A stretch of DNA of 64,000 nt from Rhodopseudomonas sp. P2A-2r (lineage in GTDB: Bacteria > Pseudomonadota > Alphaproteobacteria > Rhizobiales > Xanthobacteraceae). The notes beneath the pieces were generated by a model. The model did no database searches, had not been told where the DNA came from, and was given only the letters and a program-made list of their open reading frames with translations. The stretch lies in the NCBI RefSeq assembly GCF_026015985.1, contig NZ_CP110389.1, positions 4,992,001 to 5,056,000 of the forward strand. The letters run 5' to 3'. This document shows positions 1 to 64,000 of this stretch, in pieces. Numbering within the stretch: position 1 is the stretch's first letter; each line of letters begins with the position of its first letter. Position numbers and translations under genes: made by a program.

Positions 1-351
1 CATGTCGGCTTCGACCCACGGCACCGAAAATTCGAAGATCGAGGTATTCGGGTTCTGGACAAAGCCGCCTTCGCGCACCAGGCGCGTGACACCGCCATTG
101 ATCACCAGCGTGTAGTAATCGCTAGACGACACCCGGAACGGCAGCAGCCGGCCGCGCTGCGCGCTGTCCTTGACCTCCAGCACGAAGCGCGTACCGGGCG
201 CGCGGGTCACGACGCCCTCGACCAGCGTGACGAAGTTTTCCTGTTTCTCGAAAGCGATCTGGTACTTCGCGGTATCGGCGCGCGCGACGAGCTTCTGGCC
301 CATCTCGCCGCCGGCGAAGGTGATACGATCGATGAGGCCACGGCCGCCCAT
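1..351 (-). CDS. Tail tubular protein B-like (T7 gp12 type), 3' end outside window
   Basis: The N-terminal 117 residues are visible; the gene continues past the left edge. They begin MGGRGLIDRITFAGGEMG and go on through an R-x-D-x-x-K-Y segment, a NF(V)TLVEGV stretch and an RAPGTRF motif. This matches the N-terminal pattern of T7-like tail tubular B, a nozzle protein of the short tail. The ATG at 351 is preceded by AGGGG and lies 8 bases after the stop of the tail tubular A-like gene, the order expected in podoviruses. The family call rests on short motifs and position. Confidence 0.72.
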   Translation of the reverse strand, partial: MGGRGLIDRITFAGGEMGQKLVARADTAKYQIAFEKQENFVTLVEGVVTRAPGTRFVLEVKDSAQRGRLLPFRVSSSDYYTLVINGGVTRLVREGGFVQNPNTSIFEFSVPWVEADM

Positions 352-359
352 GTCGGCCC

Positions 360-992
360 CTATCGGTAAAAGCGCGAGCGACCGCGGCGGGCCGATGCCC
401 AGCTGGTCTCGGGCCGCGGCGTCTCGCGGGCCTTTTCCTTGCTGTCGATGCCGCCGGCGATGCGGAGCTTTTCGGAAGCGATGGCGCGCAAATTCGAGGC
501 ATAGGCAGCCGACTTGCCGCATTTGCGCGCGCAGCAGGCCGCCAGCTCATAGCCGAACTGTTCGAGAAACAGCACGTCCCACAGCCTGGGGGACTCGACG
601 CGGCGGGTGTAGCAGACGTTCGGGTTCGTGATCGATGTCACCAGGATCGACGCCTCGACCGGCACGCCGCCGACAGTGAGCGTGGCGCTTTCGATCGCCC
701 AGCTGTCGTCGTCGGCGCCCTCGATAAAGCGAACGCGGATGCAATCGGCCGGCAGCGGAAAGCGGATCTTGAGCGTGCCGTTGGAGGCTGTGGCATCCGC
801 CGCCGGCGTCACCCAGGCCGTGGCGAAATTCCACCACTTCAGCCGCAGTGTCGCATCGCGCGCGATGGCAAAGAACTGCCGCACCGCGCGCGTGCGCGTG
901 TTGTTATCCGACAGCGTGGCAATCTCGCGCTGGCCCAGATGACCCATCGCGAGATTGGCCGCATATTCTTCGCTGCCGCCGAGAGCGACCAT
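360..992 (-). CDS. Tail tubular protein A-like (T7 gp11 type)
   Basis: A 210-residue protein, close to the usual length of T7 gp11-like adaptors that sit between the portal and the tail nozzle. The N-terminus has an ALxxxxAxxxLGQR pattern followed by a helical FFAIARDATLRLKWWNF segment, then a beta-rich middle with a PLPADCIRV motif typical of this family. The end (ETSWASARRG) resembles the Ser-Trp-x-x-Ala-Arg termini of these proteins. It lies between the capsid-associated gene and the tail tubular B-like gene, as in other podoviral late operons. Confidence 0.75.
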   Translation of the reverse strand: MVALGGSEEYAANLAMGHLGQREIATLSDNNTRTRAVRQFFAIARDATLRLKWWNFATAWVTPAADATASNGTLKIRFPLPADCIRVRFIEGADDDSWAIESATLTVGGVPVEASILVTSITNPNVCYTRRVESPRLWDVLFLEQFGYELAACCARKCGKSAAYASNLRAIASEKLRIAGGIDSKEKARETPRPETSWASARRGRSRFYR

Positions 993-1006
993 GGACGCCG
1001 CTCCGG

Positions 1007-1489
1007 TTACTTCTTGCTGTAGACCATGTGGCCGGAGAACGTTGCGGTGGCCGTAGCGTCAGCCTTGAGCTGCAGCGCGATGTCGTATTCGACGCCGGGG
1101 TCCTTCGAGAGGCCCAGCAACTGCCAGATCTGCTTTCCGGCGTCTGCTACACCGATCGACGCGAAGGGATCCTTGACGCCCGCGGCAGCAAGCGTCAGCG
1201 CGTCGGCGAAGATGTCGATATCGACCGCAGCGCCGTCCTTGTACAGACCGATATCGACATCGGACGCGCCGGTGATCGCGCCGTGCTTCAACGTGGAGAG
1301 GCCGGCCAGAGGTACCGCATTCGAGGCGATCTTGCCGACATAGAACAGCGACGTCGCGCTGTTGCCATTCGTGACGGTCGTGGTCGGGATGTTGATGACG
1401 CGCATGCGGCCTTCGGCGAGCACGGCGGGGATCAGATCTGCAGAGCTGGGGCTCTTGGCGCTGCCTGCAAAGATAGTGACGACGGCCAT
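1007..1489 (-). CDS. Phage structural protein, possible decoration or head protein
   Basis: A 160-residue protein rich in Ala, Thr, Ile and Val, with no membrane segment and no motif I can name. It begins MAVVTIFAGSAKSPSSADLI and is predicted to be mainly beta-strand. It sits directly downstream of the major capsid gene, separated by a strong hairpin, and upstream of tail tubular A. That slot often holds small head-decoration or head-completion proteins, but this is inference from position. The ATG is preceded by AGGAGG. Confidence 0.6.
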   Translation of the reverse strand: MAVVTIFAGSAKSPSSADLIPAVLAEGRMRVINIPTTTVTNGNSATSLFYVGKIASNAVPLAGLSTLKHGAITGASDVDIGLYKDGAAVDIDIFADALTLAAAGVKDPFASIGVADAGKQIWQLLGLSKDPGVEYDIALQLKADATATATFSGHMVYSKK

Positions 1490-1542
1490 TGTGGCCTCCT
1501 TTGTTGATCGAAAGAACAGCGAGACGCGAACAGGAAGGCGGT

Positions 1543-1566
1543 CGCCGGCGGATCGCTCCGCCGGCG
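1543..1566 (-). terminator. Hairpin between capsid gene and next structural gene
   Basis: A perfect 10-base stem (CGCCGGCGGA paired with TCCGCCGGCG) with a 4-base loop lies 7 bases after the capsid stop. No T-run follows on the minus strand. It may be a partial terminator or a 3' stabiliser that lets capsid mRNA outnumber downstream mRNA. Confidence 0.45.
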
Positions 1567-1573
1567 GCTACGC

Positions 1574-2464
1574 CTATTTCTTGTTGAGAATCTTCACGAC
1601 CTTGTAGTCCTCGGAGCGCGTCGCGGCTTCCCAGCCTTCGATGTAGACGTGCTCGCGGAACTGCTTGGCCGGGTTCTGCGCCGACTTGATATCCATCGGC
1701 ATGAACGGCCCCCAGTGCAGGGCGCTGCGGCAGAACAGGCCGGCCTGATAGGTGCTGGCGTCGTACTGCCCGAGCCGCTTGGTGATGATGATGGGGATAT
1801 CGAAGATCGTGCGGACGCGCTGGCTCATGTCGTCGAGCTGCGCCTTCGAGCGATAGTCCTTCGAGATGTGGGTGAGATCGTTCCACAGCTGCTCGTTCTC
1901 GACGGCGGTCATCGCCAGCGCTAGGCTCTCTTCCTCCAGCGTGATGTCGTCGGTTTCCATCAGCTGCATGCCGTTCAGGATCTTCTTGACGGACATGCCG
2001 GCCGGCGTGCCGGGCGCGATCAGATCGACCGGAACGGTCCGGCCGGCCCAGGAGGTCGAGGTCGGCACCTCGTTGCCGATCAGGCACGGGCCGAACACGG
2101 CCGAGGCCAGCAGCGCATTGTGAGCGCGAACGTAGGCGTTGGCGCCGCCCTGGACATATTCCGACTTGTAGTCGGTCAATGCCTTGATCTGATCTTCCTT
2201 CTTGATCAGCTTGCCCCAGTCGATGCGGGTCGGCTTGGCCCAGATCGGCTCATGCGTGCTTTCGATGTCGGGCGTGTCGCCGCCTTCCGGCGCATTGAGG
2301 CGCGCTTCGGACGGACCGATGATCTGGGTGACCTGCACCTGCTTGCCGGACATACCGTCCAGATAGTTGAAGAAGTCATCGAACTGGCGATGCTTCTCCT
2401 GGATCGCGAGGATCGTCTGATCCCGGTACATAATGCGGTGGGTGTCGCTAACTGGGCCTGCCAT
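1574..2464 (-). CDS. Major capsid protein
   Basis: A 296-residue protein lying after the scaffold gene and before the tail genes, the canonical place for the major capsid protein. It contains the segments AIQEKHRQFDDFFNYLDG near the N-terminus, WAKPTRIDWG, and a C-terminal KQFREHVYIEGWEAATRSED stretch, resembling capsid proteins annotated in Rhizobiales podoviral prophages. The start at MAGPVSDTHR is followed closely by alternative internal Met residues. A capsid role is inferred from order, size and pattern; no fold search was possible. Confidence 0.72.
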   Translation of the reverse strand: MAGPVSDTHRIMYRDQTILAIQEKHRQFDDFFNYLDGMSGKQVQVTQIIGPSEARLNAPEGGDTPDIESTHEPIWAKPTRIDWGKLIKKEDQIKALTDYKSEYVQGGANAYVRAHNALLASAVFGPCLIGNEVPTSTSWAGRTVPVDLIAPGTPAGMSVKKILNGMQLMETDDITLEEESLALAMTAVENEQLWNDLTHISKDYRSKAQLDDMSQRVRTIFDIPIIITKRLGQYDASTYQAGLFCRSALHWGPFMPMDIKSAQNPAKQFREHVYIEGWEAATRSEDYKVVKILNKK

Positions 2465-2628
2465 GATGGCTCTCCGATCGAAACAAAAAATGGGCGGGTT
2501 TGCTTCGGTCGGGTTGCGGCGGGTGAATGCCCGCGGGTCCGTCCTGCCGATGTACGCCTCGGGTCGGCGGCGCGGCTTTCGCGCGGGTCAGCCGGGTCCG
2601 GCTCGCGCCGGGTTGCGGGCTCCTAAAG

Positions 2629-2650
2629 GGGCCGGCATTGCTGCCGGCCC
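2629..2650 (-). terminator. Hairpin in the gap upstream of the capsid gene
   Basis: A 9-base stem (GGGCCGGCA paired with TGCCGGCCC, loop TTGC) lies in the 277-base gap 2465-2741. On the minus strand the stem is followed by CCTTTAGG, which has only a weak T-run. The gap codes for nothing I can support. It could hold a terminator for the upstream gene and a separate promoter for the capsid gene. Confidence 0.45.
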
Positions 2651-2741
2651 AGTCTAGGGAGGAAACGCCCAAGGAGGGCAGCGGCATCGCAAGGCGTTAC
2701 CGCACGTAGCGAACATAGGCGACCGTGGCCGCCGTCAAGCG

Positions 2742-3263
2742 TTAGAGCTTGACGTCCTGGACCGGGACGTTGGCGTAGCTGTCGGCGCGGGTGTCGGGCC
2801 GGGCTCGCGTTGCGGAAACGAAACGACCGCCCCGGAAGGCCAGGATCCAGTCGGCACCGAGCACGCGGTAATCGCCATCGAGGACGCCATGGTCCTTCGC
2901 ATCCTTGCGGCCCGACTTGTCGATCTCCCAAACGCCGGAGGACTGCGCTTCAAAGGGCGTGTTGCGCGAGTACCATGCCCACACCTTCTGGATGGCCGCA
3001 ATCTGGTCATCGGTGAGATCGTCGCCGAGCGCCCGGCGACCGGTCGCGGCGTTGCCGCCGGACTTGACCGGCTGCCTCGCGGGCTTGGCCGCCGCCGCTT
3101 CTTCCGCCTTCGCAACGGCATCGCGCTCGATCAGCGTTTCGATATCTTCTCGGCTGGTCGCCGACGAGATGTCGATCCGCAAATCCGTGGCCCGCTTCTT
3201 CAGCGCCTCCGGATCGAGGGCGGCGAGTTCTTCGCGCAGCTTTTTCAGTTGCTTGTCGTTCAT
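2742..3263 (-). CDS. Phage late protein of unknown function
   Basis: A 173-residue protein between the scaffold and capsid genes. Residues 1-60 are strongly helical and charged (MNDKQLKKLREELAALDPEA), a Rho-N or SAP-like helix-extension-helix pattern. Residues 85-173 form a separate region with WAWYSRNTPFEA and FRGGRFVSATRARP. The C-terminal half recalls small proteins found beside capsid genes in other phages, but I do not recognise it firmly. It is the first gene after the scaffold stop, 30 bases away. Confidence 0.6.
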   Translation of the reverse strand: MNDKQLKKLREELAALDPEALKKRATDLRIDISSATSREDIETLIERDAVAKAEEAAAAKPARQPVKSGGNAATGRRALGDDLTDDQIAAIQKVWAWYSRNTPFEAQSSGVWEIDKSGRKDAKDHGVLDGDYRVLGADWILAFRGGRFVSATRARPDTRADSYANVPVQDVKL

Positions 3264-3293
3264 GGGATCGGCTCCTGTTGCAGGTCGGGGCGG

Positions 3294-4274
3294 TTACGCG
3301 GCTTTTCCACCGCGCGCCTTGAGCTCCAGCGCGGCCTTGCGCTCGAGCAAATTCTGATGCTGGGCCTTGACGTCCGCGTGCCGCGCATTGCGCGGATCGT
3401 CGAACGCCTTCTTCCAGTCCGGATTGGCCCAGTTGTTGTTGATCTCCGCCTGCAGCGCGCCGACCGTTTCACCGCGCTGGAACGCCATGTTGCCGTTGCC
3501 GGCAGCTGGCATGCTGTCCTCGCCAATCAGGTCGAACAGCTTGGCGAACAGCTTGGCCGTGCGGGGCGAACCGATCGCGGCCTCGATCTCCTCCGGCTTG
3601 AAATCTTCACCGCCGAGAAAGGCAAAGGCGCGCTTGGCGCCCTCGACCTTGGCGTCGTAATCCGCTCCCCAGTCGGTACGCAGCTTGCCTTCCAGTTCAC
3701 GCTTGGCCGCGGTGCCGCGGGTTGCTGCTTCTTTGGCGATGCGGCGCTCCTCGGCATGCAGGCCGTTCGAGACGATCTCCGCCTGCCACGGCAGCAGCTT
3801 GGCGCCATGCGCGATCTCGGTGAACTTGTTGAAGAAGCCGTCGTCGAACTGCTCGCCCTGTTCGAGCTGCGGCTTGTTGACCTGGTACTTCTCGCGGTCG
3901 GGCGTCCAGCCGAGTTCCTGAAAACCGGTCCATTCCTTGACATTCTTCAGATCCGGCTTCGGGATCACGTTGCGGTCGCGCGCCAGCTTCGAGCCCTCGC
4001 GACCTGCCTTGAGAGTTTCGTTGAGATCCGGAAACTTGCGCTCCTCGATCCATGCCTGCGTGTCGGCATCGAAATTATGCGATGCATACCAGGCCTGCTG
4101 CTGGCCGCCCTGACCGTTGCCGTTCTGCTGCTGGCTGCCTTGACCGCTGTTCTGTTGCTGCCCGCCGCCATTCTGCTGGCCGCCCTGACCGCCGCCGTCA
4201 CCGCCACCTCCGCCGTCACCCTCCGGCGCCCGAAGGAACGCCGCACCGCCCATGTACTTCTGAACCAAGTTCAT
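3294..4274 (-). CDS. Capsid scaffolding protein
   Basis: A 326-residue hydrophilic protein. Residues 10-55 are a low-complexity Gly/Gln linker (DGGGGGDGGGQGG, then repeated GQQ and GSQQQ blocks), followed by charged helical segments and a helical, basic C-terminus (LLERKAALELKARGGKAA). Low complexity, a charged helical body and a place between portal and capsid fit a scaffolding protein, which guides procapsid assembly and is then removed. The start chosen is ATG 4274, which has AGGAGAG at the right distance and overlaps the previous stop (ATGA). Confidence 0.75.
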   Translation of the reverse strand: MNLVQKYMGGAAFLRAPEGDGGGGGDGGGQGGQQNGGGQQQNSGQGSQQQNGNGQGGQQQAWYASHNFDADTQAWIEERKFPDLNETLKAGREGSKLARDRNVIPKPDLKNVKEWTGFQELGWTPDREKYQVNKPQLEQGEQFDDGFFNKFTEIAHGAKLLPWQAEIVSNGLHAEERRIAKEAATRGTAAKRELEGKLRTDWGADYDAKVEGAKRAFAFLGGEDFKPEEIEAAIGSPRTAKLFAKLFDLIGEDSMPAAGNGNMAFQRGETVGALQAEINNNWANPDWKKAFDDPRNARHADVKAQHQNLLERKAALELKARGGKAA

Positions 4275-4582
4275 CGCTTCTCTCCTGCTTTGGATGGCCG
4301 TTTCTCGATCTGCGCCCACAGCACATCGATGTCGGTTTTGGCCATCTTGAAAATCTCAACCGCCAGCTGGCGCCGGCCTTCCTCGATCCACGCCTGGCGA
4401 TCGCTCTCCGCCCGGATCGGGCCGAACACATTGGCGCGCAGCGCGATGTCGGCGAGCAGCGTCGGCTTGCTGCCGAGGTCGCGATATTGTTCGAGCACGA
4501 CGCGGCGGCGACCGCCGTCCGGCCACATCGCGGCGAACCAGTTGACCGCGATGTCGTACAGCTTTGAGGACACGCCACGCAT
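4271..4582 (-). CDS. Small phage protein between portal and scaffold
   Basis: A 103-residue protein (MRGVSSKLYDIAVNWFAAMW...) with a helical, charged C-terminal half ending EKRPSKAGEKR. It is translationally coupled on both sides: its ATG overlaps the portal stop (TGATG) and its stop overlaps the scaffold start (ATGA). I do not recognise the family. Small proteins in this slot of podoviral operons are often of unknown role. Confidence 0.6.
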   Translation of the reverse strand: MRGVSSKLYDIAVNWFAAMWPDGGRRRVVLEQYRDLGSKPTLLADIALRANVFGPIRAESDRQAWIEEGRRQLAVEIFKMAKTDIDVLWAQIEKRPSKAGEKR

Positions 4583-6197
4583 CACGACGCCTTCCGGCCA
4601 CGCGCCAGCGTCTCAGCCTGGGCGGCGTGGGCATTGTTGGCGTTGACTTCGGACATGACGCCGGCCTGCTCGACCTGCTGCTGACGCTGCAGCGCGGCGT
4701 TGCGGGCCTCGCGGTTCTGCGCCACGACGCGCGGATCGAGCTTGACGTTCGGCTCTCCGGTCATCGCGTCGTGCAGCACGCCGGACACGCCATCGATATC
4801 GACGTCGTCCATCCACATCGGGTTTTTGTACGCTCGTACATCGCCGCTTTGGTATTCACCCAGCCCAGCACGCCCTGCGCGCGTTCGGCCTTCTGTGCCT
4901 TGGTAAACGGCGACACGAATTTCGGCGTGATCGGCTGGCCCTGCAGCTCCGGTGGCGGCGCCGCAATCATGTTGGGAATGCGGCCGAGGATGTTGGCGCG
5001 CCGGGCGATGAAGCCGCCGACGCCGCGATAGATGCGCGTCAGGTTGGGCGCCAGCAGCTTCAACTCATCGGCCTTGTAGCCCTGTACTTCCTCCGCCGTC
5101 ATCTGCGGGCGCGCCTGCAGGATATCGGTCAGGCCGAAGCGAAACGCCTTCTTGACCTGCATGCGCAGGTCCTGGATGTAGGCCAGCGCCAGCTGCGGAT
5201 TTTCGCCGCGCTTGATCGCAGCCACTGGCGGCCGCCCGCCCTGCAGCGCCTCGCCATAGACCAGGCCGCCGGGGATCATATCCGCTGTCGTCAGGATATC
5301 TTCGTTCGCGGCCCACATGGTCGGTTCGGCTTCGAACTGCATGCCGATGATGGTAGAGCGCGCGGCTTCATCCAACCCGCGCATGTCAGCCAGCGCGTTG
5401 TGGCCGGGGCCGGTCGCCCAGCTACGGCCGCTGCGCATGTTCCACTGGATCTCGTGGCAGGGATCCTCGTTGTAGCCGAGACGCTCCTGATAGAAATCGC
5501 GCTTGTCCGGCGACACCACGCAGCTTGCCCACGGCTTGCCGCGTGGACCCAGCATGCCCGGCTGGTAATTCTCGTTGCGCCAGACGCAATGGATGAACAC
5601 CGCTTCCTCGTCATCACGCATCGCCGGCGCGGCGCGGCCGAATTCGATCTTGGCCTGCCGGCCGGTGAGGCGAAATTCGCGGGCACGGCGGACGGTGTTG
5701 CCGTTGGCATCGACCATCTTGTAGTTCTCGCCAATCGGCCGCGCGTTTGACATGATCTGGCCGGTGCCGACCATCTCCTCCTGCCACAGAAAGCCGTTGC
5801 CGAAGCCAGCGAGATCGCCGAACCAGGCGGGCGCGGACAGGTAGAAATTATCGTAAGCGGGGTTGAGCGAGGTGATGATTGCCGAGGTGTAGTCCCATAG
5901 CCACTTCTTGACCGGCTTGAACTCGGCGAGATCGGTGTTGTCGATCCCCAGCGAGAACCAGCGCTCGGCGGGGTTGATCGCCTTGACAAACATGCCGCCG
6001 GCGAAGTCATCGGCCGCATAGAGCGGCGTGCTGTCGAACGGGTCGTCCTGACCGTCGCGATCTTTCTTGTCGGTCGCATTGAAGCTTTGATTGTCCGGCC
6101 GCAGGAAGCGCGCGAGGTCGCGCCAGGCGGCCTCCTCGCGCTGGCGTTCGGTCTTCATCTGCTGATGAACTGGCTCGTGTTCGCTCCAGGCGGACAT
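4582..6197 (-). CDS. Portal (head-to-tail connector, T7 gp8-like), frameshifted
   Basis: The reconstructed protein has about 538 residues, the normal size of podoviral connector proteins (head-tail connecting family). The N-terminus (REEAAWRDLARFLRPDN, DSTPLYAADDFAGGM, INPAERWFSLG) is typical. The reading frame breaks at an A-run on the minus strand (4823-4827): before it the frame reads KAAMYERTK, and after a one-base correction it continues NPMWMDDVDIDGVSGVLHDA to the stop at 4582. One A missing from a run of six explains the break. The C-terminal part has the expected QNREARNAALQRQQQVEQ helix. The gene starts 3 bases after the preceding stop. Confidence 0.85.
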
Positions 6198-6200
6198 GCC

Positions 6201-6614
6201 TCAAGATCCCGACAGGACGCGGAAGCCGGTCGGCGCGGTGCCGAGCTTGCGCGACAGGCCGATGCCGAAGGGTGATGTTGATTGCAGCTTACGCTGGCGG
6301 CTTTCGCCGGCGACGCGGGCGCTTTCGCTGTCGATCGTGGGGATCAGCGCCGCCTCGCTCACGGCCAGCGCTTTCTTCTGCTGGGCCAGTGCCGCATCGG
6401 CCGACTGCCGCGCGATGTCGGTCTGCTGCCGCAGCGCGTTGGTCTGCTCGGCCATGGCCGCTTCGGTCGCCGCCGCCTGGCGGGCCGCGGCTGCTGCGCT
6501 ATCCCGGGACGCCTGCTGCTGCGACGCCGCATTCGCCGCGGCCGCCTCATTGGCGGAGTTGTCCGGCAAATCGATGCCGAGCACGTCGTCGACCAGCCAG
6601 CTGAAAAAGCCCAT
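6201..6614 (-). CDS. Ala/Gln-rich helical phage protein
   Basis: A 137-residue protein starting MGFFSWLVDDVLGIDLPD, a possible amphipathic or membrane-touching N-terminus. A long Ala/Gln/Glu-rich region (residues 24-95) is predicted to form a coiled coil, and the tail is short and basic. It sits between the large terminase and the portal. The composition resembles internal virion or core proteins of podoviruses, but with no recognised domain that is only a guess. Confidence 0.6.
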   Translation of the reverse strand: MGFFSWLVDDVLGIDLPDNSANEAAAANAASQQQASRDSAAAAARQAAATEAAMAEQTNALRQQTDIARQSADAALAQQKKALAVSEAALIPTIDSESARVAGESRQRKLQSTSPFGIGLSRKLGTAPTGFRVLSGS

Positions 6615-6722
6615 GGGTAGCTCCGGGGATCATCGAGAACCGGAACCTAGACCCGTGGCGCAGGCGTCAAGCGTGGTCGCGCCCGAGCCGGCCGGGGTTT
6701 TCCCGGCCGTCGCGAATGGCGG

Positions 6723-8359
6723 CTATCTCGCGCGGCGCACCGGGTTGTAGCGCTTGGCGCTGCAGTTCTGCTCGCGCACCTTGGCGCGGGCCTGGCTGAT
6801 ATCGGTGCGACGCTTGCGGGCGGCGTCGGTGCCGCATTCCAGCGCCATGTACTGCTCGGCGTCGGCGACGTGGGTATCGAAGGACGGCTTCACCGAGGAC
6901 AGGTCGTTGGAGCCCTGCAGCTTGCGGAACTGATAGGTCTGGCGCTTGCCGCGAAGGAGCCCCTTGCAGGACGGATCCAGCAGGTATTGCCGGCCGGGCG
7001 GGCCGATCTTGTCGCGCACCGCGTCCCAGCGCCGGCTGGCGATGTTGGTTTTCGCGAGATCCACCTCGCGGCCGAGCTTTCGCGCCAGGCGCTGCCGATC
7101 GGAGCCGCGCGAAATGGTCTGCTCGTTTTCCCAGTCGCTGCTGTTGTGGGCGACGTCCTTGTCCTCACCCGCCACCATCGCGGGATCGCACACGGTGCGA
7201 AACTCGCAGCCGCGGAAATCCCGCGCTTCCAGCGCCAGCATCGCCTGCGCCAGCTCATCCATGCCGCCGCGCTCCAGCGCGATTTCGCGCAGCGTGCGGA
7301 GCTGGCCATCCGGCATCTCCTGGCCGTACACCGCCGACGGCGTCAGCCCGCCATCAACGCCGACCAGCACCGGCAGCGCGGGCTCCGGCTGCAGCGGCAC
7401 CTTGGAGACGTGCAGGTCCTCGTCGAACTTGTCATAGACCAGATCGGTCGCGCGGGTGATGCCGGGCTTGGCGTGCACCATGCGGCGCACGTACCAGGGG
7501 TTCTTGTGGTTGACCGCGATGATCTGCTCGTAATAGGCGCGGTCGCCGCCATGCGCCTGCAGGTTTTCCGCGCCTTCGTCCATGCCGCCGGGCTGCTGGT
7601 AGCGCATGAAGCCCTCCGGCGGATCTTCCCAGAACGTCGGATAGGTCCAGTTCTCGACATCAGGCGCATTGAGATCGCCGAAGATGCGGCCGGTGCGGCG
7701 CGTCACCTCGCGCGGCGGCTCGCGCCCGACGGCGCGGCCAAGCCCGATCAGCAGCTCCTCCGGCAGCGTGTCGATCTCGCCGAGCTGCACGTCGGTGAAC
7801 TCGAGACCGCGCAGGTCATCCGGGTCGGCGTCCTCGCCATGCGCCAGGAACTGCGTCGTCATGTGGATGCGGCCGAAGGCGTCGTCGAAGTACAGATCGT
7901 GCCTGGCTGCGCGCGGGCTCGCGCCCGACCAGTGCGAGCCGGCAAAATCCTTCGGAAATAATTTCCAGTGCGAGGGGATTGCGGCTTTCCACAGAGCGTC
8001 GTACTTTTGTCGGAAGTTGCCGAGCACGTATCGGCGCACCCCGTCCGACCCGGGATAGATCCTTTGAGCTTCCACAAGCCCCTTCTTCTCGCTGGCGATC
8101 GTCTTGCCGCTGCCCACCGGGCCGCAGATGACGCTGACGGCATGCGTGCCGAGGATGTAGGCGTCGGACACCGGGCCGGCGCTGCGCAGCAGATTGATCT
8201 TCCCGGTTTTCTCCCCTTGTGAAGTTGATCGACGACGTCCGGATTTTGCTTTCGGAATTCGTCGTCGCTCTCCACCCAGCTCATCTGGTTCCGGTACGGG
8301 TCCGCGTTGCCCAACGCATCGGCGAGCGACGTATCGGCTAGCGGGATCTTCGACGTCAT
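6723..8359 (-). CDS. Terminase large subunit (DNA-packaging ATPase/nuclease), frameshifted
   Basis: The reconstructed protein has about 545 residues. A Walker A motif (CGPVGSGKT) lies near residue 80 and a Walker B-like VQLGEID follows. The C-terminal half has the acidic nuclease-type segments LVGVDGGLTPSAVYG and TVCDPAMVAGEDKD. The first 49 residues (from MTSKIPLADTSLADALG) are in a different frame from the rest. The break lies at the run of four G on the minus strand (8213-8216); one added G gives the smooth join QLHKGEKTGKINLLRSAG. It lies downstream of the small subunit, as in most tailed phages. Confidence 0.87.
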
Positions 8360-8617
8360 CGGCCGACTTCCCCCGCCCCGTGGCCGCCTCAAAACTTTCG
8401 CGATTTTTTTGGGCCTCGGCATCGCCAACAGGCGGTCCGGGTCGATGGCCGGAAAAATCTCAGGAGAGCAGCCGGGGGAGAGAGCGCTGGCGATTTTGGG
8501 GGTGGGGGTCCGGGCGACCCCGGGGGTAGGCCTGCGTTGTTGCGCGAAGCCCGGAGGCCGACGGCAGCGCGCGCCGGCCTCCGGTCCGTGCCGCGGCGGA
8601 TCCGACCCCGCGCGGCG

Positions 8618-8653
8618 ATCACCGGCCTGCCCTTTGAGCCACGGGCCGGTGAT
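8618..8653 (-). terminator. Inverted repeat between small and large terminase genes
   Basis: A 10-base perfect inverted repeat (ATCACCGGCC and GGCCGGTGAT) with a 16-base loop lies about 50 bases after the small terminase stop. There is no clear T-run. The surrounding gap 8360-8701 has no gene I can support; the repeat may be an attenuating structure or a packaging-related signal. Confidence 0.35.
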
Positions 8654-8701
8654 TTGGGATCAGCGGCCTGACAGAGCCAAGCCGCTGATATCTCTGGACT
8701 A

Positions 8702-9283
8702 TCATTCGCCGTGCGACACCTTGCCGTGCGACACGCCCGGTGTGACGTCGATGATGCGTTGATTTTGCTCGCTTTTTTCATTCGCGGTCGGATCGCCCTG
8801 TTGACGGAGCCAGGGCGGCAGTTGCTGGCCATCCGCCCCGATCTGAGCGCCACCATGCCCGTGAAACTCGACCGTCAAGCCAGGCACCGGCTTGCCGTTG
8901 TCGTCGACAGGTGCCTGCTTCGCGTAGAAATACGGCCGGAGATCCGCGCGGATCTTCTCCAGCAGCGTCGCGGCCTCCAGTTTTTCGCAGCCCAGCTCGA
9001 TCGACAACGTCTCCGGCGTGTGCATCGCCATCCTCGCGCTCTCCAGCATCGGATCGCCGATCGTCCGGCGGATGAAGTCGAGCATCTCGCGCGTGGTTTT
9101 GTTCTGCGCGCCAGGCGGCCGGCCGGCGCGATGCTGCCGCACCGCCGTCTCGACGCGCTGCCGCTCGCCGTCGGTCATGCTGCCGCGCATCGGCGGCATC
9201 AGATCGAGCTGCTCGGCCTCGGCCGGTTTCGCGGCCGCGGCAGCGGCGGCGATCTCTCCGCGTACATCGTGACTTTTCGACAT
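8702..9283 (-). CDS. Probable terminase small subunit
   Basis: A 193-residue protein upstream of the large terminase. It has a basic, helical central part with RAGRPPGAQNKTTREMLDFI, a DNA-binding-like segment common in small terminase subunits, then TLSIELGCEKLEAATLLEKI and an extended C-terminus. Small terminase proteins recognise the packaging site and load the large subunit. The start chosen is ATG 9283 (MSKSHDVRGEI), which has AGGAGG 10 bases upstream; an ATG at 9313 would be an alternative but lacks such a site. Confidence 0.72.
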   Translation of the reverse strand: MSKSHDVRGEIAAAAAAAKPAEAEQLDLMPPMRGSMTDGERQRVETAVRQHRAGRPPGAQNKTTREMLDFIRRTIGDPMLESARMAMHTPETLSIELGCEKLEAATLLEKIRADLRPYFYAKQAPVDDNGKPVPGLTVEFHGHGGAQIGADGQQLPPWLRQQGDPTANEKSEQNQRIIDVTPGVSHGKVSHGE

Positions 9284-9368
9284 TCGCTCCGAACCTCCTG
9301 AATTTACGAGCATATTTTATTGGCGGCGCGATAGTCGTCATGCGAGCAGCGCAGGGCGCGGCAGCAAG

Positions 9369-9608
9369 TGTCTAAGGGTGTCTAATCAAGTGTCTGCGAC
9401 TAAGGACTTGCTACACCTTACCTATTTCTAATTTTAGACAGATAGACACTTAGACACCTAACTTCCCTTACGTGCGCGCGCGCGAGCGCGTATATGCGAG
9501 GGCTAAGGCTGTCTAAGTGTCTGGCTGTCTAATATCGCGGATTGTTTCGATAGTTCAGGCGGTTGCGCCTAGACACCTTGGTAGACACCCATTCGGAGGG
9601 GTGTCTAA
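9369..9608. repeat. Cluster of about twelve TGTCTAA-type repeats, both orientations
   Basis: TGTCTAA or close variants occur in plus orientation at 9369, 9379, 9391 (TGTCTGC), 9510, 9518 (TGTCTGG), 9526 and 9602. They occur inverted (TTAGACA or TAGACAC) at 9434, 9443, 9450, 9570 and 9582. The stretch is more AT-rich than its surroundings and includes an alternating purine-pyrimidine tract near 9471-9490. It lies in the 588-base gene-free gap (9284-9871) just upstream of the small terminase gene. A replication origin, a packaging site or a late-gene control region are all possible. Confidence 0.7.
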
Positions 9609-9871
9609 CACCCGCGCCCATTGCCCTCGCAACGAACGCCGGAGGACGCTGGCACGGCTCAACCCGCGTCAAGCATGCTGTGATTATTGTCTGCCTTCGA
9701 AACAGAGGCCGCGTGGTGCGCGCTGCGCTGTAAATTATGGTCTGGCACAGCTATGCAATCGCGCTGGCCACGCGGACATTTTCGAACGCCACGGGGCGAG
9801 GGAGCGGGAGGGTTGCGCTGTGCTGGTCGAAGCGGTGAGATGGGCGCGGGTAGATTCGGAAGGGCGAACAG
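9609..9871. other. Gene-free stretch between repeat cluster and holin-like gene
   Basis: I see no supported gene here. A plus-strand reading frame with a TTG start at 9687 ends at 9875, overlapping the next GTG start, but its Arg/Gly/Trp-rich product looks like chance coding. A promoter for the plus-strand gene at 9872 would have to lie here or in the repeat cluster. Confidence 0.4.
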
Positions 9872-10042
9872 GTGAATGCATCGGACACAGAGGCGCGAAA
9901 GCTCAAGCTGTTCGGCGCCGGCGCGCTGTGTGGCATCGTGCTGGCTGTGATTGGCAGCCTGATCGGGTTTCACGTGTCCAGCTTCGAGAGCGTGGTCATC
10001 GTTGCCGCGTCAGGCTTTGCAGCGGTTGCGCTTCTGAAGTGA
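9872..10042 (+). CDS. Small two-helix membrane protein, candidate holin
   Basis: A 56-residue protein (MNASDTEARKLKLFGAGALC...) with a charged N-terminus and two hydrophobic segments, about residues 14-34 and 39-55, ending in Leu-Leu-Lys. This fits a small class II-like holin, which makes inner-membrane pores at lysis, but other small membrane proteins look the same. The start is a GTG with a weak AAGGG upstream. It is the only plus-strand gene between the early and late minus-strand blocks, and converges with the HNH gene whose stop is 1 base away. No endolysin is visible in the window. Confidence 0.5.
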   Translation: MNASDTEARKLKLFGAGALCGIVLAVIGSLIGFHVSSFESVVIVAASGFAAVALLK

Positions 10043-10043
10043 G

Positions 10044-10511
10044 CTAGATCTGGAAGTCGTCGATGTGCTCGCCTGGCGCGAGGATCGGCGCGGGCGCGGG
10101 CGGCAGCGGCGGCCGCTCGATCGGATCCTCGTCAAAATCCATGTCATCGGTGCCGTAGCCGAGCCGGCGTAACAGCTTGAGCTGCTGGTTGAGCAGCGGC
10201 GGGATCGCCTGCAGGTGGTCTGGATTGACGCATTTGCGGATCGCTTTGACGTCCGGCGCCCACTCCGCGCACATGTGGTCGACGTCATAGCCGAACGGGA
10301 TCGGTCCCTTGAAGGTCTCATAGACATAGCGGTGCACCGGCATCACGCGCCTCGTTCCCGGCCGCAGGATGCGCCCATAGGCGCCGTGGCCATGCCAGTT
10401 GCCGGAGCCGTCATCACCACCGAGCCAGAGCCAGCAGCCGCATGGCGTCACCCACACGCGATCAGGCGCGAGCAGATCCTCGATCGTGGTCGGCTGGCGA
10501 CGTCGCGTCAT
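10044..10511 (-). CDS. HNH endonuclease-like phage protein
   Basis: A 155-residue protein with the pattern of HNH_3-type phage nucleases. A CGCWLWLGG segment near the N-terminus is followed by AYGRILRP, a PVHRYVYETFKGPIPFG block, then VDHMCAEW and CVNPDHLQAI, which supply the His-Asn-His core and paired cysteines. A Pro-rich tail follows. Such enzymes nick or cut DNA and, when near terminase genes, often assist packaging. Its ATG overlaps the helicase stop (ATGA). The chosen start gives MTRRRQPTTIEDLL. Confidence 0.78.
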   Translation of the reverse strand: MTRRRQPTTIEDLLAPDRVWVTPCGCWLWLGGDDGSGNWHGHGAYGRILRPGTRRVMPVHRYVYETFKGPIPFGYDVDHMCAEWAPDVKAIRKCVNPDHLQAIPPLLNQQLKLLRRLGYGTDDMDFDEDPIERPPLPPAPAPILAPGEHIDDFQI

Positions 10512-12490
10512 TTCTCGGGCGCCTGGTGATAACGCTCCAGCACCACCAGGGTGCAGCGCTGCTGCACGCCGTCGATCGTGACGCGGTTGATCTCGCTGTT
10601 GCCGATCATCACGCCGCGAACCGGGCACTGCTGCAGCGCGTCCTTCCAGCCGCCGAGTTGCCAGTCGGATCCCTCGAGGAGCGCCGAGACCTTGCGCGAC
10701 TTGTTCGGTACGGCCAGCACCAGGCCGCCCTCCGGCAGGCCGTATTTGTGCAGCGCCTGGTCGGGCGTGATGCCCTGCGATCGCACCGCCGGCGCGACCA
10801 CCTCGCGCACATTGAGCAGGCCGAAGCCGGCGATGTTGATGTCGCGCTTGGCCGTCCCGTAATCGACCGCCGCTTCGGTCGGCATGCCGGTGATAGGATC
10901 CACGGTGCGCGCCTCTTGCAGGATCTGGCCGATCGTGTTGTGGCTGGAATTGCGCCACTCGCGCACCGGCGTGGTCAGGATCCGATCGAGGCACTGCCGA
11001 TAGTTCGGCGTGGCGTCCTCGACCTCCGGCATGCTGGCGGCCGCTAGGTGCTCCGTCCACCAACGCTCCTCCTCCGGCCCCACCTGCACGCCCAGCTCGG
11101 CCGCGAGCTCGTCGCCGAGCATCATGGCGGCGCAGGCTAGCAGAGTGCCGTAGGTGTCTTGCCCGCGCTTGTCGTGGCCACCTTCACCCAGCGCCTTGGC
11201 GAAGCGCTCGTATTGAAACTTGAAGCCGGCGCCGTTGTCGCCCCAGGCGCGCATCATCTGCGCCAGCACTTTCGGCCCGGCCGTCTCCGCGTTGATCGGC
11301 TCCGGACGCTCGCTGTCCTTATCGAACGGCATCATGCGCAGCACCGCGACGCGCGACAGATCGGCGGCCGTGTGCAGCGGATTGTTGATGGCCGAGAACA
11401 GGAACGCCGATCGCATCTGATAGGCGTTGGCTGTGCCGTCCGAGGATCCGCGCCGGCCGATCGCGCCGGAGGCCGAGGTGCGCATCAGGTCAGCGATGTT
11501 GCTGGCCTTGCGGGCATCCATGCCCGGCTCCATTTCGTCGAGCGCGACGGCGCGGCTGTCGTGGCCCATCGCCTGGTAGATGCCCGCCGCGGTGCTGTCC
11601 GACGAATGGAACAGCGCGTCGGCAAACAGCACCTTCAGCGTGTTCTGCAGCGTCGATTTGCCGGTGCCCTTGTCGCCGAGCAGCAAAGCCGATGGTCGCC
11701 AGTCGAGCGCGCCGCCGAGATAGCCGCCGCCGATCCAGCCGAGCAACAGCACCGGGTCGACCTCCGGCCGCAGCCATTTGCTTTTGCGGAAGCCGAGCAG
11801 CAGTGCCTTCGCCGGATTGTCCTCGGCTGTGATCGCCTCGGTCCATGGGCCCGGCAGGGCCGACAGGTGCGGATACAGATTGCCCTCGTGCACGCCGGTC
11901 GGCAGCTCGCGAAACTTGCCCTTCTCGCAGATCCACATGGCGTCGCCGGCGTGATAAACGAGATTGCCGGACCGGAACGTCCAGCTGCCGCGGCCGCGCA
12001 TCTTGTCGTTCGGCGAGAAGAAGCCCTTGCGCGAGCAGGCGAGGAACAGGATTTCCTTGATGTCGTCGGCCTCGAAGCTGACGATCTCGGAGGCTTTGAC
12101 GACTTCCTTGCCGTCCTTCGACATCACCGGCTTCGACCAGCGCGGGCACATCCACTTCGGATAGTTCGGCGTGGCCGAGAACAGGTCCTGGATCCCGACC
12201 TGATTGAGCTTTTCGGCCTTGACCGCGCGAAACTGGCCGCGGCTGTCGATGAAATAGAACAGATCGCCCTCGAAGCCGATCGGGGTCACCGGGCAATCGC
12301 ACTCAGGATCCGATGGCATCCCGTACATGTCCGGCTGCCAGTGCCCAGCCATCACGTTGTTCGGGCCTCGCGCGTCCTGCGGCGGCAAATCCTTGCGCTG
12401 CTTCCGCATGCGCGCGAGATCGCGCTCCGCCTTGCCGAAGGAGACGACGTTCGCGCGCTGGCCGGCTGTGGTTTTGGTGCTCTCGGACAT
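10508..12490 (-). CDS. Phage replicative helicase/ATPase (P-loop)
   Basis: A 660-residue protein. A central ATPase domain carries a Walker A motif (LLLGDKGTGKS) near residue 275 and a Walker B-like AVALDEMEPG about 45 residues later. An arginine-rich segment (TSASGAIGRRGSSDG) and FLFSAINNP follow, as in superfamily 3 or D5-type phage helicases. The N-terminal 240 residues have no named motif. With the toprim protein upstream in the same operon it probably forms the phage primase-helicase pair. The start has ATG at 12490, after a hairpin. Confidence 0.78.
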   Translation of the reverse strand: MSESTKTTAGQRANVVSFGKAERDLARMRKQRKDLPPQDARGPNNVMAGHWQPDMYGMPSDPECDCPVTPIGFEGDLFYFIDSRGQFRAVKAEKLNQVGIQDLFSATPNYPKWMCPRWSKPVMSKDGKEVVKASEIVSFEADDIKEILFLACSRKGFFSPNDKMRGRGSWTFRSGNLVYHAGDAMWICEKGKFRELPTGVHEGNLYPHLSALPGPWTEAITAEDNPAKALLLGFRKSKWLRPEVDPVLLLGWIGGGYLGGALDWRPSALLLGDKGTGKSTLQNTLKVLFADALFHSSDSTAAGIYQAMGHDSRAVALDEMEPGMDARKASNIADLMRTSASGAIGRRGSSDGTANAYQMRSAFLFSAINNPLHTAADLSRVAVLRMMPFDKDSERPEPINAETAGPKVLAQMMRAWGDNGAGFKFQYERFAKALGEGGHDKRGQDTYGTLLACAAMMLGDELAAELGVQVGPEEERWWTEHLAAASMPEVEDATPNYRQCLDRILTTPVREWRNSSHNTIGQILQEARTVDPITGMPTEAAVDYGTAKRDINIAGFGLLNVREVVAPAVRSQGITPDQALHKYGLPEGGLVLAVPNKSRKVSALLEGSDWQLGGWKDALQQCPVRGVMIGNSEINRVTIDGVQQRCTLVVLERYHQAPEK

Positions 12491-12504
12491 TCCCGGCCTT
12501 CATC

Positions 12505-12525
12505 GTGCCCGGCTTGGTGCCGGGC
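12505..12525 (-). terminator. Hairpin after the gapR-like gene
   Basis: An 8-base stem (TGCCCGGC and GCCGGGCA, loop TTGGT) lies 31 bases past the gapR-like stop and just before the helicase start. No T-run follows, so termination would be partial. Confidence 0.4.
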
Positions 12526-12555
12526 ATCCCATTGATAGTTCGCAGTCGGGTGGCG

Positions 12556-12828
12556 CTACAGCATGCCCAGGGCTTGCAGGTAGGTATCGAGAATGGTCTC
12601 GGCTTCGGCGCGGCTGTTGGCGTCCTGCTTGCGCATGCGAATGATGGTGCGCAGTGCCAAGACGTCGCCGTTGCCCTTAGCCTCGCCGTAGACGTCCTTG
12701 ATGTCGTCGGAGATGGTTTTCTTTTCCTCCTCCAGGCGCTCGATGCGCTCCACGATCGCTTTAAGCTGCTCTTTGGCGAATGAGTGCGTGGCTTGGTCAT
12801 CGAGCACGGACCCTGCAGATGTCGACAT
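12556..12828 (-). CDS. GapR-family (DUF2312) nucleoid protein, phage-borne
   Basis: A 90-residue protein with the full GapR/DUF2312 pattern: an [20 protein letters not shown] coiled-coil helix, then [33 protein letters not shown] and the C-terminal YLQALGML. GapR of alphaproteobacteria binds overtwisted AT-rich DNA and aids replication and transcription by stimulating topoisomerases. A phage copy could help phage DNA replication or alter host chromosome handling; that is inference. It has a good site (GAGGGG) before its ATG and is flanked on both sides by hairpins, unlike the tightly overlapping genes around it. Confidence 0.9.
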
Positions 12829-12855
12829 GGTGTTTCCCCTCGGTTCGGTGAAAAT

Positions 12856-12876
12856 GGCCGGGCGCGATGCCCGGCC
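12856..12876 (-). terminator. Hairpin between the RyR-domain gene and the gapR-like gene
   Basis: A perfect 8-base stem (GGCCGGGC and GCCCGGCC, loop GCGAT) starts 6 bases after the RyR-gene stop and is followed on the minus strand by ATTTTC. It looks like a weak intrinsic terminator that could separate gapR from the upstream operon. Confidence 0.5.
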
Positions 12877-12882
12877 GGTTGA

Positions 12883-13269
12883 TCAGGCCATCGCCGCGAC
12901 GATGGCCTTGAACACGTGATCCTTGGCCTGCTGCTCGCGGGGCAGCTGCTCATAGGGGACGAAGCACGGATGGGTTTTCGCCTCCGGATCCTTGACGTCG
13001 CCGTAGCGCCAGCCCGTGCTGCGCTTTTCTTCGAGCCAGCTGTCGTGGGAGGCGCTGGCCGGCGCATTCGGATTAGCGACGTTGAATTCCACGCCCTTGA
13101 TGGCGCTCTGGCGCTGCCAATCGGGTGCAGCGTCCCAATCGGGCTGCGACGTGTCGCCGAACGCCTCGCACAAGGCCTTGTTGGCCTGGTGGCATACCTT
13201 GGCGATCGACATGGCCTTGCCGTGCGCGATGTGCGACGGGAACTTTGCTGCGATTTCTTGTGGCGTCAT
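12883..13269 (-). CDS. RyR-domain phage protein
   Basis: A 128-residue protein. The C-terminal two thirds match the RyR domain pattern found in bacterial and phage proteins: SHDSWLEEKRSTGWRYG, then KTHPCFVPYEQLPREQQAKD and a closing VFKAIVAA helix. The function of bacterial RyR domains is not well established; ligand binding is suspected. The ATG at 13269 overlaps the stop of the toprim gene (TGATG), so the two are probably translated together. Confidence 0.8.
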   Translation of the reverse strand: MTPQEIAAKFPSHIAHGKAMSIAKVCHQANKALCEAFGDTSQPDWDAAPDWQRQSAIKGVEFNVANPNAPASASHDSWLEEKRSTGWRYGDVKDPEAKTHPCFVPYEQLPREQQAKDHVFKAIVAAMA

Positions 13270-14435
13270 CAATCTTCTCCGCGGAGGGTGTCGTTCAAAT
13301 CCTTGCCGCCATAGGCGGCCACAGTCGCGACCATCCGCCCGGTCGCCCGCATCGCCGACATGCCGCGCTCGAATTGCGCAACGGCGGCCGATTTCATCCA
13401 GTCGTTCTGCTGGTGGACGATCACCGCGTCCGTGAACTCCGGCAGCCGGCCGGCGACATGCGCCATGTTCGACAGCGAGATCATTCCCCACGTGCGGTGC
13501 TGCGGCGCTGCCAGCACGGCGGACAGGCCGTCCTCGACGCCTTCCGTCAGCACCAGCGTCTCGACGACGCCGTCATTCTTGAAGCTCTCCAGCGCCTGCG
13601 TCACGCCGCCCTGCCCCGTGCCCTTCCACAGCGGGAGCACGGCGCCGGCGGACGATGGGAATACCTTGCGCGCCGGCTGCAGCGTGCCGTCGGGCGCGGG
13701 CGAGAACACCGCCTTGCCGCGGCCGTCGGCGCGCAGCCATGTCTGATGCAGCGCGACGATCTTCATGTCGCGGTCGACGCAGCAGGCGATCATGCACGGC
13801 GGCCTGGTGCGGGCTGTCTGGTTGCCTGCTTTATCGCGATGCACGTAAGGGTGCTCCGGCAGGAAGCGTAGGCTATGCGGTGCGATGCTGCCGCCGCGCG
13901 GGCCTATAAAGGGCGCCGCGCGCAGATCCACGCCGCGCGCCTCGCGCAGATAGGTCTCGCCTGCGCTGTCGAGGATCGGCCGGGCTTCCATGAACGTCTT
14001 GAATGCCCAGGCCTGCGCCCGCTTCAGCTCGGCGCTGGCGTCTTTCTGGGCCTGCTCGACCTTCTCTTTAGCCAGTGCGCGGTCACGATCGAGATCCGCA
14101 TTGTTAATGCGGCCGAGGCCGAAGCGGTCGACGGCGTAGCGTGCGGCCTCGACGCCGCCGCGGCGATCGAGGTGATACCAGCCGTTGACGTACGCGATCA
14201 GCTCCAGCGAACGGCCCTTCTCATCGGTCGTGTAGTTCTTCCACGACAGCCCGTCGGCGCGCAGCCACAGTGCGAAGTTGTTCTTGCCCTGCCCGCGCGG
14301 ATCGTCGATCAGGATCGTGCCGCCGCGCTTCGCCGGCAGCGTGATGCCGCAGACAGCCAGCACTTCATCCGGCCGATCGTCGAGGTGCCGCTTGACGTCC
14401 TCGAAGCCCTGTTTGGTGCGAAGGTCGATGCTCAC
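13269..14435 (-). CDS. Toprim-domain primase-like protein
   Basis: A 388-residue protein starting at GTG 14435, which overlaps the previous stop (GTGA). The N-terminal region has LWLRADGLSWKNYTTDEKGR, similar to the DNA-binding end of phage primase-helicases. The C-terminal half has the Toprim-like LVLTEGVEDGLSAVLA, whose Glu would bind metal, and SLSNMAHVAGRLP. The family makes RNA primers. It lacks a helicase domain; the separate P-loop protein at 10508-12490 probably supplies that. An earlier start would overlap the upstream gene and is not needed. Confidence 0.75.
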   Translation of the reverse strand: MSIDLRTKQGFEDVKRHLDDRPDEVLAVCGITLPAKRGGTILIDDPRGQGKNNFALWLRADGLSWKNYTTDEKGRSLELIAYVNGWYHLDRRGGVEAARYAVDRFGLGRINNADLDRDRALAKEKVEQAQKDASAELKRAQAWAFKTFMEARPILDSAGETYLREARGVDLRAAPFIGPRGGSIAPHSLRFLPEHPYVHRDKAGNQTARTRPPCMIACCVDRDMKIVALHQTWLRADGRGKAVFSPAPDGTLQPARKVFPSSAGAVLPLWKGTGQGGVTQALESFKNDGVVETLVLTEGVEDGLSAVLAAPQHRTWGMISLSNMAHVAGRLPEFTDAVIVHQQNDWMKSAAVAQFERGMSAMRATGRMVATVAAYGGKDLNDTLRGED

Positions 14436-15100
14436 GCCTTCACCTGCTGCAGCACGATCGTGAGCGCTTCGTCGACCTCGTTGCCGTCCTCTCGGCGCTG
14501 TTCGACCTCGTCGCGGGCGTATTTGATATTGGCACGCGTGAGGCCGAGCGCGCGGCCGAGCTCGGCGTTGCCGACCTGCAGCTCGACGGCCGTCAGGTAG
14601 ATCGCCATTTGCCGGATCCGGGCGGCCGCCAGCCACTGCGCATTGAACGGTCGCTGCACCGAAAAGTCAGTAGCCAACAAGGTCGGGACGTCGAAGTTGA
14701 GATGGCGCGCGAGATGCTGCATCAGCAGGCGATGATACGAGGCGACAACCTGGGCCGGTTTCGGCGGGCGCGACGCGTCGAGCGCCGCGTTGAGCTTGGC
14801 CAGCGTCGACGGCATCGGGGCGCGGGCGCCGCGGCGGAGATCCCGCCACGTCCAGACGCTGACGTTGGCGAGCCTGGCGAACTGATCGTGCGCCATGCCG
14901 GCGGCCTCGCGGCGGCGGTTGATGACGACGATACGCGGATCGACGCTTGACGAAGCAGAGGGTGCGGCCACGATCCGGCGAATTTGCTTAAGGCTTGACG
15001 AAGCAGAGGGCGACACCACGCTTGACGAAGCAGAGGGCGCGATCCATCGCGGGTCCTTTGCGAGATCCGTATCGTCGATGATGTCGAGCTGGTCCGTCAT
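14432..15100 (-). CDS. HTH regulator or replication-initiator-like protein with PSASSS repeats
   Basis: A 222-residue protein. Residues 20-55 hold three copies of APSASSS/SPSASSS, encoded by 20-base direct repeats. A Cro/CI-type helix-turn-helix follows (AGMAHDQFARLANVSVWTWRDL). The C-terminal part (NAELGRALGLTRANIKYARDEVEQRRED) is a second helix-turn-helix-like region that recalls DnaA domain IV or RepA-type DNA binding. Lying directly upstream of the primase and helicase genes, it may start phage replication and bind repeats within its own gene, but a plain regulator is equally possible. Confidence 0.6.
   Translation of the reverse strand: MTDQLDIIDDTDLAKDPRWIAPSASSSVVSPSASSSLKQIRRIVAAPSASSSVDPRIVVINRRREAAGMAHDQFARLANVSVWTWRDLRRGARAPMPSTLAKLNAALDASRPPKPAQVVASYHRLLMQHLARHLNFDVPTLLATDFSVQRPFNAQWLAAARIRQMAIYLTAVELQVGNAELGRALGLTRANIKYARDEVEQRREDGNEVDEALTIVLQQVKA
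14945..15039. repeat. Three 20-base direct repeats inside a coding region
   Basis: GCTTGACGAAGCAGAGGGYG occurs at 14945-14964, 14993-15012 and 15020-15039. Start-to-start spacings are 48 and 27 bases, both multiples of three, so each encodes the same Pro-Ser-Ala-Ser-Ser-Ser segment. The near-perfect nucleotide identity (one C/T difference) goes beyond what the protein needs and suggests either recent duplication or binding sites such as iterons. Confidence 0.75.
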
Positions 15101-15590
15101 CAGAAGCTGTCATCCTTTTGTGTAGTTGCGGCGGCGGTCGCTTCATTGTCGGCGTTCATGTCAGCGAGCACGTCAGACAGCAGCTTGTCGAAATTGTCCG
15201 GCGTGACGCCGAGCTGCGGCAGCCGCGACGTCTCGGCCTGGTCCTGCTTCCAGTCGGGCCGGTGATCGACGGATAGCTGCTTGTGCGGCGTGACCCCCGC
15301 TGGTTCAGCTCATCTACGACGAGATCGCACAGACGCTCCCTTGCATCGGAAAATCGATCGCCGTAACGGGCCAGGCCGGATCGTTCATACCGCGCATGCA
15401 GCGCAGCCTTCTTGAACTCGCTGAACAGGTCGTCATTCCCAATCGCATCTGTCGGATAGCTCATCGACGGAAACGCGCCGTATTGATTGGGATGCGCTGT
15501 CACGTAGGTCTTTTCGGTCAGCCGCCACTGCACAGCGAAGCCGTTGATCGTGCGCTGCGTGTACCAACTTGCGTTCAGGTTTCTGGTCAT
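15100..15590 (-). CDS. Phage early protein of unknown function, frameshifted
   Basis: The reconstructed protein has about 163 residues. The N-terminal part (MTRNLNASWYTQRTINGFAV...) runs to DELNQRG. There the frame breaks at a run of five G on the minus strand (15294-15298). One added G gives a continuous GVTPHKQLSVDHRPDWKQDQ and a conserved-looking LGVTPDNFDKLLSDVLADMN, ending at the TGA that overlaps the next ATG (TGATG). Without the correction the frame reads through Arg/Ser-rich nonsense into the next gene. I do not recognise the family. Confidence 0.6.
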
Positions 15591-16030
15591 CGCTCACCTT
15601 CCGGCCGTTGAGAGCTAGATAGCGGTACAGGAAGTCGGATCGACTTAAGTCGCTCGCGATGCTTCCGGGCGGTCGATGCTGATCGCGCATCCATCATTTC
15701 GAGGCAGTTTGTGCCGTCATCGACCCATAGATCGCCAGCACAGCCGACCACCATCAAATGCGAATAAGGTCGCCCGATCATTGCTTCCTTGAGGAACCGC
15801 TTTAAATGCCGGGTGTCGAACGGCCCCTTGCGGGATGGCACGCAGCCTGGGTCGGTGATGATCACCCAACTCTTGAATGTGTCTCGCGCCATGCAAAGCG
15901 CTGTGATCTCGCGGCAATGGCAGCCGTGCGGATTACGACAATGACCGTTGACCTTGTTCGTGTCTTCGCAGGTCCAGGCGTGCGCATGCGACACGGCTTT
16001 CGTCGGCGATTGTCGGGTTTCGTCGGTCAC
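15587..16030 (-). CDS. Phage early protein of unknown function, Cys/His-rich
   Basis: A 147-residue protein starting at GTG 16030, which overlaps the MazG stop (GTGA). Residues 18-50 contain WTCEDTNKVNGHCRNPHGCHCR, a cluster of Cys and His that could bind zinc. The rest is basic and helical with VIITDPGCVPSRKGPF and a DARSASTARKHRERLKSI helix. Its stop overlaps the next start (ATGA). No family recognised. Confidence 0.55.
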   Translation of the reverse strand: MTDETRQSPTKAVSHAHAWTCEDTNKVNGHCRNPHGCHCREITALCMARDTFKSWVIITDPGCVPSRKGPFDTRHLKRFLKEAMIGRPYSHLMVVGCAGDLWVDDGTNCLEMMDARSASTARKHRERLKSIRLPVPLSSSQRPEGER

Positions 16031-16500
16031 AGCTGCACCGGATAGCCGATCTCGGCCGACTTCGCGTTGAACACTTCGGCAGCGGCATCGGCAATCGTGA
16101 AGCCGCAGGACTGCGCCAGCAGATCCAGATAAACAAACACGTCGCCAAGCTCCTTGCGCAGCTGATCGCGCAGTTCGGCCTCGGAAACCTTGTTGCCCGG
16201 CACACCGTCGCGGTACCTGTTGAGCTTCTTGACGACGTTGGCGGCTTCGCCAAGCTCGCCGAGCGTTGCGGTCATCCAGTCTGACGTAGACCAGCCCTGC
16301 AGCGGGTGGTTGAAGCCCTGCGGGCTCTGGCATCGATCGAGATTGGCCGCGCTGAACTCTCGAAAAGTCATCGCGGCGGCACCCGCCGATTGCCGCAGTG
16401 GCGGCTTGGGGCAGCCGCCGCTGAAGCCGTGAAATTTGAACATCTGTTCGTCCGCCGGCATCGGCTCGCCGCAGAGTTCGCAATGTGTAGGCATGGTCAT
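16027..16500 (-). CDS. MazG-like nucleotide pyrophosphohydrolase
   Basis: A 157-residue protein. A short Cys-containing N-terminus (CELCGEPMP, with a later GGCPKPP) could bind zinc. The MazG-type all-alpha domain follows: TATLGELGEAANVVKKLNRY and LRDQLRKELGDVFVYLDLLA supply the EExxE/ExxD metal-binding pattern. These enzymes hydrolyse NTPs or dNTPs to monophosphates; phage versions are thought to change nucleotide or alarmone pools. Overlapping starts and stops on both sides place it in the early operon. Confidence 0.82.
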   Translation of the reverse strand: MTMPTHCELCGEPMPADEQMFKFHGFSGGCPKPPLRQSAGAAAMTFREFSAANLDRCQSPQGFNHPLQGWSTSDWMTATLGELGEAANVVKKLNRYRDGVPGNKVSEAELRDQLRKELGDVFVYLDLLAQSCGFTIADAAAEVFNAKSAEIGYPVQL

Positions 16501-16820
16501 TCTCCGGTTGGTGATGAAGGTGTCGGCCGCTGACAGGTCGATAGCTGCTCAACCTTGCCCGTGATGAAGTAGCGGACAGGGAATGCGCCTTCGTCGCGGG
16601 CGCGCATGAACTCCTTGCCGCACGTGCAGCGGCGACCCTTGGTGTCGACGCAGAAGGCGTTGACGTCCCAATTTATGCCGTCCTCCAGCCGCAAGCCGGT
16701 AAGCGCCCGCGACGCGTGGTTTACCCAATCGTCGAAGGTGTCGAACTGGCCTAGCCACTCGGGCACGAAGCCCACGAGCGGCGTCGGGTTCTGCCACGGT
16801 CTAGATCGTTCGCGGCTCAT
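16497..16820 (-). CDS. Small phage early protein with a Cys pair
   Basis: A 107-residue protein with PEWLGQFDTFDDWVNHASRA and a VDTKGRRCTCGKEFMRARDEG segment, followed by FPVRYFITGKVEQL. The CxC-G pattern could be half of a zinc-binding site. It overlaps the genes on both sides by 4 bases. No named family. Confidence 0.55.
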   Translation of the reverse strand: MSRERSRPWQNPTPLVGFVPEWLGQFDTFDDWVNHASRALTGLRLEDGINWDVNAFCVDTKGRRCTCGKEFMRARDEGAFPVRYFITGKVEQLSTCQRPTPSSPTGE

Positions 16821-17206
16821 GCTGCAACGTCCTGTTCGTCGTCAGCAGCCGACAGCATGATGATGCGGTTGCTCACGCTATGCGACGTGCGCGGAATGCC
16901 AAATTTTTCGACCAGGGCTTCGGCGATCGCGGACATCGATTTGCCCTCGACGCGCAACGCGAGCATGAACCTGTCGTGATCCGGGGAGTATGGATTGATG
17001 GTGACGCCGTTGCGGGTATATGCCCGCTGCCGGTAGCTAGCGGGCTTCTTCTGCAGGATGCCGCGCGTGAGCATGAACCAGTAGACGGTGCCATGCTTCA
17101 GATTAAGTTGCTGCGCGATCTTGCCTGCGCTGGGCTTCTTCATCGCCGCGGCCAGCTCATCGATCTTGTCGCGCAGTTCTTCCGTCAATACTGTTCCGCC
17201 TCGCAT
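16817..17206 (-). CDS. Helix-turn-helix phage protein
   Basis: A 129-residue basic protein with two likely helix-turn-helix segments: AGKIAQQLNLKHGTVYWFML (residues 27-46) and a C-terminal SMSAIAEALVEKFGIPRTSH with SVSNRIIML. This suggests DNA binding, perhaps as an early regulator or a terminase-like adaptor. It starts at ATG 17206, one base after the preceding stop codon. Confidence 0.6.
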   Translation of the reverse strand: MRGGTVLTEELRDKIDELAAAMKKPSAGKIAQQLNLKHGTVYWFMLTRGILQKKPASYRQRAYTRNGVTINPYSPDHDRFMLALRVEGKSMSAIAEALVEKFGIPRTSHSVSNRIIMLSAADDEQDVAA

Positions 17207-17344
17207 TTAACTACCCTCCGGCCGGTGAGTGCTGGTTAGCTGCCGCAGATAGCGCCCCAAGAACTTCAATCGCTCGCGGCGCGAGAACGTCTGCAGCTTC
17301 GCTTCGATCTCGGCGATTTCCTGTTCGACCTGCTCGCGCGTCAT
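17207..17344 (-). CDS. Small helical phage protein
   Basis: A 45-residue protein (MTREQVEQEIAEIEAKLQTF...) consisting of one charged coiled-coil helix and a basic tail. Its ATG overlaps the preceding stop (ATGA), supporting real translation. Function unknown. Confidence 0.5.
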   Translation of the reverse strand: MTREQVEQEIAEIEAKLQTFSRRERLKFLGRYLRQLTSTHRPEGS

Positions 17345-17664
17345 GGCGTCGGCCTCCGGCGCATTTCGAGCGCGCGGCCGAAGTCGGCGCGGATGTCGGG
17401 CAGGATGATGCCGATGATGCGGAAATACACTTGCGCCCGCTCGGCGCCGTGGATCTGGATCGCCGCGCCGGCTTCCACCAGCGCGCCCATCAGCAGCATC
17501 GCATAGGCATGGATCACGCGGCCGTCGGGCGCGGCCTGGTCGAGGTGGCGCGCCACATCGCCGGACAGTTGCGTCAGAAATTCCTCGGTGCCGGGCGCGT
17601 GCAGCCGCAGCGCGTTCTCGCTCGCGATGATCAGCCGGTGCAGCGTGGTGCATTGATCGCTCAT
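17341..17664 (-). CDS. Phage early protein of unknown function
   Basis: A 107-residue, mostly helical protein starting MSDQCTTLHRLIIASENALR at ATG 17664, which overlaps the stop of the preceding gene. It includes HAYAMLLMGALVEAGAAIQI, a hydrophobic helix that is probably buried in a soluble fold and not in a membrane. No family recognised. Confidence 0.55.
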   Translation of the reverse strand: MSDQCTTLHRLIIASENALRLHAPGTEEFLTQLSGDVARHLDQAAPDGRVIHAYAMLLMGALVEAGAAIQIHGAERAQVYFRIIGIILPDIRADFGRALEMRRRPTP

Positions 17665-17828
17665 GCTGCCCCGCCGTTCTTGAGATCCTGAAAATTGGCG
17701 GTCCAGCGCACCACGAGGCTTTCCGGCAGGCCGGTGTGGTCGGCGATCGAGCAGGTGTCGAAGCGCGACATCCACATCGCGATGACGTCGCGGTAGCGCT
17801 TGAGCTGGTCGCGGGTGACGCCGGTCAT
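17661..17828 (-). CDS. Small phage protein with helix-turn-helix-like segment
   Basis: A 55-residue protein starting MTGVTRDQLKRYRDVIAMWM. The segment CSIADHTGLPESLVVRWTAN resembles a helix-turn-helix. Both ends overlap neighbouring genes by 4 bases, which argues that it is translated. Function unknown. Confidence 0.5.
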   Translation of the reverse strand: MTGVTRDQLKRYRDVIAMWMSRFDTCSIADHTGLPESLVVRWTANFQDLKNGGAA

Positions 17829-18112
17829 GCCGCTACCTCGCCTTGCGCCTTGGCGCGGTGATACCAGACCACGACACAGACCCGGTGCGCCGGCTCCACC
17901 ATGTCGTGTACGATCTCGCGGTCGGGGTTGCGGTCGCGCCAGCGCGTGATCTCCCGCGCCGCGATCTGCTGCACCACCGGCGGCCAGTCCTCGATCTTGC
18001 TGCCGCCGGTCTCGAATTCGTGCAGCGAGACATGCACGCTGCATTCGTTGCAGCCCTTCAGATCGGGCTTGGCTGTGGCCGGCGTCGGGCTCGGGAGCGG
18101 ACAGGAGGTCAT
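17825..18112 (-). CDS. Phage early protein of unknown function
   Basis: A 95-residue protein with KGCNECSVHVSLHEFETGG near the N-terminus (two Cys and two His that might bind metal), then PPVVQQIAAREITRWRDRNP and a hydrophobic RVCVVVWYH strand. Its stop overlaps the next start. No family recognised. Confidence 0.5.
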   Translation of the reverse strand: MTSCPLPSPTPATAKPDLKGCNECSVHVSLHEFETGGSKIEDWPPVVQQIAAREITRWRDRNPDREIVHDMVEPAHRVCVVVWYHRAKAQGEVAA

Positions 18113-18115
18113 GGT

Positions 18116-18259
18116 TCAGCTCGCAGCCAGGCGCGCGGCCTGCAGGACGATGGCGACGATGCTGGCGGCCAGCACGACCGCCAGGACGGCGCCGAACCGG
18201 GCGATGTCGAAGCGCTGGTCGGCGGACAGGTCGAAGGAATTCACGCGATCACGCTTCAT
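18116..18259 (-). CDS. Small single-span membrane protein
   Basis: A 47-residue protein (MKRDRVNSFDLSADQRFDIA...) with one membrane segment, about residues 24-44, and a charged N-terminus. A GGAGG lies 6 bases before its ATG. It overlaps the upstream gene by 11 bases in another frame. Small membrane proteins in phage early operons can act in superinfection exclusion; that is speculation here. Confidence 0.5.
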   Translation of the reverse strand: MKRDRVNSFDLSADQRFDIARFGAVLAVVLAASIVAIVLQAARLAAS

Positions 18260-18647
18260 CGGAGGCCTCCTGCTCTAAAGTTTCGATGAGAGATTTCAGC
18301 TGTCGCTTGGCGGCATTGACGTCGAGCTGCTTGCGATAGCGGGTGAACCAAGCCGGCCGGGCGTCGCCCATCAGGGCGAACAGGACATCGCGGCCCATGT
18401 CCGAGCGCAGCAGCGCGGTCAGCAGCTCGACGTTTTCGGGGCGCTGGCCGCACAGCATTTTTTCGCAGGTCGAGATCGGCACATCGGTCAGAATGTGCAG
18501 CTGGACCGCGGGCTTGGACTTCGGCAGCAGGCCCTGCACTTTCTGCATGACCGGCGAAATCGGTTGCCGGGTTGGGCGTTTCGATTGCCGGTTCCGGCAA
18601 TGGCCGTTTTTGGCGTCGACGCGCGACGGCGCTACGGTGCCGCTCAT
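18249..18647 (-). CDS. Phage early protein, possible regulator
   Basis: A 132-residue basic protein. The middle has VQLHILTDVPISTCEKMLCG followed by RPENVELLTALLRSDMGRDV, which looks like a helix-turn-helix and flanking helices. The C-terminus is a charged helix. It is the second gene of the minus-strand early operon, after the Cro-like gene, where lambda-like phages keep CII-type regulators. I infer DNA binding from pattern and place only. Confidence 0.5.
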   Translation of the reverse strand: MSGTVAPSRVDAKNGHCRNRQSKRPTRQPISPVMQKVQGLLPKSKPAVQLHILTDVPISTCEKMLCGQRPENVELLTALLRSDMGRDVLFALMGDARPAWFTRYRKQLDVNAAKRQLKSLIETLEQEASDEA

Positions 18648-18880
18648 GAGATCACCTGTTCTGAAATCGGCTGCTGTTCAGCCGCGCGCGGCCCGACACC
18701 GACCCAGTCGTTCGGGGTCACCAGGCCTGCGGTCTCGACGAAGATTTTCGCCATGGTGTCGTTGTCGGGCTCGCGCTCGCCGGCCCGGTAACGACGGATG
18801 GCTTCGCCCGATTTGCCGACCTTCTCACCGAAGGCGGCGTTGGACGTGCCGGTCATGATCATCCAGTCTGAAAAGGTCAT
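18644..18880 (-). CDS. Cro-like helix-turn-helix repressor
   Basis: A 78-residue protein with a single helix-turn-helix: SNAAFGEKVGKSGEAIRRYR followed by AGEREPDND. It is divergently placed from the CI-like repressor and shares with it the control region 18881-18977, which holds three CACC-N5-GGTG sites. This is the classic Cro position: first gene of the lytic early operon. It is likely to bind the same sites and favour lytic growth. Confidence 0.75.
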   Translation of the reverse strand: MTFSDWMIMTGTSNAAFGEKVGKSGEAIRRYRAGEREPDNDTMAKIFVETAGLVTPNDWVGVGPRAAEQQPISEQVIS

Positions 18881-18890
18881 GACAAAGCAA

Positions 18891-18963
18891 CAACACCAAA
18901 ACGGTGTTGATTCGCAAGAGGTAAAACACCTTTTTGGTGTTAGATATTCACACCAAATTGGTG
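18891..18963. promoter_or_regulatory. Three-operator immunity control region between cro-like and cI-like genes
   Basis: Three palindromes with the shared form CACC-N5-GGTG lie here: CAACACC-AAAAC-GGTGTTG (18891-18909), AACACC-TTTTT-GGTGTT (18925-18941) and ACACC-AAATT-GGTG (18950-18963). Centre spacings are about 33 and 24 bases, on two or three helical turns. They should bind the CI-like repressor and the Cro-like protein. Confidence 0.8.
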
Positions 18964-18977
18964 CCTTTCATCATTCC

Positions 18978-19577
18978 ATGAAGGGGAAATTTCCAAACGG
19001 GTTGGCCGAGGCCATCAAAATCCGCCAGATCAGCCAGGCTGCACTGGCCGAAGCGGCCGGCACGTCGCAGCAGCAGATCGGCAAGCTGGTCAACGGCGAG
19101 CGCGAGATGACAGCCTTGTGGGCTGACAAACTCGCCGGCCCGCTCGGTACATCTCCGGAGGCGCTGGTGTTCCCGGGCCTGCGCCGCACGCGGGTGCCTC
19201 TGGTGTCATGGGTCAGCGCCGGCAAGATGGGCCAGCAGGATGGCGTGCGACGCGCCGACGTGAAGAAATACGTGATGGCGCCGGATCTGCCGCGCGGCGA
19301 CTGGATCGTCCTCGAGGTCCAGGGCGATTCGATGGACCGCATCGCGCCAGACGGCTCGCTGATCTTCGTGAACATCGCCGACCAGGAGCCGGTGAACGAC
19401 AAGTTCTACGTATTCCACGCCGCCGACACCGGCGACACGACCTTCAAGCGCTACCGACATGGCCCGCCGCCGCGCCTGCAGCCCTATTCCACCAACCCGG
19501 ACCACGAAACGATCCAGGCGACCGAAGGCCTTGGCGTGATCGGCCGCGTCGGCCGCGTTCTGACGAACCTTTCGTAG
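18978..19577 (+). CDS. CI/LexA-type phage repressor with S24 peptidase domain
   Basis: A 199-residue protein. The N-terminal helix-turn-helix (AALAEAAGTSQQQIGKLVNG) is followed by a LexA-like domain: VPLVSWVSAGKMGQ, then VQGDSMDRIAPDGS with the nucleophile Ser near residue 117, and DTTFKRY with the general-base Lys near residue 157. The visible linker has no clear Ala-Gly self-cleavage site at the usual place. The ATG at 18978 has no Shine-Dalgarno, so translation may be leaderless. The repressor should hold lysogeny by binding the sites on both its flanks. Confidence 0.88.
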   Translation: MKGKFPNGLAEAIKIRQISQAALAEAAGTSQQQIGKLVNGEREMTALWADKLAGPLGTSPEALVFPGLRRTRVPLVSWVSAGKMGQQDGVRRADVKKYVMAPDLPRGDWIVLEVQGDSMDRIAPDGSLIFVNIADQEPVNDKFYVFHAADTGDTTFKRYRHGPPPRLQPYSTNPDHETIQATEGLGVIGRVGRVLTNLS

Positions 19578-19584
19578 GGCTTAC

Positions 19585-19660
19585 GACACCGCTTTGGTGC
19601 CGATAGTTGACCCTACACCAAATTGGTGTATCACTGTTTCATGTGAAACACCATTTTGGA
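19585..19660. promoter_or_regulatory. Second operator cluster, before the plus-strand early unit
   Basis: Three sites follow the repressor gene: CACC-GCTTT-GGTG (19587-19599), the perfect TACACC-AAATT-GGTGTA (19614-19630), and an imperfect AACACC-ATTTT-GGAG (19647-19660) that overlaps the ribosome site of the next gene. They match the cluster at 18891-18963, so one repressor probably controls both early directions. Confidence 0.75.
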
Positions 19661-19667
19661 GAGTTCT

Positions 19668-19946
19668 ATGGCCTCTAATCGCCGCCCCCGGCGCATGCCC
19701 GGCGTTACCCGTATCCCGCCCGTCATCACCGTCTCAAAGCTAATCGACACCTGCGTCGTCGCCCCGCGCTGCGCGATGGACGCCACCACAGCGACCCGCC
19801 AGATGGCGTCCGACATGCGCGAGGCCGCCTATCGCGAAGGCGGCCTGACGCACGACGGGTTGATGCTGCTCGGGTACAGCGACGACCAGATCGCCACGCT
19901 GGTAAAGCCCGCCCGCGCGCTCGCCGACCAGATGGCGTCGGTCTGA
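19668..19946 (+). CDS. Phage early protein of unknown function
   Basis: A 92-residue protein with an Arg/Pro-rich start (MASNRRPRRMPGVTRIPPVI). The C-terminal GLTHDGLMLLGYSDDQIATL resembles a short HTH or UBA-like helical fold. The ATG has GGAGAG 6 bases upstream, lying within the last operator. It is the first gene of the repressed plus-strand unit. Function unknown. Confidence 0.55.
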   Translation: MASNRRPRRMPGVTRIPPVITVSKLIDTCVVAPRCAMDATTATRQMASDMREAAYREGGLTHDGLMLLGYSDDQIATLVKPARALADQMASV

Positions 19947-20242
19947 TGGCAGCGCTTCGCACATGCCGCGTCTGCGGTCGCGGCGAAGCCGATGGCGTGC
20001 AGTGGCTCGCCGTGCCGCACGACAGCCTCTGCGACGGCTGCGCCGCAGCCGCCCCGCACGTCATCAGCATGACGCTGACCCGCAACGACCACGGCCCGGC
20101 GTTCTCGCGGGCCAAGTGCCGCTGCGGCATGCTCGACGTGTCGGTGCCACGGACATCGACGGCGGGGCGCAATCGCCAGACCCGCCTGATCCGCGAGCAC
20201 TGGCAGGCCGTGGTGGCCAACTCCATCCGGGCTGTCGCGTGA
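19946..20242 (+). CDS. Phage zinc-ribbon-like protein
   Basis: A 98-residue protein with two cysteine pairs near the start (CRVCGRG and CDGC) and a further CRCG, a pattern that suggests one or two zinc sites. Its ATG overlaps the previous stop (TGATG). The C-terminus is a basic helix (TRLIREHWQAVVANSIR). No named family; DNA or RNA binding is possible. Confidence 0.55.
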   Translation: MAALRTCRVCGRGEADGVQWLAVPHDSLCDGCAAAAPHVISMTLTRNDHGPAFSRAKCRCGMLDVSVPRTSTAGRNRQTRLIREHWQAVVANSIRAVA

Positions 20243-20466
20243 TGGCCCGCGCGCACGCCGAACAGGCACCCGCCATCCGCCCCGTGCGCGCGGTGTTGAT
20301 CAACATGCTCGGCACCACCGAGGCGATCATCACCATGGTGGTCGCCGACGAGATGCCGAAGGTCGTGATGCTCGACGGCGACCCGTATCTACTCGACGCC
20401 GGCAAAGCCGACGTCACCTACGTCCAGCATCGCCCCTTCCGCGCCGACGGGAACCTCAGGTCATGA
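20242..20466 (+). CDS. Phage early protein of unknown function
   Basis: A 74-residue protein starting MARAHAEQAPAIRPVRAVLI. It looks like a small beta-rich fold (TEAIITMVVADEMPKVVMLD). It overlaps the previous stop (TGATG) and its own stop overlaps the next start (ATGA). Function unknown. Confidence 0.5.
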   Translation: MARAHAEQAPAIRPVRAVLINMLGTTEAIITMVVADEMPKVVMLDGDPYLLDAGKADVTYVQHRPFRADGNLRS

Positions 20467-20552
20467 CCGACAACCAGGTCAACGAGCTCATGCTGCTGCT
20501 CGGCATCGTCATCGTCGCCGGCTTTCTCTGGCGCGCGATGCGGAGGAGCTGA
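20463..20552 (+). CDS. 29-residue membrane peptide
   Basis: MTDNQVNELM is followed by one hydrophobic span (LLLGIVIVAGFLW) and an Arg-rich end. The ATG overlaps the preceding stop by 4 bases. Very short, so coding is uncertain, but the organisation matches other phage micro-proteins. A 15-codon frame from GTG 20554 to 20601 follows and may just couple translation to the next gene. Confidence 0.4.
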   Translation: MTDNQVNELMLLLGIVIVAGFLWRAMRRS

Positions 20553-20600
20553 CGTGCTGACCCCCTACATCGCGGCCGACGTCGCCGACGGAAACTTCTG

Positions 20601-20798
20601 ATGTCTATTGAAACCAGCGATCCTATCAATACGGCGATCCACGCGATGCTCGATCGCATGGTCAGGACCGACGCAGCCGAACGCGACAAGGTCCGCGCCG
20701 AGATCAGGCAGCACGGCACATGGTGGGCAGCCGCCGAGATCCTTCGCCTGCGCCGCGACGTCGCCCGTATCCGCGCCGAACTTCGCAAGGTGACCTGA
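20601..20798 (+). CDS. Small helical phage protein
   Basis: A 65-residue, highly charged helical protein (MSIETSDPINTAIHAMLDRM...) ending in an Arg-rich helix (LRLRRDVARIRAELRK). It overlaps the next gene by one base (TGATG). Function unknown; it may be nucleic-acid binding. Confidence 0.5.
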   Translation: MSIETSDPINTAIHAMLDRMVRTDAAERDKVRAEIRQHGTWWAAAEILRLRRDVARIRAELRKVT

Positions 20799-21100
20799 TG
20801 TACCTGAAACCCTACACCGCGACCGACGTCGCCCAGGCGCTCGGTATCAGTGCCGACACCCTCTACCGCACCCGGGAAACCCGCCATTTGCGCGACGGCC
20901 TGCCGCGGCCGATCTGCGAGCGCGGACCGCTGAAATTCGAGCGCACCGGCTTTGATGCCTGGCTGACGCGCCACCACCCGATGCGCCCGCCAGCGCCCGC
21001 CAACGACCCGCTGCCGCCACCGGATTCCAATACCGACGAGGAGCACCGGCGCGATCTGGCGCGTGCATATGCCCCGGAGAACTATCGACACGCGCGCTGA
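20798..21100 (+). CDS. AlpA/excisionase-like helix-turn-helix protein
   Basis: A 100-residue protein with an N-terminal MerR/AlpA-like motif: YTATDVAQALGISADTLYRT, then FERTGFDAWL, the usual layout of small excisionases that read a helix-turn-helix plus wing. A Pro-rich tail follows. It lies just upstream of the integrase in the same direction, as expected for an excision factor. Confidence 0.7.
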   Translation: MYLKPYTATDVAQALGISADTLYRTRETRHLRDGLPRPICERGPLKFERTGFDAWLTRHHPMRPPAPANDPLPPPDSNTDEEHRRDLARAYAPENYRHAR

Positions 21101-21142
21101 TTGCGCTAGGCTTGCCACTTCCGACCGACCCGGAGCCCTCCC

Positions 21143-22447
21143 ATGACCGTCAAGCTTCGCTATATCAAATGGCGCGAGGGCCGCCCGCGGCTCACCCATG
21201 GCCCCCGTGAGCGCGCCATGGGCCTGCTCGACCGCGACCTCATCGACCCCGACACCGGCCGCTGGCTGACCTACGAACAGGCCAAGGAGGTTTCCGACAA
21301 GCACGCGGCCGAGGTGGCGCGGCTGCGCTCGATCGGCGCCCGCGCGCTGCCGCCGAAGCCGGCGCGGATCGGCACCGTCGAGGATCTGCTAGAGGACTGG
21401 CTGGCGTCGCAGGACGTCCGCAAGCTGGCGCCGTCATCGATCGCTTCCTACCGCAAGGCGTCGCGGGCCATCATCTTCCGCCCAGAGAGCCGCGAGCAGG
21501 CCGCCGATCGCCGCAAGCGCGAGCGCGCGGCGGCCGTCCTCGGCGTCACGGTGCCGGAGCGCGAGCGCGAGCGCATCGCCTCCGCCACGCCGTCGTCGAT
21601 CCAGCCGCCGGAGATGCGCGCGCTGTTCAACTACCTCAAGAGCGTGCGCGGCCACCACATGGCGCTGGCGGCGATCGCAGCGCTGTCGGCCGCCTTCTCC
21701 TGGGGACGCGAGAGCGCGAAGTGGCGGTTGAAGACGAACCCGCGCATCGACATGCAATTCGACCGCCCGGCCGGCCGCGTGGTGATGATCACGATGGAGG
21801 AGTTCACGGCGCTGGTGGCCGCGGCCGACGCCATGGGCCGCGCCTCGATCGGCGACGCGATCTATCTCGGCCTGTTCACCGGACAGCGCCAGACCGACCG
21901 ACTGGCGCTCAGGGACGAAGGCCTGCAGCACGGCCGCCGGCACTTCCGCCAGAGCAAGACCGGCGCGCTGGTGGCGATCAAGGAAACGCCACAGCTCGCC
22001 GAACGTCTTGCCGGCGCCAAGGCCCGCGTGGCGGCCCTCAAGCTGCGGCTCGGCCTGCGAGAGATGCCCGACACCATCGTGGTCGATGAGAACACCGGCA
22101 AGCCGTACAACGAGCACACCTACCGGCACCTGTTCGCCGAGATCCGCGACCTTGCGATCAAGGGCCACGGCGACGTTGCCCCCTGCCCGACGCTGGCCTT
22201 CACCAACGAAAACTCCGGCGCGCCGGACTTCAAGCACGACCAGGATCTGCGCGACACCTGCGTCATGCTGCTCGATCGCTCCGGCTCCGATCTGATGTCG
22301 ATCTGCGACGTCACTGGCCACAGCTACCAGTCGGCGCAGATGATCATGAAGCACTACCGCGCCCGCAATCCAGAGCGCGCCGATGCTGCCATCGACCGGC
22401 TTGTTGCCTTCATCAGCACGACGGAATTCGGACAGCGAAATAGCTGA
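21143..22447 (+). CDS. int: Tyrosine-type site-specific integrase
   Basis: A 434-residue protein. The catalytic domain shows the first Arg in LFTGQRQTDRLAL (near residue 250), a Lys-containing beta hairpin (RQSKTGALVAI), DLRDTCVMLLDRSG with the second Arg, GHSYQSAQM with the His, and the Tyr nucleophile in MKHYRAR (near residue 404). In the HxxR box the His is Asp (DLRD), a variation seen in some phage integrases. The N-terminal part, KAFSW-like linker and core-binding helices are present. It ends 90 bases from the tRNA-Lys gene, its probable target. Confidence 0.93.
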   Translation: MTVKLRYIKWREGRPRLTHGPRERAMGLLDRDLIDPDTGRWLTYEQAKEVSDKHAAEVARLRSIGARALPPKPARIGTVEDLLEDWLASQDVRKLAPSSIASYRKASRAIIFRPESREQAADRRKRERAAAVLGVTVPERERERIASATPSSIQPPEMRALFNYLKSVRGHHMALAAIAALSAAFSWGRESAKWRLKTNPRIDMQFDRPAGRVVMITMEEFTALVAAADAMGRASIGDAIYLGLFTGQRQTDRLALRDEGLQHGRRHFRQSKTGALVAIKETPQLAERLAGAKARVAALKLRLGLREMPDTIVVDENTGKPYNEHTYRHLFAEIRDLAIKGHGDVAPCPTLAFTNENSGAPDFKHDQDLRDTCVMLLDRSGSDLMSICDVTGHSYQSAQMIMKHYRARNPERADAAIDRLVAFISTTEFGQRNS

Positions 22448-22448
22448 A

Positions 22449-22467
22449 AAGTCGCACGGTGCGACTT
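22449..22467 (+). terminator. Hairpin after the integrase gene
   Basis: AAGTCGC and GCGACTT form a 7-base stem around ACGGT, starting 1 base after the integrase stop. TGCGACTTCT is then repeated 1 base further on (22471-22480). No T-run follows, so this may be a weak terminator, or integrase arm-site sequence, since short direct and inverted repeats flank attP sites. Confidence 0.45.
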
Positions 22468-22537
22468 CTATGCGACTTCTGTTCTCGGTTTGATTTTCGG
22501 AGGTTTTCTTAAAACCCTTGCCTGTCAAAGGCTTGGG

Positions 22538-22585
22538 TGGTGGGCGCACCAGGGCTCGAACCTGGGACCCGATGATTAAGAGTCA
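22538..22585. other. Probable attR core within the tRNA-Lys 3' half
   Basis: The tRNA is complete and its 3' half (T-arm and acceptor) borders the prophage, so recombination restored a whole gene here. The identical copy marking attL must lie left of the window. The exact crossover cannot be fixed from one side. Confidence 0.5.
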
Positions 22586-22613
22586 TCTGCTCTACCAACT
22601 GAGCTATGCGCCC
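22538..22613 (-). tRNA. tRNA-Lys (anticodon CTT)
   Basis: On the minus strand the 73-base cloverleaf starts GGGCGCA (22613) and ends TGCGCCC plus discriminator A (22541), followed by an encoded CCA (22540-22538). The D-arm has AGCTCAGTTGGTAGAGC, the anticodon stem GATGA/TCATC encloses CTCTTAA giving anticodon CTT, and the T-arm has GGTTCGAACC. Its 3' end faces the prophage. Confidence 0.97.
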
Positions 22614-22731
22614 GGAACCAGTCCGGAAGTCCACATCCCCTTGGGGACGGCGTCGTTTAGCAAAGCGATTCCAGGATGTCCAGCAAGCTGGTGAAGATTA
22701 TCCGGCGTCGTCACAAAAACTGCACGAAAAC

Positions 22732-22758
22732 GAAAAAGCCGCTGAAAATCAGCGGCTT
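22732..22758 (-). terminator. Intrinsic terminator of the LTXXQ protein gene
   Basis: A perfect 10-base stem (AAGCCGCTGA and TCAGCGGCTT, 3-base loop) is followed on the minus strand by TTTCGTTTTCG. It lies 32 bases past the stop of the gene at 22791-23396. Confidence 0.8.
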
Positions 22759-22790
22759 CGTCGTGTGGAAAAGTCGATGGAAGAGCGCCT

Positions 22791-23396
22791 TTACATGCGC
22801 TCGGGGCCGGGACCGCGATCATGGTCCATGCCGCGGCCCGGCCGGTCGCGATCCATGCCGCCGCGCTCGTCGTCGCGGTCGCCCATGCGGTCCATGCGAT
22901 GCTCGAAGCCCCGGTGGCGCATGCCCTCGCGGCCGCCGGAGCGGCCTCCGTCCATGTGGGTCAGGATGGCCAGCCGGCGCTTCTGGCCGTCATCGAGGGT
23001 CTTGTAGAGCGGATCGGCGGTCTCGGCGATCTTCTTCAGTGCGGCTGCCGTGGCGGCCATGGTGTCGGCGCGCTGCTGCAGCCGGACCACCGGATTGTCC
23101 GGGGTCTGCGGGCCCTTCGATTCGTCCTGGCGCTCGGCCATCCGGGCATTGGCGCGGTCGATCCGCAGCTTGGCGAAGTCCTTCGCGGCGGCTTCCACCG
23201 GCGGCCACAACTTTTCCTGGTCCGGGGTCAGCTTCAGCCCGGCATGCACCGCGGCGATGCGCGCGTCGGCGAAGGCGGCGCGATCTTCCGGATTCATCCG
23301 GGCGTGGTGGTGATGCCACGGACGGTGCTGGGCATAGACGGCGGTGGAGCCGGCAAGCACGAGAACGGCGGCGCTGGCGAGCAAAATCTTCTTCAT
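22791..23396 (-). CDS. Periplasmic LTXXQ-motif (Spy/CpxP-like) protein
   Basis: A 201-residue protein with a signal peptide (MKKILLASAAVLVLAGSTAV, cut after VYA) and a His-rich start (RPWHHHHARMN). The LTXXQ family motif appears as LKLTPDQEKLWPPVEAAAKD, with a second weaker copy later. The C-terminus is very rich in Arg, Asp, Gly and Met (RMDRMGDRDDERGGMDRD). Spy/CpxP relatives are periplasmic chaperones or stress sensors. The ATG at 23396 has GGAGG upstream; an earlier start would spoil the signal peptide. Confidence 0.85.
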   Translation of the reverse strand: MKKILLASAAVLVLAGSTAVYAQHRPWHHHHARMNPEDRAAFADARIAAVHAGLKLTPDQEKLWPPVEAAAKDFAKLRIDRANARMAERQDESKGPQTPDNPVVRLQQRADTMAATAAALKKIAETADPLYKTLDDGQKRRLAILTHMDGGRSGGREGMRHRGFEHRMDRMGDRDDERGGMDRDRPGRGMDHDRGPGPERM

Positions 23397-23505
23397 GCGA
23401 ACCTCCATGGAAAGCTGCCTGAGGATGAGCGCCCCTGCCCGCGCCTTCAACTTAAGCTTTGGACAGAAAGCGCTCTGTTACCAAGATGTAATGCTGCGCC
23501 ACCGC

Positions 23506-24831
23506 TCACAGCATGCCGAGGGTTCGCGGCAGCCACAGCGACAGTTCGGGCACATAGGTCACGACACCGAGGAAGGCGATCATGGTGATCAGCCACGGCA
23601 GCACCGCGATGGTCAGTTCGGTGATGCCCATCTTGGCGATGCCGGAGGCCACGTAGAGATTGAGGCCGACCGGGGGATGGCACATGCCGACCTCCATGTT
23701 GACCACCATCAGGATACCCAGATGCACCGGATGGATGCCGAGCTTGACCGCCACCGGAAACAGGATCGGCGCCATGATCAGCACGATCGACGTCGCCTCC
23801 ATTACATTGCCGGCCACCAGCAGCAGCACGTTGACGATCAGCAGGAAGATCACCCAGTTGACGCCGATGCTGGTGATCCAGTTGGCGATCTGCTGCGGGA
23901 TATTCTCGTTGGCCATCAGGAACGAGAACAGCACCGCATTGGTGATGATGTAGAGAATCATCGCGCTCATGTTGGCGGAGGACAGCAGCACCTTGGGCAC
24001 GTCCTTCAGCGACATGTCCCTGTAGACGAACACCGCGATGACGAAGGCATAGACCGCGCTGACCGCAGCGGCCTCGGTCGGCGTAAACCAGCCGGCATAG
24101 ATGCCGCCCAGCACCACCAGGATCAGCAGCAGGCCCCAGATGCAGCGGCGGAACGCGACCCAGCGCTGCGCCCAGCTGGCGCGCGGCAGCCGCGGATAGT
24201 CGTTCTTCCAGGCGCGATAGAAGGTGGTGAAGCCGAGCAGCGTCGCCAGCATGATGCCGGGGATCACGCCGGCCATGAACAACTGCCCGACCGAGGCCGA
24301 CGACACCCGTGCGCCCGACGGGTCGAGCGCCACGCTGCCGCCGGTGGCCACCGAATACACCACCATGACGATGGACGGCGGGATCAGGATGCCCAATGCG
24401 CCCGAAGTGGTGATGACGCCGGCGCCGAACTGTTTTGGAAATCCCTGCCGCACCATGGCCGGCATCATGATCGAGCCGATGGCGATCACCGTGGCCGGCG
24501 ACGAGCCGGACACCGCGGCGAACAGCGCGCAGGCCATCACCGCGGCGAGGCCGAGGCCGCCATACCAGTGCCCAACCATCGAGGTGGCAAAATTGATCAT
24601 GCGGCGGGCGACGCCGCCATGGGTCAGGAAATTGCCGGCGAGGATGAAGAACGGGATCGCCATGATCTCGAAGTTCTCGATGCCGGTGAACAGCTTCAGC
24701 GCCACCGACTCGATCGGCACCGAAGTCATCAGGAAGATGAACGACAGCACGGTGAGGCCCAGCGCGATGGAGATCGGCATGCCGGTCAGCATCAGCGCGA
24801 CCAGCAGCGCGAAGATCATGGCGCTGCTCAT
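23506..24831 (-). CDS. dctM: TRAP transporter large permease (DctM)
   Basis: A 441-residue protein with about 12 membrane segments, the normal DctM length. Family motifs include the N-terminal GMPISIALGLTVLSF, MAIPFFILAGNFLTHGG, FAAVSGSSPATVIAIG and GALGILIPPSIVMVVY. It forms the ion-coupled channel of a TRAP carboxylate importer, using Na+ gradients in known members. Its start overlaps the DctQ stop by 4 bases (ATGA). The substrate is not evident. Confidence 0.93.
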   Translation of the reverse strand: MSSAMIFALLVALMLTGMPISIALGLTVLSFIFLMTSVPIESVALKLFTGIENFEIMAIPFFILAGNFLTHGGVARRMINFATSMVGHWYGGLGLAAVMACALFAAVSGSSPATVIAIGSIMMPAMVRQGFPKQFGAGVITTSGALGILIPPSIVMVVYSVATGGSVALDPSGARVSSASVGQLFMAGVIPGIMLATLLGFTTFYRAWKNDYPRLPRASWAQRWVAFRRCIWGLLLILVVLGGIYAGWFTPTEAAAVSAVYAFVIAVFVYRDMSLKDVPKVLLSSANMSAMILYIITNAVLFSFLMANENIPQQIANWITSIGVNWVIFLLIVNVLLLVAGNVMEATSIVLIMAPILFPVAVKLGIHPVHLGILMVVNMEVGMCHPPVGLNLYVASGIAKMGITELTIAVLPWLITMIAFLGVVTYVPELSLWLPRTLGML

Positions 24832-25403
24832 CGGACGGCTCCCGCGTTGCCGACAACGGGCGCTTCGACCTCGATGCCCTCCACGTAAGCGTGGTCATGG
24901 TGCGGCAGTTCGTTGTCGCGCCAGTAGTGCCAGGCGACCTGCAGGAAGCGGAAGCACATCAGGTAGGAGCCGAGGGGAATGCAGAGGTAGACGATCCAGC
25001 TCGGCAGCTCCATGTCGGGGGTGACCTGGTCGGTCTGCATCAGGCCGTAGACGAATTTGGCGCCCATCGAGCCGATCACCGCGGTGAAGAACGCGCCGCA
25101 GAACAGGCCGAACAGGATGGTGGCCTTGCGCCAGCGCGCGTCGAGCTGGTTGACCAGCACGTCGACGCCCACATGGATTCCGGTGCGCACGCCATAGGCC
25201 GCACCGAACTTGGCCATCCACACGAACATGTAGATGCACAGCTCCTGCGCCCAGGACAGGTTGATGGGAAACAGGAAGGGATAGAAGAACGGAATGCCGA
25301 CCAGATAGCGGTGCACCACCGCGATGAAGATGATCACCGTGGCGGCGCCGATCAGACAGGTGATCAGGGTTTCCTCAAGCCGGTCGAGGATGCGCAGAAA
25401 CAT
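24828..25403 (-). CDS. dctQ: TRAP transporter small permease (DctQ)
   Basis: A 191-residue membrane protein with four hydrophobic segments, including SWAQELCIYMFVWMAKFGAA and GIHVGVDVL, the typical DctQ signature. The C-terminal tail is soluble and His/Glu-rich. It pairs with DctM in the inner membrane. ATG 25403 with GGGGGA upstream is preferred over the TTG one codon earlier. Confidence 0.9.
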   Translation of the reverse strand: MFLRILDRLEETLITCLIGAATVIIFIAVVHRYLVGIPFFYPFLFPINLSWAQELCIYMFVWMAKFGAAYGVRTGIHVGVDVLVNQLDARWRKATILFGLFCGAFFTAVIGSMGAKFVYGLMQTDQVTPDMELPSWIVYLCIPLGSYLMCFRFLQVAWHYWRDNELPHHDHAYVEGIEVEAPVVGNAGAVR

Positions 25404-25479
25404 CAATTCCCCCAGTAGAAAAACGCAGAGCGATCACGAAGGATGGTCTTCCCGGACGCGCTGCAGCGTTCTTCACGCT

Positions 25480-25580
25480 GCTGCGCAGATCCGGGATCCG
25501 GGCTTCTTGGCAACAACCGGGACCCCGGATCTGCAGCGCACCACGCTGCAAGAGCAGCGCGCTGCGCAGCATCCGGGGAA
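25480..25580. repeat. Dispersed extragenic repeat between dctQ and dctP
   Basis: The stretch holds GCAGATCCGGGATCCGGG and, inverted, CCGGGACCCCGGATCTGC around a short centre, flanked by GC-rich CGCTGC blocks. A related block is at 53210-53405 in this window. It could also reduce readthrough from dctP to dctQM. Confidence 0.6.
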
Positions 25581-25586
25581 CGGCCC

Positions 25587-26588
25587 TCAGTTCGTGGTGC
25601 CGCGGGTTTCCTTGAGGAATTCCTCGATCAGCGGCTTGCCGACGCGGCCGGCGACGTCGTTGTAGACCGGCTCCACGGCCTTGCGCATGGCCGCGTCCTG
25701 CTCCGGCGTCAGCGTCACCAGTTCGGTCTTGCCGGACTTCTTCATCTCGGCCAGCGCGTCGTCGTTTTCCTTGGCCGACTGGCCGTTGCCATAGGCGGTG
25801 GCTTCCTTCATCGCCTTCTCGAGCTGGGCTCGGGTATCGGCGGGGATGCCGTCCCAGAACTTCTTGTTCACCACCACCACGTAGCCGATGTAGCCGTGAT
25901 TGGTCAGCATGGTGTACTTCTGCACCTCGTGCATCTTCTGGGTGTACATGTTGGAGGCCGTGTTTTCCTGGCCATCGACCACGCCGGTCTGCAGCGCCTG
26001 GTACACTTCCGAGAACGCCATCACCTGCGGGATCGCGCCGAGCGCGCGGAACTGGGCTTCCAGCACCTTGGACGACTGGATGCGGAACTTCATGCCGCGA
26101 TAGTCGGCCGGCGCCAGCAGCTTCTTGTTGGCGCTCATCTGCTTGAAGCCGTTGTCCCAATAGGCCAGGCCCGTCATGCCCTTGGCATCCAGCAGCTTGA
26201 GCAGCCGCGCGCCGAGCGGGCCGTCGGTGACCTTGCGCAGGGTGGCGAGGTCCGGAAGGATGTAGGGCAGATCGAACACCTCGAATTCCTTGATGCCGAT
26301 CGGGCCGAACTTGGAATTCGAGGGCGCCAGCATCTGCACGGCACCGAGCTGCAGCGCCTCGAGCTCTTCCTTGTCCTTGTAGAGCTGGGAGTTCGGATAG
26401 ACCTCGACCTTGACCTTGCCGTCGGTGTATTTCTCGGCGAGTTCCTTGAATTTTTCCGCCGCCAGGCCCTTCGGCGTGTTCGGCGCCACCACGTGGCTGA
26501 ACTTGATGACGATCGGCGCCTGCGCCGCAGCCGGTGCAATCAATGCGAGCGCCGCGACCGACGCCGCTGCCAGGATCAACTTGCGCAT
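25587..26588 (-). CDS. dctP: TRAP transporter solute-binding protein (DctP)
   Basis: A 333-residue periplasmic protein with a signal peptide (MRKLILAAASVAALALIAPA, cut near AAAQA). Family features are IVIKFSHVVAPNTPKGLAAE, VEVYPNSQLYKDKEELEAL, the Arg-containing KFRIQSSKVLEAQFRALGA that binds carboxylate, and TGVVDGQENTASNMYTQK. It probably delivers a C4-dicarboxylate-like or other organic acid to DctQM. It leads the operon and a 366-base non-coding gap lies upstream. Confidence 0.93.
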   Translation of the reverse strand: MRKLILAAASVAALALIAPAAAQAPIVIKFSHVVAPNTPKGLAAEKFKELAEKYTDGKVKVEVYPNSQLYKDKEELEALQLGAVQMLAPSNSKFGPIGIKEFEVFDLPYILPDLATLRKVTDGPLGARLLKLLDAKGMTGLAYWDNGFKQMSANKKLLAPADYRGMKFRIQSSKVLEAQFRALGAIPQVMAFSEVYQALQTGVVDGQENTASNMYTQKMHEVQKYTMLTNHGYIGYVVVVNKKFWDGIPADTRAQLEKAMKEATAYGNGQSAKENDDALAEMKKSGKTELVTLTPEQDAAMRKAVEPVYNDVAGRVGKPLIEEFLKETRGTTN

Positions 26589-26785
26589 GTTTCTCTCCCA
26601 ATGACGTAGCGGGACTCATTGAACGGTCCCACGCTTGTATGCCAGTTGCAGCAATACAGAGAAGCGACCGCAAATGCCATTGCCCGTTCGCAGGGGTCCG
26701 CGCAAATTCTTGCTGCAACGCAAAACGCGGCGCCGGGGCGCCGCGTTTTCGATCTTCTCAAAAATTTCCCGAAATGTATGACTTC

Positions 26786-26935
26786 ACCTCTCCCCGCATG
26801 CGGGGAGAGGTCGGAGCCGAGCGTGAGCGAGGCTTCGGGTGAGGGGGAGCCGGAGAGGCTCTCGGACTCCCCTCACCCGACTCGAATGCACTTCGCGCCT
26901 TCGCGTTGACCTCTCCCCGCAAGCGGGGAGAGGTC
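26786..26935. repeat. Three-hairpin extragenic repeat after leuA
   Basis: A perfect 26-base palindrome of ACCTCTCCCCGCA (26786-26811) comes first. A GGTGAGGGGGAGCC...CTCCCCTCACC arm pair (about 26838-26881) follows, then GACCTCTCCCCGC-AA-GCGGGGAGAGGTC (26908-26935). The last hairpin is 20 bases past the leuA stop and may end its transcript. The rest of the gap 26589-26954 holds the dctP promoter region and no gene. Confidence 0.75.
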
Positions 26936-26954
26936 AAGCAAGAGTCGCCTCAGC

Positions 26955-28517
<1,563 letters not shown>

Positions 28518-28582
28518 GGAGAAAATCCTTTGGTCGGGGCGCCGCTGTCAGGGCGCTGAAGGGAGCTGGTTGATCTCACGGT

Positions 28583-28626
28583 CCCCTGAGTGCCCAGGCC
28601 AAAAAGGCCCAGACGGCGCTCAGGGG
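28583..28626 (-). promoter_or_regulatory. Candidate attenuator structure between leuA leader peptide and leuA
   Basis: CCCCTGAG at the leader stop pairs with CTCAGGGG (8 bases), enclosing an inner GGCC-TTTTT-GGCC hairpin. It overlaps the leader stop codon, so a ribosome stalled or released there would change the fold. The inner T-run might act in termination, but a classic terminator with a trailing T-run is not obvious. Confidence 0.5.
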
Positions 28627-28745
28627 CAGATAAGAAGAAGCAGCCCGCCGAGAAGGGTGGACAGCAGCGCAGCCGGAATCGCTTCGGCACCAGCGGCAAT
28701 CGCCACCGTCCCGTGAACTCCAACATTTTCGCTGCGAATCAGCAT
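28620..28745 (-). CDS. leuA leader peptide (leucine-rich)
   Basis: A 41-residue frame (MLIRSENVGVHGTVAIAAGA...) that ends LLSTLLGGLLLLICP and stops 102 bases before leuA. Eight of its last 15 residues are leucine, including four in a row. The position, the leucine run near the end and the following hairpins fit translation-coupled attenuation as known for branched-chain operons. A second frame across the same bases (ending inside leuA's start region) lacks such a pattern. Confidence 0.7.
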   Translation of the reverse strand: MLIRSENVGVHGTVAIAAGAEAIPAALLSTLLGGLLLLICP

Positions 28746-28875
28746 TGCCACACCTTCAGACCGCATCCTCGACCCAAACCATTGAGAGTTCGTTGCCGAT
28801 TGCGCGTCTGATGCCGTTGTAAACGCAAAATGTGGCAGGCCGCAACGGGTAAAGAAGGGCAGGAAGACTGACCTT

Positions 28876-29050
28876 TCTTCACCCTCCCCTGCAGGGGGAG
28901 GGTCGATCGGCAGGCGCGGAGCGCGTGCTGATCGGGGTGGGGTGGCGGCGCGGAGGTTCGGCAATGAGACCCACATCTGCAGTGTCACCCCACCCCGGTA
29001 TGCGTCATGCTGCGCATGCCGCACACCGACCCTCCCCTCCAGGAGAGGGT
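28876..29050. repeat. Extragenic hairpin repeat before the DapA-like gene
   Basis: ACCCTCCCCTGCAGGGGGAGGGT opens the block, a GGGGTGGGGTGG and CCACCCC-type arm pair follows (CACCCCACCCC), and GACCCTCCCCTCCAGGAGAGGGT closes it. The layout of three hairpins is the same as at 26786-26935 and 39390-39595. The gap 28766-29072 holds no other feature I can support apart from promoter space for the divergent genes. Confidence 0.65.
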
Positions 29051-29072
29051 AAGCCACATCGCGAGGACATCC

Positions 29073-29969
29073 ATGACCAGCTTCTTGAAAGGCCTGTCGG
29101 CCTTCCCGATCACCCCGGCCGATGCCAGCGGCAAGGTCGATCTTTCGGCACTCGCGCGGCTGCTGGCACCGCTGGTCGCGGCCAAGGTCGATTCCATCGG
29201 GCTGCTCGGCTCGACCGGCACCTACCCGTTCCTGTCCCGCGCCGAGCGCCGCCGCGCGACGGATGCGGCGCTGGAAGAAATCAACGGCACTATCCCGGTG
29301 CTGGTCGGCATCGGCGCGCTGCGCACCGACGAGGCCATTGCGCTGGCGCAGGACGCCAAGGCCGCTGGCGCCTCCGCCGGGCTGCTGGCGGCGGTGTCCT
29401 ACACGCCGCTCACCGAGACGGAAGTATATGAACATTTCTCCGCCGTCGCCGCCGCGAGCGGCCTGCCGATCGTGATCTACGACAATTTCGGCACCACGCA
29501 TTTCCGATTCACGCCGGAACTGATCGGCCGCATCGCGCGCATTCCCCACGTTGTGTCGGTGAAAGCCACGGCCCCGACGCCCGATCTCGTCGCCGATAAC
29601 CTGAAGCAATTGCGCGCTGCCGTGCCGTCAGGTTTCTCGGTCGGCTATGCCGGCGATTGGAACGCGACCGAAGCGCTGATCGCGGGCGGCGACGCCTGGT
29701 ACAGCGTCGCCGCGGGCCTGTTTCCCGGGCCGTGTCTGGCCATCGTGCGCGCCGCGCAGGCCGGCGATGCCGCCGAAGCCCGCCGGCTCAATGCCGCCAT
29801 GCAGCCGCTGTGGGAGCTGTTCAAGGAATTCTCCAGCCTGCGTGCAATGTATGCAGCAGCCGATATCATCGGCATCAGCGATGCACCGCCGCCGCGCCCG
29901 ATCCTGCCCTTGCCGGACACGGCGAAGCGCAAGATTGCGCAGACGCTCGAAGCTTTGGAACTGAGCTGA
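29073..29969 (+). CDS. DapA-family (dihydrodipicolinate synthase-like) aldolase/lyase
   Basis: A 298-residue class I aldolase-type barrel. Motifs are GLSAFPITPADASGKVD at the start, SIGLLGSTGTYPFLSRAER (the GxxGE box, here GSTGTY), PIVIYDNF with the conserved Tyr, and the Schiff-base Lys in VVSVKATAP. The usual Glu of GTTGE is replaced, so it is probably not the lysine-pathway DapA but a paralogue acting on another 2-oxo acid. The start ATG 29073 has GAGGA upstream. Confidence 0.85.
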   Translation: MTSFLKGLSAFPITPADASGKVDLSALARLLAPLVAAKVDSIGLLGSTGTYPFLSRAERRRATDAALEEINGTIPVLVGIGALRTDEAIALAQDAKAAGASAGLLAAVSYTPLTETEVYEHFSAVAAASGLPIVIYDNFGTTHFRFTPELIGRIARIPHVVSVKATAPTPDLVADNLKQLRAAVPSGFSVGYAGDWNATEALIAGGDAWYSVAAGLFPGPCLAIVRAAQAGDAAEARRLNAAMQPLWELFKEFSSLRAMYAAADIIGISDAPPPRPILPLPDTAKRKIAQTLEALELS

Positions 29970-29975
29970 ATCCGC

Positions 29976-30944
29976 TCAGGTCTTCAATTTCGTCGACGCC
30001 TTGTCCGCCAGCGCTTTCTTCATCTCGGAACGGGCGCTGGTGCCACGCTTGCTCTCGTTTTGCAGCGCCGCACGAACGACCTTGAATTCCTCCTGCGACG
30101 CCTTGTCGACCTTTGGAAAGTGCAGATCGAGCTTCTCCAACGCGGCGACGATGGCCGAACTGATCACCAGCCGGCTGAACCATTTGTGGTCCGCGGGCAC
30201 CACGATCCAGGGCGCCGCCGGGCTCGACGTATGGCGGATCATGTCCTGATAGGCCGCCTGGTACTTGTCCCACAGCGCGCGTTCGGCGACGTCGGCCATG
30301 GAGAACTTCCAGTTCTTCGACGGCTCGTCGAGACGATCGAGGAAGCGCTTGCGCTGCTCTTCTTTCGACACGTTGAGAAAGAACTTCAGCACCACGGTGC
30401 CGTTGCGGGCGAGGTAGCGCTCGAACGCCGAAATGTCCTCGAAGCGTTCGCGCCAGATGTTCTTTGTAACCAGCGACGGCGGGATCTTCTGCTTCGCCAG
30501 GATTTCGGGATGCACCCGGACCACCAGGCACTCCTCGTAATAGGAGCGGTTGAAGATGCCGATACGCCCGCGCTGCGGGAGGTCGATGGTGTGTCGCCAC
30601 ATGAAATCATGGTCGAGTTCGTTGCTCGACGGCTGCTTGAAGGAGGTCACCTCGCAGCCCTGCGGATTGATCCCTTCGAACACCGCCTCGATGGCGCTGT
30701 CCTTGCCGGCGGCATCCATGCCCTGGAAGATCAGCAGCAGCGACCAACGGTCCTGCGCGTAGAGTTTTTCCTGCAACTCGCGCATCCGGCCGCGGTTGGC
30801 CGCCAGCAATTTCTGCGCTTCGTCCTTGCTGAGATCCCCCTTCTCGCCAGGCTTATGCGCCTTGAGGTGAAACTCCTTCGCTCCGTCGATGCGGAATGGA
30901 TCGACATAGGCCTTCAACGAGGCTTTGGACGTCTTGTCGTTCAT
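29976..30944 (-). CDS. ppk2: Polyphosphate kinase 2 family protein
   Basis: A 322-residue one-domain PPK2. The Walker A is FQGMDAAGKDSAIEAVF (GMDAAGKD at residues 75-82). GCEVTSFKQPSSNELDHDFMW follows, then the lid/Walker B GRIGIFNRSYYEECLVVRVH and LKFFLNVSKEEQRKRFLDRL. It transfers phosphate between polyphosphate and nucleotides; the subclass (ADP, AMP or GDP) cannot be told from this. It converges with the DapA-like gene, 6 bases between stops. Confidence 0.93.
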   Translation of the reverse strand: MNDKTSKASLKAYVDPFRIDGAKEFHLKAHKPGEKGDLSKDEAQKLLAANRGRMRELQEKLYAQDRWSLLLIFQGMDAAGKDSAIEAVFEGINPQGCEVTSFKQPSSNELDHDFMWRHTIDLPQRGRIGIFNRSYYEECLVVRVHPEILAKQKIPPSLVTKNIWRERFEDISAFERYLARNGTVVLKFFLNVSKEEQRKRFLDRLDEPSKNWKFSMADVAERALWDKYQAAYQDMIRHTSSPAAPWIVVPADHKWFSRLVISSAIVAALEKLDLHFPKVDKASQEEFKVVRAALQNESKRGTSARSEMKKALADKASTKLKT

Positions 30945-31014
30945 GGTCGATGGAACTCCCGGCTGCTGGGTGCAACGCTACCGCGCGCGGCAGCGCCGCG
31001 CCAGATGGCCTGCG

Positions 31015-31719
31015 TCAGGCCGCCGCCCATTGGGCTGCGAGAAACGCGGTGACGAAGGCCGGCATGGTCGATCTGAAATCGTCGACGCCGCGTACCAGAT
31101 GGATGGCGCAGAGTTCGGGCATCTCCTGCCGCGCCAGTTCGGCCTGCAGCCGCGCCTGCAAGGCGTCGCCGGTCATGTCCACGTCGAGCAGGCGCATCAT
31201 CGCCACCGAAAACGGCGTCACGACGCAGTCCCAGTGGTCGCCCTGACGGTAGTCGGCCACGGTCAGGCCGATCTCCTCTTCAACTTCGCGGACCACGCTG
31301 CCGGCGATATCGACCACCTTGCCCTTGAGATCGCTGAGGTCCGGCGTGCCGGACGCAAAATAGATCCTGCCGGCATTGGAGGTATGCGCGCCCATTTCGC
31401 CGAGCACAAAGGCGCCGTCGCGGCTGCGCACCGCGCCCATGCCGAAACCGTTGAATACGTCGCGATCGGGAAAGCCCCAATCGCGCCAGGCGAGAAAGCT
31501 GGCGAAATCGGTTTCGAAACAATCGGCGCTGAAGCAGTCCGGAGTGAAGCGCGCGTTGCGCCCGAGCAACACGCGACCATTGAACATCTGCGGCTTCTCG
31601 GCCTGCTTCAGCGCAAAGTGCGTATCGATCTCGGCGCGCCGGTCATGGGCGAATGGCCAGGACCAGTCGCCGCGGGTCAGGTCGAGCGTCCCGACCCGGT
31701 GGATGACCGGCGCGGTCAT
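31015..31719 (-). CDS. Nudix hydrolase-like protein
   Basis: A 234-residue protein. The Nudix box is recognisable as GTPDLSDLKGKVVDIAGSVV followed at once by REVEEEIGL, giving the REUXEEXGU core. It hydrolyses a nucleoside diphosphate linked to some other group; the substrate is unknown. The N-terminal third (LDLTRGDWSWPFAHDRRAEI) is specific to a Rhizobiales-type subfamily. Its stop is 70 bases from the ppk2 start, and it lies 9 bases from the end of the binding-protein gene upstream. Confidence 0.85.
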   Translation of the reverse strand: MTAPVIHRVGTLDLTRGDWSWPFAHDRRAEIDTHFALKQAEKPQMFNGRVLLGRNARFTPDCFSADCFETDFASFLAWRDWGFPDRDVFNGFGMGAVRSRDGAFVLGEMGAHTSNAGRIYFASGTPDLSDLKGKVVDIAGSVVREVEEEIGLTVADYRQGDHWDCVVTPFSVAMMRLLDVDMTGDALQARLQAELARQEMPELCAIHLVRGVDDFRSTMPAFVTAFLAAQWAAA

Positions 31720-31728
31720 CGCAGGCGT

Positions 31729-32757
31729 CTACTTGGCATTGGTCCCCGACGTCTTGCCGGCCTGGTCGACATATTTGTTGGTCCAGGTCTTGCTCACATC
31801 GATGTTCGCCTTGGCGATCTCCGGCGAACTCTCGCTGAAAACGGCGAGCACGGCGGCCGCGCCCTTCGGATCCATCTTGCCATCCAGCGAATACATCGGA
31901 ATCGTGTTCTTCAACGCGGCAAGATACAGCGCCTTGTCCTTGCCGACGATGCCTTCGGGCATCTTGGCCATGATCTCTTCCGCCGAATGGCTATGGATCC
32001 AGGTCAGCGTATTGACGATAGCATTGGTCAGCGCCTGCACTTCCTTGTCGTGCCCGGCAACCCAGGCGGCGGTGCTATACAGCGCGCCGCCGGGATAGTC
32101 GCCGCCGAACACGTCCAGCGTATCCTTCTGCGTGCGCGTGTCGCTGAGGATCCGCAGGTCGGCGTGCGTCCCCTGCAGCACGGTGACCGCGGGATCGAGC
32201 ATCACCGCGGCATCGATCTGGCCCTGCTCCATGGCCGCCACCGCGGTGGCGCCGAGGCCGACGCCGATCACCGCCACGCCCGACGAGTCGACGCCGTTCT
32301 TCTTCATCAGATATTTGAGGAAGAAGTCGGTCGACGAGCCCGGCGCGCTGACGCCGATCTTCTTGCCGGCGAGATCCTGGATCGACTTGATCTCGGTCGT
32401 GTGCTTCGGCGACACCACCAGCACCAGGCCGGGATAGCGGTCATAGACCACGAAGGACTGCAGGTCCTGCTTCTTGGCGGCGAGATTGACGCAATGGTCG
32501 AAATAGCCGGACACCACGTCGGCGCTGCCGCCGAGCACCGCCTTCAATGCATCCGAGCCGCCCTTGAGATCGACCAATTCGACAGCGAGGCCCGCCTTCT
32601 CGAATTCGCCAAGCTGCTTGGCCAGCACGGTGGGCAGGTAGCACAGGCAGGCGCCGCCGCCGATGGCGATCGTCACCTTGGTCTGCGCCGCCGCGGAACC
32701 GCACATCAACGCAATCGCCAGCAGCGGCGCGGCCAGCCGGCCGAAAATGGTCTTCAT
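31729..32757 (-). CDS. ABC transporter substrate-binding protein (nitrate/sulfonate/NMT1 type)
   Basis: A 342-residue periplasmic protein with a signal peptide (MKTIFGRLAAPLLAIALMCG, cut near SAAA). Motifs are YLPTVLAKQLGEFEKAGLAV, DLKGGSDALKAVLGGSADVV and LAGKKIGVSAPGSSTDFFLK, characteristic of SsuA/TauA/NMT1-like proteins. The matching permease and ATPase are probably those at 35125-36738, about 2.4 kb away. The ATG 32757 has GGAGGA 6 bases upstream. Confidence 0.88.
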   Translation of the reverse strand: MKTIFGRLAAPLLAIALMCGSAAAQTKVTIAIGGGACLCYLPTVLAKQLGEFEKAGLAVELVDLKGGSDALKAVLGGSADVVSGYFDHCVNLAAKKQDLQSFVVYDRYPGLVLVVSPKHTTEIKSIQDLAGKKIGVSAPGSSTDFFLKYLMKKNGVDSSGVAVIGVGLGATAVAAMEQGQIDAAVMLDPAVTVLQGTHADLRILSDTRTQKDTLDVFGGDYPGGALYSTAAWVAGHDKEVQALTNAIVNTLTWIHSHSAEEIMAKMPEGIVGKDKALYLAALKNTIPMYSLDGKMDPKGAAAVLAVFSESSPEIAKANIDVSKTWTNKYVDQAGKTSGTNAK

Positions 32758-32896
32758 TGTATCCTCCAGAATTTTGTTGCGGACAGGATAGAGCAGTGCG
32801 CCGACCTTGGAAAGCGCACTGGCCAGCGAAGGTTCGGCGACATAGCATCCGCGCACTGCGCGCAACACGACGCAGGCATCAAAGAGGGGAAACACC

Positions 32897-33346
32897 ATGA
32901 AGCGAATCGTTGCCATCTTGTCCATCGGCGCGGCCTTTGCAGCCGGCGTTGCCGTCGATCAACTGGTGCTGCCGGCCTTTGCTGCCGAGAACATCACGGC
33001 GCAGGTCATCCACGTCCCCGAAATGACAGGCGATGCGCTTGGCCCCGCCTCGCCGACGGGCTTCCGCTCCAAGACGTTTATGGCTGCGGACGGCGCCACT
33101 ATCTCGATCCAGGACGGCAACGTGCCCAAGCACATGCATCCCAACACCAACGAGATCCAGTACATCCTCGAAGGCACCGGCACGATCTGGCTCGGCGACA
33201 AGGAAGTGACGGTCAAGGCCGGCGACCTGGTGATAATCCCCAAGGGCACCGCCCATGCCGGCACCAAGCCCGACGGCCGCCCCTTCAAGTCGATCGCCAT
33301 CAAGACGCCGCCGCAGGCGCCGGATGACACCAAGATGCTGAATTGA
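32897..33346 (+). CDS. Exported cupin-domain protein
   Basis: A 149-residue protein with an uncleaved or cleaved N-terminal hydrophobic segment (MKRIVAILSIGAAFAAGVAV) and one cupin domain: IQDGNVPKHMHPNTNEIQYI supplies two His and a Glu, and VKAGDLVIIPKGTAHAGTK the last His. These probably bind a metal. Function not evident; small exported cupins may bind sugars or act in detoxification. Confidence 0.87.
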   Translation: MKRIVAILSIGAAFAAGVAVDQLVLPAFAAENITAQVIHVPEMTGDALGPASPTGFRSKTFMAADGATISIQDGNVPKHMHPNTNEIQYILEGTGTIWLGDKEVTVKAGDLVIIPKGTAHAGTKPDGRPFKSIAIKTPPQAPDDTKMLN

Positions 33347-33349
33347 GCA

Positions 33350-33383
33350 ATTGCCCGGGAGGCCTTGCGGCGGCCCGGGCAAT
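33350..33383 (+). terminator. Intrinsic-type hairpin after the cupin gene
   Basis: ATTGCCCGGG pairs perfectly with CCCGGGCAAT (10 bases), 4 bases after the cupin stop. It may serve both the cupin gene and the convergent exporter gene. A T-run is lacking. Confidence 0.6.
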
Positions 33384-33387
33384 CCGC

Positions 33388-33429
33388 TTATGCGGTGTTC
33401 GGCGACGTATGGAAATAGAAGCGGATCAT
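33388..33429 (-). pseudogene. 13-codon stub resembling the N-terminus of a glutathione S-transferase
   Basis: The frame MIRFYFHTSPNTA then stops. The start closely recalls the first residues of Rhizobiales glutathione S-transferases (pattern M-I-x-F-Y-F-x-x-S-P-N). No thiol-transferase sequence follows. It lies 1 base after the corrected stop of the exporter gene, so it may be a chance frame. Confidence 0.25.
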
Positions 33430-33430
33430 G

Positions 33431-34398
33431 TCAGTTCTCGCTTTGAATGGCGCTGCGCGAAGATGACGGGTCGGCCGGTGCCGGACGCGCGGCCATGAAC
33501 ACGCCGGCCGCGATGACAACGACGGCAATGCCCCTAACCACGACGGGATTTCGCCGAGCACCGGGACCGCCAGTGTCGTGACGATCACCGGCAGCAAGGC
33601 AATGATCGCGGTGGCCGCGGCTGCTCCCAGCAGGGTCACGGCCCTGTTGAAGGCAATAGTCGCCACGACGCTCATCAGCACGCCCTGATAGATGAGTTGG
33701 AACGCCAGTTCAGGCAGCGACGCGCTCCCAAGTCGCGACAGGCCGAACCACAGATAGAGCGGTACGTAAATCACCGCCGACCAGAAGCAGATCAGTGCGC
33801 CGGCCTGCAGCGACGTCAGACCGCTGCTGCGAAACAGCAAGGTGTAGATCGCCCAGGTCAGCCCGGCGCCGACCAGCAACGCGATTCCATAGGGATCGGG
33901 CCAACCGTGAATGCGGGCATTGCCGATCACCAAGGCGGCCAGCCCGATCACGATCACCAGATAGCCGGTCAATCGCCAACGGCCCGGCGCCTCCCGCAGC
34001 GCCGGCCATGCCAGCAATCCCGCGAACACCGGCATCAGCGCCGGTGATATCGCCGACGCCTGGGCCGCCGATGTCAGTTGCAGGCCGAGCCCGACGAGGA
34101 ACACAAACGGCGCGCCCCACAGCACGGCGAACAGCAGGCCTTCCCGCCATGCGCCCCGCGGCAACGCAGCCTTTCGACCGACCAGAAACGGCAGCAGCAG
34201 CACGCCGCCGATTCCGAACCGCAGCGCCATGATGTCCCAGATCCGCAGTTCATGGGTCACGCTGAACCGCGTCACCACGAACCACCCGGAGAAGATGCAC
34301 ACCGACAATGCAGCCCACAGAAATCCTGCGAAGCGCCGCCGGCTTTCGGAGACGACGGGGCGCTCCGGCGGCGCTGCCGGTAGGACGTCGATACTCAT
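33431..34398 (-). CDS. EamA/DMT-family exporter, frameshifted near the end
   Basis: The reconstructed protein has about 322 residues and ten membrane segments in two EamA repeats. The first repeat includes SGWFVVTRFSVTHELRIWDI and PALMPVFAGLLAWPALREAP; the second ends VVTTLAVPVLGEIPSWLG. At the run of four G on the minus strand (33531-33534) the frame breaks. One added G gives GGIAVVVIAAGVFMAARPAP and a short tail, the expected last helix. Uncorrected, the end is a nonsense Arg/Ser tail. The substrate is unknown. Confidence 0.8.
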
Positions 34399-34458
34399 GC
34401 CGCGACCCGCTCCAGCGGAAACACCGGCCGCTTCTCCGCGCCTTGAATGCCCCCGCAA

Positions 34459-34498
34459 TTGCGTTTTAGATCGACTGTTATATAATGCAAGCGTACGC
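34459..34498 (+). promoter_or_regulatory. Candidate promoter and operator of the TetR gene
   Basis: TTGCGT (34459-34464), a 16-base spacer and a perfect TATAAT (34481-34486) precede the TetR gene. The palindrome GCGTACGC (34491-34498) lies at the likely start of transcription. TetR repressors often bind such a palindrome in the shared region, here also serving the divergent exporter gene. Confidence 0.55.
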
Positions 34499-34540
34499 TG
34501 CGGCGTGGCAGATATGACGCCGGTGCAGGTGAGGTTGGGG

Positions 34541-35128
34541 ATGGCGAGACCGCGGGAGTTCGACGAGGCTGAAGTGCTCGACGCGGCGATCCAGTGTTTC
34601 TGGACGCATGGCTACGAGGCCACCTCGGTGCGCGAACTGGCGGGGTCGATGGGACTGACCGGCGCCAGCCTCTACAACGCCTTCGGCGACAAGCGCGCGC
34701 TGTATCGCAAATCGCTCGATCGCTATGTCGCGCAGAGCTTCGGCGACCGCGTCGCGCGATTTGAGCATCATCTGCCGCCCAGGCAGGCGATCGCCGCGTT
34801 CTTCGAGGAGATCATCACCCGATCGCTGGACGACCGCAAACGCAAGGGCTGCATGCTGGTCAATTCGGCCATCGAGATCGCGCCGCACGACCGGACGCTG
34901 GGGCGTGAGATTGCCGGCGTGCTGGTGCGGATCGAGCAGTTCTTCCTGCGTTGCGCCCGCGCCGGTCAGGCCGACGGCACCGTCACCCAGTCGCAGACTG
35001 CCGAGGATCTGGCGAGGCTGCTGCTCAGCACCCTGCTCGGCATTCGCGTTCTGGCGCGGGCGCGGCCGGACCCGGAGTTGTTGCGCGGCGTCTTGCGGCC
35101 GGTGTCGGCGATCCTCGACCAGCCCTAG
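34541..35128 (+). CDS. TetR/AcrR-family transcriptional regulator
   Basis: A 195-residue regulator. The N-terminal helix-turn-helix reads ARPREFDEAEVLDAAIQCFW, then SVRELAGSMGLTGASLYNAF, the standard TetR layout. The C-terminal ligand-binding domain has GCMLVNSAIEIAPHDRTLGR, as in AcrR-type regulators of this subfamily. ATG 34541 matches family N-termini and has GAGG upstream. It is divergent from the EamA exporter and may control it. Confidence 0.88.
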   Translation: MARPREFDEAEVLDAAIQCFWTHGYEATSVRELAGSMGLTGASLYNAFGDKRALYRKSLDRYVAQSFGDRVARFEHHLPPRQAIAAFFEEIITRSLDDRKRKGCMLVNSAIEIAPHDRTLGREIAGVLVRIEQFFLRCARAGQADGTVTQSQTAEDLARLLLSTLLGIRVLARARPDPELLRGVLRPVSAILDQP

Positions 35129-35913
35129 CCGCGGCCCTCCGCCGCATCCGGCTTCCACACCAGCAGGCGCTTTTCCACCACCGTCACCCCGAGATCGATC
35201 AGGATGACGAAGGCCGACAGCACGAACATGCCGGCAAACACGCCGGCAACGTCGAACACCCCCTCGGCCTGCTGGATCAGGTAGCCGAGACCGGCGGCGG
35301 AGCCGAGATATTCGCCGACCACCGCGCCCACCACCGCAAAGCCCACCGAAGTGTGCAGCGACGAGAACATCCATGACAGCGCCGACGGCCAGAAGACGTG
35401 GCGCATCAACTGGCGTTCGCTCATGCCAAGCATGCGGCCATTGTTGAGCACCGTGGCGGAGACTTCCTTGACGCCCTGGTAGACGTTGAAGAACACGATG
35501 AAGAACACCAGCGTGACGCCGAGCGCCACCTTGGACCAGATGCCGAGCCCGAGCCACAGCGCAAAGATCGGCGCCAGCACCACGCGCGGCAGCGCATTGG
35601 CCATTTTCACGTAGGGATCGAAGATGGCGGCGACCCGCGGCTGGCGCGCGAACCAGAAGCCCACGAGCACGCCCAGCGTCGAGCCGATCACGAACGCCAG
35701 CATCGATTCCAGCAGCGTGATGCCGAGATGCTTCCAGATCACGCCGGAGGCGAACCAGGCGACGATCTGATTGAAGACATCCACCGGGTTGGAGAAGAAG
35801 AACGGCGGCAGCAGCACGCGGCCGAACACCGGCACGCTGGTCAGCAATTGCCACAGGCCGAAGAACACCACGGCGACGAGAAGCTGGCACAGCAGCAGCA
35901 TCGAACGGCTCAT
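35125..35913 (-). CDS. ABC transporter permease (SsuC/TauC type)
   Basis: A 262-residue protein with about six membrane segments and the EAA loop WKHLGITLLESMLAFVIGST with SERQLMRHVFWPSALSWMFS. It resembles nitrate/sulfonate/taurine permeases. Its stop overlaps the convergent TetR stop by a few bases and its start overlaps the ATPase stop (ATGA). It most likely works with the ATPase upstream and the binding protein at 31729-32757. Confidence 0.88.
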   Translation of the reverse strand: MSRSMLLLCQLLVAVVFFGLWQLLTSVPVFGRVLLPPFFFSNPVDVFNQIVAWFASGVIWKHLGITLLESMLAFVIGSTLGVLVGFWFARQPRVAAIFDPYVKMANALPRVVLAPIFALWLGLGIWSKVALGVTLVFFIVFFNVYQGVKEVSATVLNNGRMLGMSERQLMRHVFWPSALSWMFSSLHTSVGFAVVGAVVGEYLGSAAGLGYLIQQAEGVFDVAGVFAGMFVLSAFVILIDLGVTVVEKRLLVWKPDAAEGRG

Positions 35914-36738
35914 GACAAGGCTCCCGCCGATTGCGCGTAGCCCTTCATCACTTCGTCCTTCAGCACGTTCCAGATTTCGCGGTGCAGGGCGTGAAAGTCG
36001 TGCTGCAGCCGCACTTCAAAGATATCGCGCGGCCGCGGCAGCGCCACGCGCCAGTCGCCGATGATCCGCGAGGCCGGCCCCGCCGACATGATGACGACAC
36101 GGTCGGCCAGCGCGATCGCTTCTTCCAGGTCGTGGGTGACGAACAGCACCGCCTTGCGATCCTTGTTCCACAGGTCCAGCAGCAGGTTGCCCATGATCTG
36201 CCGGGTCTGCGCGTCGAGCGGCCCGAACGGCTCGTCCATCAGCAGGATCTTGGGATTGCGGATCAGCACCTGCGCCAGGCCGACGCGCTTGCGCTGGCCG
36301 CCGGACATCATGTGCGGATAGCGGTTGCCGAAGGCACCGAGCCCGACCGCGGTGAGCCATGCCTGCGCGCGTTCCAGCGCCTCCGCGCGCGCCACGCCGG
36401 AAATCTCGAGGCCGATGGCGACATTGTCGAGCGCGGTCTTCCAGGGGAACAGCGCGTCGGCCTGGAACAGGTAGCCGGCCTGCGGATTGAGGCCGCTGAG
36501 CGGCCGATCGAAGATGCGCACACTTCCCCCGGCGGGCTTCAGCAGCCCCGCCGCGACGTTCAGCAGTGTGGATTTGCCGCAGCCGGTGGGCCCGACGATG
36601 GCGACGAATTCGCCGTCGGCAACGGACAGCGTCGCCTTGTCGACAGCCGTATGAGACGCGCGCATCGGCCAGACCGAACGCTACCGTGGCATTGTCCAGC
36701 GCAACCGCCGGTGTTGTTGCGGCTGCCAGTGCCTGCAC
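35910..36738 (-). CDS. ABC transporter ATPase (SsuB/TauB type), frameshifted near the start
   Basis: The reconstructed protein has about 275 residues. The Walker A is GPTGCGKSTLL, the signature MSGGQRKRVGLAQ, and the Walker B ILLMDEPFGPLDAQTR, with the switch FVTHDLEEA. The N-terminus begins MQALAAATTPAVALDNATVA from GTG 36738, but the frame shifts between about 36645 and 36680, before TAVDKATLSVADGEF. The net change equals one extra or two missing bases. A start at ATG 36665 would drop the first beta strand of the domain, so I favour the frameshifted longer form. Confidence 0.82.
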
Positions 36739-36879
36739 GTGCGTTCCCCGATTTATGTTTCGTCCGATGGCTTAGCCGCGCAGGGCGGAGATTTCAACGG
36801 GCTGCGGCCCGGGTTGGTCGGTTGAAAGGGCTATGTTAGCCTTGCGACCGGGCAGCGTTCGTTCCGACCTCTCTATGGG

Positions 36880-37022
36880 TCGTCCCCGCGAAGGCGGGGA
36901 TCCATAGCCTCCGGAGTTACAATTTTGCGCTGTGGGTACGACCAATATCCAATTTCACGGACGGCGGTTATGAGTCCCCGCCCCGCGCGCGCCGTTGGCG
37001 CGCTTGGCGGGGACGACAGCCG
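36880..37022. repeat. Extragenic repeat with GTCCCCGCGAAGGCGGGGA ends
   Basis: GTCCCCGCGAAGGCGGGGAT opens the element (36889 on) and GTCCCCGCC...GGCGGGGACGAC closes it around 37000. The outer arms can pair across about 130 bases. The same type lies at 48366-48490. The rest of the gap 36739-37025 has no gene. Confidence 0.65.
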
Positions 37023-37025
37023 AGT

Positions 37026-37805
37026 ATGACGCCCCTCATCAGCTTCACCGCCTTGGAAAAAAGCTTCGACGGCGGGCGCATCAAGGCCGTCGACAACGTC
37101 ACGCTGGATGTCGCCGAGGGCGAGTTCCTGGCGATCGTCGGCGGCTCCGGCTCCGGCAAGACCACCCTGCTCCGGCTGGCCAACCGGCTGATCGACGCCG
37201 ACCGCGGCCGCGTCACCGTTGCCGGAGAAGACGTCACATCCGTCGATCCGATCAGCCTGCGTCGCCGCATCGGCTACGTGTTCCAGAGCGGCGGGCTGTT
37301 TCCGCATATGAACGTCGCCGGCAATATCGGCATCACGCCAAGACTGCTGGGTACGCCCGCCGACGCGATCGCCGCACGCGTCGACGAACTGCTCGATCTG
37401 ATGCGCCTCGACCGCGCGCAACATCGCGACCGCTTCCCGCATGAACTGTCCGGCGGCCAGCGTCAGCGCGTCGGCGTCGCCCGCGCGCTCGCCGCACGCC
37501 CACGGATCGTGCTGATGGACGAACCCTTTGGCGCGCTCGATCCGCTGACCCGCGACGCGCTGGGCGATGACTATCGCGCGCTGCACGACAAGCTCGGCCT
37601 CACCACCGTCATGATCACCCATGACATGACCGAGGCGATCCTGCTCGCTGACCGCGTCGCGGTGATGCGCAGCGGCAAGCTGCTGGCCGAAGGCACGCCA
37701 GCCGATCTCTCCGGCAGCACCGACGCTTACGTCGGCGAGCTGATGCGCACGCCGCGCCGCCAGGCCGAACGGTTGGCGGCGCTGCTCGGAACGGGCGCCG
37801 CATGA
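37026..37805 (+). CDS. Glycine betaine/choline-type ABC ATPase
   Basis: A 259-residue ATPase. Motifs are GGSGSGKTTLLRLANRLI (Walker A), ELSGGQRQRVGVARAL (signature) and IVLMDEPFGALDPLTRD (Walker B), with VMITHDMTEAI. The Walker A context RLANRLI and GRVTVAGEDVTSVDP match OpuBA/ProV-type transporters, but no C-terminal CBS domains are present, as in several proteobacterial homologues. Its stop overlaps the start of the permease-binding protein gene (ATGA). Confidence 0.88.
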   Translation: MTPLISFTALEKSFDGGRIKAVDNVTLDVAEGEFLAIVGGSGSGKTTLLRLANRLIDADRGRVTVAGEDVTSVDPISLRRRIGYVFQSGGLFPHMNVAGNIGITPRLLGTPADAIAARVDELLDLMRLDRAQHRDRFPHELSGGQRQRVGVARALAARPRIVLMDEPFGALDPLTRDALGDDYRALHDKLGLTTVMITHDMTEAILLADRVAVMRSGKLLAEGTPADLSGSTDAYVGELMRTPRRQAERLAALLGTGAA

Positions 37806-39361
37806 GCCTGTTCACCGATCCACGCTGGAGCGAGGCGCTCGGCCATCTGCCAGACTATCTCGGCAACCACGTCCGCGTCAGCGTCACCGCGCTGGCGCTC
37901 GGCCTCCTCGTCAGCCTGCCGCTGGCGATCATCGCGCGCCACCGGCCATTTTTGCGCGGCGCCCTGCTCGGCGTCGCCAGTGTGGTGCAGACGGTGCCGG
38001 GGCTGGCGCTGCTGGCGCTATTCTATCCACTGCTGCTGGCGCTGGCGGCGCTCTCGCTGCAATGGTTCGGAGCCGGCTTCTCGGCGTTCGGCTTCCTGCC
38101 CTCGGTACTGGCGCTGGCGCTGTATTCGATGCTGCCGGTGCTGCGCAACACCATCACCGGGCTCGACGGCGTCGATCCCGCCCTGACCGAAGCCGCTGAG
38201 GGCGTCGGCATGACGCCGCGCCAATCGCTGTTCATGGTCGAACTGCCGCTGGCGTTGCCGGTGATGATGGCCGGCATCCGCACCTCCGCGGTGTGGGTGA
38301 TCGGCACCGCGACTTTGTCGACGCCGATCGGCCAGACCAGCCTCGGCAACTACATCTTTGCCGGACTCCAGACGCAGAACTGGGTGTTCGTGCTGTTCGG
38401 CTGCTTCGCCGCGGCCTTGCTGGCGCTGGCCGTCGATCAACTGCTGTCGCTGATCGAGACCGGCATCAGGCTGCGCAGCCGCGTCCGCGCGGCGCTCGGC
38501 ACCATCGGTATCGCAGCCCTCGTGGCCGCCACACTGGCGCCTGCACTGGGCCGCGCCCAATCCACCTACATTGTCGGCGCCAAGACCTTCACCGAGCAAT
38601 ATGTGCTGGGCGCGCTGATGGCGCAGCGGCTGCAGGCCGCCGGGCTCTCCTCGGGCACGCGGCAGGGCCTCGGCTCCAACGTGATCTATGACGCGCTGGC
38701 CTCAAACGACATCGACGTCTACGTCGACTATTCCGGCACGCTATGGGCCAACCAGTTTCACCGCACCGAGATTCTGCCGCGCGACAAACTGCTCGCCGAG
38801 CTGAAGGCCACGCTGGCAAAGAGCAACATCACTTTGCTCGGCGAACTCGGCTTCGCCAATGCCTATGCGCTGGTGATGCCGCGCAGCAAGGCCGAGACGC
38901 TGGGCATCAGGACCGTCGCCGATCTCGCCGCGCGGTCATCGGCCATGACCATCGCCGGCGACTATGAATTCTTCTCGCGGCCGGAATGGGCGGGATTGCA
39001 GAAGGCCTACGGTTTGGCGTTCCGGGCGCAGCGAACCATGCAGCCCGATTTCATGTATGCGGCCGTTGCCTCCGGCGAGGTCGACGCCATCGCTGGCTAC
39101 ACCAGCGACGGGCTGATCGCCAAATACGATCTGGTGGTGCTCGACGATCCCAAGGCCGCGATCCCGCCCTATGACGCGATCCTGCTGCTGTCGCCGAAAC
39201 GCGCCGGCGATGAACGATTGAAGGCCGCGCTGCAGCCGCTGCTCGGCCGCATCGACATCGCCACCATGCGCGAAGCCAATCTGCGCGCGGCGGGCGGTGA
39301 TGGCGCCAGTTCGCCGGAAGCAGTGGCAAGGTGGCTGTGGGAGAAGGTGGGAAAGAAGTAG
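37802..39361 (+). CDS. Fused permease and substrate-binding protein of a betaine-type ABC importer
   Basis: A 519-residue protein. Residues 1-240 form an OpuBB/ProW-type permease with SVVQTVPGLALLALFYPLLL, LDGVDPALTEAAEGVGMTPR (the EAA loop) and IGTATLSTPIGQTSLGNYIF. After a further hydrophobic segment (residues 230-250), residues 255-519 are an OpuAC-type binding protein starting YIVGAKTFTEQYVLGALMAQ, with DIDVYVDYSGTLWAN and VASGEVDAIAGYTSDG. The fusion anchors the receptor to the channel, as in OpuA-like systems. The ligand is probably a quaternary amine, by family. Confidence 0.9.
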   Translation: MSLFTDPRWSEALGHLPDYLGNHVRVSVTALALGLLVSLPLAIIARHRPFLRGALLGVASVVQTVPGLALLALFYPLLLALAALSLQWFGAGFSAFGFLPSVLALALYSMLPVLRNTITGLDGVDPALTEAAEGVGMTPRQSLFMVELPLALPVMMAGIRTSAVWVIGTATLSTPIGQTSLGNYIFAGLQTQNWVFVLFGCFAAALLALAVDQLLSLIETGIRLRSRVRAALGTIGIAALVAATLAPALGRAQSTYIVGAKTFTEQYVLGALMAQRLQAAGLSSGTRQGLGSNVIYDALASNDIDVYVDYSGTLWANQFHRTEILPRDKLLAELKATLAKSNITLLGELGFANAYALVMPRSKAETLGIRTVADLAARSSAMTIAGDYEFFSRPEWAGLQKAYGLAFRAQRTMQPDFMYAAVASGEVDAIAGYTSDGLIAKYDLVVLDDPKAAIPPYDAILLLSPKRAGDERLKAALQPLLGRIDIATMREANLRAAGGDGASSPEAVARWLWEKVGKK

Positions 39362-39389
39362 CGCGCTTCAAACTCTGTACGAGCGGCTC

Positions 39390-39595
39390 CATCGTCCCCT
39401 CTCCCACAAGCAAAGCGAAGCTTTGCGCAGGCGGGAGAGGGTGGACCGGACGAAGTCCGGGCCGGGAGAGGGCCGCTTGCGATGGAGCGCAGTGCCCGCC
39501 CCTCTCCCGGCTCGAACCCGCTTCGCGTGTTCAAGCCACCCTCTCCCGCCTTCGCGCAGCTTCGCTGCGCGCGGGGGCGAAGGGAAGAAAGAGCG
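39390..39595. repeat. Extragenic multi-hairpin repeat
   Basis: The block contains CCCTCTCCC, GGGAGAGGG, ACCGGACGAAGTCCGG, a CCCCTCTCCCGG copy and ACCCTCTCCCGC, an arrangement of arms as in the 26786-26935 and 28876-29050 elements. It fills nearly all of the gap 39362-39600 and lies between convergent genes, so it may also end transcription. Confidence 0.65.
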
Positions 39596-39600
39596 GCGAC

Positions 39601-41412
39601 CTACAAATTCTTGATCATCCCGGCGTCGATCAGCAAGCGGTTGAAGCGCCGCGCCTCGGCGCCGTCGCGGCACGCATAGAACATGCCGCCACAGCGCAAC
39701 ATGATCTTCTTCTGCTCTTCGAACGACGGATCGAGCGGGATGCCGGCGGCTTCCTGGATCACCAGCGGCAGATAGGGACCGTCGACGGTGTCCATGGCGG
39801 TCGGGCTCTTCACCGGCTCGAAATTCACGGCGTCGATGGCGTAGTAGGTCGCGTAGTAGCGCGGATCGTAGGCCATCAGCTTCTTGCCCACGCCGGCCTC
39901 GTCGAGCTTGGGGTCCAGCACATGCGGCGAGAATTCCGGCTGGTGGTCGCCGTAGCGCACGATCAGGAACGGCTGCGCCGGAAACTGCTTCTTCAGCCGC
40001 GTGATGAAGGCGCCGTAATTGTCCGCGCTCATGGCCTGGCGGCGCAGATATTCATCCACCACCGGCTCGTTGCCGGGCGCGCGCCAGCCCGGCGTCAGGT
40101 CCGGCCGAAACTTCGTCTCCCACGGAAAGTGATTGGCGGCGAGATAGACGAACATGAATTGCGGCGTCGCCGGATCCTGCTGCGCCAGCTTCTGCACCGC
40201 CTTGTCGTAGAAGAAGCTGTCGGGCTCCACCGCCTTGGCGCCGAGATCGTCGGCATCGAAGAAATTCTGCATGCCGGTGGTGAGCTGGAAATTGCGCGCG
40301 CTCATGAAGCCGCCGATCGCCGGATACAGCGCCGTGGTGTTGTAGCCGCAGCGGCGCAGCGCCAGCGGCAGGCCGCGCTCGACGCGCCCCGATGCGATCC
40401 GCGTGACGAAATAGGAGAAGCGGCCGAACGACCGCGCCGACAGGCCGGCCAGCACGTTGTACTCGGTGTACCAACTCGGTCCGCCATTGCTCTCGGCAAG
40501 GAACTTGCGCGCCTTGCCGTCGAACGACTTGAAGTGATTGCCGTAGCCGGCCGGGGTCTTCACCTCGGCCGCGTCGCGAATGTCGAACGACGACTCGTCA
40601 TGGATCATGATGATGTGCGGCCGCCGCGCCGCGGGATGGCAGGCATCCACCAGCGGCATTTTCAGCCGGTCGGTGGCGACGGCGTCGGATTCCATGAAAC
40701 CGTAACTGACGAAGTCGGACACCGCAGTGACGCCGGAGCGGGCGAACTTCGAGAGATAGCCATCGTCGTAATAACCGCGCCAGGCTTCGTCGGGCCAGAC
40801 GAAGGCATAGCCGACCATGGCGGCCAGGCAGGTCAGCATCGCCGCCACCGCCGGCAGCCGGCGGATGCGGAACGGATCCAGCCACCACAGCGCATACATC
40901 AGCGGCAGGGTCAGTGCCGCCGCCCCGATGGCCGACCAGCGCAGGTTCGGGAAGATGGTGAACAGGAAGGCCGCGGTGTCGCGGTCGATCACCATCAGGT
41001 CGACGAAGTTGGCGGTCATCTGCACCACGTCGTGCTTCAGCCGCGACAGCAGCACCAGGATGACCACCAGCGTCAGCGACAGCGCGCCGGACAGCGCCGG
41101 GCGGCGCAGCAGCGCGATCCAGAAGAAGTTGAGGATGCCCCAGCCCAGCACGAAGCCGAGCCGCGAGCCGAGATCGGTCTCGGTCTGGAACATGACCAGC
41201 ATCGCGCCGAGATGCGGCACTGCCACGGCAAGCGGGCGCCACACCCCCATAGAGGCGGCGGCAGCTGTGGTCGTGGAGGGCACTGGATTGAGCGGAGCCG
41301 CCATGGCGGGACGCAACACCACCGGCGAGGCGGCCTCGGCTGGCGGCGGCCAGAAGGCGAACGGCGCAGCCGGGCACTGCGACGTGTCATAAAAATGTAA
41401 TGGAATAGACAT
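39601..41412 (-). CDS. Sulfatase/alkaline-phosphatase-superfamily membrane enzyme
   Basis: A 603-residue protein. Residues 1-60 are Pro/Ala-rich, residues about 60-225 hold five membrane segments, and the rest is a periplasmic sulfatase-like domain. The start of that domain is RRPHIIMIHDESSFDIRDAA, in which the usual Thr/Cys nucleophile region reads HDESSFD. SARSFGRFSYF, FVYLAANHFPWE and LIVRYGDHQPEFS supply later metal-binding residues. LTA-synthase- and OpgB-like transferases share this layout and move phosphoglycerol or phosphoethanolamine onto surface glycans or lipids. Which one cannot be decided here. Confidence 0.82.
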   Translation of the reverse strand: MSIPLHFYDTSQCPAAPFAFWPPPAEAASPVVLRPAMAAPLNPVPSTTTAAAASMGVWRPLAVAVPHLGAMLVMFQTETDLGSRLGFVLGWGILNFFWIALLRRPALSGALSLTLVVILVLLSRLKHDVVQMTANFVDLMVIDRDTAAFLFTIFPNLRWSAIGAAALTLPLMYALWWLDPFRIRRLPAVAAMLTCLAAMVGYAFVWPDEAWRGYYDDGYLSKFARSGVTAVSDFVSYGFMESDAVATDRLKMPLVDACHPAARRPHIIMIHDESSFDIRDAAEVKTPAGYGNHFKSFDGKARKFLAESNGGPSWYTEYNVLAGLSARSFGRFSYFVTRIASGRVERGLPLALRRCGYNTTALYPAIGGFMSARNFQLTTGMQNFFDADDLGAKAVEPDSFFYDKAVQKLAQQDPATPQFMFVYLAANHFPWETKFRPDLTPGWRAPGNEPVVDEYLRRQAMSADNYGAFITRLKKQFPAQPFLIVRYGDHQPEFSPHVLDPKLDEAGVGKKLMAYDPRYYATYYAIDAVNFEPVKSPTAMDTVDGPYLPLVIQEAAGIPLDPSFEEQKKIMLRCGGMFYACRDGAEARRFNRLLIDAGMIKNL

Positions 41413-41454
41413 GAACAGGCAATGAACTTGGGCACCCCGGGACTCCCCGGATAA

Positions 41455-42197
41455 TTATTGCGGAATGGGCCCGCCCGCCGCCTCCCGCTTGGCGATGCCA
41501 TCGATGAACACCGCGAGAATGGCCTCCGCCATCGCCCCGGCTTCGGCCTCGGCGATGCCCCAGCGCGGAAAATGACCATCGATATTCATGCGGGCGAAAC
41601 CGTACACCATGGCCCGACCGGCGATCTCGATCGCCCGCAGATCGGCGTCGCGAAGCTGGCCCTGCCCCGCCGCCTCCGCCAGCAGACGGCCGGTCATGCC
41701 GACCAGTTCGCCGTTGTCGGCGCTGACCTCCGCAGATTGGTCGTGGGTGAAATACTTGCCGCTGGAGATGACTTCGAAGTGCGCGGGATTTTGGATCGCC
41801 CAACGCAGGTAAGCCAGGCCGAGGGCACGAAACCGCGCCAGCGGATCGGTGGTGGGGGTATCGGCGATCGCCTCCGCGAGTTCTGCGCGGAACAGCCGCT
41901 GCGCCTCCTCGGCGACGGCCGTCATCAAGGCATTGCGGGTGGGGAAGTGGCGGAACGGCGCGCCCGGCGACACCCCCGAGCGGCGGGCGGCCTCGCGCAC
42001 GCTCACCGCGTCGGGGCCCCCTCCTCGACCAGCCGCAACGCCGCCTCGATCAGCACGCGCCGGAGGTCGCCGTGGTGATAGGCCTTCGGTGACAGGACGG
42101 CAGGCTCCGCCGCGCGGCGGGGCTTGGCGGGCGCCTTTCGCACGGCCGGCTTGCGCGACGCTGGCTTCGCATTCTTGATCATGCCAGTTTCTACCAT
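41455..42197 (-). CDS. TetR-family regulator, frameshifted
   Basis: The reconstructed protein has about 247 residues. A basic Ala/Lys/Pro-rich tail (MIKNAKPASRKPAVRKAPAK) leads to YHHGDLRRVLIEAALRLVEE. The frame then breaks at a run of five G on the minus strand (42017-42021). One added G restores GGPDAVSVREAARRSGVSPG and the helix-turn-helix, followed by an intact ligand-binding half with AAEGQGQLRDADLRAIEI-like helices. Its basic N-terminal extension is unusual for TetR proteins. It is divergent from the reductase-like gene at 42297, which it may control. Confidence 0.82.
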
Positions 42198-42296
42198 CAC
42201 CTGAACGTGAATGTAAGCACTGCATACACAATTGACAACGACGCCCCACCGATATGTAACTGCCGATTACATTGGTTCCGCAACGAGGAGTCTGCC

Positions 42297-42944
42297 ATGG
42301 CCGAGCGTCGTCACAACTGGGTTGAGGGATGGCGGCTGGTCAGCCTGCTGGCGCTGGTACTCGCCGGCCTCAGCCTGTGGATCGGCGCCATGCAGCAGTT
42401 CGAGGTCGAGGGCGTCCGGATGGTGGTCCGGTTCACCGCACGCAGCTCGCTGCTGCTGTTCTGTCTGGCCTTTGCTGCCTCATCCCTGGCGCGGCTGTGG
42501 CCGGCGGCGGGCACGCACTGGCTGCGACGCAATCGGCGCTATATCGGGGTGAGTTTCGCCATCTCGCACGGCATTCACGCCGTTGCGATCATCTGCTTCG
42601 CGGTCATGGCGCCGCCCCTGTTCATGGAGGCCACCTCGCCGGCCTCGTTGATTTTCGGCAGCATCGGCTACGCTTTCATCATCGCCATGACGATCACGTC
42701 TTTCGACCGGACCGCGACGATTCTGGGTCCACGCGCCTGGCGCATCCTGCACACATCCGGCATCTACTATCTCTGGGTCCAGTTCATGATCAGCTTCGGC
42801 ATGCGCGTTCCGCAAATGCCGAACTACGTCTGGTTCCTGCTGCCGCTGCTGGCGGTGATGACACTGAGGATTGCCGCGACTCTGCAATCGCGGCGCCTGC
42901 GCGTTCCCAACGATACGGCAGCTGCAAGCCGCACGTCCGACTAG
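42297..42944 (+). CDS. Ferric-reductase-like transmembrane haem protein
   Basis: A 215-residue membrane protein with about six segments. Histidines lie in SFAISHGIHAVAIICF and WRILHTSGIYYLWVQF, in the positions where ferric-reductase-like (MsrQ, YedZ-type) proteins bind haem. No flavin domain is attached. MsrQ works with MsrP to repair oxidised periplasmic proteins, but no msrP is seen here. ATG 42297 has GAGGAG upstream. Confidence 0.78.
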   Translation: MAERRHNWVEGWRLVSLLALVLAGLSLWIGAMQQFEVEGVRMVVRFTARSSLLLFCLAFAASSLARLWPAAGTHWLRRNRRYIGVSFAISHGIHAVAIICFAVMAPPLFMEATSPASLIFGSIGYAFIIAMTITSFDRTATILGPRAWRILHTSGIYYLWVQFMISFGMRVPQMPNYVWFLLPLLAVMTLRIAATLQSRRLRVPNDTAAASRTSD

Positions 42945-43798
42945 CCCTCAGCCCGGGGAAGCAGTCCCAGCCGCTTGGCGATGATGCCGTCGAGCAGCCG
43001 CTTCGGCAGGATCCGCATCATCAGCATGCGGAACGGCTCCGGCGAGATCTGGGTGCGCACGGGCGGCTTCGGCAGCGTCAGCGCGTCGTACACAAGCGTG
43101 GCGATGGTCTCGGCAGGCAGGCCAGTGGCCGCCAGCGTCTTCATGGCGCCGCGCAGCCGCTCCAGCACGGGGAGGAACGGCGATTTTGCCCAGCGGGCCA
43201 TGTCGATGTCCTCGGCCTTGTCCCAGATCGGCGTCTTCACCGCCCCGGGCGCGATGACAATGACGTCGATGCCGAACAGCATGAATTCCCGGCGCAGGCT
43301 TTCCGACAGGCCCTCCAGCGCGTGTTTCGAGGTGCTGTAGGGCGACATCAGCGGATTGCCGTTGGTGCCGGCCACCGAACTGATCATTACGATGCGGCCG
43401 CGCGGCCCGGTCAGGGCGGGATCGGCGCCGAGCAGCGGCGCGAACGCCTTGGTTGATATCACCGGGCCCATCACATTGACCTCGATCTGGCGGCGGAAGT
43501 CGGCCACCGGCAGTTCGAGCAAGGGGCCGGACACCGCGATGCCGGCATTGTTGACGAGGCCGGCTAGCGTCGTGCCCTCCAGTTCGGCGCGCACCACGGC
43601 GGCGGCGGCATTCACCGCCGCCTCGTCGGTGACATCGAACAGCAGCGGCACGAAATTGGCGCCGAACTCGGCCTGCAGCCGCGCGGCATCGGTCGGCTTG
43701 CGGACGCTGCCGAACACCCGAAACCCGCGTTCGATGAGCAGCTTCGCGCTGGCATGGCCGATGCCGGTGGAAGCGCCGGTGATGACGACAGATCGCAT
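42941..43798 (-). CDS. Short-chain dehydrogenase/reductase
   Basis: A 285-residue SDR of the classical type. The coenzyme motif is VVITGASTGIGHASAKLL, then LVNNAGIAVSGP, the Ser in IVMISSVAGTNG, and the catalytic YSTSK. The C-terminal part (residues 190-285) includes ARWAKSPFLPVLERLRGAMK, similar to retinol-dehydrogenase-like SDRs. The substrate is unknown. It converges with and slightly overlaps the preceding gene's end. Confidence 0.9.
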   Translation of the reverse strand: MRSVVITGASTGIGHASAKLLIERGFRVFGSVRKPTDAARLQAEFGANFVPLLFDVTDEAAVNAAAAVVRAELEGTTLAGLVNNAGIAVSGPLLELPVADFRRQIEVNVMGPVISTKAFAPLLGADPALTGPRGRIVMISSVAGTNGNPLMSPYSTSKHALEGLSESLRREFMLFGIDVIVIAPGAVKTPIWDKAEDIDMARWAKSPFLPVLERLRGAMKTLAATGLPAETIATLVYDALTLPKPPVRTQISPEPFRMLMMRILPKRLLDGIIAKRLGLLPRAEG

Positions 43799-43956
43799 GG
43801 GTCCCCGCTATGTCGCTTGCCGGGCAACACGCCCTGCCCCGTATTCTGCCGTGGTCCGCAGCCGCTGCACAAGCCACGCATCGGCACCGGGTCGCTGCCT
43901 GCCTCTGGATTGATCCAGATCAAAGCCCGCAGATAGCCCAACTCTATTGAAGCGAC

Positions 43957-44238
43957 ATGGCAACGCTTCATTCCATGCATGGTCCCGACAGGTGGCTTCC
44001 CGTCTCCATTGCTCCCGTGGGACTGCCGGTGGAAGTGTCGGTCATCGACGACAGTGGAGTTCGGACCCTGGTCGTGGCCTGCCGCTGGAACGGCGAGGCT
44101 TGGACCGGCGTATCGACCCGGAAGAGACTGGACATCGCGCCCACCCATTGGCGGCCATGGTCGGACGACCGGTCGCGCCGGAATCTGGCGATATCGCGGA
44201 TCTGGATCAAATACGGCTTCCGGTCCGGCCGTTCCTGA
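43957..44238 (+). CDS. Small conserved protein with PTHWRPW motif
   Basis: A 93-residue protein. The central part (PVSIAPVGLPVEVSVIDDSG, then CRWNGEAWTGVSTRKRLDI and APTHWRPW) matches a small protein I recall as common in Bradyrhizobium and relatives, in which the final P-T-H-W-R-x-W is constant. No function is known to me. Starts at 43957 and 43975 are both possible; the Shine-Dalgarno is weak for each. Confidence 0.6.
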   Translation: MATLHSMHGPDRWLPVSIAPVGLPVEVSVIDDSGVRTLVVACRWNGEAWTGVSTRKRLDIAPTHWRPWSDDRSRRNLAISRIWIKYGFRSGRS

Positions 44239-44357
44239 CCGGGCGGCGCCCGCTTTGTCGCCCCGGCCGGTGCAGCCCCATGCTTCGTCCGCGGCCGAAG
44301 CATCCCGGCAGCCCGCCCCCTATTAAGGGTCTCCAAATCGCATCGGGAGACCCCGCC

Positions 44358-45103
44358 ATGACCTTCGACATCAGCATCTGGATCATCTGCGGCGCCGTGT
44401 TGCTCCTCGCCGGCTTCGTCAAGGGCGTGATCGGACTTGGATTGCCGACGATCTCGGTCGGGCTGCTCGGCCTCATCATGACGCCGTTGCAGGCCGCAGC
44501 GTTGCTGGTGATCCCGAACCTCGTCACCAACATCTGGCAGCTGGCCATCGGCGAGCCGGTGATGGCCCTGGTCAGGCGTCTGTGGCCGACGCTCGCCGGC
44601 ATTGTGCTGGGAACGCTGTTCGGCGCGCTGGCACTGCCCGCCGGGACCTCGCGCTGGGCCGTCATCGCGCTCGGCATCATCCTGGCGGTCTATGCGCTGA
44701 TCGGCCTGTCGGCCGTGCACCTGCAGGTGTCGCCTGTCGCGGAGCGCTGGGCCGGCCCCTGGTCGGCGTGCTGACCGGGCTGGTCACGGTGGGCACCGGC
44801 GTCTTCGTGGTCCCCGCAGTGCCCTATCTGCAGGCGCTCGGTCTGTCGCGCGCCATGCTGGTGCAGGCGCTGGGCCTGTCGTTCCTGACCTCGACCATCG
44901 CGCTGGCGCCGGCGATCGCCGCCACCGGCGACATGTCGCCCGAGATAGCAGGCGCATCGCTGATCGCTTTGGCGCCCGCGCTCGGCGGCATGTTTCTCGG
45001 CCAGGCGTTGCGCAACAAAATAGGCCCGGCAGTGTTCCGCCGGGCCTTCTTTGGTGGGCTCTTGCTGCTCGGTTGCTATCTGGCGACCAAGCCGTTGCTG
45101 TAA
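44358..45103 (+). CDS. TauE/SafE-family (DUF81) membrane permease, frameshifted
   Basis: The reconstructed protein has about 248 residues and eight membrane segments. The N-terminus carries AGFVKGVIGLGLPTISVGLL, the family's signature, and a repeat of it (VLTGLVTVGTGVFVVPAVPY) follows in the second half. The frame breaks at a run of four C (44756-44759); one added C joins ERWAGP to LVGVLTGLVTVG. Members export sulfite, taurine-derived or other organic acids. It lies 3 bases from the end of ilvC, converging with it. Confidence 0.83.
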
Positions 45104-45106
45104 ATC

Positions 45107-46177
<1,071 letters not shown>

Positions 46178-46278
46178 TCAGAGGCCGAACGGCCGCTGAC
46201 CATGAATTGCCGCCGGTTTCTAGGGCGACGAAAGCCGCGAGACAAGCCCGCGACGGTGATTTGTGCGATGTATCCGGC

Positions 46279-46887
46279 TCATGGCTCGTGCAGCACCGGA
46301 TACAGCGAGGCCAGCAGCAGCACGGCCATGGTGACGTTGAAGACGCGCACGGCGGCGGGCGATTTTACCAGCGATTGCAGCGCAGTGCCGGCCAGCGCCC
46401 AGCTCACCGTGGAGCCGAGGCCGAGCAGCAGCGACAGCGCCACCTGCACCACCACGTTCCACGGATAGCGGGCAATTGCCGCATAGGCGGTGATGGTGCC
46501 GATCGCCATCACCCAGCCCTTGATGTTGATCCATTGAAACAGCGCCGCGCCGAAGAACGTCATCGGCCGGCGCTGCTCGACCGCGCCGGGATCGGGCGGG
46601 CCGGCCATTCCTATCGCAACTGCGAGATAGACCAGATAGGCCGCGCCGGCATATTTCAGCACCGTCTGTAGCCATGGGTAAGTGGTGAACACCGCGCCAA
46701 GTCCGAGCCCGGTGACCGCGATCATGAAGGCGAAGCCGAAGGTCACGCCGGCCATGTGCGGCAGCGTACGGCGGAAGCCGAAATTCAAGCCCGACGCCAG
46801 CAGCATGATGTTGTTCGGGCCCGGCGTGAAGAACATCACGGCGGCGAACACCACGAAGGCGATCAGCAATGGCTGGGACACTGCCAT
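46279..46887 (-). CDS. LysE/RhtB-family amino-acid exporter
   Basis: A 202-residue protein with six membrane segments. The family signature is FVVFAAVMFFTPGPNNIMLL, followed by SGLNFGFRRTLPHMAGVTFG. Its ATG overlaps the stop of the upstream DMT gene (TAATG). Its place between ilvH and ilvC suggests export of branched-chain amino acids or intermediates; this is inference from position. Confidence 0.88.
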   Translation of the reverse strand: MAVSQPLLIAFVVFAAVMFFTPGPNNIMLLASGLNFGFRRTLPHMAGVTFGFAFMIAVTGLGLGAVFTTYPWLQTVLKYAGAAYLVYLAVAIGMAGPPDPGAVEQRRPMTFFGAALFQWINIKGWVMAIGTITAYAAIARYPWNVVVQVALSLLLGLGSTVSWALAGTALQSLVKSPAAVRVFNVTMAVLLLASLYPVLHEP

Positions 46888-47759
46888 TAGCTCACTTCCA
46901 CGAGAACCGGCGGCCGCGGCGACAGCAGCATCACCGCGATGCCGCACACCACGACGATCATGCCGGCCAGCCGCAACGGACCGAACTGCTCGCCGAACAC
47001 CAGCGCCGACGCGCCGGCGCCGACGAACGGCACCAGCAGCGCGAACGGCACCACCTGCGCCGCGGAGTAGTCGTGCAACAGCCGGCCCCAGATCCAGTAG
47101 CCCAGCGTGCTGCCGATCACCGCCAGCGCCAGCACGCAGGCGGCACCGCCGAGCGAGATATGCGTCAGGGCCAGCCAGGTGACGCGCGGACCGTCGACGA
47201 ACAGCAGCACGGTCAACAGCGGCGCCAGCCCCGCGAGGCCGATCCAGGCGAACAGGTCGAGCATCGGCACGCCGCGGGCGCGGCGCAGCAGCAGATTGGA
47301 CAGGGCGAAGCTGAGCGGCGCGGTCATCAGCACCGCGAAGGCGAACACGCTGAAATCGTAACCGACGGTGAAACAGATCAGCAGCAGGCCGCAACTTGCG
47401 ATGCCGATGCCGGCCACCTGCCAGCGCGTCGGCAGTTCGCGCAGGAACAGCGCGGCGAGGGCCACCGTGAACAGCGCCTGGCTCTGCACGATCACCGCGG
47501 TCAGCCCGGCCGGCACGCCGTGGGCGATGCCATAGGTCTGCGCCAGGAACTGGCTCACCAGGAGCCAGCTGATCGCCACCACCAGCTGCCACGACATCCG
47601 GGGCCGCGGCAGCACCAGGCACGGCAGCGCGGTGATGGCAAAGCGCAACACGGTCAGCAACGTCGACGACATCTCGTCGAGCGCCAGCCGTGTCAGCACG
47701 AAGCCAACACCCCAGATCACGGCCACCAGGGTGGCGAGGGCGATGTCCAGCGGTTTCAT
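46887..47759 (-). CDS. EamA/RhaT DMT-family exporter
   Basis: A 290-residue protein with ten membrane segments in two EamA repeats (LATLVAVIWGVGFVLTRLAL in the first, HDYSAAQVVPFALLVPFVGA in the second). Members such as RhtA and YdcZ-like proteins export amino acids or metabolites. It starts 22 bases after the ilvH stop and its own stop overlaps the LysE start, so it is probably transcribed with the ilv genes. Confidence 0.88.
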   Translation of the reverse strand: MKPLDIALATLVAVIWGVGFVLTRLALDEMSSTLLTVLRFAITALPCLVLPRPRMSWQLVVAISWLLVSQFLAQTYGIAHGVPAGLTAVIVQSQALFTVALAALFLRELPTRWQVAGIGIASCGLLLICFTVGYDFSVFAFAVLMTAPLSFALSNLLLRRARGVPMLDLFAWIGLAGLAPLLTVLLFVDGPRVTWLALTHISLGGAACVLALAVIGSTLGYWIWGRLLHDYSAAQVVPFALLVPFVGAGASALVFGEQFGPLRLAGMIVVVCGIAVMLLSPRPPVLVEVS

Positions 47760-47781
47760 GATGTTGCTGTTGGGCCGAGTG

Positions 47782-48324
47782 TCACATCCCCTCGGGGCCG
47801 CGGCCGATGGCGGCGACGCCGGTGCGGGCCACCTCGACCAGGCCGAGCGGCCGCATCAGATCGATGAACTGGGTGATCTTCTGCGAATTGCCGGTGATCT
47901 CGAACACAAAGCTCTCGACGGTCGCGTCGATCACCCGGGCGCGAAACGCTTCCGCCAGCCGCAGCGCCTCGACGCGGTGATCGCCGGTGCCGCGCAACTT
48001 GACCATCGCCAGTTCGCGCTCGATTGAGCGGCCCGAGGTGGTCATGTCGACCACGCGGTAGACCGGGATCATGCGGTCGAGCTGGTGCTTGATCTGCTGG
48101 ATCACCATCGGCGTGCCCGTGGTGACGATGGTGATGCGCGAGACGTGCTTCTGGCTCTCTGTCTCCGAGACCGTAAGGCTCTCGATGTTGTAGCCGCGGC
48201 CGGAGAACAGGCCGATGACCCGCGCCAGCACGCCGGGTTCGTTCTGCACCAGCACGGACAGCGTGTGGGTCTCGTTGGGGTCTTGGCGCTCTTCCATGAA
48301 GTAGGCGGAGGCGGGCTGTTCCAT
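47782..48324 (-). CDS. ilvH: Acetolactate synthase small (regulatory) subunit
   Basis: A 180-residue protein. The N-terminal ACT domain reads HTLSVLVQNEPGVLARVIGL and FSGRGYNIESLTVSETES, which binds valine as feedback inhibitor. The C-terminal half (RVIDATVESFVFEITGNSQK) stabilises the large subunit. ATG 48324 with GAGGA upstream is better than the earlier in-frame start. It is separated from ilvB by a 170-base region that holds a hairpin repeat. Confidence 0.95.
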   Translation of the reverse strand: MEQPASAYFMEERQDPNETHTLSVLVQNEPGVLARVIGLFSGRGYNIESLTVSETESQKHVSRITIVTTGTPMVIQQIKHQLDRMIPVYRVVDMTTSGRSIERELAMVKLRGTGDHRVEALRLAEAFRARVIDATVESFVFEITGNSQKITQFIDLMRPLGLVEVARTGVAAIGRGPEGM

Positions 48325-48365
48325 TGTCGTCCTCGTCGATCTCAATCAGTTCAACTCATCTCAGT

Positions 48366-48490
48366 CTGTCATCCCCGCGAAAGCGGGGATCCAGTAACCG
48401 ACGCTGCCGATGATAGACACCACCGTCGGAGATTACTGGGTCGCCCGGTCCAGGCGCGCAATTGCGCGCAGGCCGGGCGACGACAGCCGT
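48366..48490. repeat. Extragenic repeat between ilvB and ilvH
   Basis: TCATCCCCGCGAAAGCGGGGATCCAGTAA opens the block (the CCCCGCxxxxGCGGGG hairpin) and ATTACTGGGTCGCCCGGTCC with GGCCGGGCGACGACAG closes it. Inner arms AGTAA/TTACT can pair. It is the same type as 36880-37022. It sits inside an operon and may set different mRNA stability for ilvB and ilvH. Confidence 0.7.
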
Positions 48491-48496
48491 GGAATA

Positions 48497-50285
48497 TCAC
48501 ACCAGCGCGCCGCCGCCGGCGAAGGCGAGTGCGGTGGCTTCGTCGTTGGCTTCGGCGGGCAACAGCATCTCGTTGTGCGCCTTGCCCGACGGGATCATCG
48601 GGAAGCAGTTTTCCAGGTTGGCCACGCGGCAGTCGAACAGCACCGGCTTCTTCACCTTGATCATCTCGTGGATGGCGCCGTCGAGATCGCCCGGCTTGCT
48701 GCACTGGAAGCCGACGCCGCCATAGGCCTCCGCCAGCTTGACGAAGTCCGGCAGTGCCTCGGAGTAGGAATGCGACAGCCGGTTGCCGTGCAGCAGCTGC
48801 TGCCACTGCCGCACCATGCCCATGTACTGGTTGTTCAGGATGAAGATCTTGATCGGCAGCTGGTGCTGCACCGCCGCCGACATTTCCTGCATGGTCATCT
48901 GCACCGAGGCGTCGCCGGCGATATCGATCACCAGCGAGATCCGGATGCGCGACCTGCACGCCGAGCGCCGCCGGCAGGCCGTAGCCCATGGTGCCCAACC
49001 CGCCGGAGGTCATCCAGCGATGCGGCTCCTCGAAGCCGTAGAACTGCGCCGCCCACATCTGGTGCTGACCGACCTCGGTGGTGATGTAGGTGTCGAGATT
49101 CTTGGTCGCCTCGAACAGCCGCTGGATCGCGAACTGCGGCAGGATCACGTCGTTGTTCTTCTTGTAGGCCAGCGAATTGCGCGCCCGCCAGCCGGCGATG
49201 TCCTTCCACCACGCCCTGGTGTCCGGCTTCTTCGCCTCGGCCTTGAACACCTGCAGGATGTCGCCCAGCACATTGCCGCAGTCGCCGATGATCGGCACGT
49301 CGACGCGGATGTTCTTGTTGATCGACGACGGATCGATGTCGATGTGGATCTTCTTGGAGTTCGGCGAGAACGCATCGGTGCGGCCGGTGATGCGGTCATC
49401 GAAGCGCGCACCGACGCACAGCATGACGTCGCAGTCATGCATCGCCATGTTGGCCTCGTAGGTGCCGTGCATGCCGAGCATGCCGAGCCAGTTCGGCCCC
49501 GACGCCGGATAGGCGCCGAGCCCCATCAGCGTCGAGGTAATCGGAAAGCCGGTGACCTCCACCAGTTCGCGCAGCAGCTTCGAGGCCGAGAGGCCCGAAT
49601 TGATCACGCCGCCGCCGGAATAGATCACCGGCCGCTTGGCACCGGCCAGCAGCGCCACCGCCTTGCGGATCTGCGTGGCGTCGCCCTTGACCCGCGGCGA
49701 ATAGGAGATGTGCACGTCGGACTTGCGCGGCGGGTGATAGGTGCCGGTGGCGAACTGAACGTCCTTGGGCACATCGACCACGACCGGACCTGGCCGGCCG
49801 GTGGTGGCGACGTAGAACGCCTCGTGCAGCACCTTGGCGAGGTCCTTGACGTCGCGCACCAGCCAGTTGTGCTTGGTGCAGGGGCGCGTGATGCCGACGG
49901 TGTCGCATTCCTGGAACGCGTCGTTGCCGATCAGATGCGTCGGCACCTGCCCGGTGATGCACACCATCGGGATAGAATCCATCAGCGCGTCGGCCAGCGG
50001 TGTCACCATGTTGGTGGCGCCCGGCCCCGAGGTCACCAGCACCACGCCCGGCAGGCCGGTGGAACGCGCATAGCCCTCGGCGGCGTGTCCGGCGCCCTGC
50101 TCGTGGCGCACCAGGATGTGCTCGACCTCGCTCTGCTGGAAGATCTCGTCATAGATCGGCAGCACCGCACCGCCGGGATAGCCGAAGATGTGCTTGACGC
50201 CGTGGTCGGCGAGCGCGCGGACGATCATCGCGGCGCCGGTCATCTGGTTGGGATCGTGAGGCTTGTTATCGCTCGCGGTGGTCAT
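48497..50285 (-). CDS. ilvB: Acetolactate synthase large subunit, frameshifted
   Basis: The reconstructed protein has about 595 residues. It joins two pyruvates, or pyruvate and 2-oxobutyrate, using thiamine diphosphate. Motifs are HIFGYPGGAVLPIYDEIFQ, LVRHEQGAGHAAEGYARSTG with the catalytic Glu, and GQHQMWAAQFYGF. The cofactor-binding DIAGDASVQMTMQEM lies after a frame break near 48937-48941, where the sequence has one extra base (or two missing) after HPD. The rest (NNQYMGMVRQWQQLLHGN) is intact to the stop. The frame is kept on both sides, which speaks against a decayed gene. Confidence 0.95.
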
Positions 50286-50351
50286 TGGCTGGCTCCGGAT
50301 GCGCCTTGTGGCGCGGCTTGGCAGATCGTTTTGGCAGATCGTTTCGGAAAT

Positions 50352-50376
50352 AAAAAAGGGCCCCGTGAAGGCCCTC
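50352..50376 (-). terminator. Attenuator terminator before ilvB
   Basis: On the minus strand GAGGGCC-TTCACG-GGGCCC is followed by TTTTTTATT, a strong intrinsic terminator. It lies between the branched-chain leader peptide and ilvB, with alternative pairing partners upstream, as in classical attenuation. Confidence 0.85.
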
Positions 50377-50402
50377 AGCGCACCGTCCGTAGCGGGATGG
50401 CC

Positions 50403-50468
50403 TCAGCCAGCCCCGGCGGTGCGCCTGGCTACGACGAGAATAAGAAGATTGGTAATTTTGTTGCGCAT
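50403..50468 (-). CDS. ilvL: ilv leader peptide
   Basis: A 21-residue peptide, MRNKITNLLILVVARRTAGAG, with three Leu, two Ile and two Val in the run ITNLLILVV. Ribosomes would pause here when charged Leu, Ile or Val tRNAs are short and so prevent the terminator at 50352-50376. The gene sits about 120 bases before ilvB and about 30 bases from a good promoter. Confidence 0.88.
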   Translation of the reverse strand: MRNKITNLLILVVARRTAGAG

Positions 50469-50500
50469 ATTGTCGTCACAGCATCCCAAAGGTTGCGCAA

Positions 50501-50528
50501 TACATAGCTGGCCAAAGCCGGAAGTCAA
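50501..50528 (-). promoter_or_regulatory. Probable promoter of the ilv leader and operon
   Basis: On the minus strand TTGACT (50528-50523), a 16-base spacer and TATGTA (50506-50501) resemble a sigma-70 promoter. Transcription would start near 50495, about 27 bases before the leader ATG. Confidence 0.7.
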
Positions 50529-50726
50529 GCGAAGTTGCCAATATCGCGCCAATTGGCAGCGTAGCCGGGTCTTTTGGGTTCGGCGAGCGCAAAATGGGGC
50601 GGGCAGCCCTGCGCCCGGTAGGGCCGGCAACGCGGCCCGACCATCGCCGCCCTTATGGTGAGAAGGCGCGAAGCGCCGTCTCGAACCACGAGCCTGCCCA
50701 GGTCGCGCAGCAACGCACGCATAACG

Positions 50727-51047
50727 CTACGCCGCGTTCACCAACGGCGTCGCACGTTCGATCCGCGCAAGGTCTTGCGGCGAGTGCATCGCCTCCCAGA
50801 GGTCGTTGCGGCGCTGCACGTTCAGCCAGAAGTCCGGGCCATTGCCGAAAACGCGCGCCAGAATGAGCGCCGTCGCCGCTGTCACACTACGACGGTTGTT
50901 GCACAGTTCGTTCACATGCTTGCGCTGGACGCCCATCGCCTTGGCCAACGCCGCCTGCGTCAGTCCAAGGGGTTGCATGAATTCCTCTACCAGTATTTCG
51001 CCGACCGTCGCCGGCTTGCGCTTGGTCATCACCATGTGTCGCCTCAT
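50727..51047 (-). CDS. higA: HigA-family antitoxin
   Basis: A 106-residue protein with an XRE-type helix-turn-helix in the HigA pattern: TVGEILVEEFMQPLGLTQAA, LAKAMGVQRKHVNELCNNRR and LARVFGNGPDFWLNVQRRND. It would bind HigB and repress the operon. The ATG overlaps the HigB stop (ATGA), toxin first, antitoxin second, as in other higBA loci. Confidence 0.93.
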   Translation of the reverse strand: MRRHMVMTKRKPATVGEILVEEFMQPLGLTQAALAKAMGVQRKHVNELCNNRRSVTAATALILARVFGNGPDFWLNVQRRNDLWEAMHSPQDLARIERATPLVNAA

Positions 51048-51337
51048 CGGTAGCTGTGATCGTCCAGATAGATGTCCGACGCTTCACCCTGGCCGCCCCA
51101 CCGGAAGATCAGCCGCCATTGGTCGTTGATGCGAATCGAATGAAAGCCGCTCAGCCTGCCCCGCAGCTTCTCGAAATGATTGCTGGGCGGAACGCGCAAA
51201 TCCTGATCGGTCGTCGCGTCATCGATCATCTGCAATTTACGAAACAGCCGGCTTTCGATGTCTGCCGGAATATTCCGGGAGCGGACATCGTCTACGAAGA
51301 AAGCCCGCAGCCATGCGTCGCGAAAACCCACGATCAT
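51044..51337 (-). CDS. higB: HigB-family toxin (RelE superfamily)
   Basis: A 97-residue protein: RAFFVDDVRSRNIPADIESR, FRKLQMIDDATTDQDLRVPP, SNHFEKLRGRLSGFHSIRIN and DQWRLIFRW are the sequential blocks of the HigB/RelE ribosome-dependent mRNA interferases. The Arg/His/Trp residues in the last two blocks are those usually needed for cleavage. It sits 32 bases from miaA on the same strand. Confidence 0.92.
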   Translation of the reverse strand: MIVGFRDAWLRAFFVDDVRSRNIPADIESRLFRKLQMIDDATTDQDLRVPPSNHFEKLRGRLSGFHSIRINDQWRLIFRWGGQGEASDIYLDDHSYR

Positions 51338-51369
51338 TCCGGACCTCCCGGATGAGCTAATGTACCACT

Positions 51370-52305
51370 CTATGGGTCTTCGTGCAACGGTCCCGCCAGC
51401 TTCCCCACCGCCTCCTCCGGCGTCACCCATTCGAACTGCGGCAGTTGGTGCCGGAACCAGGTGAACTGCCGCTTGGCGTAGTGCCTGGTATCGGCGCGGC
51501 CGATCACGGCTGCTTCTTCCAGCGGGAGTTCTCCGCGCAGATGTCTGATCAGCGCCGGCACGCCGTGGGCCTTCATCGCCGGCAGCAGCGGATCGAGGTT
51601 TCGCGCAGCCAGCGCGGCGACTTCATCGAGCGCCCCTGCCCTCAGCATCACATCAAAGCGCGCATCGATCCGCGCATAGAGCTCATCGCGCTCCGGCGTC
51701 AGGAACACCGCCGTAAAACTATCCGGCGGCAGCAGCGGCGGCATCGCATCGGCATGCCAATCGGTGAGCGAACGCCCGGTGGCCTCCACCACTTCCAGCG
51801 CCCGCGCCACGCGGCTGCGGTCGCGCGGATTGAGGCGTTGTGCCGATGCGGGATCGCGCAAGCTGAGCGCCATGTGCAGCGCCTCCGGCCCGTCGCGCTC
51901 GAGCCGCATGCGAACGTCCTCGCGGACCTCCGCCGCAATCGGCGGCACGTCGGACAGCCCGACGGTGAGCGCCTTGAAGTAAAGCCCGGAGCCACCGGTG
52001 AAGATCGGCAGCCGATTTTGCGCGCGCACCTCGGCCAAAACCTGCGCGGCCTCGGCGACCCATGCGCCGGCCGAAAAGTTCACCGCGGCGTCGACGGTGC
52101 CATAAAGCCGATGCGGCGCCATCGCCTCCTCGTCAGCCGTCGGACGGGCGGTGAGTATGCGCAGGTCGCGATAGATCTGCATGGAGTCGGTATTGATGAT
52201 CACGCCATCGTGCGCCTGCGCGAGGCGCAGCGCCAGCGCCGACTTGCCGCTGGCGGTCGGCCCTGCGATAAGCAGCGCTCTGCGCTCACTCCCGGAATTC
52301 ACCAT
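51370..52305 (-). CDS. miaA: tRNA dimethylallyltransferase
   Basis: A 311-residue protein. Walker A is [19 protein letters not shown], then [20 protein letters not shown], with the catalytic Asp, [19 protein letters not shown], and the C-terminal [15 protein letters not shown]. It adds a dimethylallyl group to A37 of tRNAs reading UNN codons. The start chosen ([12 protein letters not shown]) overlaps the serB start codon on the other strand by two bases. An earlier ATG at 52326 would lengthen that overlap. Confidence 0.95.
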
Positions 52306-53195
52306 GTCTCTCGTTGCGACGCTCATCTGCCATCCCGCCAATCCCGCCCTCGATAGCACGGTGCTGGACGGCGCGCGCGCGCGCTGCCGGGTCCGAACCA
52401 CGCCGAGTGGCTGTTCGACGGCGTCGCCGCCGACATCTTCTTTGCCAGCGACGACGACATGCTGGCGATCGCCGAGCGGCTGCGCGCGTCGCGCGGCGAC
52501 CAGCCCATCGACATCGTCGTGCAGCCTGCCGCCTCGCGGCGCAAGAAGCTTTTCTGGCCGACATGGACTCCACCATGATCGGCCAGGAATGCATCGACGA
52601 GCTCGCCGACTTCGCCGGGCTCAAGGCCCATGTCGCGGCCATCACCGAACGCGCGATGCGCGGCGAGATCGAATTCGAACCGGCGCTGCGCGAGCGCGTG
52701 GCGCTGCTCAAGGGCCTGCCGGTCGGCGTCGTCGACGAGGTGCTGGCCAGCCGCATCACGCTGAATTCCGGCGGCCGCGAACTGGTGCAGACCATGCGCG
52801 CGCACGGTGCCTATACCTGCCTCGTCTCCGGCGGCTTCACCCTGTTCTCGCGCAAGATTGCCGAACTGATCGGGTTTCAGGAAAACCGCGCCAATGAATT
52901 GCTGGTCAACGACGGCAAGCTGACCGGCGAAGTGGCCGAACCGATCCTCGGCCGCGCCGCAAAACTCGCCACGCTGGTTGACCTGCGCGAATCCTTCGAT
53001 GTCGACGACATCGACACGCTGGTGGTCGGCGACGGCGCCAACGATCTGGCGATGATCCAGTCGGCCGGCCTCGGCATCGCCTACCACGCCAAGCCGGCGG
53101 TCGCCGCCGCCGCCCACGGCCGCATCGATTTCGGCGACCTCAGCGCGCTGCTTTATGCGCAGGGTTTTAAGCGCAGCGAGTTCGTCGGCGGGTAA
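52304..53195 (+). CDS. serB: Phosphoserine phosphatase, two frameshifts
   Basis: The reconstructed protein has about 296 residues. It makes serine from phosphoserine. The N-terminal ACT-like part starts [21 protein letters not shown] first frame break in the GCGCGCGCGCGC tract (52370-52386) leads to [21 protein letters not shown] second, at 52554 (one C missing), leads to [20 protein letters not shown], which carries the catalytic [21 protein letters not shown] and the metal-binding [12 protein letters not shown] follow in frame. The two halves are typical of alphaproteobacterial SerB. Confidence 0.92.
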
Positions 53196-53209
53196 CGCTG
53201 AGCACGGCT

Positions 53210-53405
53210 TCGTTCCCCGGACGCGGTGCATCACGTCGATTGCAATGCGCTGGCCCGTTCCCCGGACGCGATGCACTACGCCGCCTTGCGGCGTGGTGCT
53301 TCGCAGATCCGGGGCCGTCCCAATCGGCGCCCTGGTACGATCCCGGATCTGCGCAGCAGCATGCGATGCTGCGCATCGCCATGCCGCAGCGCGTCCGGGA
53401 AACGG
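53210..53405. repeat. Dispersed GC-rich repeat after serB
   Basis: TTCCCCGGACGCG occurs twice (53213 and 53251). GCAGATCCGGGGCCGTCC and its inverse GATCCCGGATCTGCGCAGCA surround a short centre, and CGCGTCCGGGAAACG closes the block. The internal pair matches the element at 25480-25580. No gene. Confidence 0.65.
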
Positions 53406-53479
53406 AAGCTGGGACGCGCGAACAAGGCAAATCTCTTCATTAGCGCTATTGACTATTATCCTAATTTGGACTAATAATC

Positions 53480-53915
53480 CCTCCGCCCTGCTCAACGAGG
53501 GGCGCTGTCATGAGGCGCCTTGAGAGTGGAGGAGGATGCGGTGTCCCGCGCATGCGCCTCGCAAGCGCATCCCGGGAGGCTGCGGTCACCGTCCGGGCCC
53601 TCTACGGGGGCTCTGCCTTGAGTGGCTGGACGCGGATGGTGAAAGGCGGGCGGAGTGGCTCCCAAAGGGAGTTCACGTGCCAGCCCGGAAGCACGGTCCC
53701 CTTGCCATAAACCCCGCGGTGGCGCGCCCGCAGGCGCCGCGACCTGCTTCGCCGTTGCGACGGCGGTGCGGATCGCGCCCAACCACCACAACCGCGCCTG
53801 CCGGCGCGCCGCTCCCCTCATGTCCGGAGGGGAGGACTGCTCACACCTCGGACGCATCATGCGCCGCGAGAACGAGAGCACTTGGCTGTTTGACAATTGA
53901 ATCAGTTCTGCGCGA
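53480..53915. other. Unexplained GC-rich stretch, possible structured RNA or decayed element
   Basis: Between serB and degP, about 430 bases carry no gene I can name. Local hairpins include GCTCCC-AAA-GGGAGT (about 53658-53672) and TCCCCTC-ATGTCC-GAGGGGA type arms (about 53813-53835). The block ends in GCTGTTTGACAATTGAATC. Several plus-strand frames are open but their products (Arg/Pro/Gly-rich) do not look like proteins. I suspect a repeated non-coding element of this genus. Confidence 0.35.
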
Positions 53916-53931
53916 CAGCACGCGCATCTTC

Positions 53932-53953
53932 ACCCTCCCCTTGAGGGGAGGGT
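53932..53953 (-). terminator. Hairpin downstream of degP
   Basis: ACCCTCCCC and GGGGAGGGT form a 9-base perfect stem with a 4-base loop, 27 bases past the degP stop. It is a single-hairpin member of the CCCTC/GAGGG repeat type and may end the hflKC-degP transcript. Confidence 0.55.
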
Positions 53954-53979
53954 AAGAAGAGCCAACGCGTGCACGGCCC

Positions 53980-55494
53980 CTACTGCACGCTCAGCGCGAC
54001 AAAGCGCAGCTCACCTTCGGCGTTCGACACCAGCAGCAGCACCGACTTCTTGCCGTCCTTCTTGAGCGCATCGACGCGCTTCTTGACGTCGGCGGGATTG
54101 CTGACCGCCTCCTGCGCGACCTCGACGATGACGTCGCCGGCGGCCAGGCGCTTCTCGGCGGCGTCGGAGCCGGCATCCACCGAGGTGACCACCACGCCCT
54201 TGACACTGTCCTTGATCTTGTACTTGGCGCGCATGTCCTTGCTGAGGCCGGTGATGTCGAGGCCGAGCGCCTTCTGGGTCGCGGGCTTCTCGGCTTCCGG
54301 TGCGGATTTCACCGAGGCCGGCTGCGCCTTCTCGCCGTCGTCGAGACGGCCCAGCGTGACCTGCTTGGTCTCTTCCTTGCCCTTGCGGATGATCACCACA
54401 TCGACAGCCTTGCCGACCGCGGTGTCAGCCACCACGCGCGACAGGTCCTTGGGCTCCTTGATGTCCTTGCCGTCGAACTTGATCACCACATCGCCGGGCT
54501 CGATGCCGGCGGGTTTTGCCGGCCCCTTGTCCTCAACGCCGGCGATCAGCGCACCGCGCGCCGGCTTGATGTTCAGGCTTTCGGCGATCTCGTCGGTGAC
54601 CTGCTGGATGCGGACGCCGAGCCAGCCGCGACGCAGCTCGCCGAACTGGCGCAACGAGTCGACCACACCGACCACGGTCTTCGACGGCACGGCGAAGCCG
54701 ATGCCGATGGAGCCGCCGGACGGCGAGATGATCAGTGTGTTGACGCCAATGACTTCGCCGTCGAGGTTGAACAGCGGGCCGCCGGAATTGCCGCGGTTGA
54801 TCGAGGCGTCGGTCTGGATGTAGCTGTCATAGGGCCCGGAATTGATGTCGCGGTTGCGCGCCGAAACGATGCCCGCGGTGACGGTGCCGCCGAGCGAGAA
54901 CGGGTTGCCGATGGCGATCACCCATTCGCCGAGCCGCAGTTTTTCGGAATCGCCGAACTTCACCGCGGTCAGCGGCTTGGGCGGCGTGAACTTCAGCACC
55001 GCAAGGTCGGTCTTCTTGTCGACGCCGACCAGCGTCGCCTTGATCTTGGTGCCGTCGTTGAGGATGACGTTGATCTCGTCGGCATCGGCGATGACGTGGT
55101 TGTTGGTGACCACGACGCCGGCGGTGTCAATGATGAAGCCGGAGCCGAGCGAATTGGTCTTGCGCGGCTGCATACCGCCATTCTTGTCGCCGCCGGGACC
55201 GCCGCGGCGGTTCTTGAAGAAATCGTCGAAGAACTCCTCGAACGGCGAACCGGGCGGCAGTTGCGGCATCGCACCGCGACCGCTGTCGCTCTTGTCGCCG
55301 CCGCCCTTGGCCTCGATGGTCTGGGTAGTGGAGATATTGACGACCGCATCGATCACCTTCTCGGCGACGTCGGCGATCCCGTCAGGACCGCGCGCAAAGG
55401 CCGGTGCGGTGAACGCCGCGACGGACGTGCCAAGGCACAGCGCCGTCAGCAGCGGGCGCAGGCGGCGGCTCAGGGCTGGAATCGCGATGGACAT
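53980..55494 (-). CDS. degP: Periplasmic serine protease/chaperone DegP (Do family)
   Basis: A 504-residue protein with a signal peptide (residues 1-35, cut near AFARG). The trypsin-like domain has the triad His133 (VVTNNHVIAD), Asp163 (KKTDLAVLKF) and Ser237 (INRGNSGGPLF). Two PDZ domains follow (LIAGVEDKGPAKPAGIEPGD and the second near VVVTSVDAGSDAAEKRLAAG). An acidic, Gly-rich linker with MPQLPPGSPFEEFFDDFF is the expected LA loop. It removes misfolded proteins. The HflKC genes lie upstream on the same strand. Confidence 0.96.
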   Translation of the reverse strand: MSIAIPALSRRLRPLLTALCLGTSVAAFTAPAFARGPDGIADVAEKVIDAVVNISTTQTIEAKGGGDKSDSGRGAMPQLPPGSPFEEFFDDFFKNRRGGPGGDKNGGMQPRKTNSLGSGFIIDTAGVVVTNNHVIADADEINVILNDGTKIKATLVGVDKKTDLAVLKFTPPKPLTAVKFGDSEKLRLGEWVIAIGNPFSLGGTVTAGIVSARNRDINSGPYDSYIQTDASINRGNSGGPLFNLDGEVIGVNTLIISPSGGSIGIGFAVPSKTVVGVVDSLRQFGELRRGWLGVRIQQVTDEIAESLNIKPARGALIAGVEDKGPAKPAGIEPGDVVIKFDGKDIKEPKDLSRVVADTAVGKAVDVVIIRKGKEETKQVTLGRLDDGEKAQPASVKSAPEAEKPATQKALGLDITGLSKDMRAKYKIKDSVKGVVVTSVDAGSDAAEKRLAAGDVIVEVAQEAVSNPADVKKRVDALKKDGKKSVLLLVSNAEGELRFVALSVQ

Positions 55495-55673
55495 GAGCGG
55501 AGCGTCTCCTGAAGGGATTCGGGAATTTGAAGGCAGATTGCGCCCGTTTGCAGCATTGGCGCAAGCATCGCGCGGCTGCGGCAGGCCACCATCAGCGTCG
55601 CCGATTGCGGCGAAAAGCAGAGCGGCGGTACACGATCGCGTTGATCAGGCAGTGGTTTTCAGGGGCAGCCCGG

Positions 55674-55874
55674 TCAGCGCCGGACGTACCAGATCAGGAT
55701 CAGGCCGCCGACCGCGGAGCCGATTCCGGCGAGCCGCAGCATGTTATCCGGGGTTGCCAGTGCGCTCTTCATGGCGCGCCGCATCCAGCCGGGGATGGCC
55801 AGGAAGAGAATACCTTCAAGCACAAACAGGATTCCGAGGCCGATGAGGAAGTCGGCAAACGCTATGGACCTCAT
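55674..55874 (-). CDS. DUF2065 small membrane protein
   Basis: A 66-residue protein with two membrane segments (FLIGLGILFVLEGILFLAIP and LAGIGSAVGGLILIWYV) joined by a basic loop. DUF2065 proteins are often encoded next to hflC in proteobacteria, as here. Function unknown. Confidence 0.87.
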   Translation of the reverse strand: MRSIAFADFLIGLGILFVLEGILFLAIPGWMRRAMKSALATPDNMLRLAGIGSAVGGLILIWYVRR

Positions 55875-55934
55875 CCGACTTCAACTCCCGACCGTTCACG
55901 CCCTGGACACTTTTATATGTGCGACGCGCCGGGA

Positions 55935-55960
55935 GCGATCCGGAGTTGGCTCCGGATCGC
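55935..55960 (-). terminator. Long hairpin after hflC
   Basis: GCGATCCGGAG pairs perfectly with CTCCGGATCGC (11 bases, loop TTGG). It lies 88 bases past the hflC stop and 61 bases before DUF2065. No T-run, so it may end or stabilise the hflKC transcript. Confidence 0.6.
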
Positions 55961-56047
55961 CCGCGGCGCGCCCCATCCTTTAGAGCAGAGTGCGATCGAA
56001 CGCAAAACAGGTATCGGCGTATGCTGAACAAACGCCGATTTTGCGCC

Positions 56048-56947
56048 TTACGGCTTGGCTGCGACGGACTCCGCCGGCTTGCCCGACGGATGGGCAAAGA
56101 AGCGGAAGAACTCCGAATCCGGCCGCAGCAGGAAGCGGGTGTCGTTGTTCTTGAGCCCGTTCTCATAGGCGGTCATGGAGCGGTAGAACGCGAAGAAGTC
56201 GGCGTCCTTGCCATAGGATTCGGCGAACAGACGGTTGCGCTCGCCGTCGCCCTCGCCGCGCACCTGCTCGGCCTTCGAGTTGGCCTCGGCGATGATCACC
56301 GTGGCTTCGCGATCCGCCTTGGAACGGATCTCCTGGGCCTTCTGGCCGCCCTGGGCGCGGAACTCGGCGGCCTCACGCTGCCGCTCGGTCTGCATCCGCT
56401 GATAGACCGCCTGGCTGTTCTGCTCGGGCAGATCGGCGCGGCGGATCCGGACGTCGACAACGGAAATGCCGTAGCCGTCGGCCTCCTTGTCGAGCTGGTC
56501 GCGGATCTTGTTCATCAGACCCTCGCGTTCGTCACGCACGACCTGGATGAAGGTGACCTCGCCGAGCACCCGGCGCAGCGACGCGTTGAGCAGCGTGGTG
56601 AGCTGGATGTTGGCGGCCTGGATCGACCCGATGCTCTGGTAGAAGCGCAGCGCGTTCTTGATGCGATAACGCGCGAACGCATCCACCACGAGGCGTTTCT
56701 GGTCGGAGGCGATCACTTCCTGCGCCGGATTCTCGAGATCGAGAATCCGCTTGTCGATGGAGATCACGCTGTCGATGAACGGCACCTTGAAGTTGAGGCC
56801 GGGCTCGGTGACGACACGGACCGGCTCGCCGAGCCGAACCACCAGAACCTGTTCGGTCTGGCTGACGGTGAACAGCGAGCTGAAGCCGATGACGACGACG
56901 AACAGCGCGACGACGAGCGCGACGATACCTGAAATTCCGGACTTCAT
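56048..56947 (-). CDS. hflC: HflC, SPFH-domain protein modulating FtsH
   Basis: A 299-residue protein with one N-terminal membrane segment (residues 8-28) and an SPFH/band-7 domain: VVRLGEPVRVVTEPGLNFKV, FIDSVISIDKRILDLENPAQ, FARYRIKNALRFYQ and QMQTERQREAAEFR-like coiled coil. With HflK it forms a ring around the FtsH protease in the inner membrane, facing the periplasm. Its start overlaps the hflK stop (ATGA). Confidence 0.95.
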   Translation of the reverse strand: MKSGISGIVALVVALFVVVIGFSSLFTVSQTEQVLVVRLGEPVRVVTEPGLNFKVPFIDSVISIDKRILDLENPAQEVIASDQKRLVVDAFARYRIKNALRFYQSIGSIQAANIQLTTLLNASLRRVLGEVTFIQVVRDEREGLMNKIRDQLDKEADGYGISVVDVRIRRADLPEQNSQAVYQRMQTERQREAAEFRAQGGQKAQEIRSKADREATVIIAEANSKAEQVRGEGDGERNRLFAESYGKDADFFAFYRSMTAYENGLKNNDTRFLLRPDSEFFRFFAHPSGKPAESVAAKP

Positions 56948-58092
56948 CGGGTGCTCCCGCTCTGCTGTTGCGGCTGCACAGGTGTCGCCGGGGGCTGCCG
57001 CCGCGGCGACAGTTCATTCAGGGGAAGATAGGGCAGAACGCCCTGCGCGTTGGCACCGCCGTCATAGACCAGCTTCTCGGCGCCGCCGAGAATCCGCTCC
57101 ATGGTTTCGAGATAGATGCGCTGGCGGGTCACTTCGGGCGCCTTCTTGTATTCGTCGTAGACTTTCAGGAAGCGCGCGCTCTGGCCCTTGGCCTCGGCGA
57201 CCGCCTGCTCCTTGTAGCCTTCGGCGACCTGGAGGATTTGCGAGCCACGACCGCGCGCATCGGGAACGACACGGTTGGCGTAGGTCTGCGCTTCGTTCTG
57301 CAGGCGCTCGAGATCGGCACGCGCGGCCTGCACGTCGCGGAACGCGTCGATGACCTGGGCCGGCGGATCGACCTTCTGCATCTGCACCTGCTGGACCAGG
57401 ATGCCGGCGCCATAGCTGTCGAGCGTCTTCTGCATCAGCTCCTGAACGTTGGCCTCGGTGGTGGTACGGGCGCCGGTGAGGATCGGCTGGATGTTGGCGC
57501 GGCCCACCACTTCACGCATGGCGCTTTCGGCGACCGCTTTCACGGTGCCTTCGGGGTTCTGGATGTTGAACAGGAAGTTGCCGACGCCGTCCGGCTTGAT
57601 GCGCCACAGCACCGTGAAATCGACGTCGACGATGTTCTCGTCGCCGGTCAGCATCAGGCTTTCCTCGGGCACGTCACGCATGGTGCGTCCGCGCCGGCCG
57701 GGATCGTCGCCCAGCGTCATGCCGATGCTCAGCGTCGAGACGCGCAGCGCCTTCGGCAACAGCACGGTCTCGATCGGATAGGGCAGATGATAGTTCAGGC
57801 CGGGCTGCACGGTGCGCACATGCTTGCCGAAGCGCAGGACAACGCCGAGTTCTTCCGACTGCACGCGGAAGAATCCGGACAGGCCCCAGATCGCCACCGC
57901 AGCGACGAGCACCAGCAGGATGCCCATGCCGCTGACGAAGCCGCCGGGCAGCAGCGACTGCAGACGGTCCTGTCCGCGGCGCAGCAGATCCTCGAGATCA
58001 GGCGGCCTCGGGCCGGACGATTGCGGACCCGAACCCCAGGGTCCTTTCGGACCAGAGCTCCACGGGCCTCCGCCTTGATTCTTCCACGGCAT
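56944..58092 (-). CDS. hflK: HflK, SPFH-domain protein modulating FtsH
   Basis: A 382-residue protein. The Gly/Pro-rich N-terminus (MPWKNQGGGPWSSGPKGPWG) is typical of HflK. A membrane segment follows (residues 55-78), then the SPFH domain with GVVLRFGKHVRTVQPGLNYH and ENIVDVDFTVLWRI, a coiled coil (DLERLQNEAQTYANRV) and a Gln/Pro-rich tail. It partners HflC. Confidence 0.95.
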   Translation of the reverse strand: MPWKNQGGGPWSSGPKGPWGSGPQSSGPRPPDLEDLLRRGQDRLQSLLPGGFVSGMGILLVLVAAVAIWGLSGFFRVQSEELGVVLRFGKHVRTVQPGLNYHLPYPIETVLLPKALRVSTLSIGMTLGDDPGRRGRTMRDVPEESLMLTGDENIVDVDFTVLWRIKPDGVGNFLFNIQNPEGTVKAVAESAMREVVGRANIQPILTGARTTTEANVQELMQKTLDSYGAGILVQQVQMQKVDPPAQVIDAFRDVQAARADLERLQNEAQTYANRVVPDARGRGSQILQVAEGYKEQAVAEAKGQSARFLKVYDEYKKAPEVTRQRIYLETMERILGGAEKLVYDGGANAQGVLPYLPLNELSPRRQPPATPVQPQQQSGSTR

Positions 58093-58265
58093 TCAAATCT
58101 CCTCGGCGCGGGCGCTGGACCGAAGTCCAGCCTCGCATGGTCAGCACGGCTTTATAGGGGACCGTCCGGCACCTTACAACGCAGGTCGTTACGTGCAGGA
58201 GCTATGCTTAACCCCTGATTGTCAATGCAGAACATCGCCGGATGCGGTTAATGCCGGCGGGGCGA

Positions 58266-58814
58266 CTATATGGCGCGGGGGCCGCTCTTATGCCGCTCAT
58301 ATGTCACATAGGAGAAATCGGCGCTGTCATCCGGGCCGGCAGGATGCTTGATGCGCGCCACTTCGTCCCATTCCGCGGCATCAATGGCAGGAAACACGGT
58401 GTCGCCATCGGGCCTGGCATGAACCTCGGTGATTTCGAGCCGATCGGCGATCCCCATCCATTGCGCATAAATGTCGGCGCCGCCGATCACCGCAATCTCA
58501 GTGGCTAAACGCCGCAGCGCATCGCCCTGCGCCACCATGCGGGCAGCTTCCATCGAGGTCGTGACCACAGCGCCCGCAGCCTGGTACTGCGCGTCGCGCG
58601 TGATGACGATGTGGGTTCTCCCGGGCAGCAGCCGAGGCAGCGACTCGAAGGTTTTGCGGCCCATGACGATGGGCTTGCTCATGGTCAGCGCCTTGAAGCG
58701 CTGCATGTCGGACTTCAGCCGCCACGGGATCGCGTTGCCCTGCCCGATCACGCCGTTCTCGGCGACAGCAACGACGAAGACGATCGCGATGCTGGACTTG
58801 TTAGTCGCGTTCAA
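58266..58814 (-). CDS. folA: Dihydrofolate reductase
   Basis: A 182-residue enzyme. Motifs are [20 protein letters not shown] with [11 protein letters not shown] (the Asp that donates a proton), [23 protein letters not shown] and [12 protein letters not shown]. It regenerates tetrahydrofolate, which thymidylate synthase oxidises. Its start overlaps the thyA stop (ATGA), so the two are co-translated. Confidence 0.95.
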
Positions 58815-59605
58815 ACCGCGACCTCGGCCTTGATATGCGGGTGCGGATCGTACCCTTCCAGCGTGAAGTCTTCATAGCGAAAAGCAAAAATGTCCTTCAC
58901 CTCGGGATTGATGGTCATCACCGGCAGCGGCCGCGTCGGGCGGGTCAGCTGCAGCCGCGCCTGTTCGAGGTGATTGGAATACAGATGCGCGTCACCGAGC
59001 GTGTGGATGAAGTCGCCCGGCTTCAGCCCGGTGACCTGCGCCACCATCATCGTCAGCAACGCGTAGGACGCGATGTTGAAGGGCACGCCGAGAAACACGT
59101 CGGCGGAACGCTGGTACAACTGGCAGGACAGCTTGCCGTTCGCCACGTAGAACTGAAACAGGCAGTGGCACGGCGGCAGTGCCATCTTGTCGACGTCGGC
59201 AGGATTCCACGCCGTCACGATCAGCCGGCGCGAATCCGGATTGCGCTTGATCATCTCGACCACGTTGGCGATCTGGTCGATCGCCCGGCCGTCGGCCGCC
59301 GGCCACGAGCGCCACTGCGAACCGTAGACCGGGCCAAGATCGCCATTGGCGTCGGCCCATTCGTCCCAGATCGAGACGCCGTTATCCTTGAGATACTTGA
59401 TGTTGGTGTCGCCGGCCAGAAACCACAGCAGTTCGTGAATGATCGCCTTCAGCGGCAGCTTCTTGGTGGTCAGCATCGGGAAGCCCGCCGCCAAGTTGAA
59501 GCGCGTCTGGTGGCCGAACACCGACAACGTGCCGGTGCCGGTACGGTCATGTTTTTCCGCGCCGTCGGCGAGGATCCGCTCAAGCAGGTCGTGATATTGA
59601 TTCAT
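58811..59605 (-). CDS. thyA: Thymidylate synthase
   Basis: A 264-residue protein, the same length as E. coli ThyA. Motifs are [34 protein letters not shown], and the catalytic Cys146 in [13 protein letters not shown], followed by [19 protein letters not shown]. It makes dTMP from dUMP with methylene-tetrahydrofolate. ATG 59605 is chosen because it gives the family-standard MNQYHDLL start; longer forms are not needed. Confidence 0.97.
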
Positions 59606-59735
59606 GTCGGCAACTGCGAGCCTTGGAGTGGCGTGGGAGCCGGCGAACCTAGCGCCCAATCGCCGACTGGACAGCCACGATTCGACGCTGACACCGGATT
59701 ATACCCTGGAAAATGGCCCCCTGCCCCGCAAACGG

Positions 59736-59765
59736 CAAGGGCCGGATCCTGGGATCCGGCCCTTG
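59736..59765 (-). terminator. Hairpin after tctC
   Basis: CAAGGGCCGGATCC and GGATCCGGCCCTTG form a perfect 14-base palindrome pair with a 2-base centre, 26 bases past the tctC stop. The T-run is weak (CCGTTTG). Confidence 0.65.
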
Positions 59766-59791
59766 AAATCACGCCACAATCTGGCGCGTGG

Positions 59792-60772
59792 TCACATGGT
59801 GGGCTTGAGCACCGCCGACCATTTGGCGACTTCGCTCTTCACCAGGGTTGCCAGCGCGGCCTGGGTGCGGCCTTCCGCCTTCGGGATGTCCGATCCCAGA
59901 TCGAGCAGCCGCTTACGGACGTTCTCGTCGTCCAGTGCCTTGGCGGCGGCGGCGTTCAGCTTGGCGAGGATCGGCGCGGGCGTCCCCTTGGGGGCGAAGA
60001 TCGCGTTCCAGGCCGACACCTGATACTTCGGCAGGCCGGCTTCGGTGGTGGTCGGCAGGTCCGGCAGTGACGGGTTGCGCTCCGGTGTCGCCACCGCATA
60101 GGCCTTGATGGTGCCGCCATTGATCTGCGGCACGGCGTTGACGATCTGGTCGCACATGTAATCGACCTGGCCGCCGACCAGCGCGTTCATTGCGGGCCCG
60201 GTGCCGTTGAACGGAACCCCGGTCGGCTTGATCTCAAGTACCGAGTTGAGCAACTCGCAGGATGAGTAGGACACCGAGCCGATGCCGGCATGGGCCATGT
60301 TCATCTTGTCGGTGTTGGCCTTCACGTAAGCCACGAATTCCTTGAGGTCCTTGGCCGGAAAATCCTTCTTGGCAAGGATCAGGATCGGCGTGCCGGCGAG
60401 CAGCGCGACGGGCTCGAAATCCTTCTCGGGATGATAGGCCAGCTTCGGATAAAGCGGCACCGCGGCGGCATGGGTGCCCATGTGGCCGGTGATCAGCGTG
60501 TAGCCATCCGGATTGGCGCGCGCCGCGCGCGTGGTCGCGGTGGTGCCGCCTGCACCCACCACGTTCTCGATGATGATGCTCTGGCCCAGCGTCTTGGCCA
60601 TCTCGGCAGTGACGATGCGGGCAATGATGTCGGTCGGTCCGCCGGCGGCGAACGGCACAATCATGGTGATCGAGCGGGTCGGATAGTCCTGGGCCTGGGC
60701 GGAAGCGGCAATCGATCCGAGGCCGGCCAGCGCGAGACCGGCGGTCGCAAGTGTGCGACGAAGGTAGTTCAT
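59792..60772 (-). CDS. tctC: Tripartite tricarboxylate transporter receptor (TctC/Bug family)
   Basis: A 326-residue periplasmic protein. The signal peptide is LATAGLALAGLGSIAASAQA. Bug-family motifs are YPTRSITMIVPFAAGGPTDI, SIIIENVVGAGGTTATTRAA and HAGIGSVSYSSCELLN. It binds a carboxylate and hands it to TctAB. It lies last in the operon after a strong hairpin. Confidence 0.93.
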   Translation of the reverse strand: MNYLRRTLATAGLALAGLGSIAASAQAQDYPTRSITMIVPFAAGGPTDIIARIVTAEMAKTLGQSIIIENVVGAGGTTATTRAARANPDGYTLITGHMGTHAAAVPLYPKLAYHPEKDFEPVALLAGTPILILAKKDFPAKDLKEFVAYVKANTDKMNMAHAGIGSVSYSSCELLNSVLEIKPTGVPFNGTGPAMNALVGGQVDYMCDQIVNAVPQINGGTIKAYAVATPERNPSLPDLPTTTEAGLPKYQVSAWNAIFAPKGTPAPILAKLNAAAAKALDDENVRKRLLDLGSDIPKAEGRTQAALATLVKSEVAKWSAVLKPTM

Positions 60773-60833
60773 GGCGTTCTCCCCGAAATTTTATGTCATC
60801 GCCAGCGCGATACATTCCGGGCAACTGAATACA

Positions 60834-60872
60834 CGCCGCGGCCCGAAGTCCATTCGACTTCGGGCCGCGGCG
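60834..60872 (-). terminator. Long hairpin between tctA and tctC
   Basis: CGCCGCGGCCCGAAGTC pairs perfectly with GACTTCGGGCCGCGGCG (17 bases, loop CATTC). It is 12 bases past the tctA stop. Such hairpins often let the receptor gene be expressed at a different level from the permease; a full terminator is possible though no T-run follows. Confidence 0.6.
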
Positions 60873-60884
60873 CAACGCCGCAGG

Positions 60885-62450
60885 TCAGTTTTCGGATTCG
60901 ACGAACACCTCGTCGCGCTTCTTCCGCAAGGAGGGAAGCAGCGCCAGCACCAGCAGGAAGGCCGAGATCGCCATCAGGCTCGCCGACAGCGGACGGGTGA
61001 AGAATACCGTCGCATCGCCGCGCGAGATCAGCAGGGCGCGGCGCAGGTTCTCTTCCATCAGCGGTCCCAGCACCATGCCGAGCAGCAACGGCGCCGGCTC
61101 GAAATCGTGCTTGATCAGCCAGTAGCCGAGCAGACCGAAGATGCCGGCCAGTACCACGTCCATCGGCGCGTTGTTCACCGAATAGATGCCGATGCAGCAG
61201 AACACCACGATCGACGGGAACATCAGGCGGTAGGGCACGCGCAACAGGCGGACCCAGATTCCGACCAGCGGCAGGTTGATCACCAGCAGCATCAGGTTGC
61301 CGACCCACATCGAGGCGATCATGCCCCAGACCAGTTCGGGCTGCTTCTGCATGACCTGCGGGCCGGGCACGATGCCATGGATGGTCATCGCGCCGACCAT
61401 CAGCGCCATGACGGCGTTGGGCGGAATGCCCAACGTCAGCAGCGGAATGAACGAGGTCTGCGCCGCGGCGTTGTTGGCGCTTTCAGGCGCCGCGACACCT
61501 TCAATCGCGCCGCGGCCGAACCGCGACGGATCCTTGGCGAGCTTCTTCTCCAGCGTATAGGCCGCGAACGACGCGATCACCGCGCCGCCGCCTGGCAGGA
61601 TGCCGAGGATCGAGCCCAGCACCGTTCCGCGCAGGATCGCCGGCGCAGAATCTTTCATGTCCTTGCGGGTCGGCATCAGGCCGGTGACCTTCTGCTGAAC
61701 CAGTTCGCGATCGCCCTCGCCGCCCGCATCGAGGTTGCGGATGATCTCGGCAAAGCCGAACAGGCCCATCGCCACCGTGGCAAAGCCAAGGCCGTCGGCG
61801 AGTTCGGGGATGTTGAAGGACATGCGCGACGCGCCGGTCTCGATGTCGGAACCGACCATGGACAGCAGCAGGCCGAACACGATCATCGCGATCGCCTTCA
61901 GCACCGAGCCCTTGGCCAGCACCACCGCGAAGATCAGGCCGAGGACCATCAGCGAGAAATATTCCGCAGGTCCGAACGCCAGCGCCAGCTTGGTGAGCGG
62001 CGCGCCGAGCACCGCAATCAGCACAGTCGCAACGCAGCCGGCGAAGAACGAGCCGATCGCCGCAATCGCCAGCGCCGGACCGGCGCGGCCCTGCTTGGCC
62101 ATCTGGAAACCGTCCAGTGCGGTCACGACAGAGCCAGCCTCACCGGGAATGTTGACCAGGATCGAGGTGGTGGAACCGCCGTATTGCGCGCCATAATAGA
62201 TGCCGGCGAGCATGATCAGCGCACCGACGGGCGGCAGGCCGAAGGTGATCGGCAGCAGCATGGCCACCGTGGCGATGGTGCCGATGCCCGGCAGCACGCC
62301 GACCAGCGTGCCGACCAGCGCGCCGATCAGGCAGAGCAGGATGTTCATGGGAACGGGAATCGACAGGCCATGCAGGAACGCCGGCGACCACTGCACGAAC
62401 TGGAAAACGACGCCGAAGCCGAGGCCGAGATTGGAGAAAAGATCGCCCAT
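60885..62450 (-). CDS. tctA: Tripartite tricarboxylate transporter large permease (TctA)
   Basis: A 521-residue protein with about 12 membrane segments. Signature regions are GTLVGVLPGIGTIATVAMLL, YYGAQYGGSTTSILVNIPGE and LGSILGILPGGGAVIASFAA. It is the main channel of a Na+- or H+-coupled carboxylate importer. It begins 7 bases after the tctB stop. Confidence 0.95.
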   Translation of the reverse strand: MGDLFSNLGLGFGVVFQFVQWSPAFLHGLSIPVPMNILLCLIGALVGTLVGVLPGIGTIATVAMLLPITFGLPPVGALIMLAGIYYGAQYGGSTTSILVNIPGEAGSVVTALDGFQMAKQGRAGPALAIAAIGSFFAGCVATVLIAVLGAPLTKLALAFGPAEYFSLMVLGLIFAVVLAKGSVLKAIAMIVFGLLLSMVGSDIETGASRMSFNIPELADGLGFATVAMGLFGFAEIIRNLDAGGEGDRELVQQKVTGLMPTRKDMKDSAPAILRGTVLGSILGILPGGGAVIASFAAYTLEKKLAKDPSRFGRGAIEGVAAPESANNAAAQTSFIPLLTLGIPPNAVMALMVGAMTIHGIVPGPQVMQKQPELVWGMIASMWVGNLMLLVINLPLVGIWVRLLRVPYRLMFPSIVVFCCIGIYSVNNAPMDVVLAGIFGLLGYWLIKHDFEPAPLLLGMVLGPLMEENLRRALLISRGDATVFFTRPLSASLMAISAFLLVLALLPSLRKKRDEVFVESEN

Positions 62451-62457
62451 GATGCCC

Positions 62458-62957
62458 TCAGCGGTTCAGAAACGTCGGCAGCATCTGCATCGGCAGACCC
62501 AGCCCGTAGGGAAACAGAATCGCGCAGAACGCGGTGAGGCAGACGCCAACGATGAAGGTTTCCTTCCACCGCGTCTCATGGGTGCCGAGCGCAGCGATCA
62601 TGAAGCTCGCCATCGCGGCGAAGATCATGCCCATCGGGCGAATGCTAACGGCGAAGCTCAGGATCGCCAGCGAGACGAACAGCGGTCCGCGCCAGGCATA
62701 AACCGCGAGCCTCGGCCCTTCGGTCAGCACGCCGACCAGCATGATGGCAAAGCCAAGCCCGAGCAGCAGGATGCCAAACATACGCGGCGCGGTTCCGGCA
62801 CCAAAGGAGAAGCCCCGCATGCCCTGCAGGTCGCTGGAAGCCCAAAGTGCGAACGCCGCAATCGCGACCAAGGCGAGACCGCCAAAAAATCCTGCGGTGC
62901 CTTTATCCAGTTCGGCAGAACTGAATCCCCCGGCACATGGCTCGGCATATCACTCAT
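62458..62957 (-). CDS. tctB: Tripartite tricarboxylate transporter small permease (TctB), frameshifted
   Basis: The reconstructed protein has about 166 residues and four membrane segments. The N-terminus (MSDMPSHVPGDSVLPNWIKA) runs to PQD, then the frame breaks at a run of six A (62884-62889, T on the minus strand). One added base gives FFGGLALVAIAAFALWASSD and leads into the intact TctB pattern GTAPRMFGILLLGLGFAIML. GGGGGA precedes the ATG at 62957. Confidence 0.85.
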
Positions 62958-63427
62958 CGGTCGGTTCCCCCTTGTAACGAGCCTGTCGCCCACGTCTTCT
63001 GGTTGGCTTCATTCAGCCTCCAGACCAAGCCTGCCTAGCGATTTTCATTGGAGAATGCCAGCGAAACCAAAACTGTCCCCACCACGCCATCACACAACAA
63101 CCATAGCGGGTTGAGCCGCGTGGCAACCGACAAAACGGCGGCAACGGCCGATCGCGATCGCCGCTGGACAGACCAAAACCTGCCCCCAGGACTGGCCCCT
63201 CCGATCAACCGGAGGCCAGCCCGCCGTCAAGGCGCCAGCGGCAAGAAGCCGGAGTTCAACGGCAGCGCGGCTTTATCCCCCTCTATTTCCGTCCTATATT
63301 GGGGCTGCAGGCTTGCCTGGCGTGCTGACCTCGGGCTTAAGCCGGGATAGAATGAAACAGACGGCGCGAGTCGGCCACGGTATCGCCGCCGGCCCGCGTG
63401 TGGCTTTTGAACGACGGGACCGACCTG
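62958..63427. other. Intergenic region between tctB and sspB
   Basis: The region separates divergent genes and has no gene I can support. It contains the palindrome GGCTTAAGCC (63337-63346) and presumably the promoters of tctBAC and sspB, but no clear -35/-10 pair stands out. Confidence 0.4.
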
Positions 63428-63922
63428 ATGGCTACCGATCATATCCGATACGACGTCCTGGCCCGTGACGCGTTGCGCAGCGTGCTGCGCCGCGTGCTGA
63501 CCGACGCCGCCGAACACGGCCTGCCGGGCGAGCACCATTTCTTCATCACCTTTGTTTCCACCGCCGACGGCGTGAAGCTGTCGCCCAGGCTGCTGGCGCA
63601 GTATCCGGAAGAAATGACGGTGATCCTGCAACACCAGTTCTGGGATCTGGTGGTGACCGAGGACCGCTTCGAGGTCGGGCTGTCGTTCAACGGCATTCCG
63701 GAGCGCCTAGTGGTGCCGTTCAACTCGATCAAGAGCTTCTTCGACCCGTCCGTGCAGTTCGGGCTGCAGTTCGAACCGTCCGAGACCGCGGCAGAAACGG
63801 CCAGTGCCAGCTTGGCTGCGGACCCAGCGCCCCCTGCTCCCCCGGCGCCGGGCGACGACGAGTCTCCAAAGCCGAGCGAAGGCGCCGAGGTCGTTCGCCT
63901 AGATCGTTTCCGCAAGAAATAA
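63428..63922 (+). CDS. sspB: SspB-family ClpXP adaptor
   Basis: A 164-residue protein of the alphaproteobacterial SspB type. The folded part has HIRYDVLARDALRSVLRRVL, HHFFITFVSTADGVKLSPRL, LQHQFWDLVVTEDRFEVGLS and LVVPFNSIKSFFDPSVQFGL. An acidic, Pro/Ala-rich linker then leads to a basic end (VVRLDRFRKK), which would dock on ClpX. It brings ssrA-tagged proteins to ClpXP. ATG 63428 matches the usual start. Confidence 0.9.
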   Translation: MATDHIRYDVLARDALRSVLRRVLTDAAEHGLPGEHHFFITFVSTADGVKLSPRLLAQYPEEMTVILQHQFWDLVVTEDRFEVGLSFNGIPERLVVPFNSIKSFFDPSVQFGLQFEPSETAAETASASLAADPAPPAPPAPGDDESPKPSEGAEVVRLDRFRKK

Positions 63923-64000
63923 GCCTTCCGGCCATCAAGGATGCGCGCGCCGCGCAGCGGCACTAAACTTATGCGCCGCTCCGGCGTTGGTGTGGCCACC

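Follow-up and report, generated by a model that had tools for sequence, protein, structure and literature searches.

The window, a stretch of 64,000 nucleotides, carries prophage genes and chromosomal genes of transport, regulation and amino acid synthesis, and the reading frame is broken at the following 11 positions (coordinates of the window, strand of the gene):

4823..4827, minus strand: phage portal / head-tail adaptor gene, frame break between pieces 4764-6200 and 4585-4827; profile and homologues.
8198..8219, minus strand: phage large terminase gene, frame break that leaves about 54 N-terminal codons out of frame; homologues.
15294..15300, minus strand: early phage gene of unassigned function, probable frame break and the weakest of the list; HMM event at 15300.
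33531..33547, minus strand: EamA-family transporter gene, frame break near the 3′ end; Pfam EamA and one orthologue.
36653..36655, minus strand: ABC transporter ATPase gene, insertion-type frame break near the 5′ end; homologues and DNA gap.
42017..42021, minus strand: TetR-family regulator gene, frame break; Pfam, orthologues and DNA gap.
44756..44759, plus strand: TauE/SafE-family permease gene, frame break; Pfam pieces and HMM event at 44759.
48936..48939, minus strand: ilvB (acetolactate synthase large subunit), insertion-type break within a GATCTCG heptamer; NCBIfam and relatives.
52370..52386, plus strand: serB (phosphoserine phosphatase), first break, at a GC dinucleotide run; orthologues.
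52542..52554, plus strand: serB, second break; the third frame encodes the SerB catalytic domain; seven relatives.
62883..62904, minus strand: tctB-like small membrane-protein gene, frame break near the 5′ end; orthologues.

Breaks were assigned as deletion type (a base too few) or insertion type (a base too many) from the offsets of aligned pieces, DNA gaps and a coding-statistics HMM, which gave nine deletions and two insertions (ABC ATPase and ilvB). A homopolymer of 4-6 lies at or adjoins 8 of the 11 breaks, the exceptions being ABC ATPase, ilvB and the first serB break, and 8 of the 9 deletion-type breaks are at such runs. The initial annotation had described at least eleven frameshifts in ten genes, mostly single bases missing from homopolymers. 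Intact homologues or split family profiles back 10 of the 11, with weaker evidence for the early phage gene, and the homopolymer description holds for eight.

For the portal, all four intact homologues (537-541 amino acids) align across two frames with the switch within 4821-4875, and profile phrog_332 is split into positions 19-475 and 478-547, the second piece being weak (E 0.017). For the large terminase, all four intact homologues (539-543 amino acids; from the G009 prophage, L232, L233 and G110) change frame within 8198-8231. In the early phage gene, the HMM places a shift at 15300, and the C-terminal end read after the shift looks, by eye, like that of a related prophage protein; the remainder of the gene gave no PHROG hits and no viral relative. 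The shift there is probably real and is the weakest case.

Among the chromosomal genes, the sole EamA orthologue found (in relative G002) changes frame at 33535-33547, with offsets of the deletion type. For the ABC ATPase, four of the best eight homologues listed begin (residues 1-28 or 4-33) in a different frame that extends to 36655, the alignments of the remaining four do not show the N-terminal piece, and a DNA gap is common to five relatives; the frame switch previously proposed for this gene was recovered, as an insertion away from homopolymers. In the TetR gene, the frame switches near 42021 in two of three orthologues, a DNA gap is common to three relatives, and the Pfam TetR_N match starts only at profile position 13. 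The TauE call is based on the profile, with Pfam pieces 3-112 and 130-237 in successive frames, and on the HMM, without an orthologue. For ilvB, NCBIfam NF006581 is split into 3-448 and 449-594, and both halves were found in seven of eight orthologues at 92-95% identity, the eighth matching the C-terminal half only. A separate comparison recovered the ilvB break with all eight relatives; here too the break stood, as an extra base at GATCTCG and an exception to the pattern of bases missing from homopolymers. serB runs through three frames with two switches, both seen in four listed orthologues and the second alone in three more. Three of four orthologues of the tctB-like gene change frame at 62883-62904; its name was taken from the initial annotation, and no NCBIfam model matched the gene.

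The assembly is a single contig of 6.74 Mb, a genome of the genus Tardiphaga, and its completeness is quoted as 99.83%. Frame-switch clusters were counted in homologue-covered DNA, yielding 27 in 199,206 nucleotides of this genome (5 in 33,655 nucleotides of the window and 22 in the rest) after removal of two clusters counted twice where locus L045 overlaps the window flank (29 reduced to 27). Eight pooled congeners gave 16 breaks in about 776,000 covered nucleotides, excluding a doubly sampled G010 stretch (L063, 16,614 covered nucleotides, holding none of the nine G010 clusters). Per 100 kb this gives 14.9 breaks for the window, 13.3 for the sampled remainder of the genome and about 2 for the congeners. 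The coding-statistics HMM called 74 events in 858 kb of this genome versus 41 in 1,948 kb of congeners; at lax shift penalties (-9 and -6) it did not separate the genome from its relatives, because gene overlaps produce many false events in all genomes. A census of nucleotide gaps that included intergenic DNA likewise did not separate them, because intergenic gaps swamp the signal: this genome has 37 isolated gaps, or 21.6 per 100 kb, and the rates in six relatives range over 14.7-48.3. Only the subset of gaps shared by at least two genomes was raised here (14 of 37 versus 2 of 35 in G011 and 3 of 44 in G010, but 4-6 of 17-27 in the four other relatives). By extrapolation, the 6.74 Mb would contain roughly 600 such errors.

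Breaks beyond the window affect dnaE, rplF (L6), rplR (L18) and rpsK (S11), as well as a gene that resembles isoleucyl-tRNA synthetase and is probably ileS. Uninterrupted frames were found for the essential genes rpoB, rpoC, secA, valS, fusA, tufA and lepA, and 20 of 23 matched genes in one ribosomal stretch are uninterrupted. Comparison of E. coli essential proteins with the first sampled parts of the genome located only lepA, which is intact. Using the HMM, none of the three ribosomal breaks is called at the strict setting (-14), and two are called at -9, together with events at gene borders. Since auxotrophs are viable, the ilvB and serB breaks are not decisive on their own; the breaks in dnaE and in the ribosomal genes are.

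That the breaks are real pseudogenes, in a strain or prophage decaying by neutral mutation, is very improbable. The breaks are truly present in the record, and a cell would tolerate the loss of transporter or prophage reading frames, but dnaE and three ribosomal genes are broken too, and the two halves of ilvB are 92-95% identical to their orthologues. Decay also predicts a rate that falls with conservation, and above 60% identity no such sign of purifying selection was found: breaks per 100 kb were 16.3 at 60-75% identity, 15.2 at 75-85%, 14.2 at 85-92% and 19.5 at 92-100%. The 35-60% bin had a lower rate (4.6 per 100 kb), perhaps reflecting weaker detection. Accumulated stop codons, which the initial annotation had named as a mark of decay, were not seen; premature stops were not elevated, as this genome has 5 in-frame stops, of which the TetR break accounts for 3, with 27 shifts and the congeners have 29 with 16 (Fisher P 2e-5 for the difference in shift-to-stop ratio).

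The frameshifts are best explained as consensus errors in a long-read assembly inadequately corrected with short reads, and the DNA of the cell is very probably intact at these positions (probability about 0.97). This reading is preferred because single-base breaks occur genome-wide in the sampled parts and strike genes that cells cannot lose. The preference of the initial annotation for sequence errors over decay was borne out by the equal break rate elsewhere, the broken indispensable genes, the stops that were not raised and the ilvB flanks at 92-95% identity. All breaks of the list would follow from a consensus of long reads that short reads had not polished well enough, and the platform was probably nanopore. 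Frameshifts from homopolymer errors left in the consensus are described for bacterial assemblies made from long reads alone (PMC8812927). The breaks described here share with those errors, as far as the available part of that report describes them, the single-base indels, the short runs, the spread over the genome and the involvement of all gene classes; no difference of substance was noted, with the platform deduced in the present case.

Some phage tail genes use programmed shifts, and some breaks, e.g., those in phage genes, could be programmed ribosomal frameshifts, but portal and terminase are single open frames in four of four relatives and the ilvB and serB orthologue queries are single frames, which makes this explanation hardly credible.

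Taking the breaks as consensus errors, a single-contig genome with a quoted completeness of 99.8% bears an estimated several hundred false frameshifts. Pseudogene counts, inferred auxotrophy (for branched-chain amino acids and serine) and the notion of a 'dead' prophage would all be misled by them. A high completeness score does not expose such errors, and broken ribosomal genes provide a fast test.

Of the 59 deletion-type events in the sampled DNA of this genome, 26 fall at homopolymers of at least 4 (expected 5.9), and 5 of 41 HMM events in congeners are at homopolymers. Beside this homopolymer class there is a second class of breaks, linked to the motif GATCTCG/CGAGATC: 5 of 16 insertion-type events are at this heptamer (expected 0.27), a pattern noticed post hoc, and the breaks in rplF and rpsK, retrieved afterwards, are likewise at CGAGATC. 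A mutator strain without mismatch repair, gaining real homopolymer indels, would account for the bias of deletion-type events to homopolymers, but its likelihood is close to nil, as mutS (open frame of 916 amino acids) and mutL (658 amino acids) are intact, long runs are hardly involved (a homopolymer of at least 6 at 1 of 59 deletion-type events), indispensable genes are broken, and loss of mismatch repair is not known to give an insertion class at one heptamer.

As consensus errors, the homopolymer class would arise from under-called run lengths and the heptamer class from misreading of CcrM-methylated GANTC sites, GANTC being the sequence that the methylase CcrM modifies. The search of orthologue DNA for GANTC covered ilvB, where the aligned place has GANTC in five of eight relatives and lacks it in three. 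We tentatively suggest that insertion errors at GATCTCG/CGAGATC may be the fingerprint of CcrM-methylated GANTC misread by a nanopore basecaller, in which case breaks at this heptamer in conserved genes, rpsK for example, could flag unpolished alphaproteobacterial assemblies, and the assembled record would hold an indirect trace of the methylome.

Nanopore assembly errors near GANTC occur in agrobacteria (PMC12710330), and methylation-linked nanopore errors have been described at GANTC in agrobacteria and Brucella and at other motifs in Listeria (PMC12710330, PMC12392509, PMC10687267). In the available parts of these reports, as here, errors lie near a fixed motif tied to a methylation target; those parts describe SNP or mismatch errors, or counts alone, whereas the present breaks are insertion-type frameshifts at GATCTCG/CGAGATC and can involve no more than a small share of candidate sites. 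Neither depletion of GATTC/GATTCG nor excess of GATCTC/GATCTCG was found genome-wide; these counts rule out that every CcrM site is systematically misread, and at most a small share of sites is misread, since GATTCG is not depleted and GATCTCG not in excess. A RAMA domain is encoded at contig positions 6080359-6080658, in an open frame of 199 amino acids versus 369-417 amino acids in the matching relatives, which are 11 of the 12 compared. We take this domain to mark CcrM, so that the 199-amino-acid frame is a candidate CcrM-type methylase.

The Rhodopseudomonas sp. P2A-2r genome (G000) is a single contig of 6,737,367 bases with a quoted completeness of 99.83%. Host DNA occupies positions 22,538–63,922 of the window, and parts of it show synteny with regions of eight congeners. 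The prophage and its border are placed as follows:

about 1–22,500: part of a prophage, adjoining tRNA-Lys
21143–22447: integrase of the prophage
22538–22613: tRNA-Lys gene at the prophage border

Kin of the prophage occur in two IMG/VR contigs and in a contig of one congener (G009:C83), whose terminase shares 85% identity. A stretch of ~43 bases upstream of ilvB (50650–50692), with tens of copies in congeners at about 80–95% identity, is a dispersed repeat of the genus.

Each of the eleven breaks (frameshifts splitting a reading frame) claimed in ten genes by the initial annotation was compared with intact homologues or family profiles, and the pieces were searched separately. For both the portal and the terminase, all four homologues were single open frames yet aligned to the window in two frames. 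One equivalog profile was covered by two frames of ilvB (positions 3–448 and 449–594), with orthologues 92–95% identical on either side of the break, and successive TauE frames matched profile positions 3–112 and 130–237. Frame switches were found at the claimed place in the one EamA orthologue, 2/3 TetR orthologues, 3/4 tctB orthologues and the ABC ATPase, whose N-terminal piece was visible in 4 of the best 8 homologues; serB had two breaks at the claimed places, with three frames visible in 4 orthologues. For the early phage gene, a coding-statistics Viterbi model (HMM) placed an event at 15300 and the C-terminus resembled by eye a protein of a related prophage, no homologue being found for the rest. 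The homologues and profiles bore out ten of the eleven breaks; that of the early phage gene is only probable. Nine were of deletion type (a base too few) and two, in the ABC ATPase and ilvB, of insertion type; 8/11 touched a homopolymer of 4–6, in line with the description of the breaks as mostly bases missing from homopolymers.

Break rates were measured in 400 kb around the window plus twenty 20-kb stretches elsewhere in G000 (L045 was dropped, as it overlapped the flank) and in stretches of eight congeners. Each target was searched by tblastn with the predicted proteins of other genomes, and neighbouring collinear pieces whose frames differed were scored as clusters. In G000, 199,206 nt were covered and contained 27 clusters. 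Five of these lay in the window (33,655 covered nt, 14.9 per 100 kb) and the other 22 outside it (13.3 per 100 kb). The pooled congeners gave 16 clusters in 792,529 nt (about 776,000 without a doubly sampled stretch), or 2.0–2.1 per 100 kb, distributed as G010, 9; G001, G002 and G008, 2 each; G011, 1; and G005, G009 and G012, none. G010, likewise a single contig, had a mildly raised rate (about 266,000 nt covered) and lacked the GATCTCG class of break. The Viterbi model, which recovered 48/66 single-base errors simulated in G011 and placed them to within a median of 3 nt, called 74 events in 858 kb of G000 versus 41 in 1,948 kb of congeners at a penalty of −12. At lax settings it did not separate the genomes because gene overlaps dominate; a nucleotide gap census including intergenic DNA did not separate them either. 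Extrapolation from both frame-based methods, assuming 85% coding for tblastn, suggests roughly 600 errors genome-wide.

Decay, which had been judged less likely than read errors, fits these breaks poorly. In-frame stops numbered 5 in G000 (three at the TetR break) versus 29 in congeners, and the ratio of shifts to stops differed (Fisher P = 2e-5). In rising identity bins from 60%, breaks per 100 kb were 16.3, 15.2, 14.2 and 19.5, with no fall with conservation; the 35–60% bin had 4.6. The mismatch-repair genes mutS and mutL were both intact.

Indispensable genes were also split. The dnaE pieces occupy separate open frames (351 and 928 aa), against one frame of 1147–1222 aa in the 10 relatives, and the only other candidate in G000 is a lower-scoring DnaE-like gene elsewhere. 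A gene whose rank in a search with the valS profile suggests that it is ileS has frames of 531 and 662 aa versus 988–1178 aa in 7/10 relatives; three draft relatives have shorter pieces. A 13-kb ribosomal stretch matched 23 E. coli genes, three of them split (rplF, rplR and rpsK). The HMM missed all three at its strict setting and called two at −9. The sole rpsK match in G000 is split, while 18/20 relatives matched above the cut-off in one frame and two had no match. Uninterrupted were rpoB, rpoC, secA, valS, fusA, tufA, rpsL, rpsG, rpsJ, rplC and lepA. Loss of dnaE and three ribosomal genes would be lethal, so the consensus sequence must be in error at those genes; the breaks in the window match them in kind and frequency. 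Together with the stop ratio and the flat rate at ≥60% identity, this supports sequence error over decay. The breaks are not a biological feature; their value is as a warning to users of this record and as a possible motif-specific error signature.

By type, 75 model events comprised 59 deletions and 16 insertions. Homopolymers of 4 or more accounted for 26/59 deletions (5.9 expected), the standard error class (PMC8812927). GATCTCG/CGAGATC accounted for 5/16 insertions (0.27 expected), a motif spotted post hoc in the same list; the ribosomal stretch, fetched later, added two CGAGATC breaks, in rplF and rpsK. The ilvB break is an alignment gap with all eight relatives, of which five have a GANTC site at the aligned place and three none. 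CcrM, the alphaproteobacterial cell-cycle methylase, methylates GANTC sites. G000 encodes a RAMA domain, a domain also present in CcrM, at G000:C1:6080359–6080658. The open frame holding it is 199 aa long, versus 369–417 aa in the 11 matching relatives, so in this record the CcrM-like methylase gene seems itself to be broken. For agrobacteria, errors close to GANTC have been reported in nanopore assemblies (PMC12710330), and for Brucella two such errors (PMC12392509). We hypothesize that the heptamer-class errors are linked to methylation; GATTCG was not depleted in G000, which limits misreading to a small fraction of sites. Between rpoC and rpsL lies an ABC-exporter-like gene that is frame-broken at CGAGATC (L256:4756 = G000:C1:2980756).
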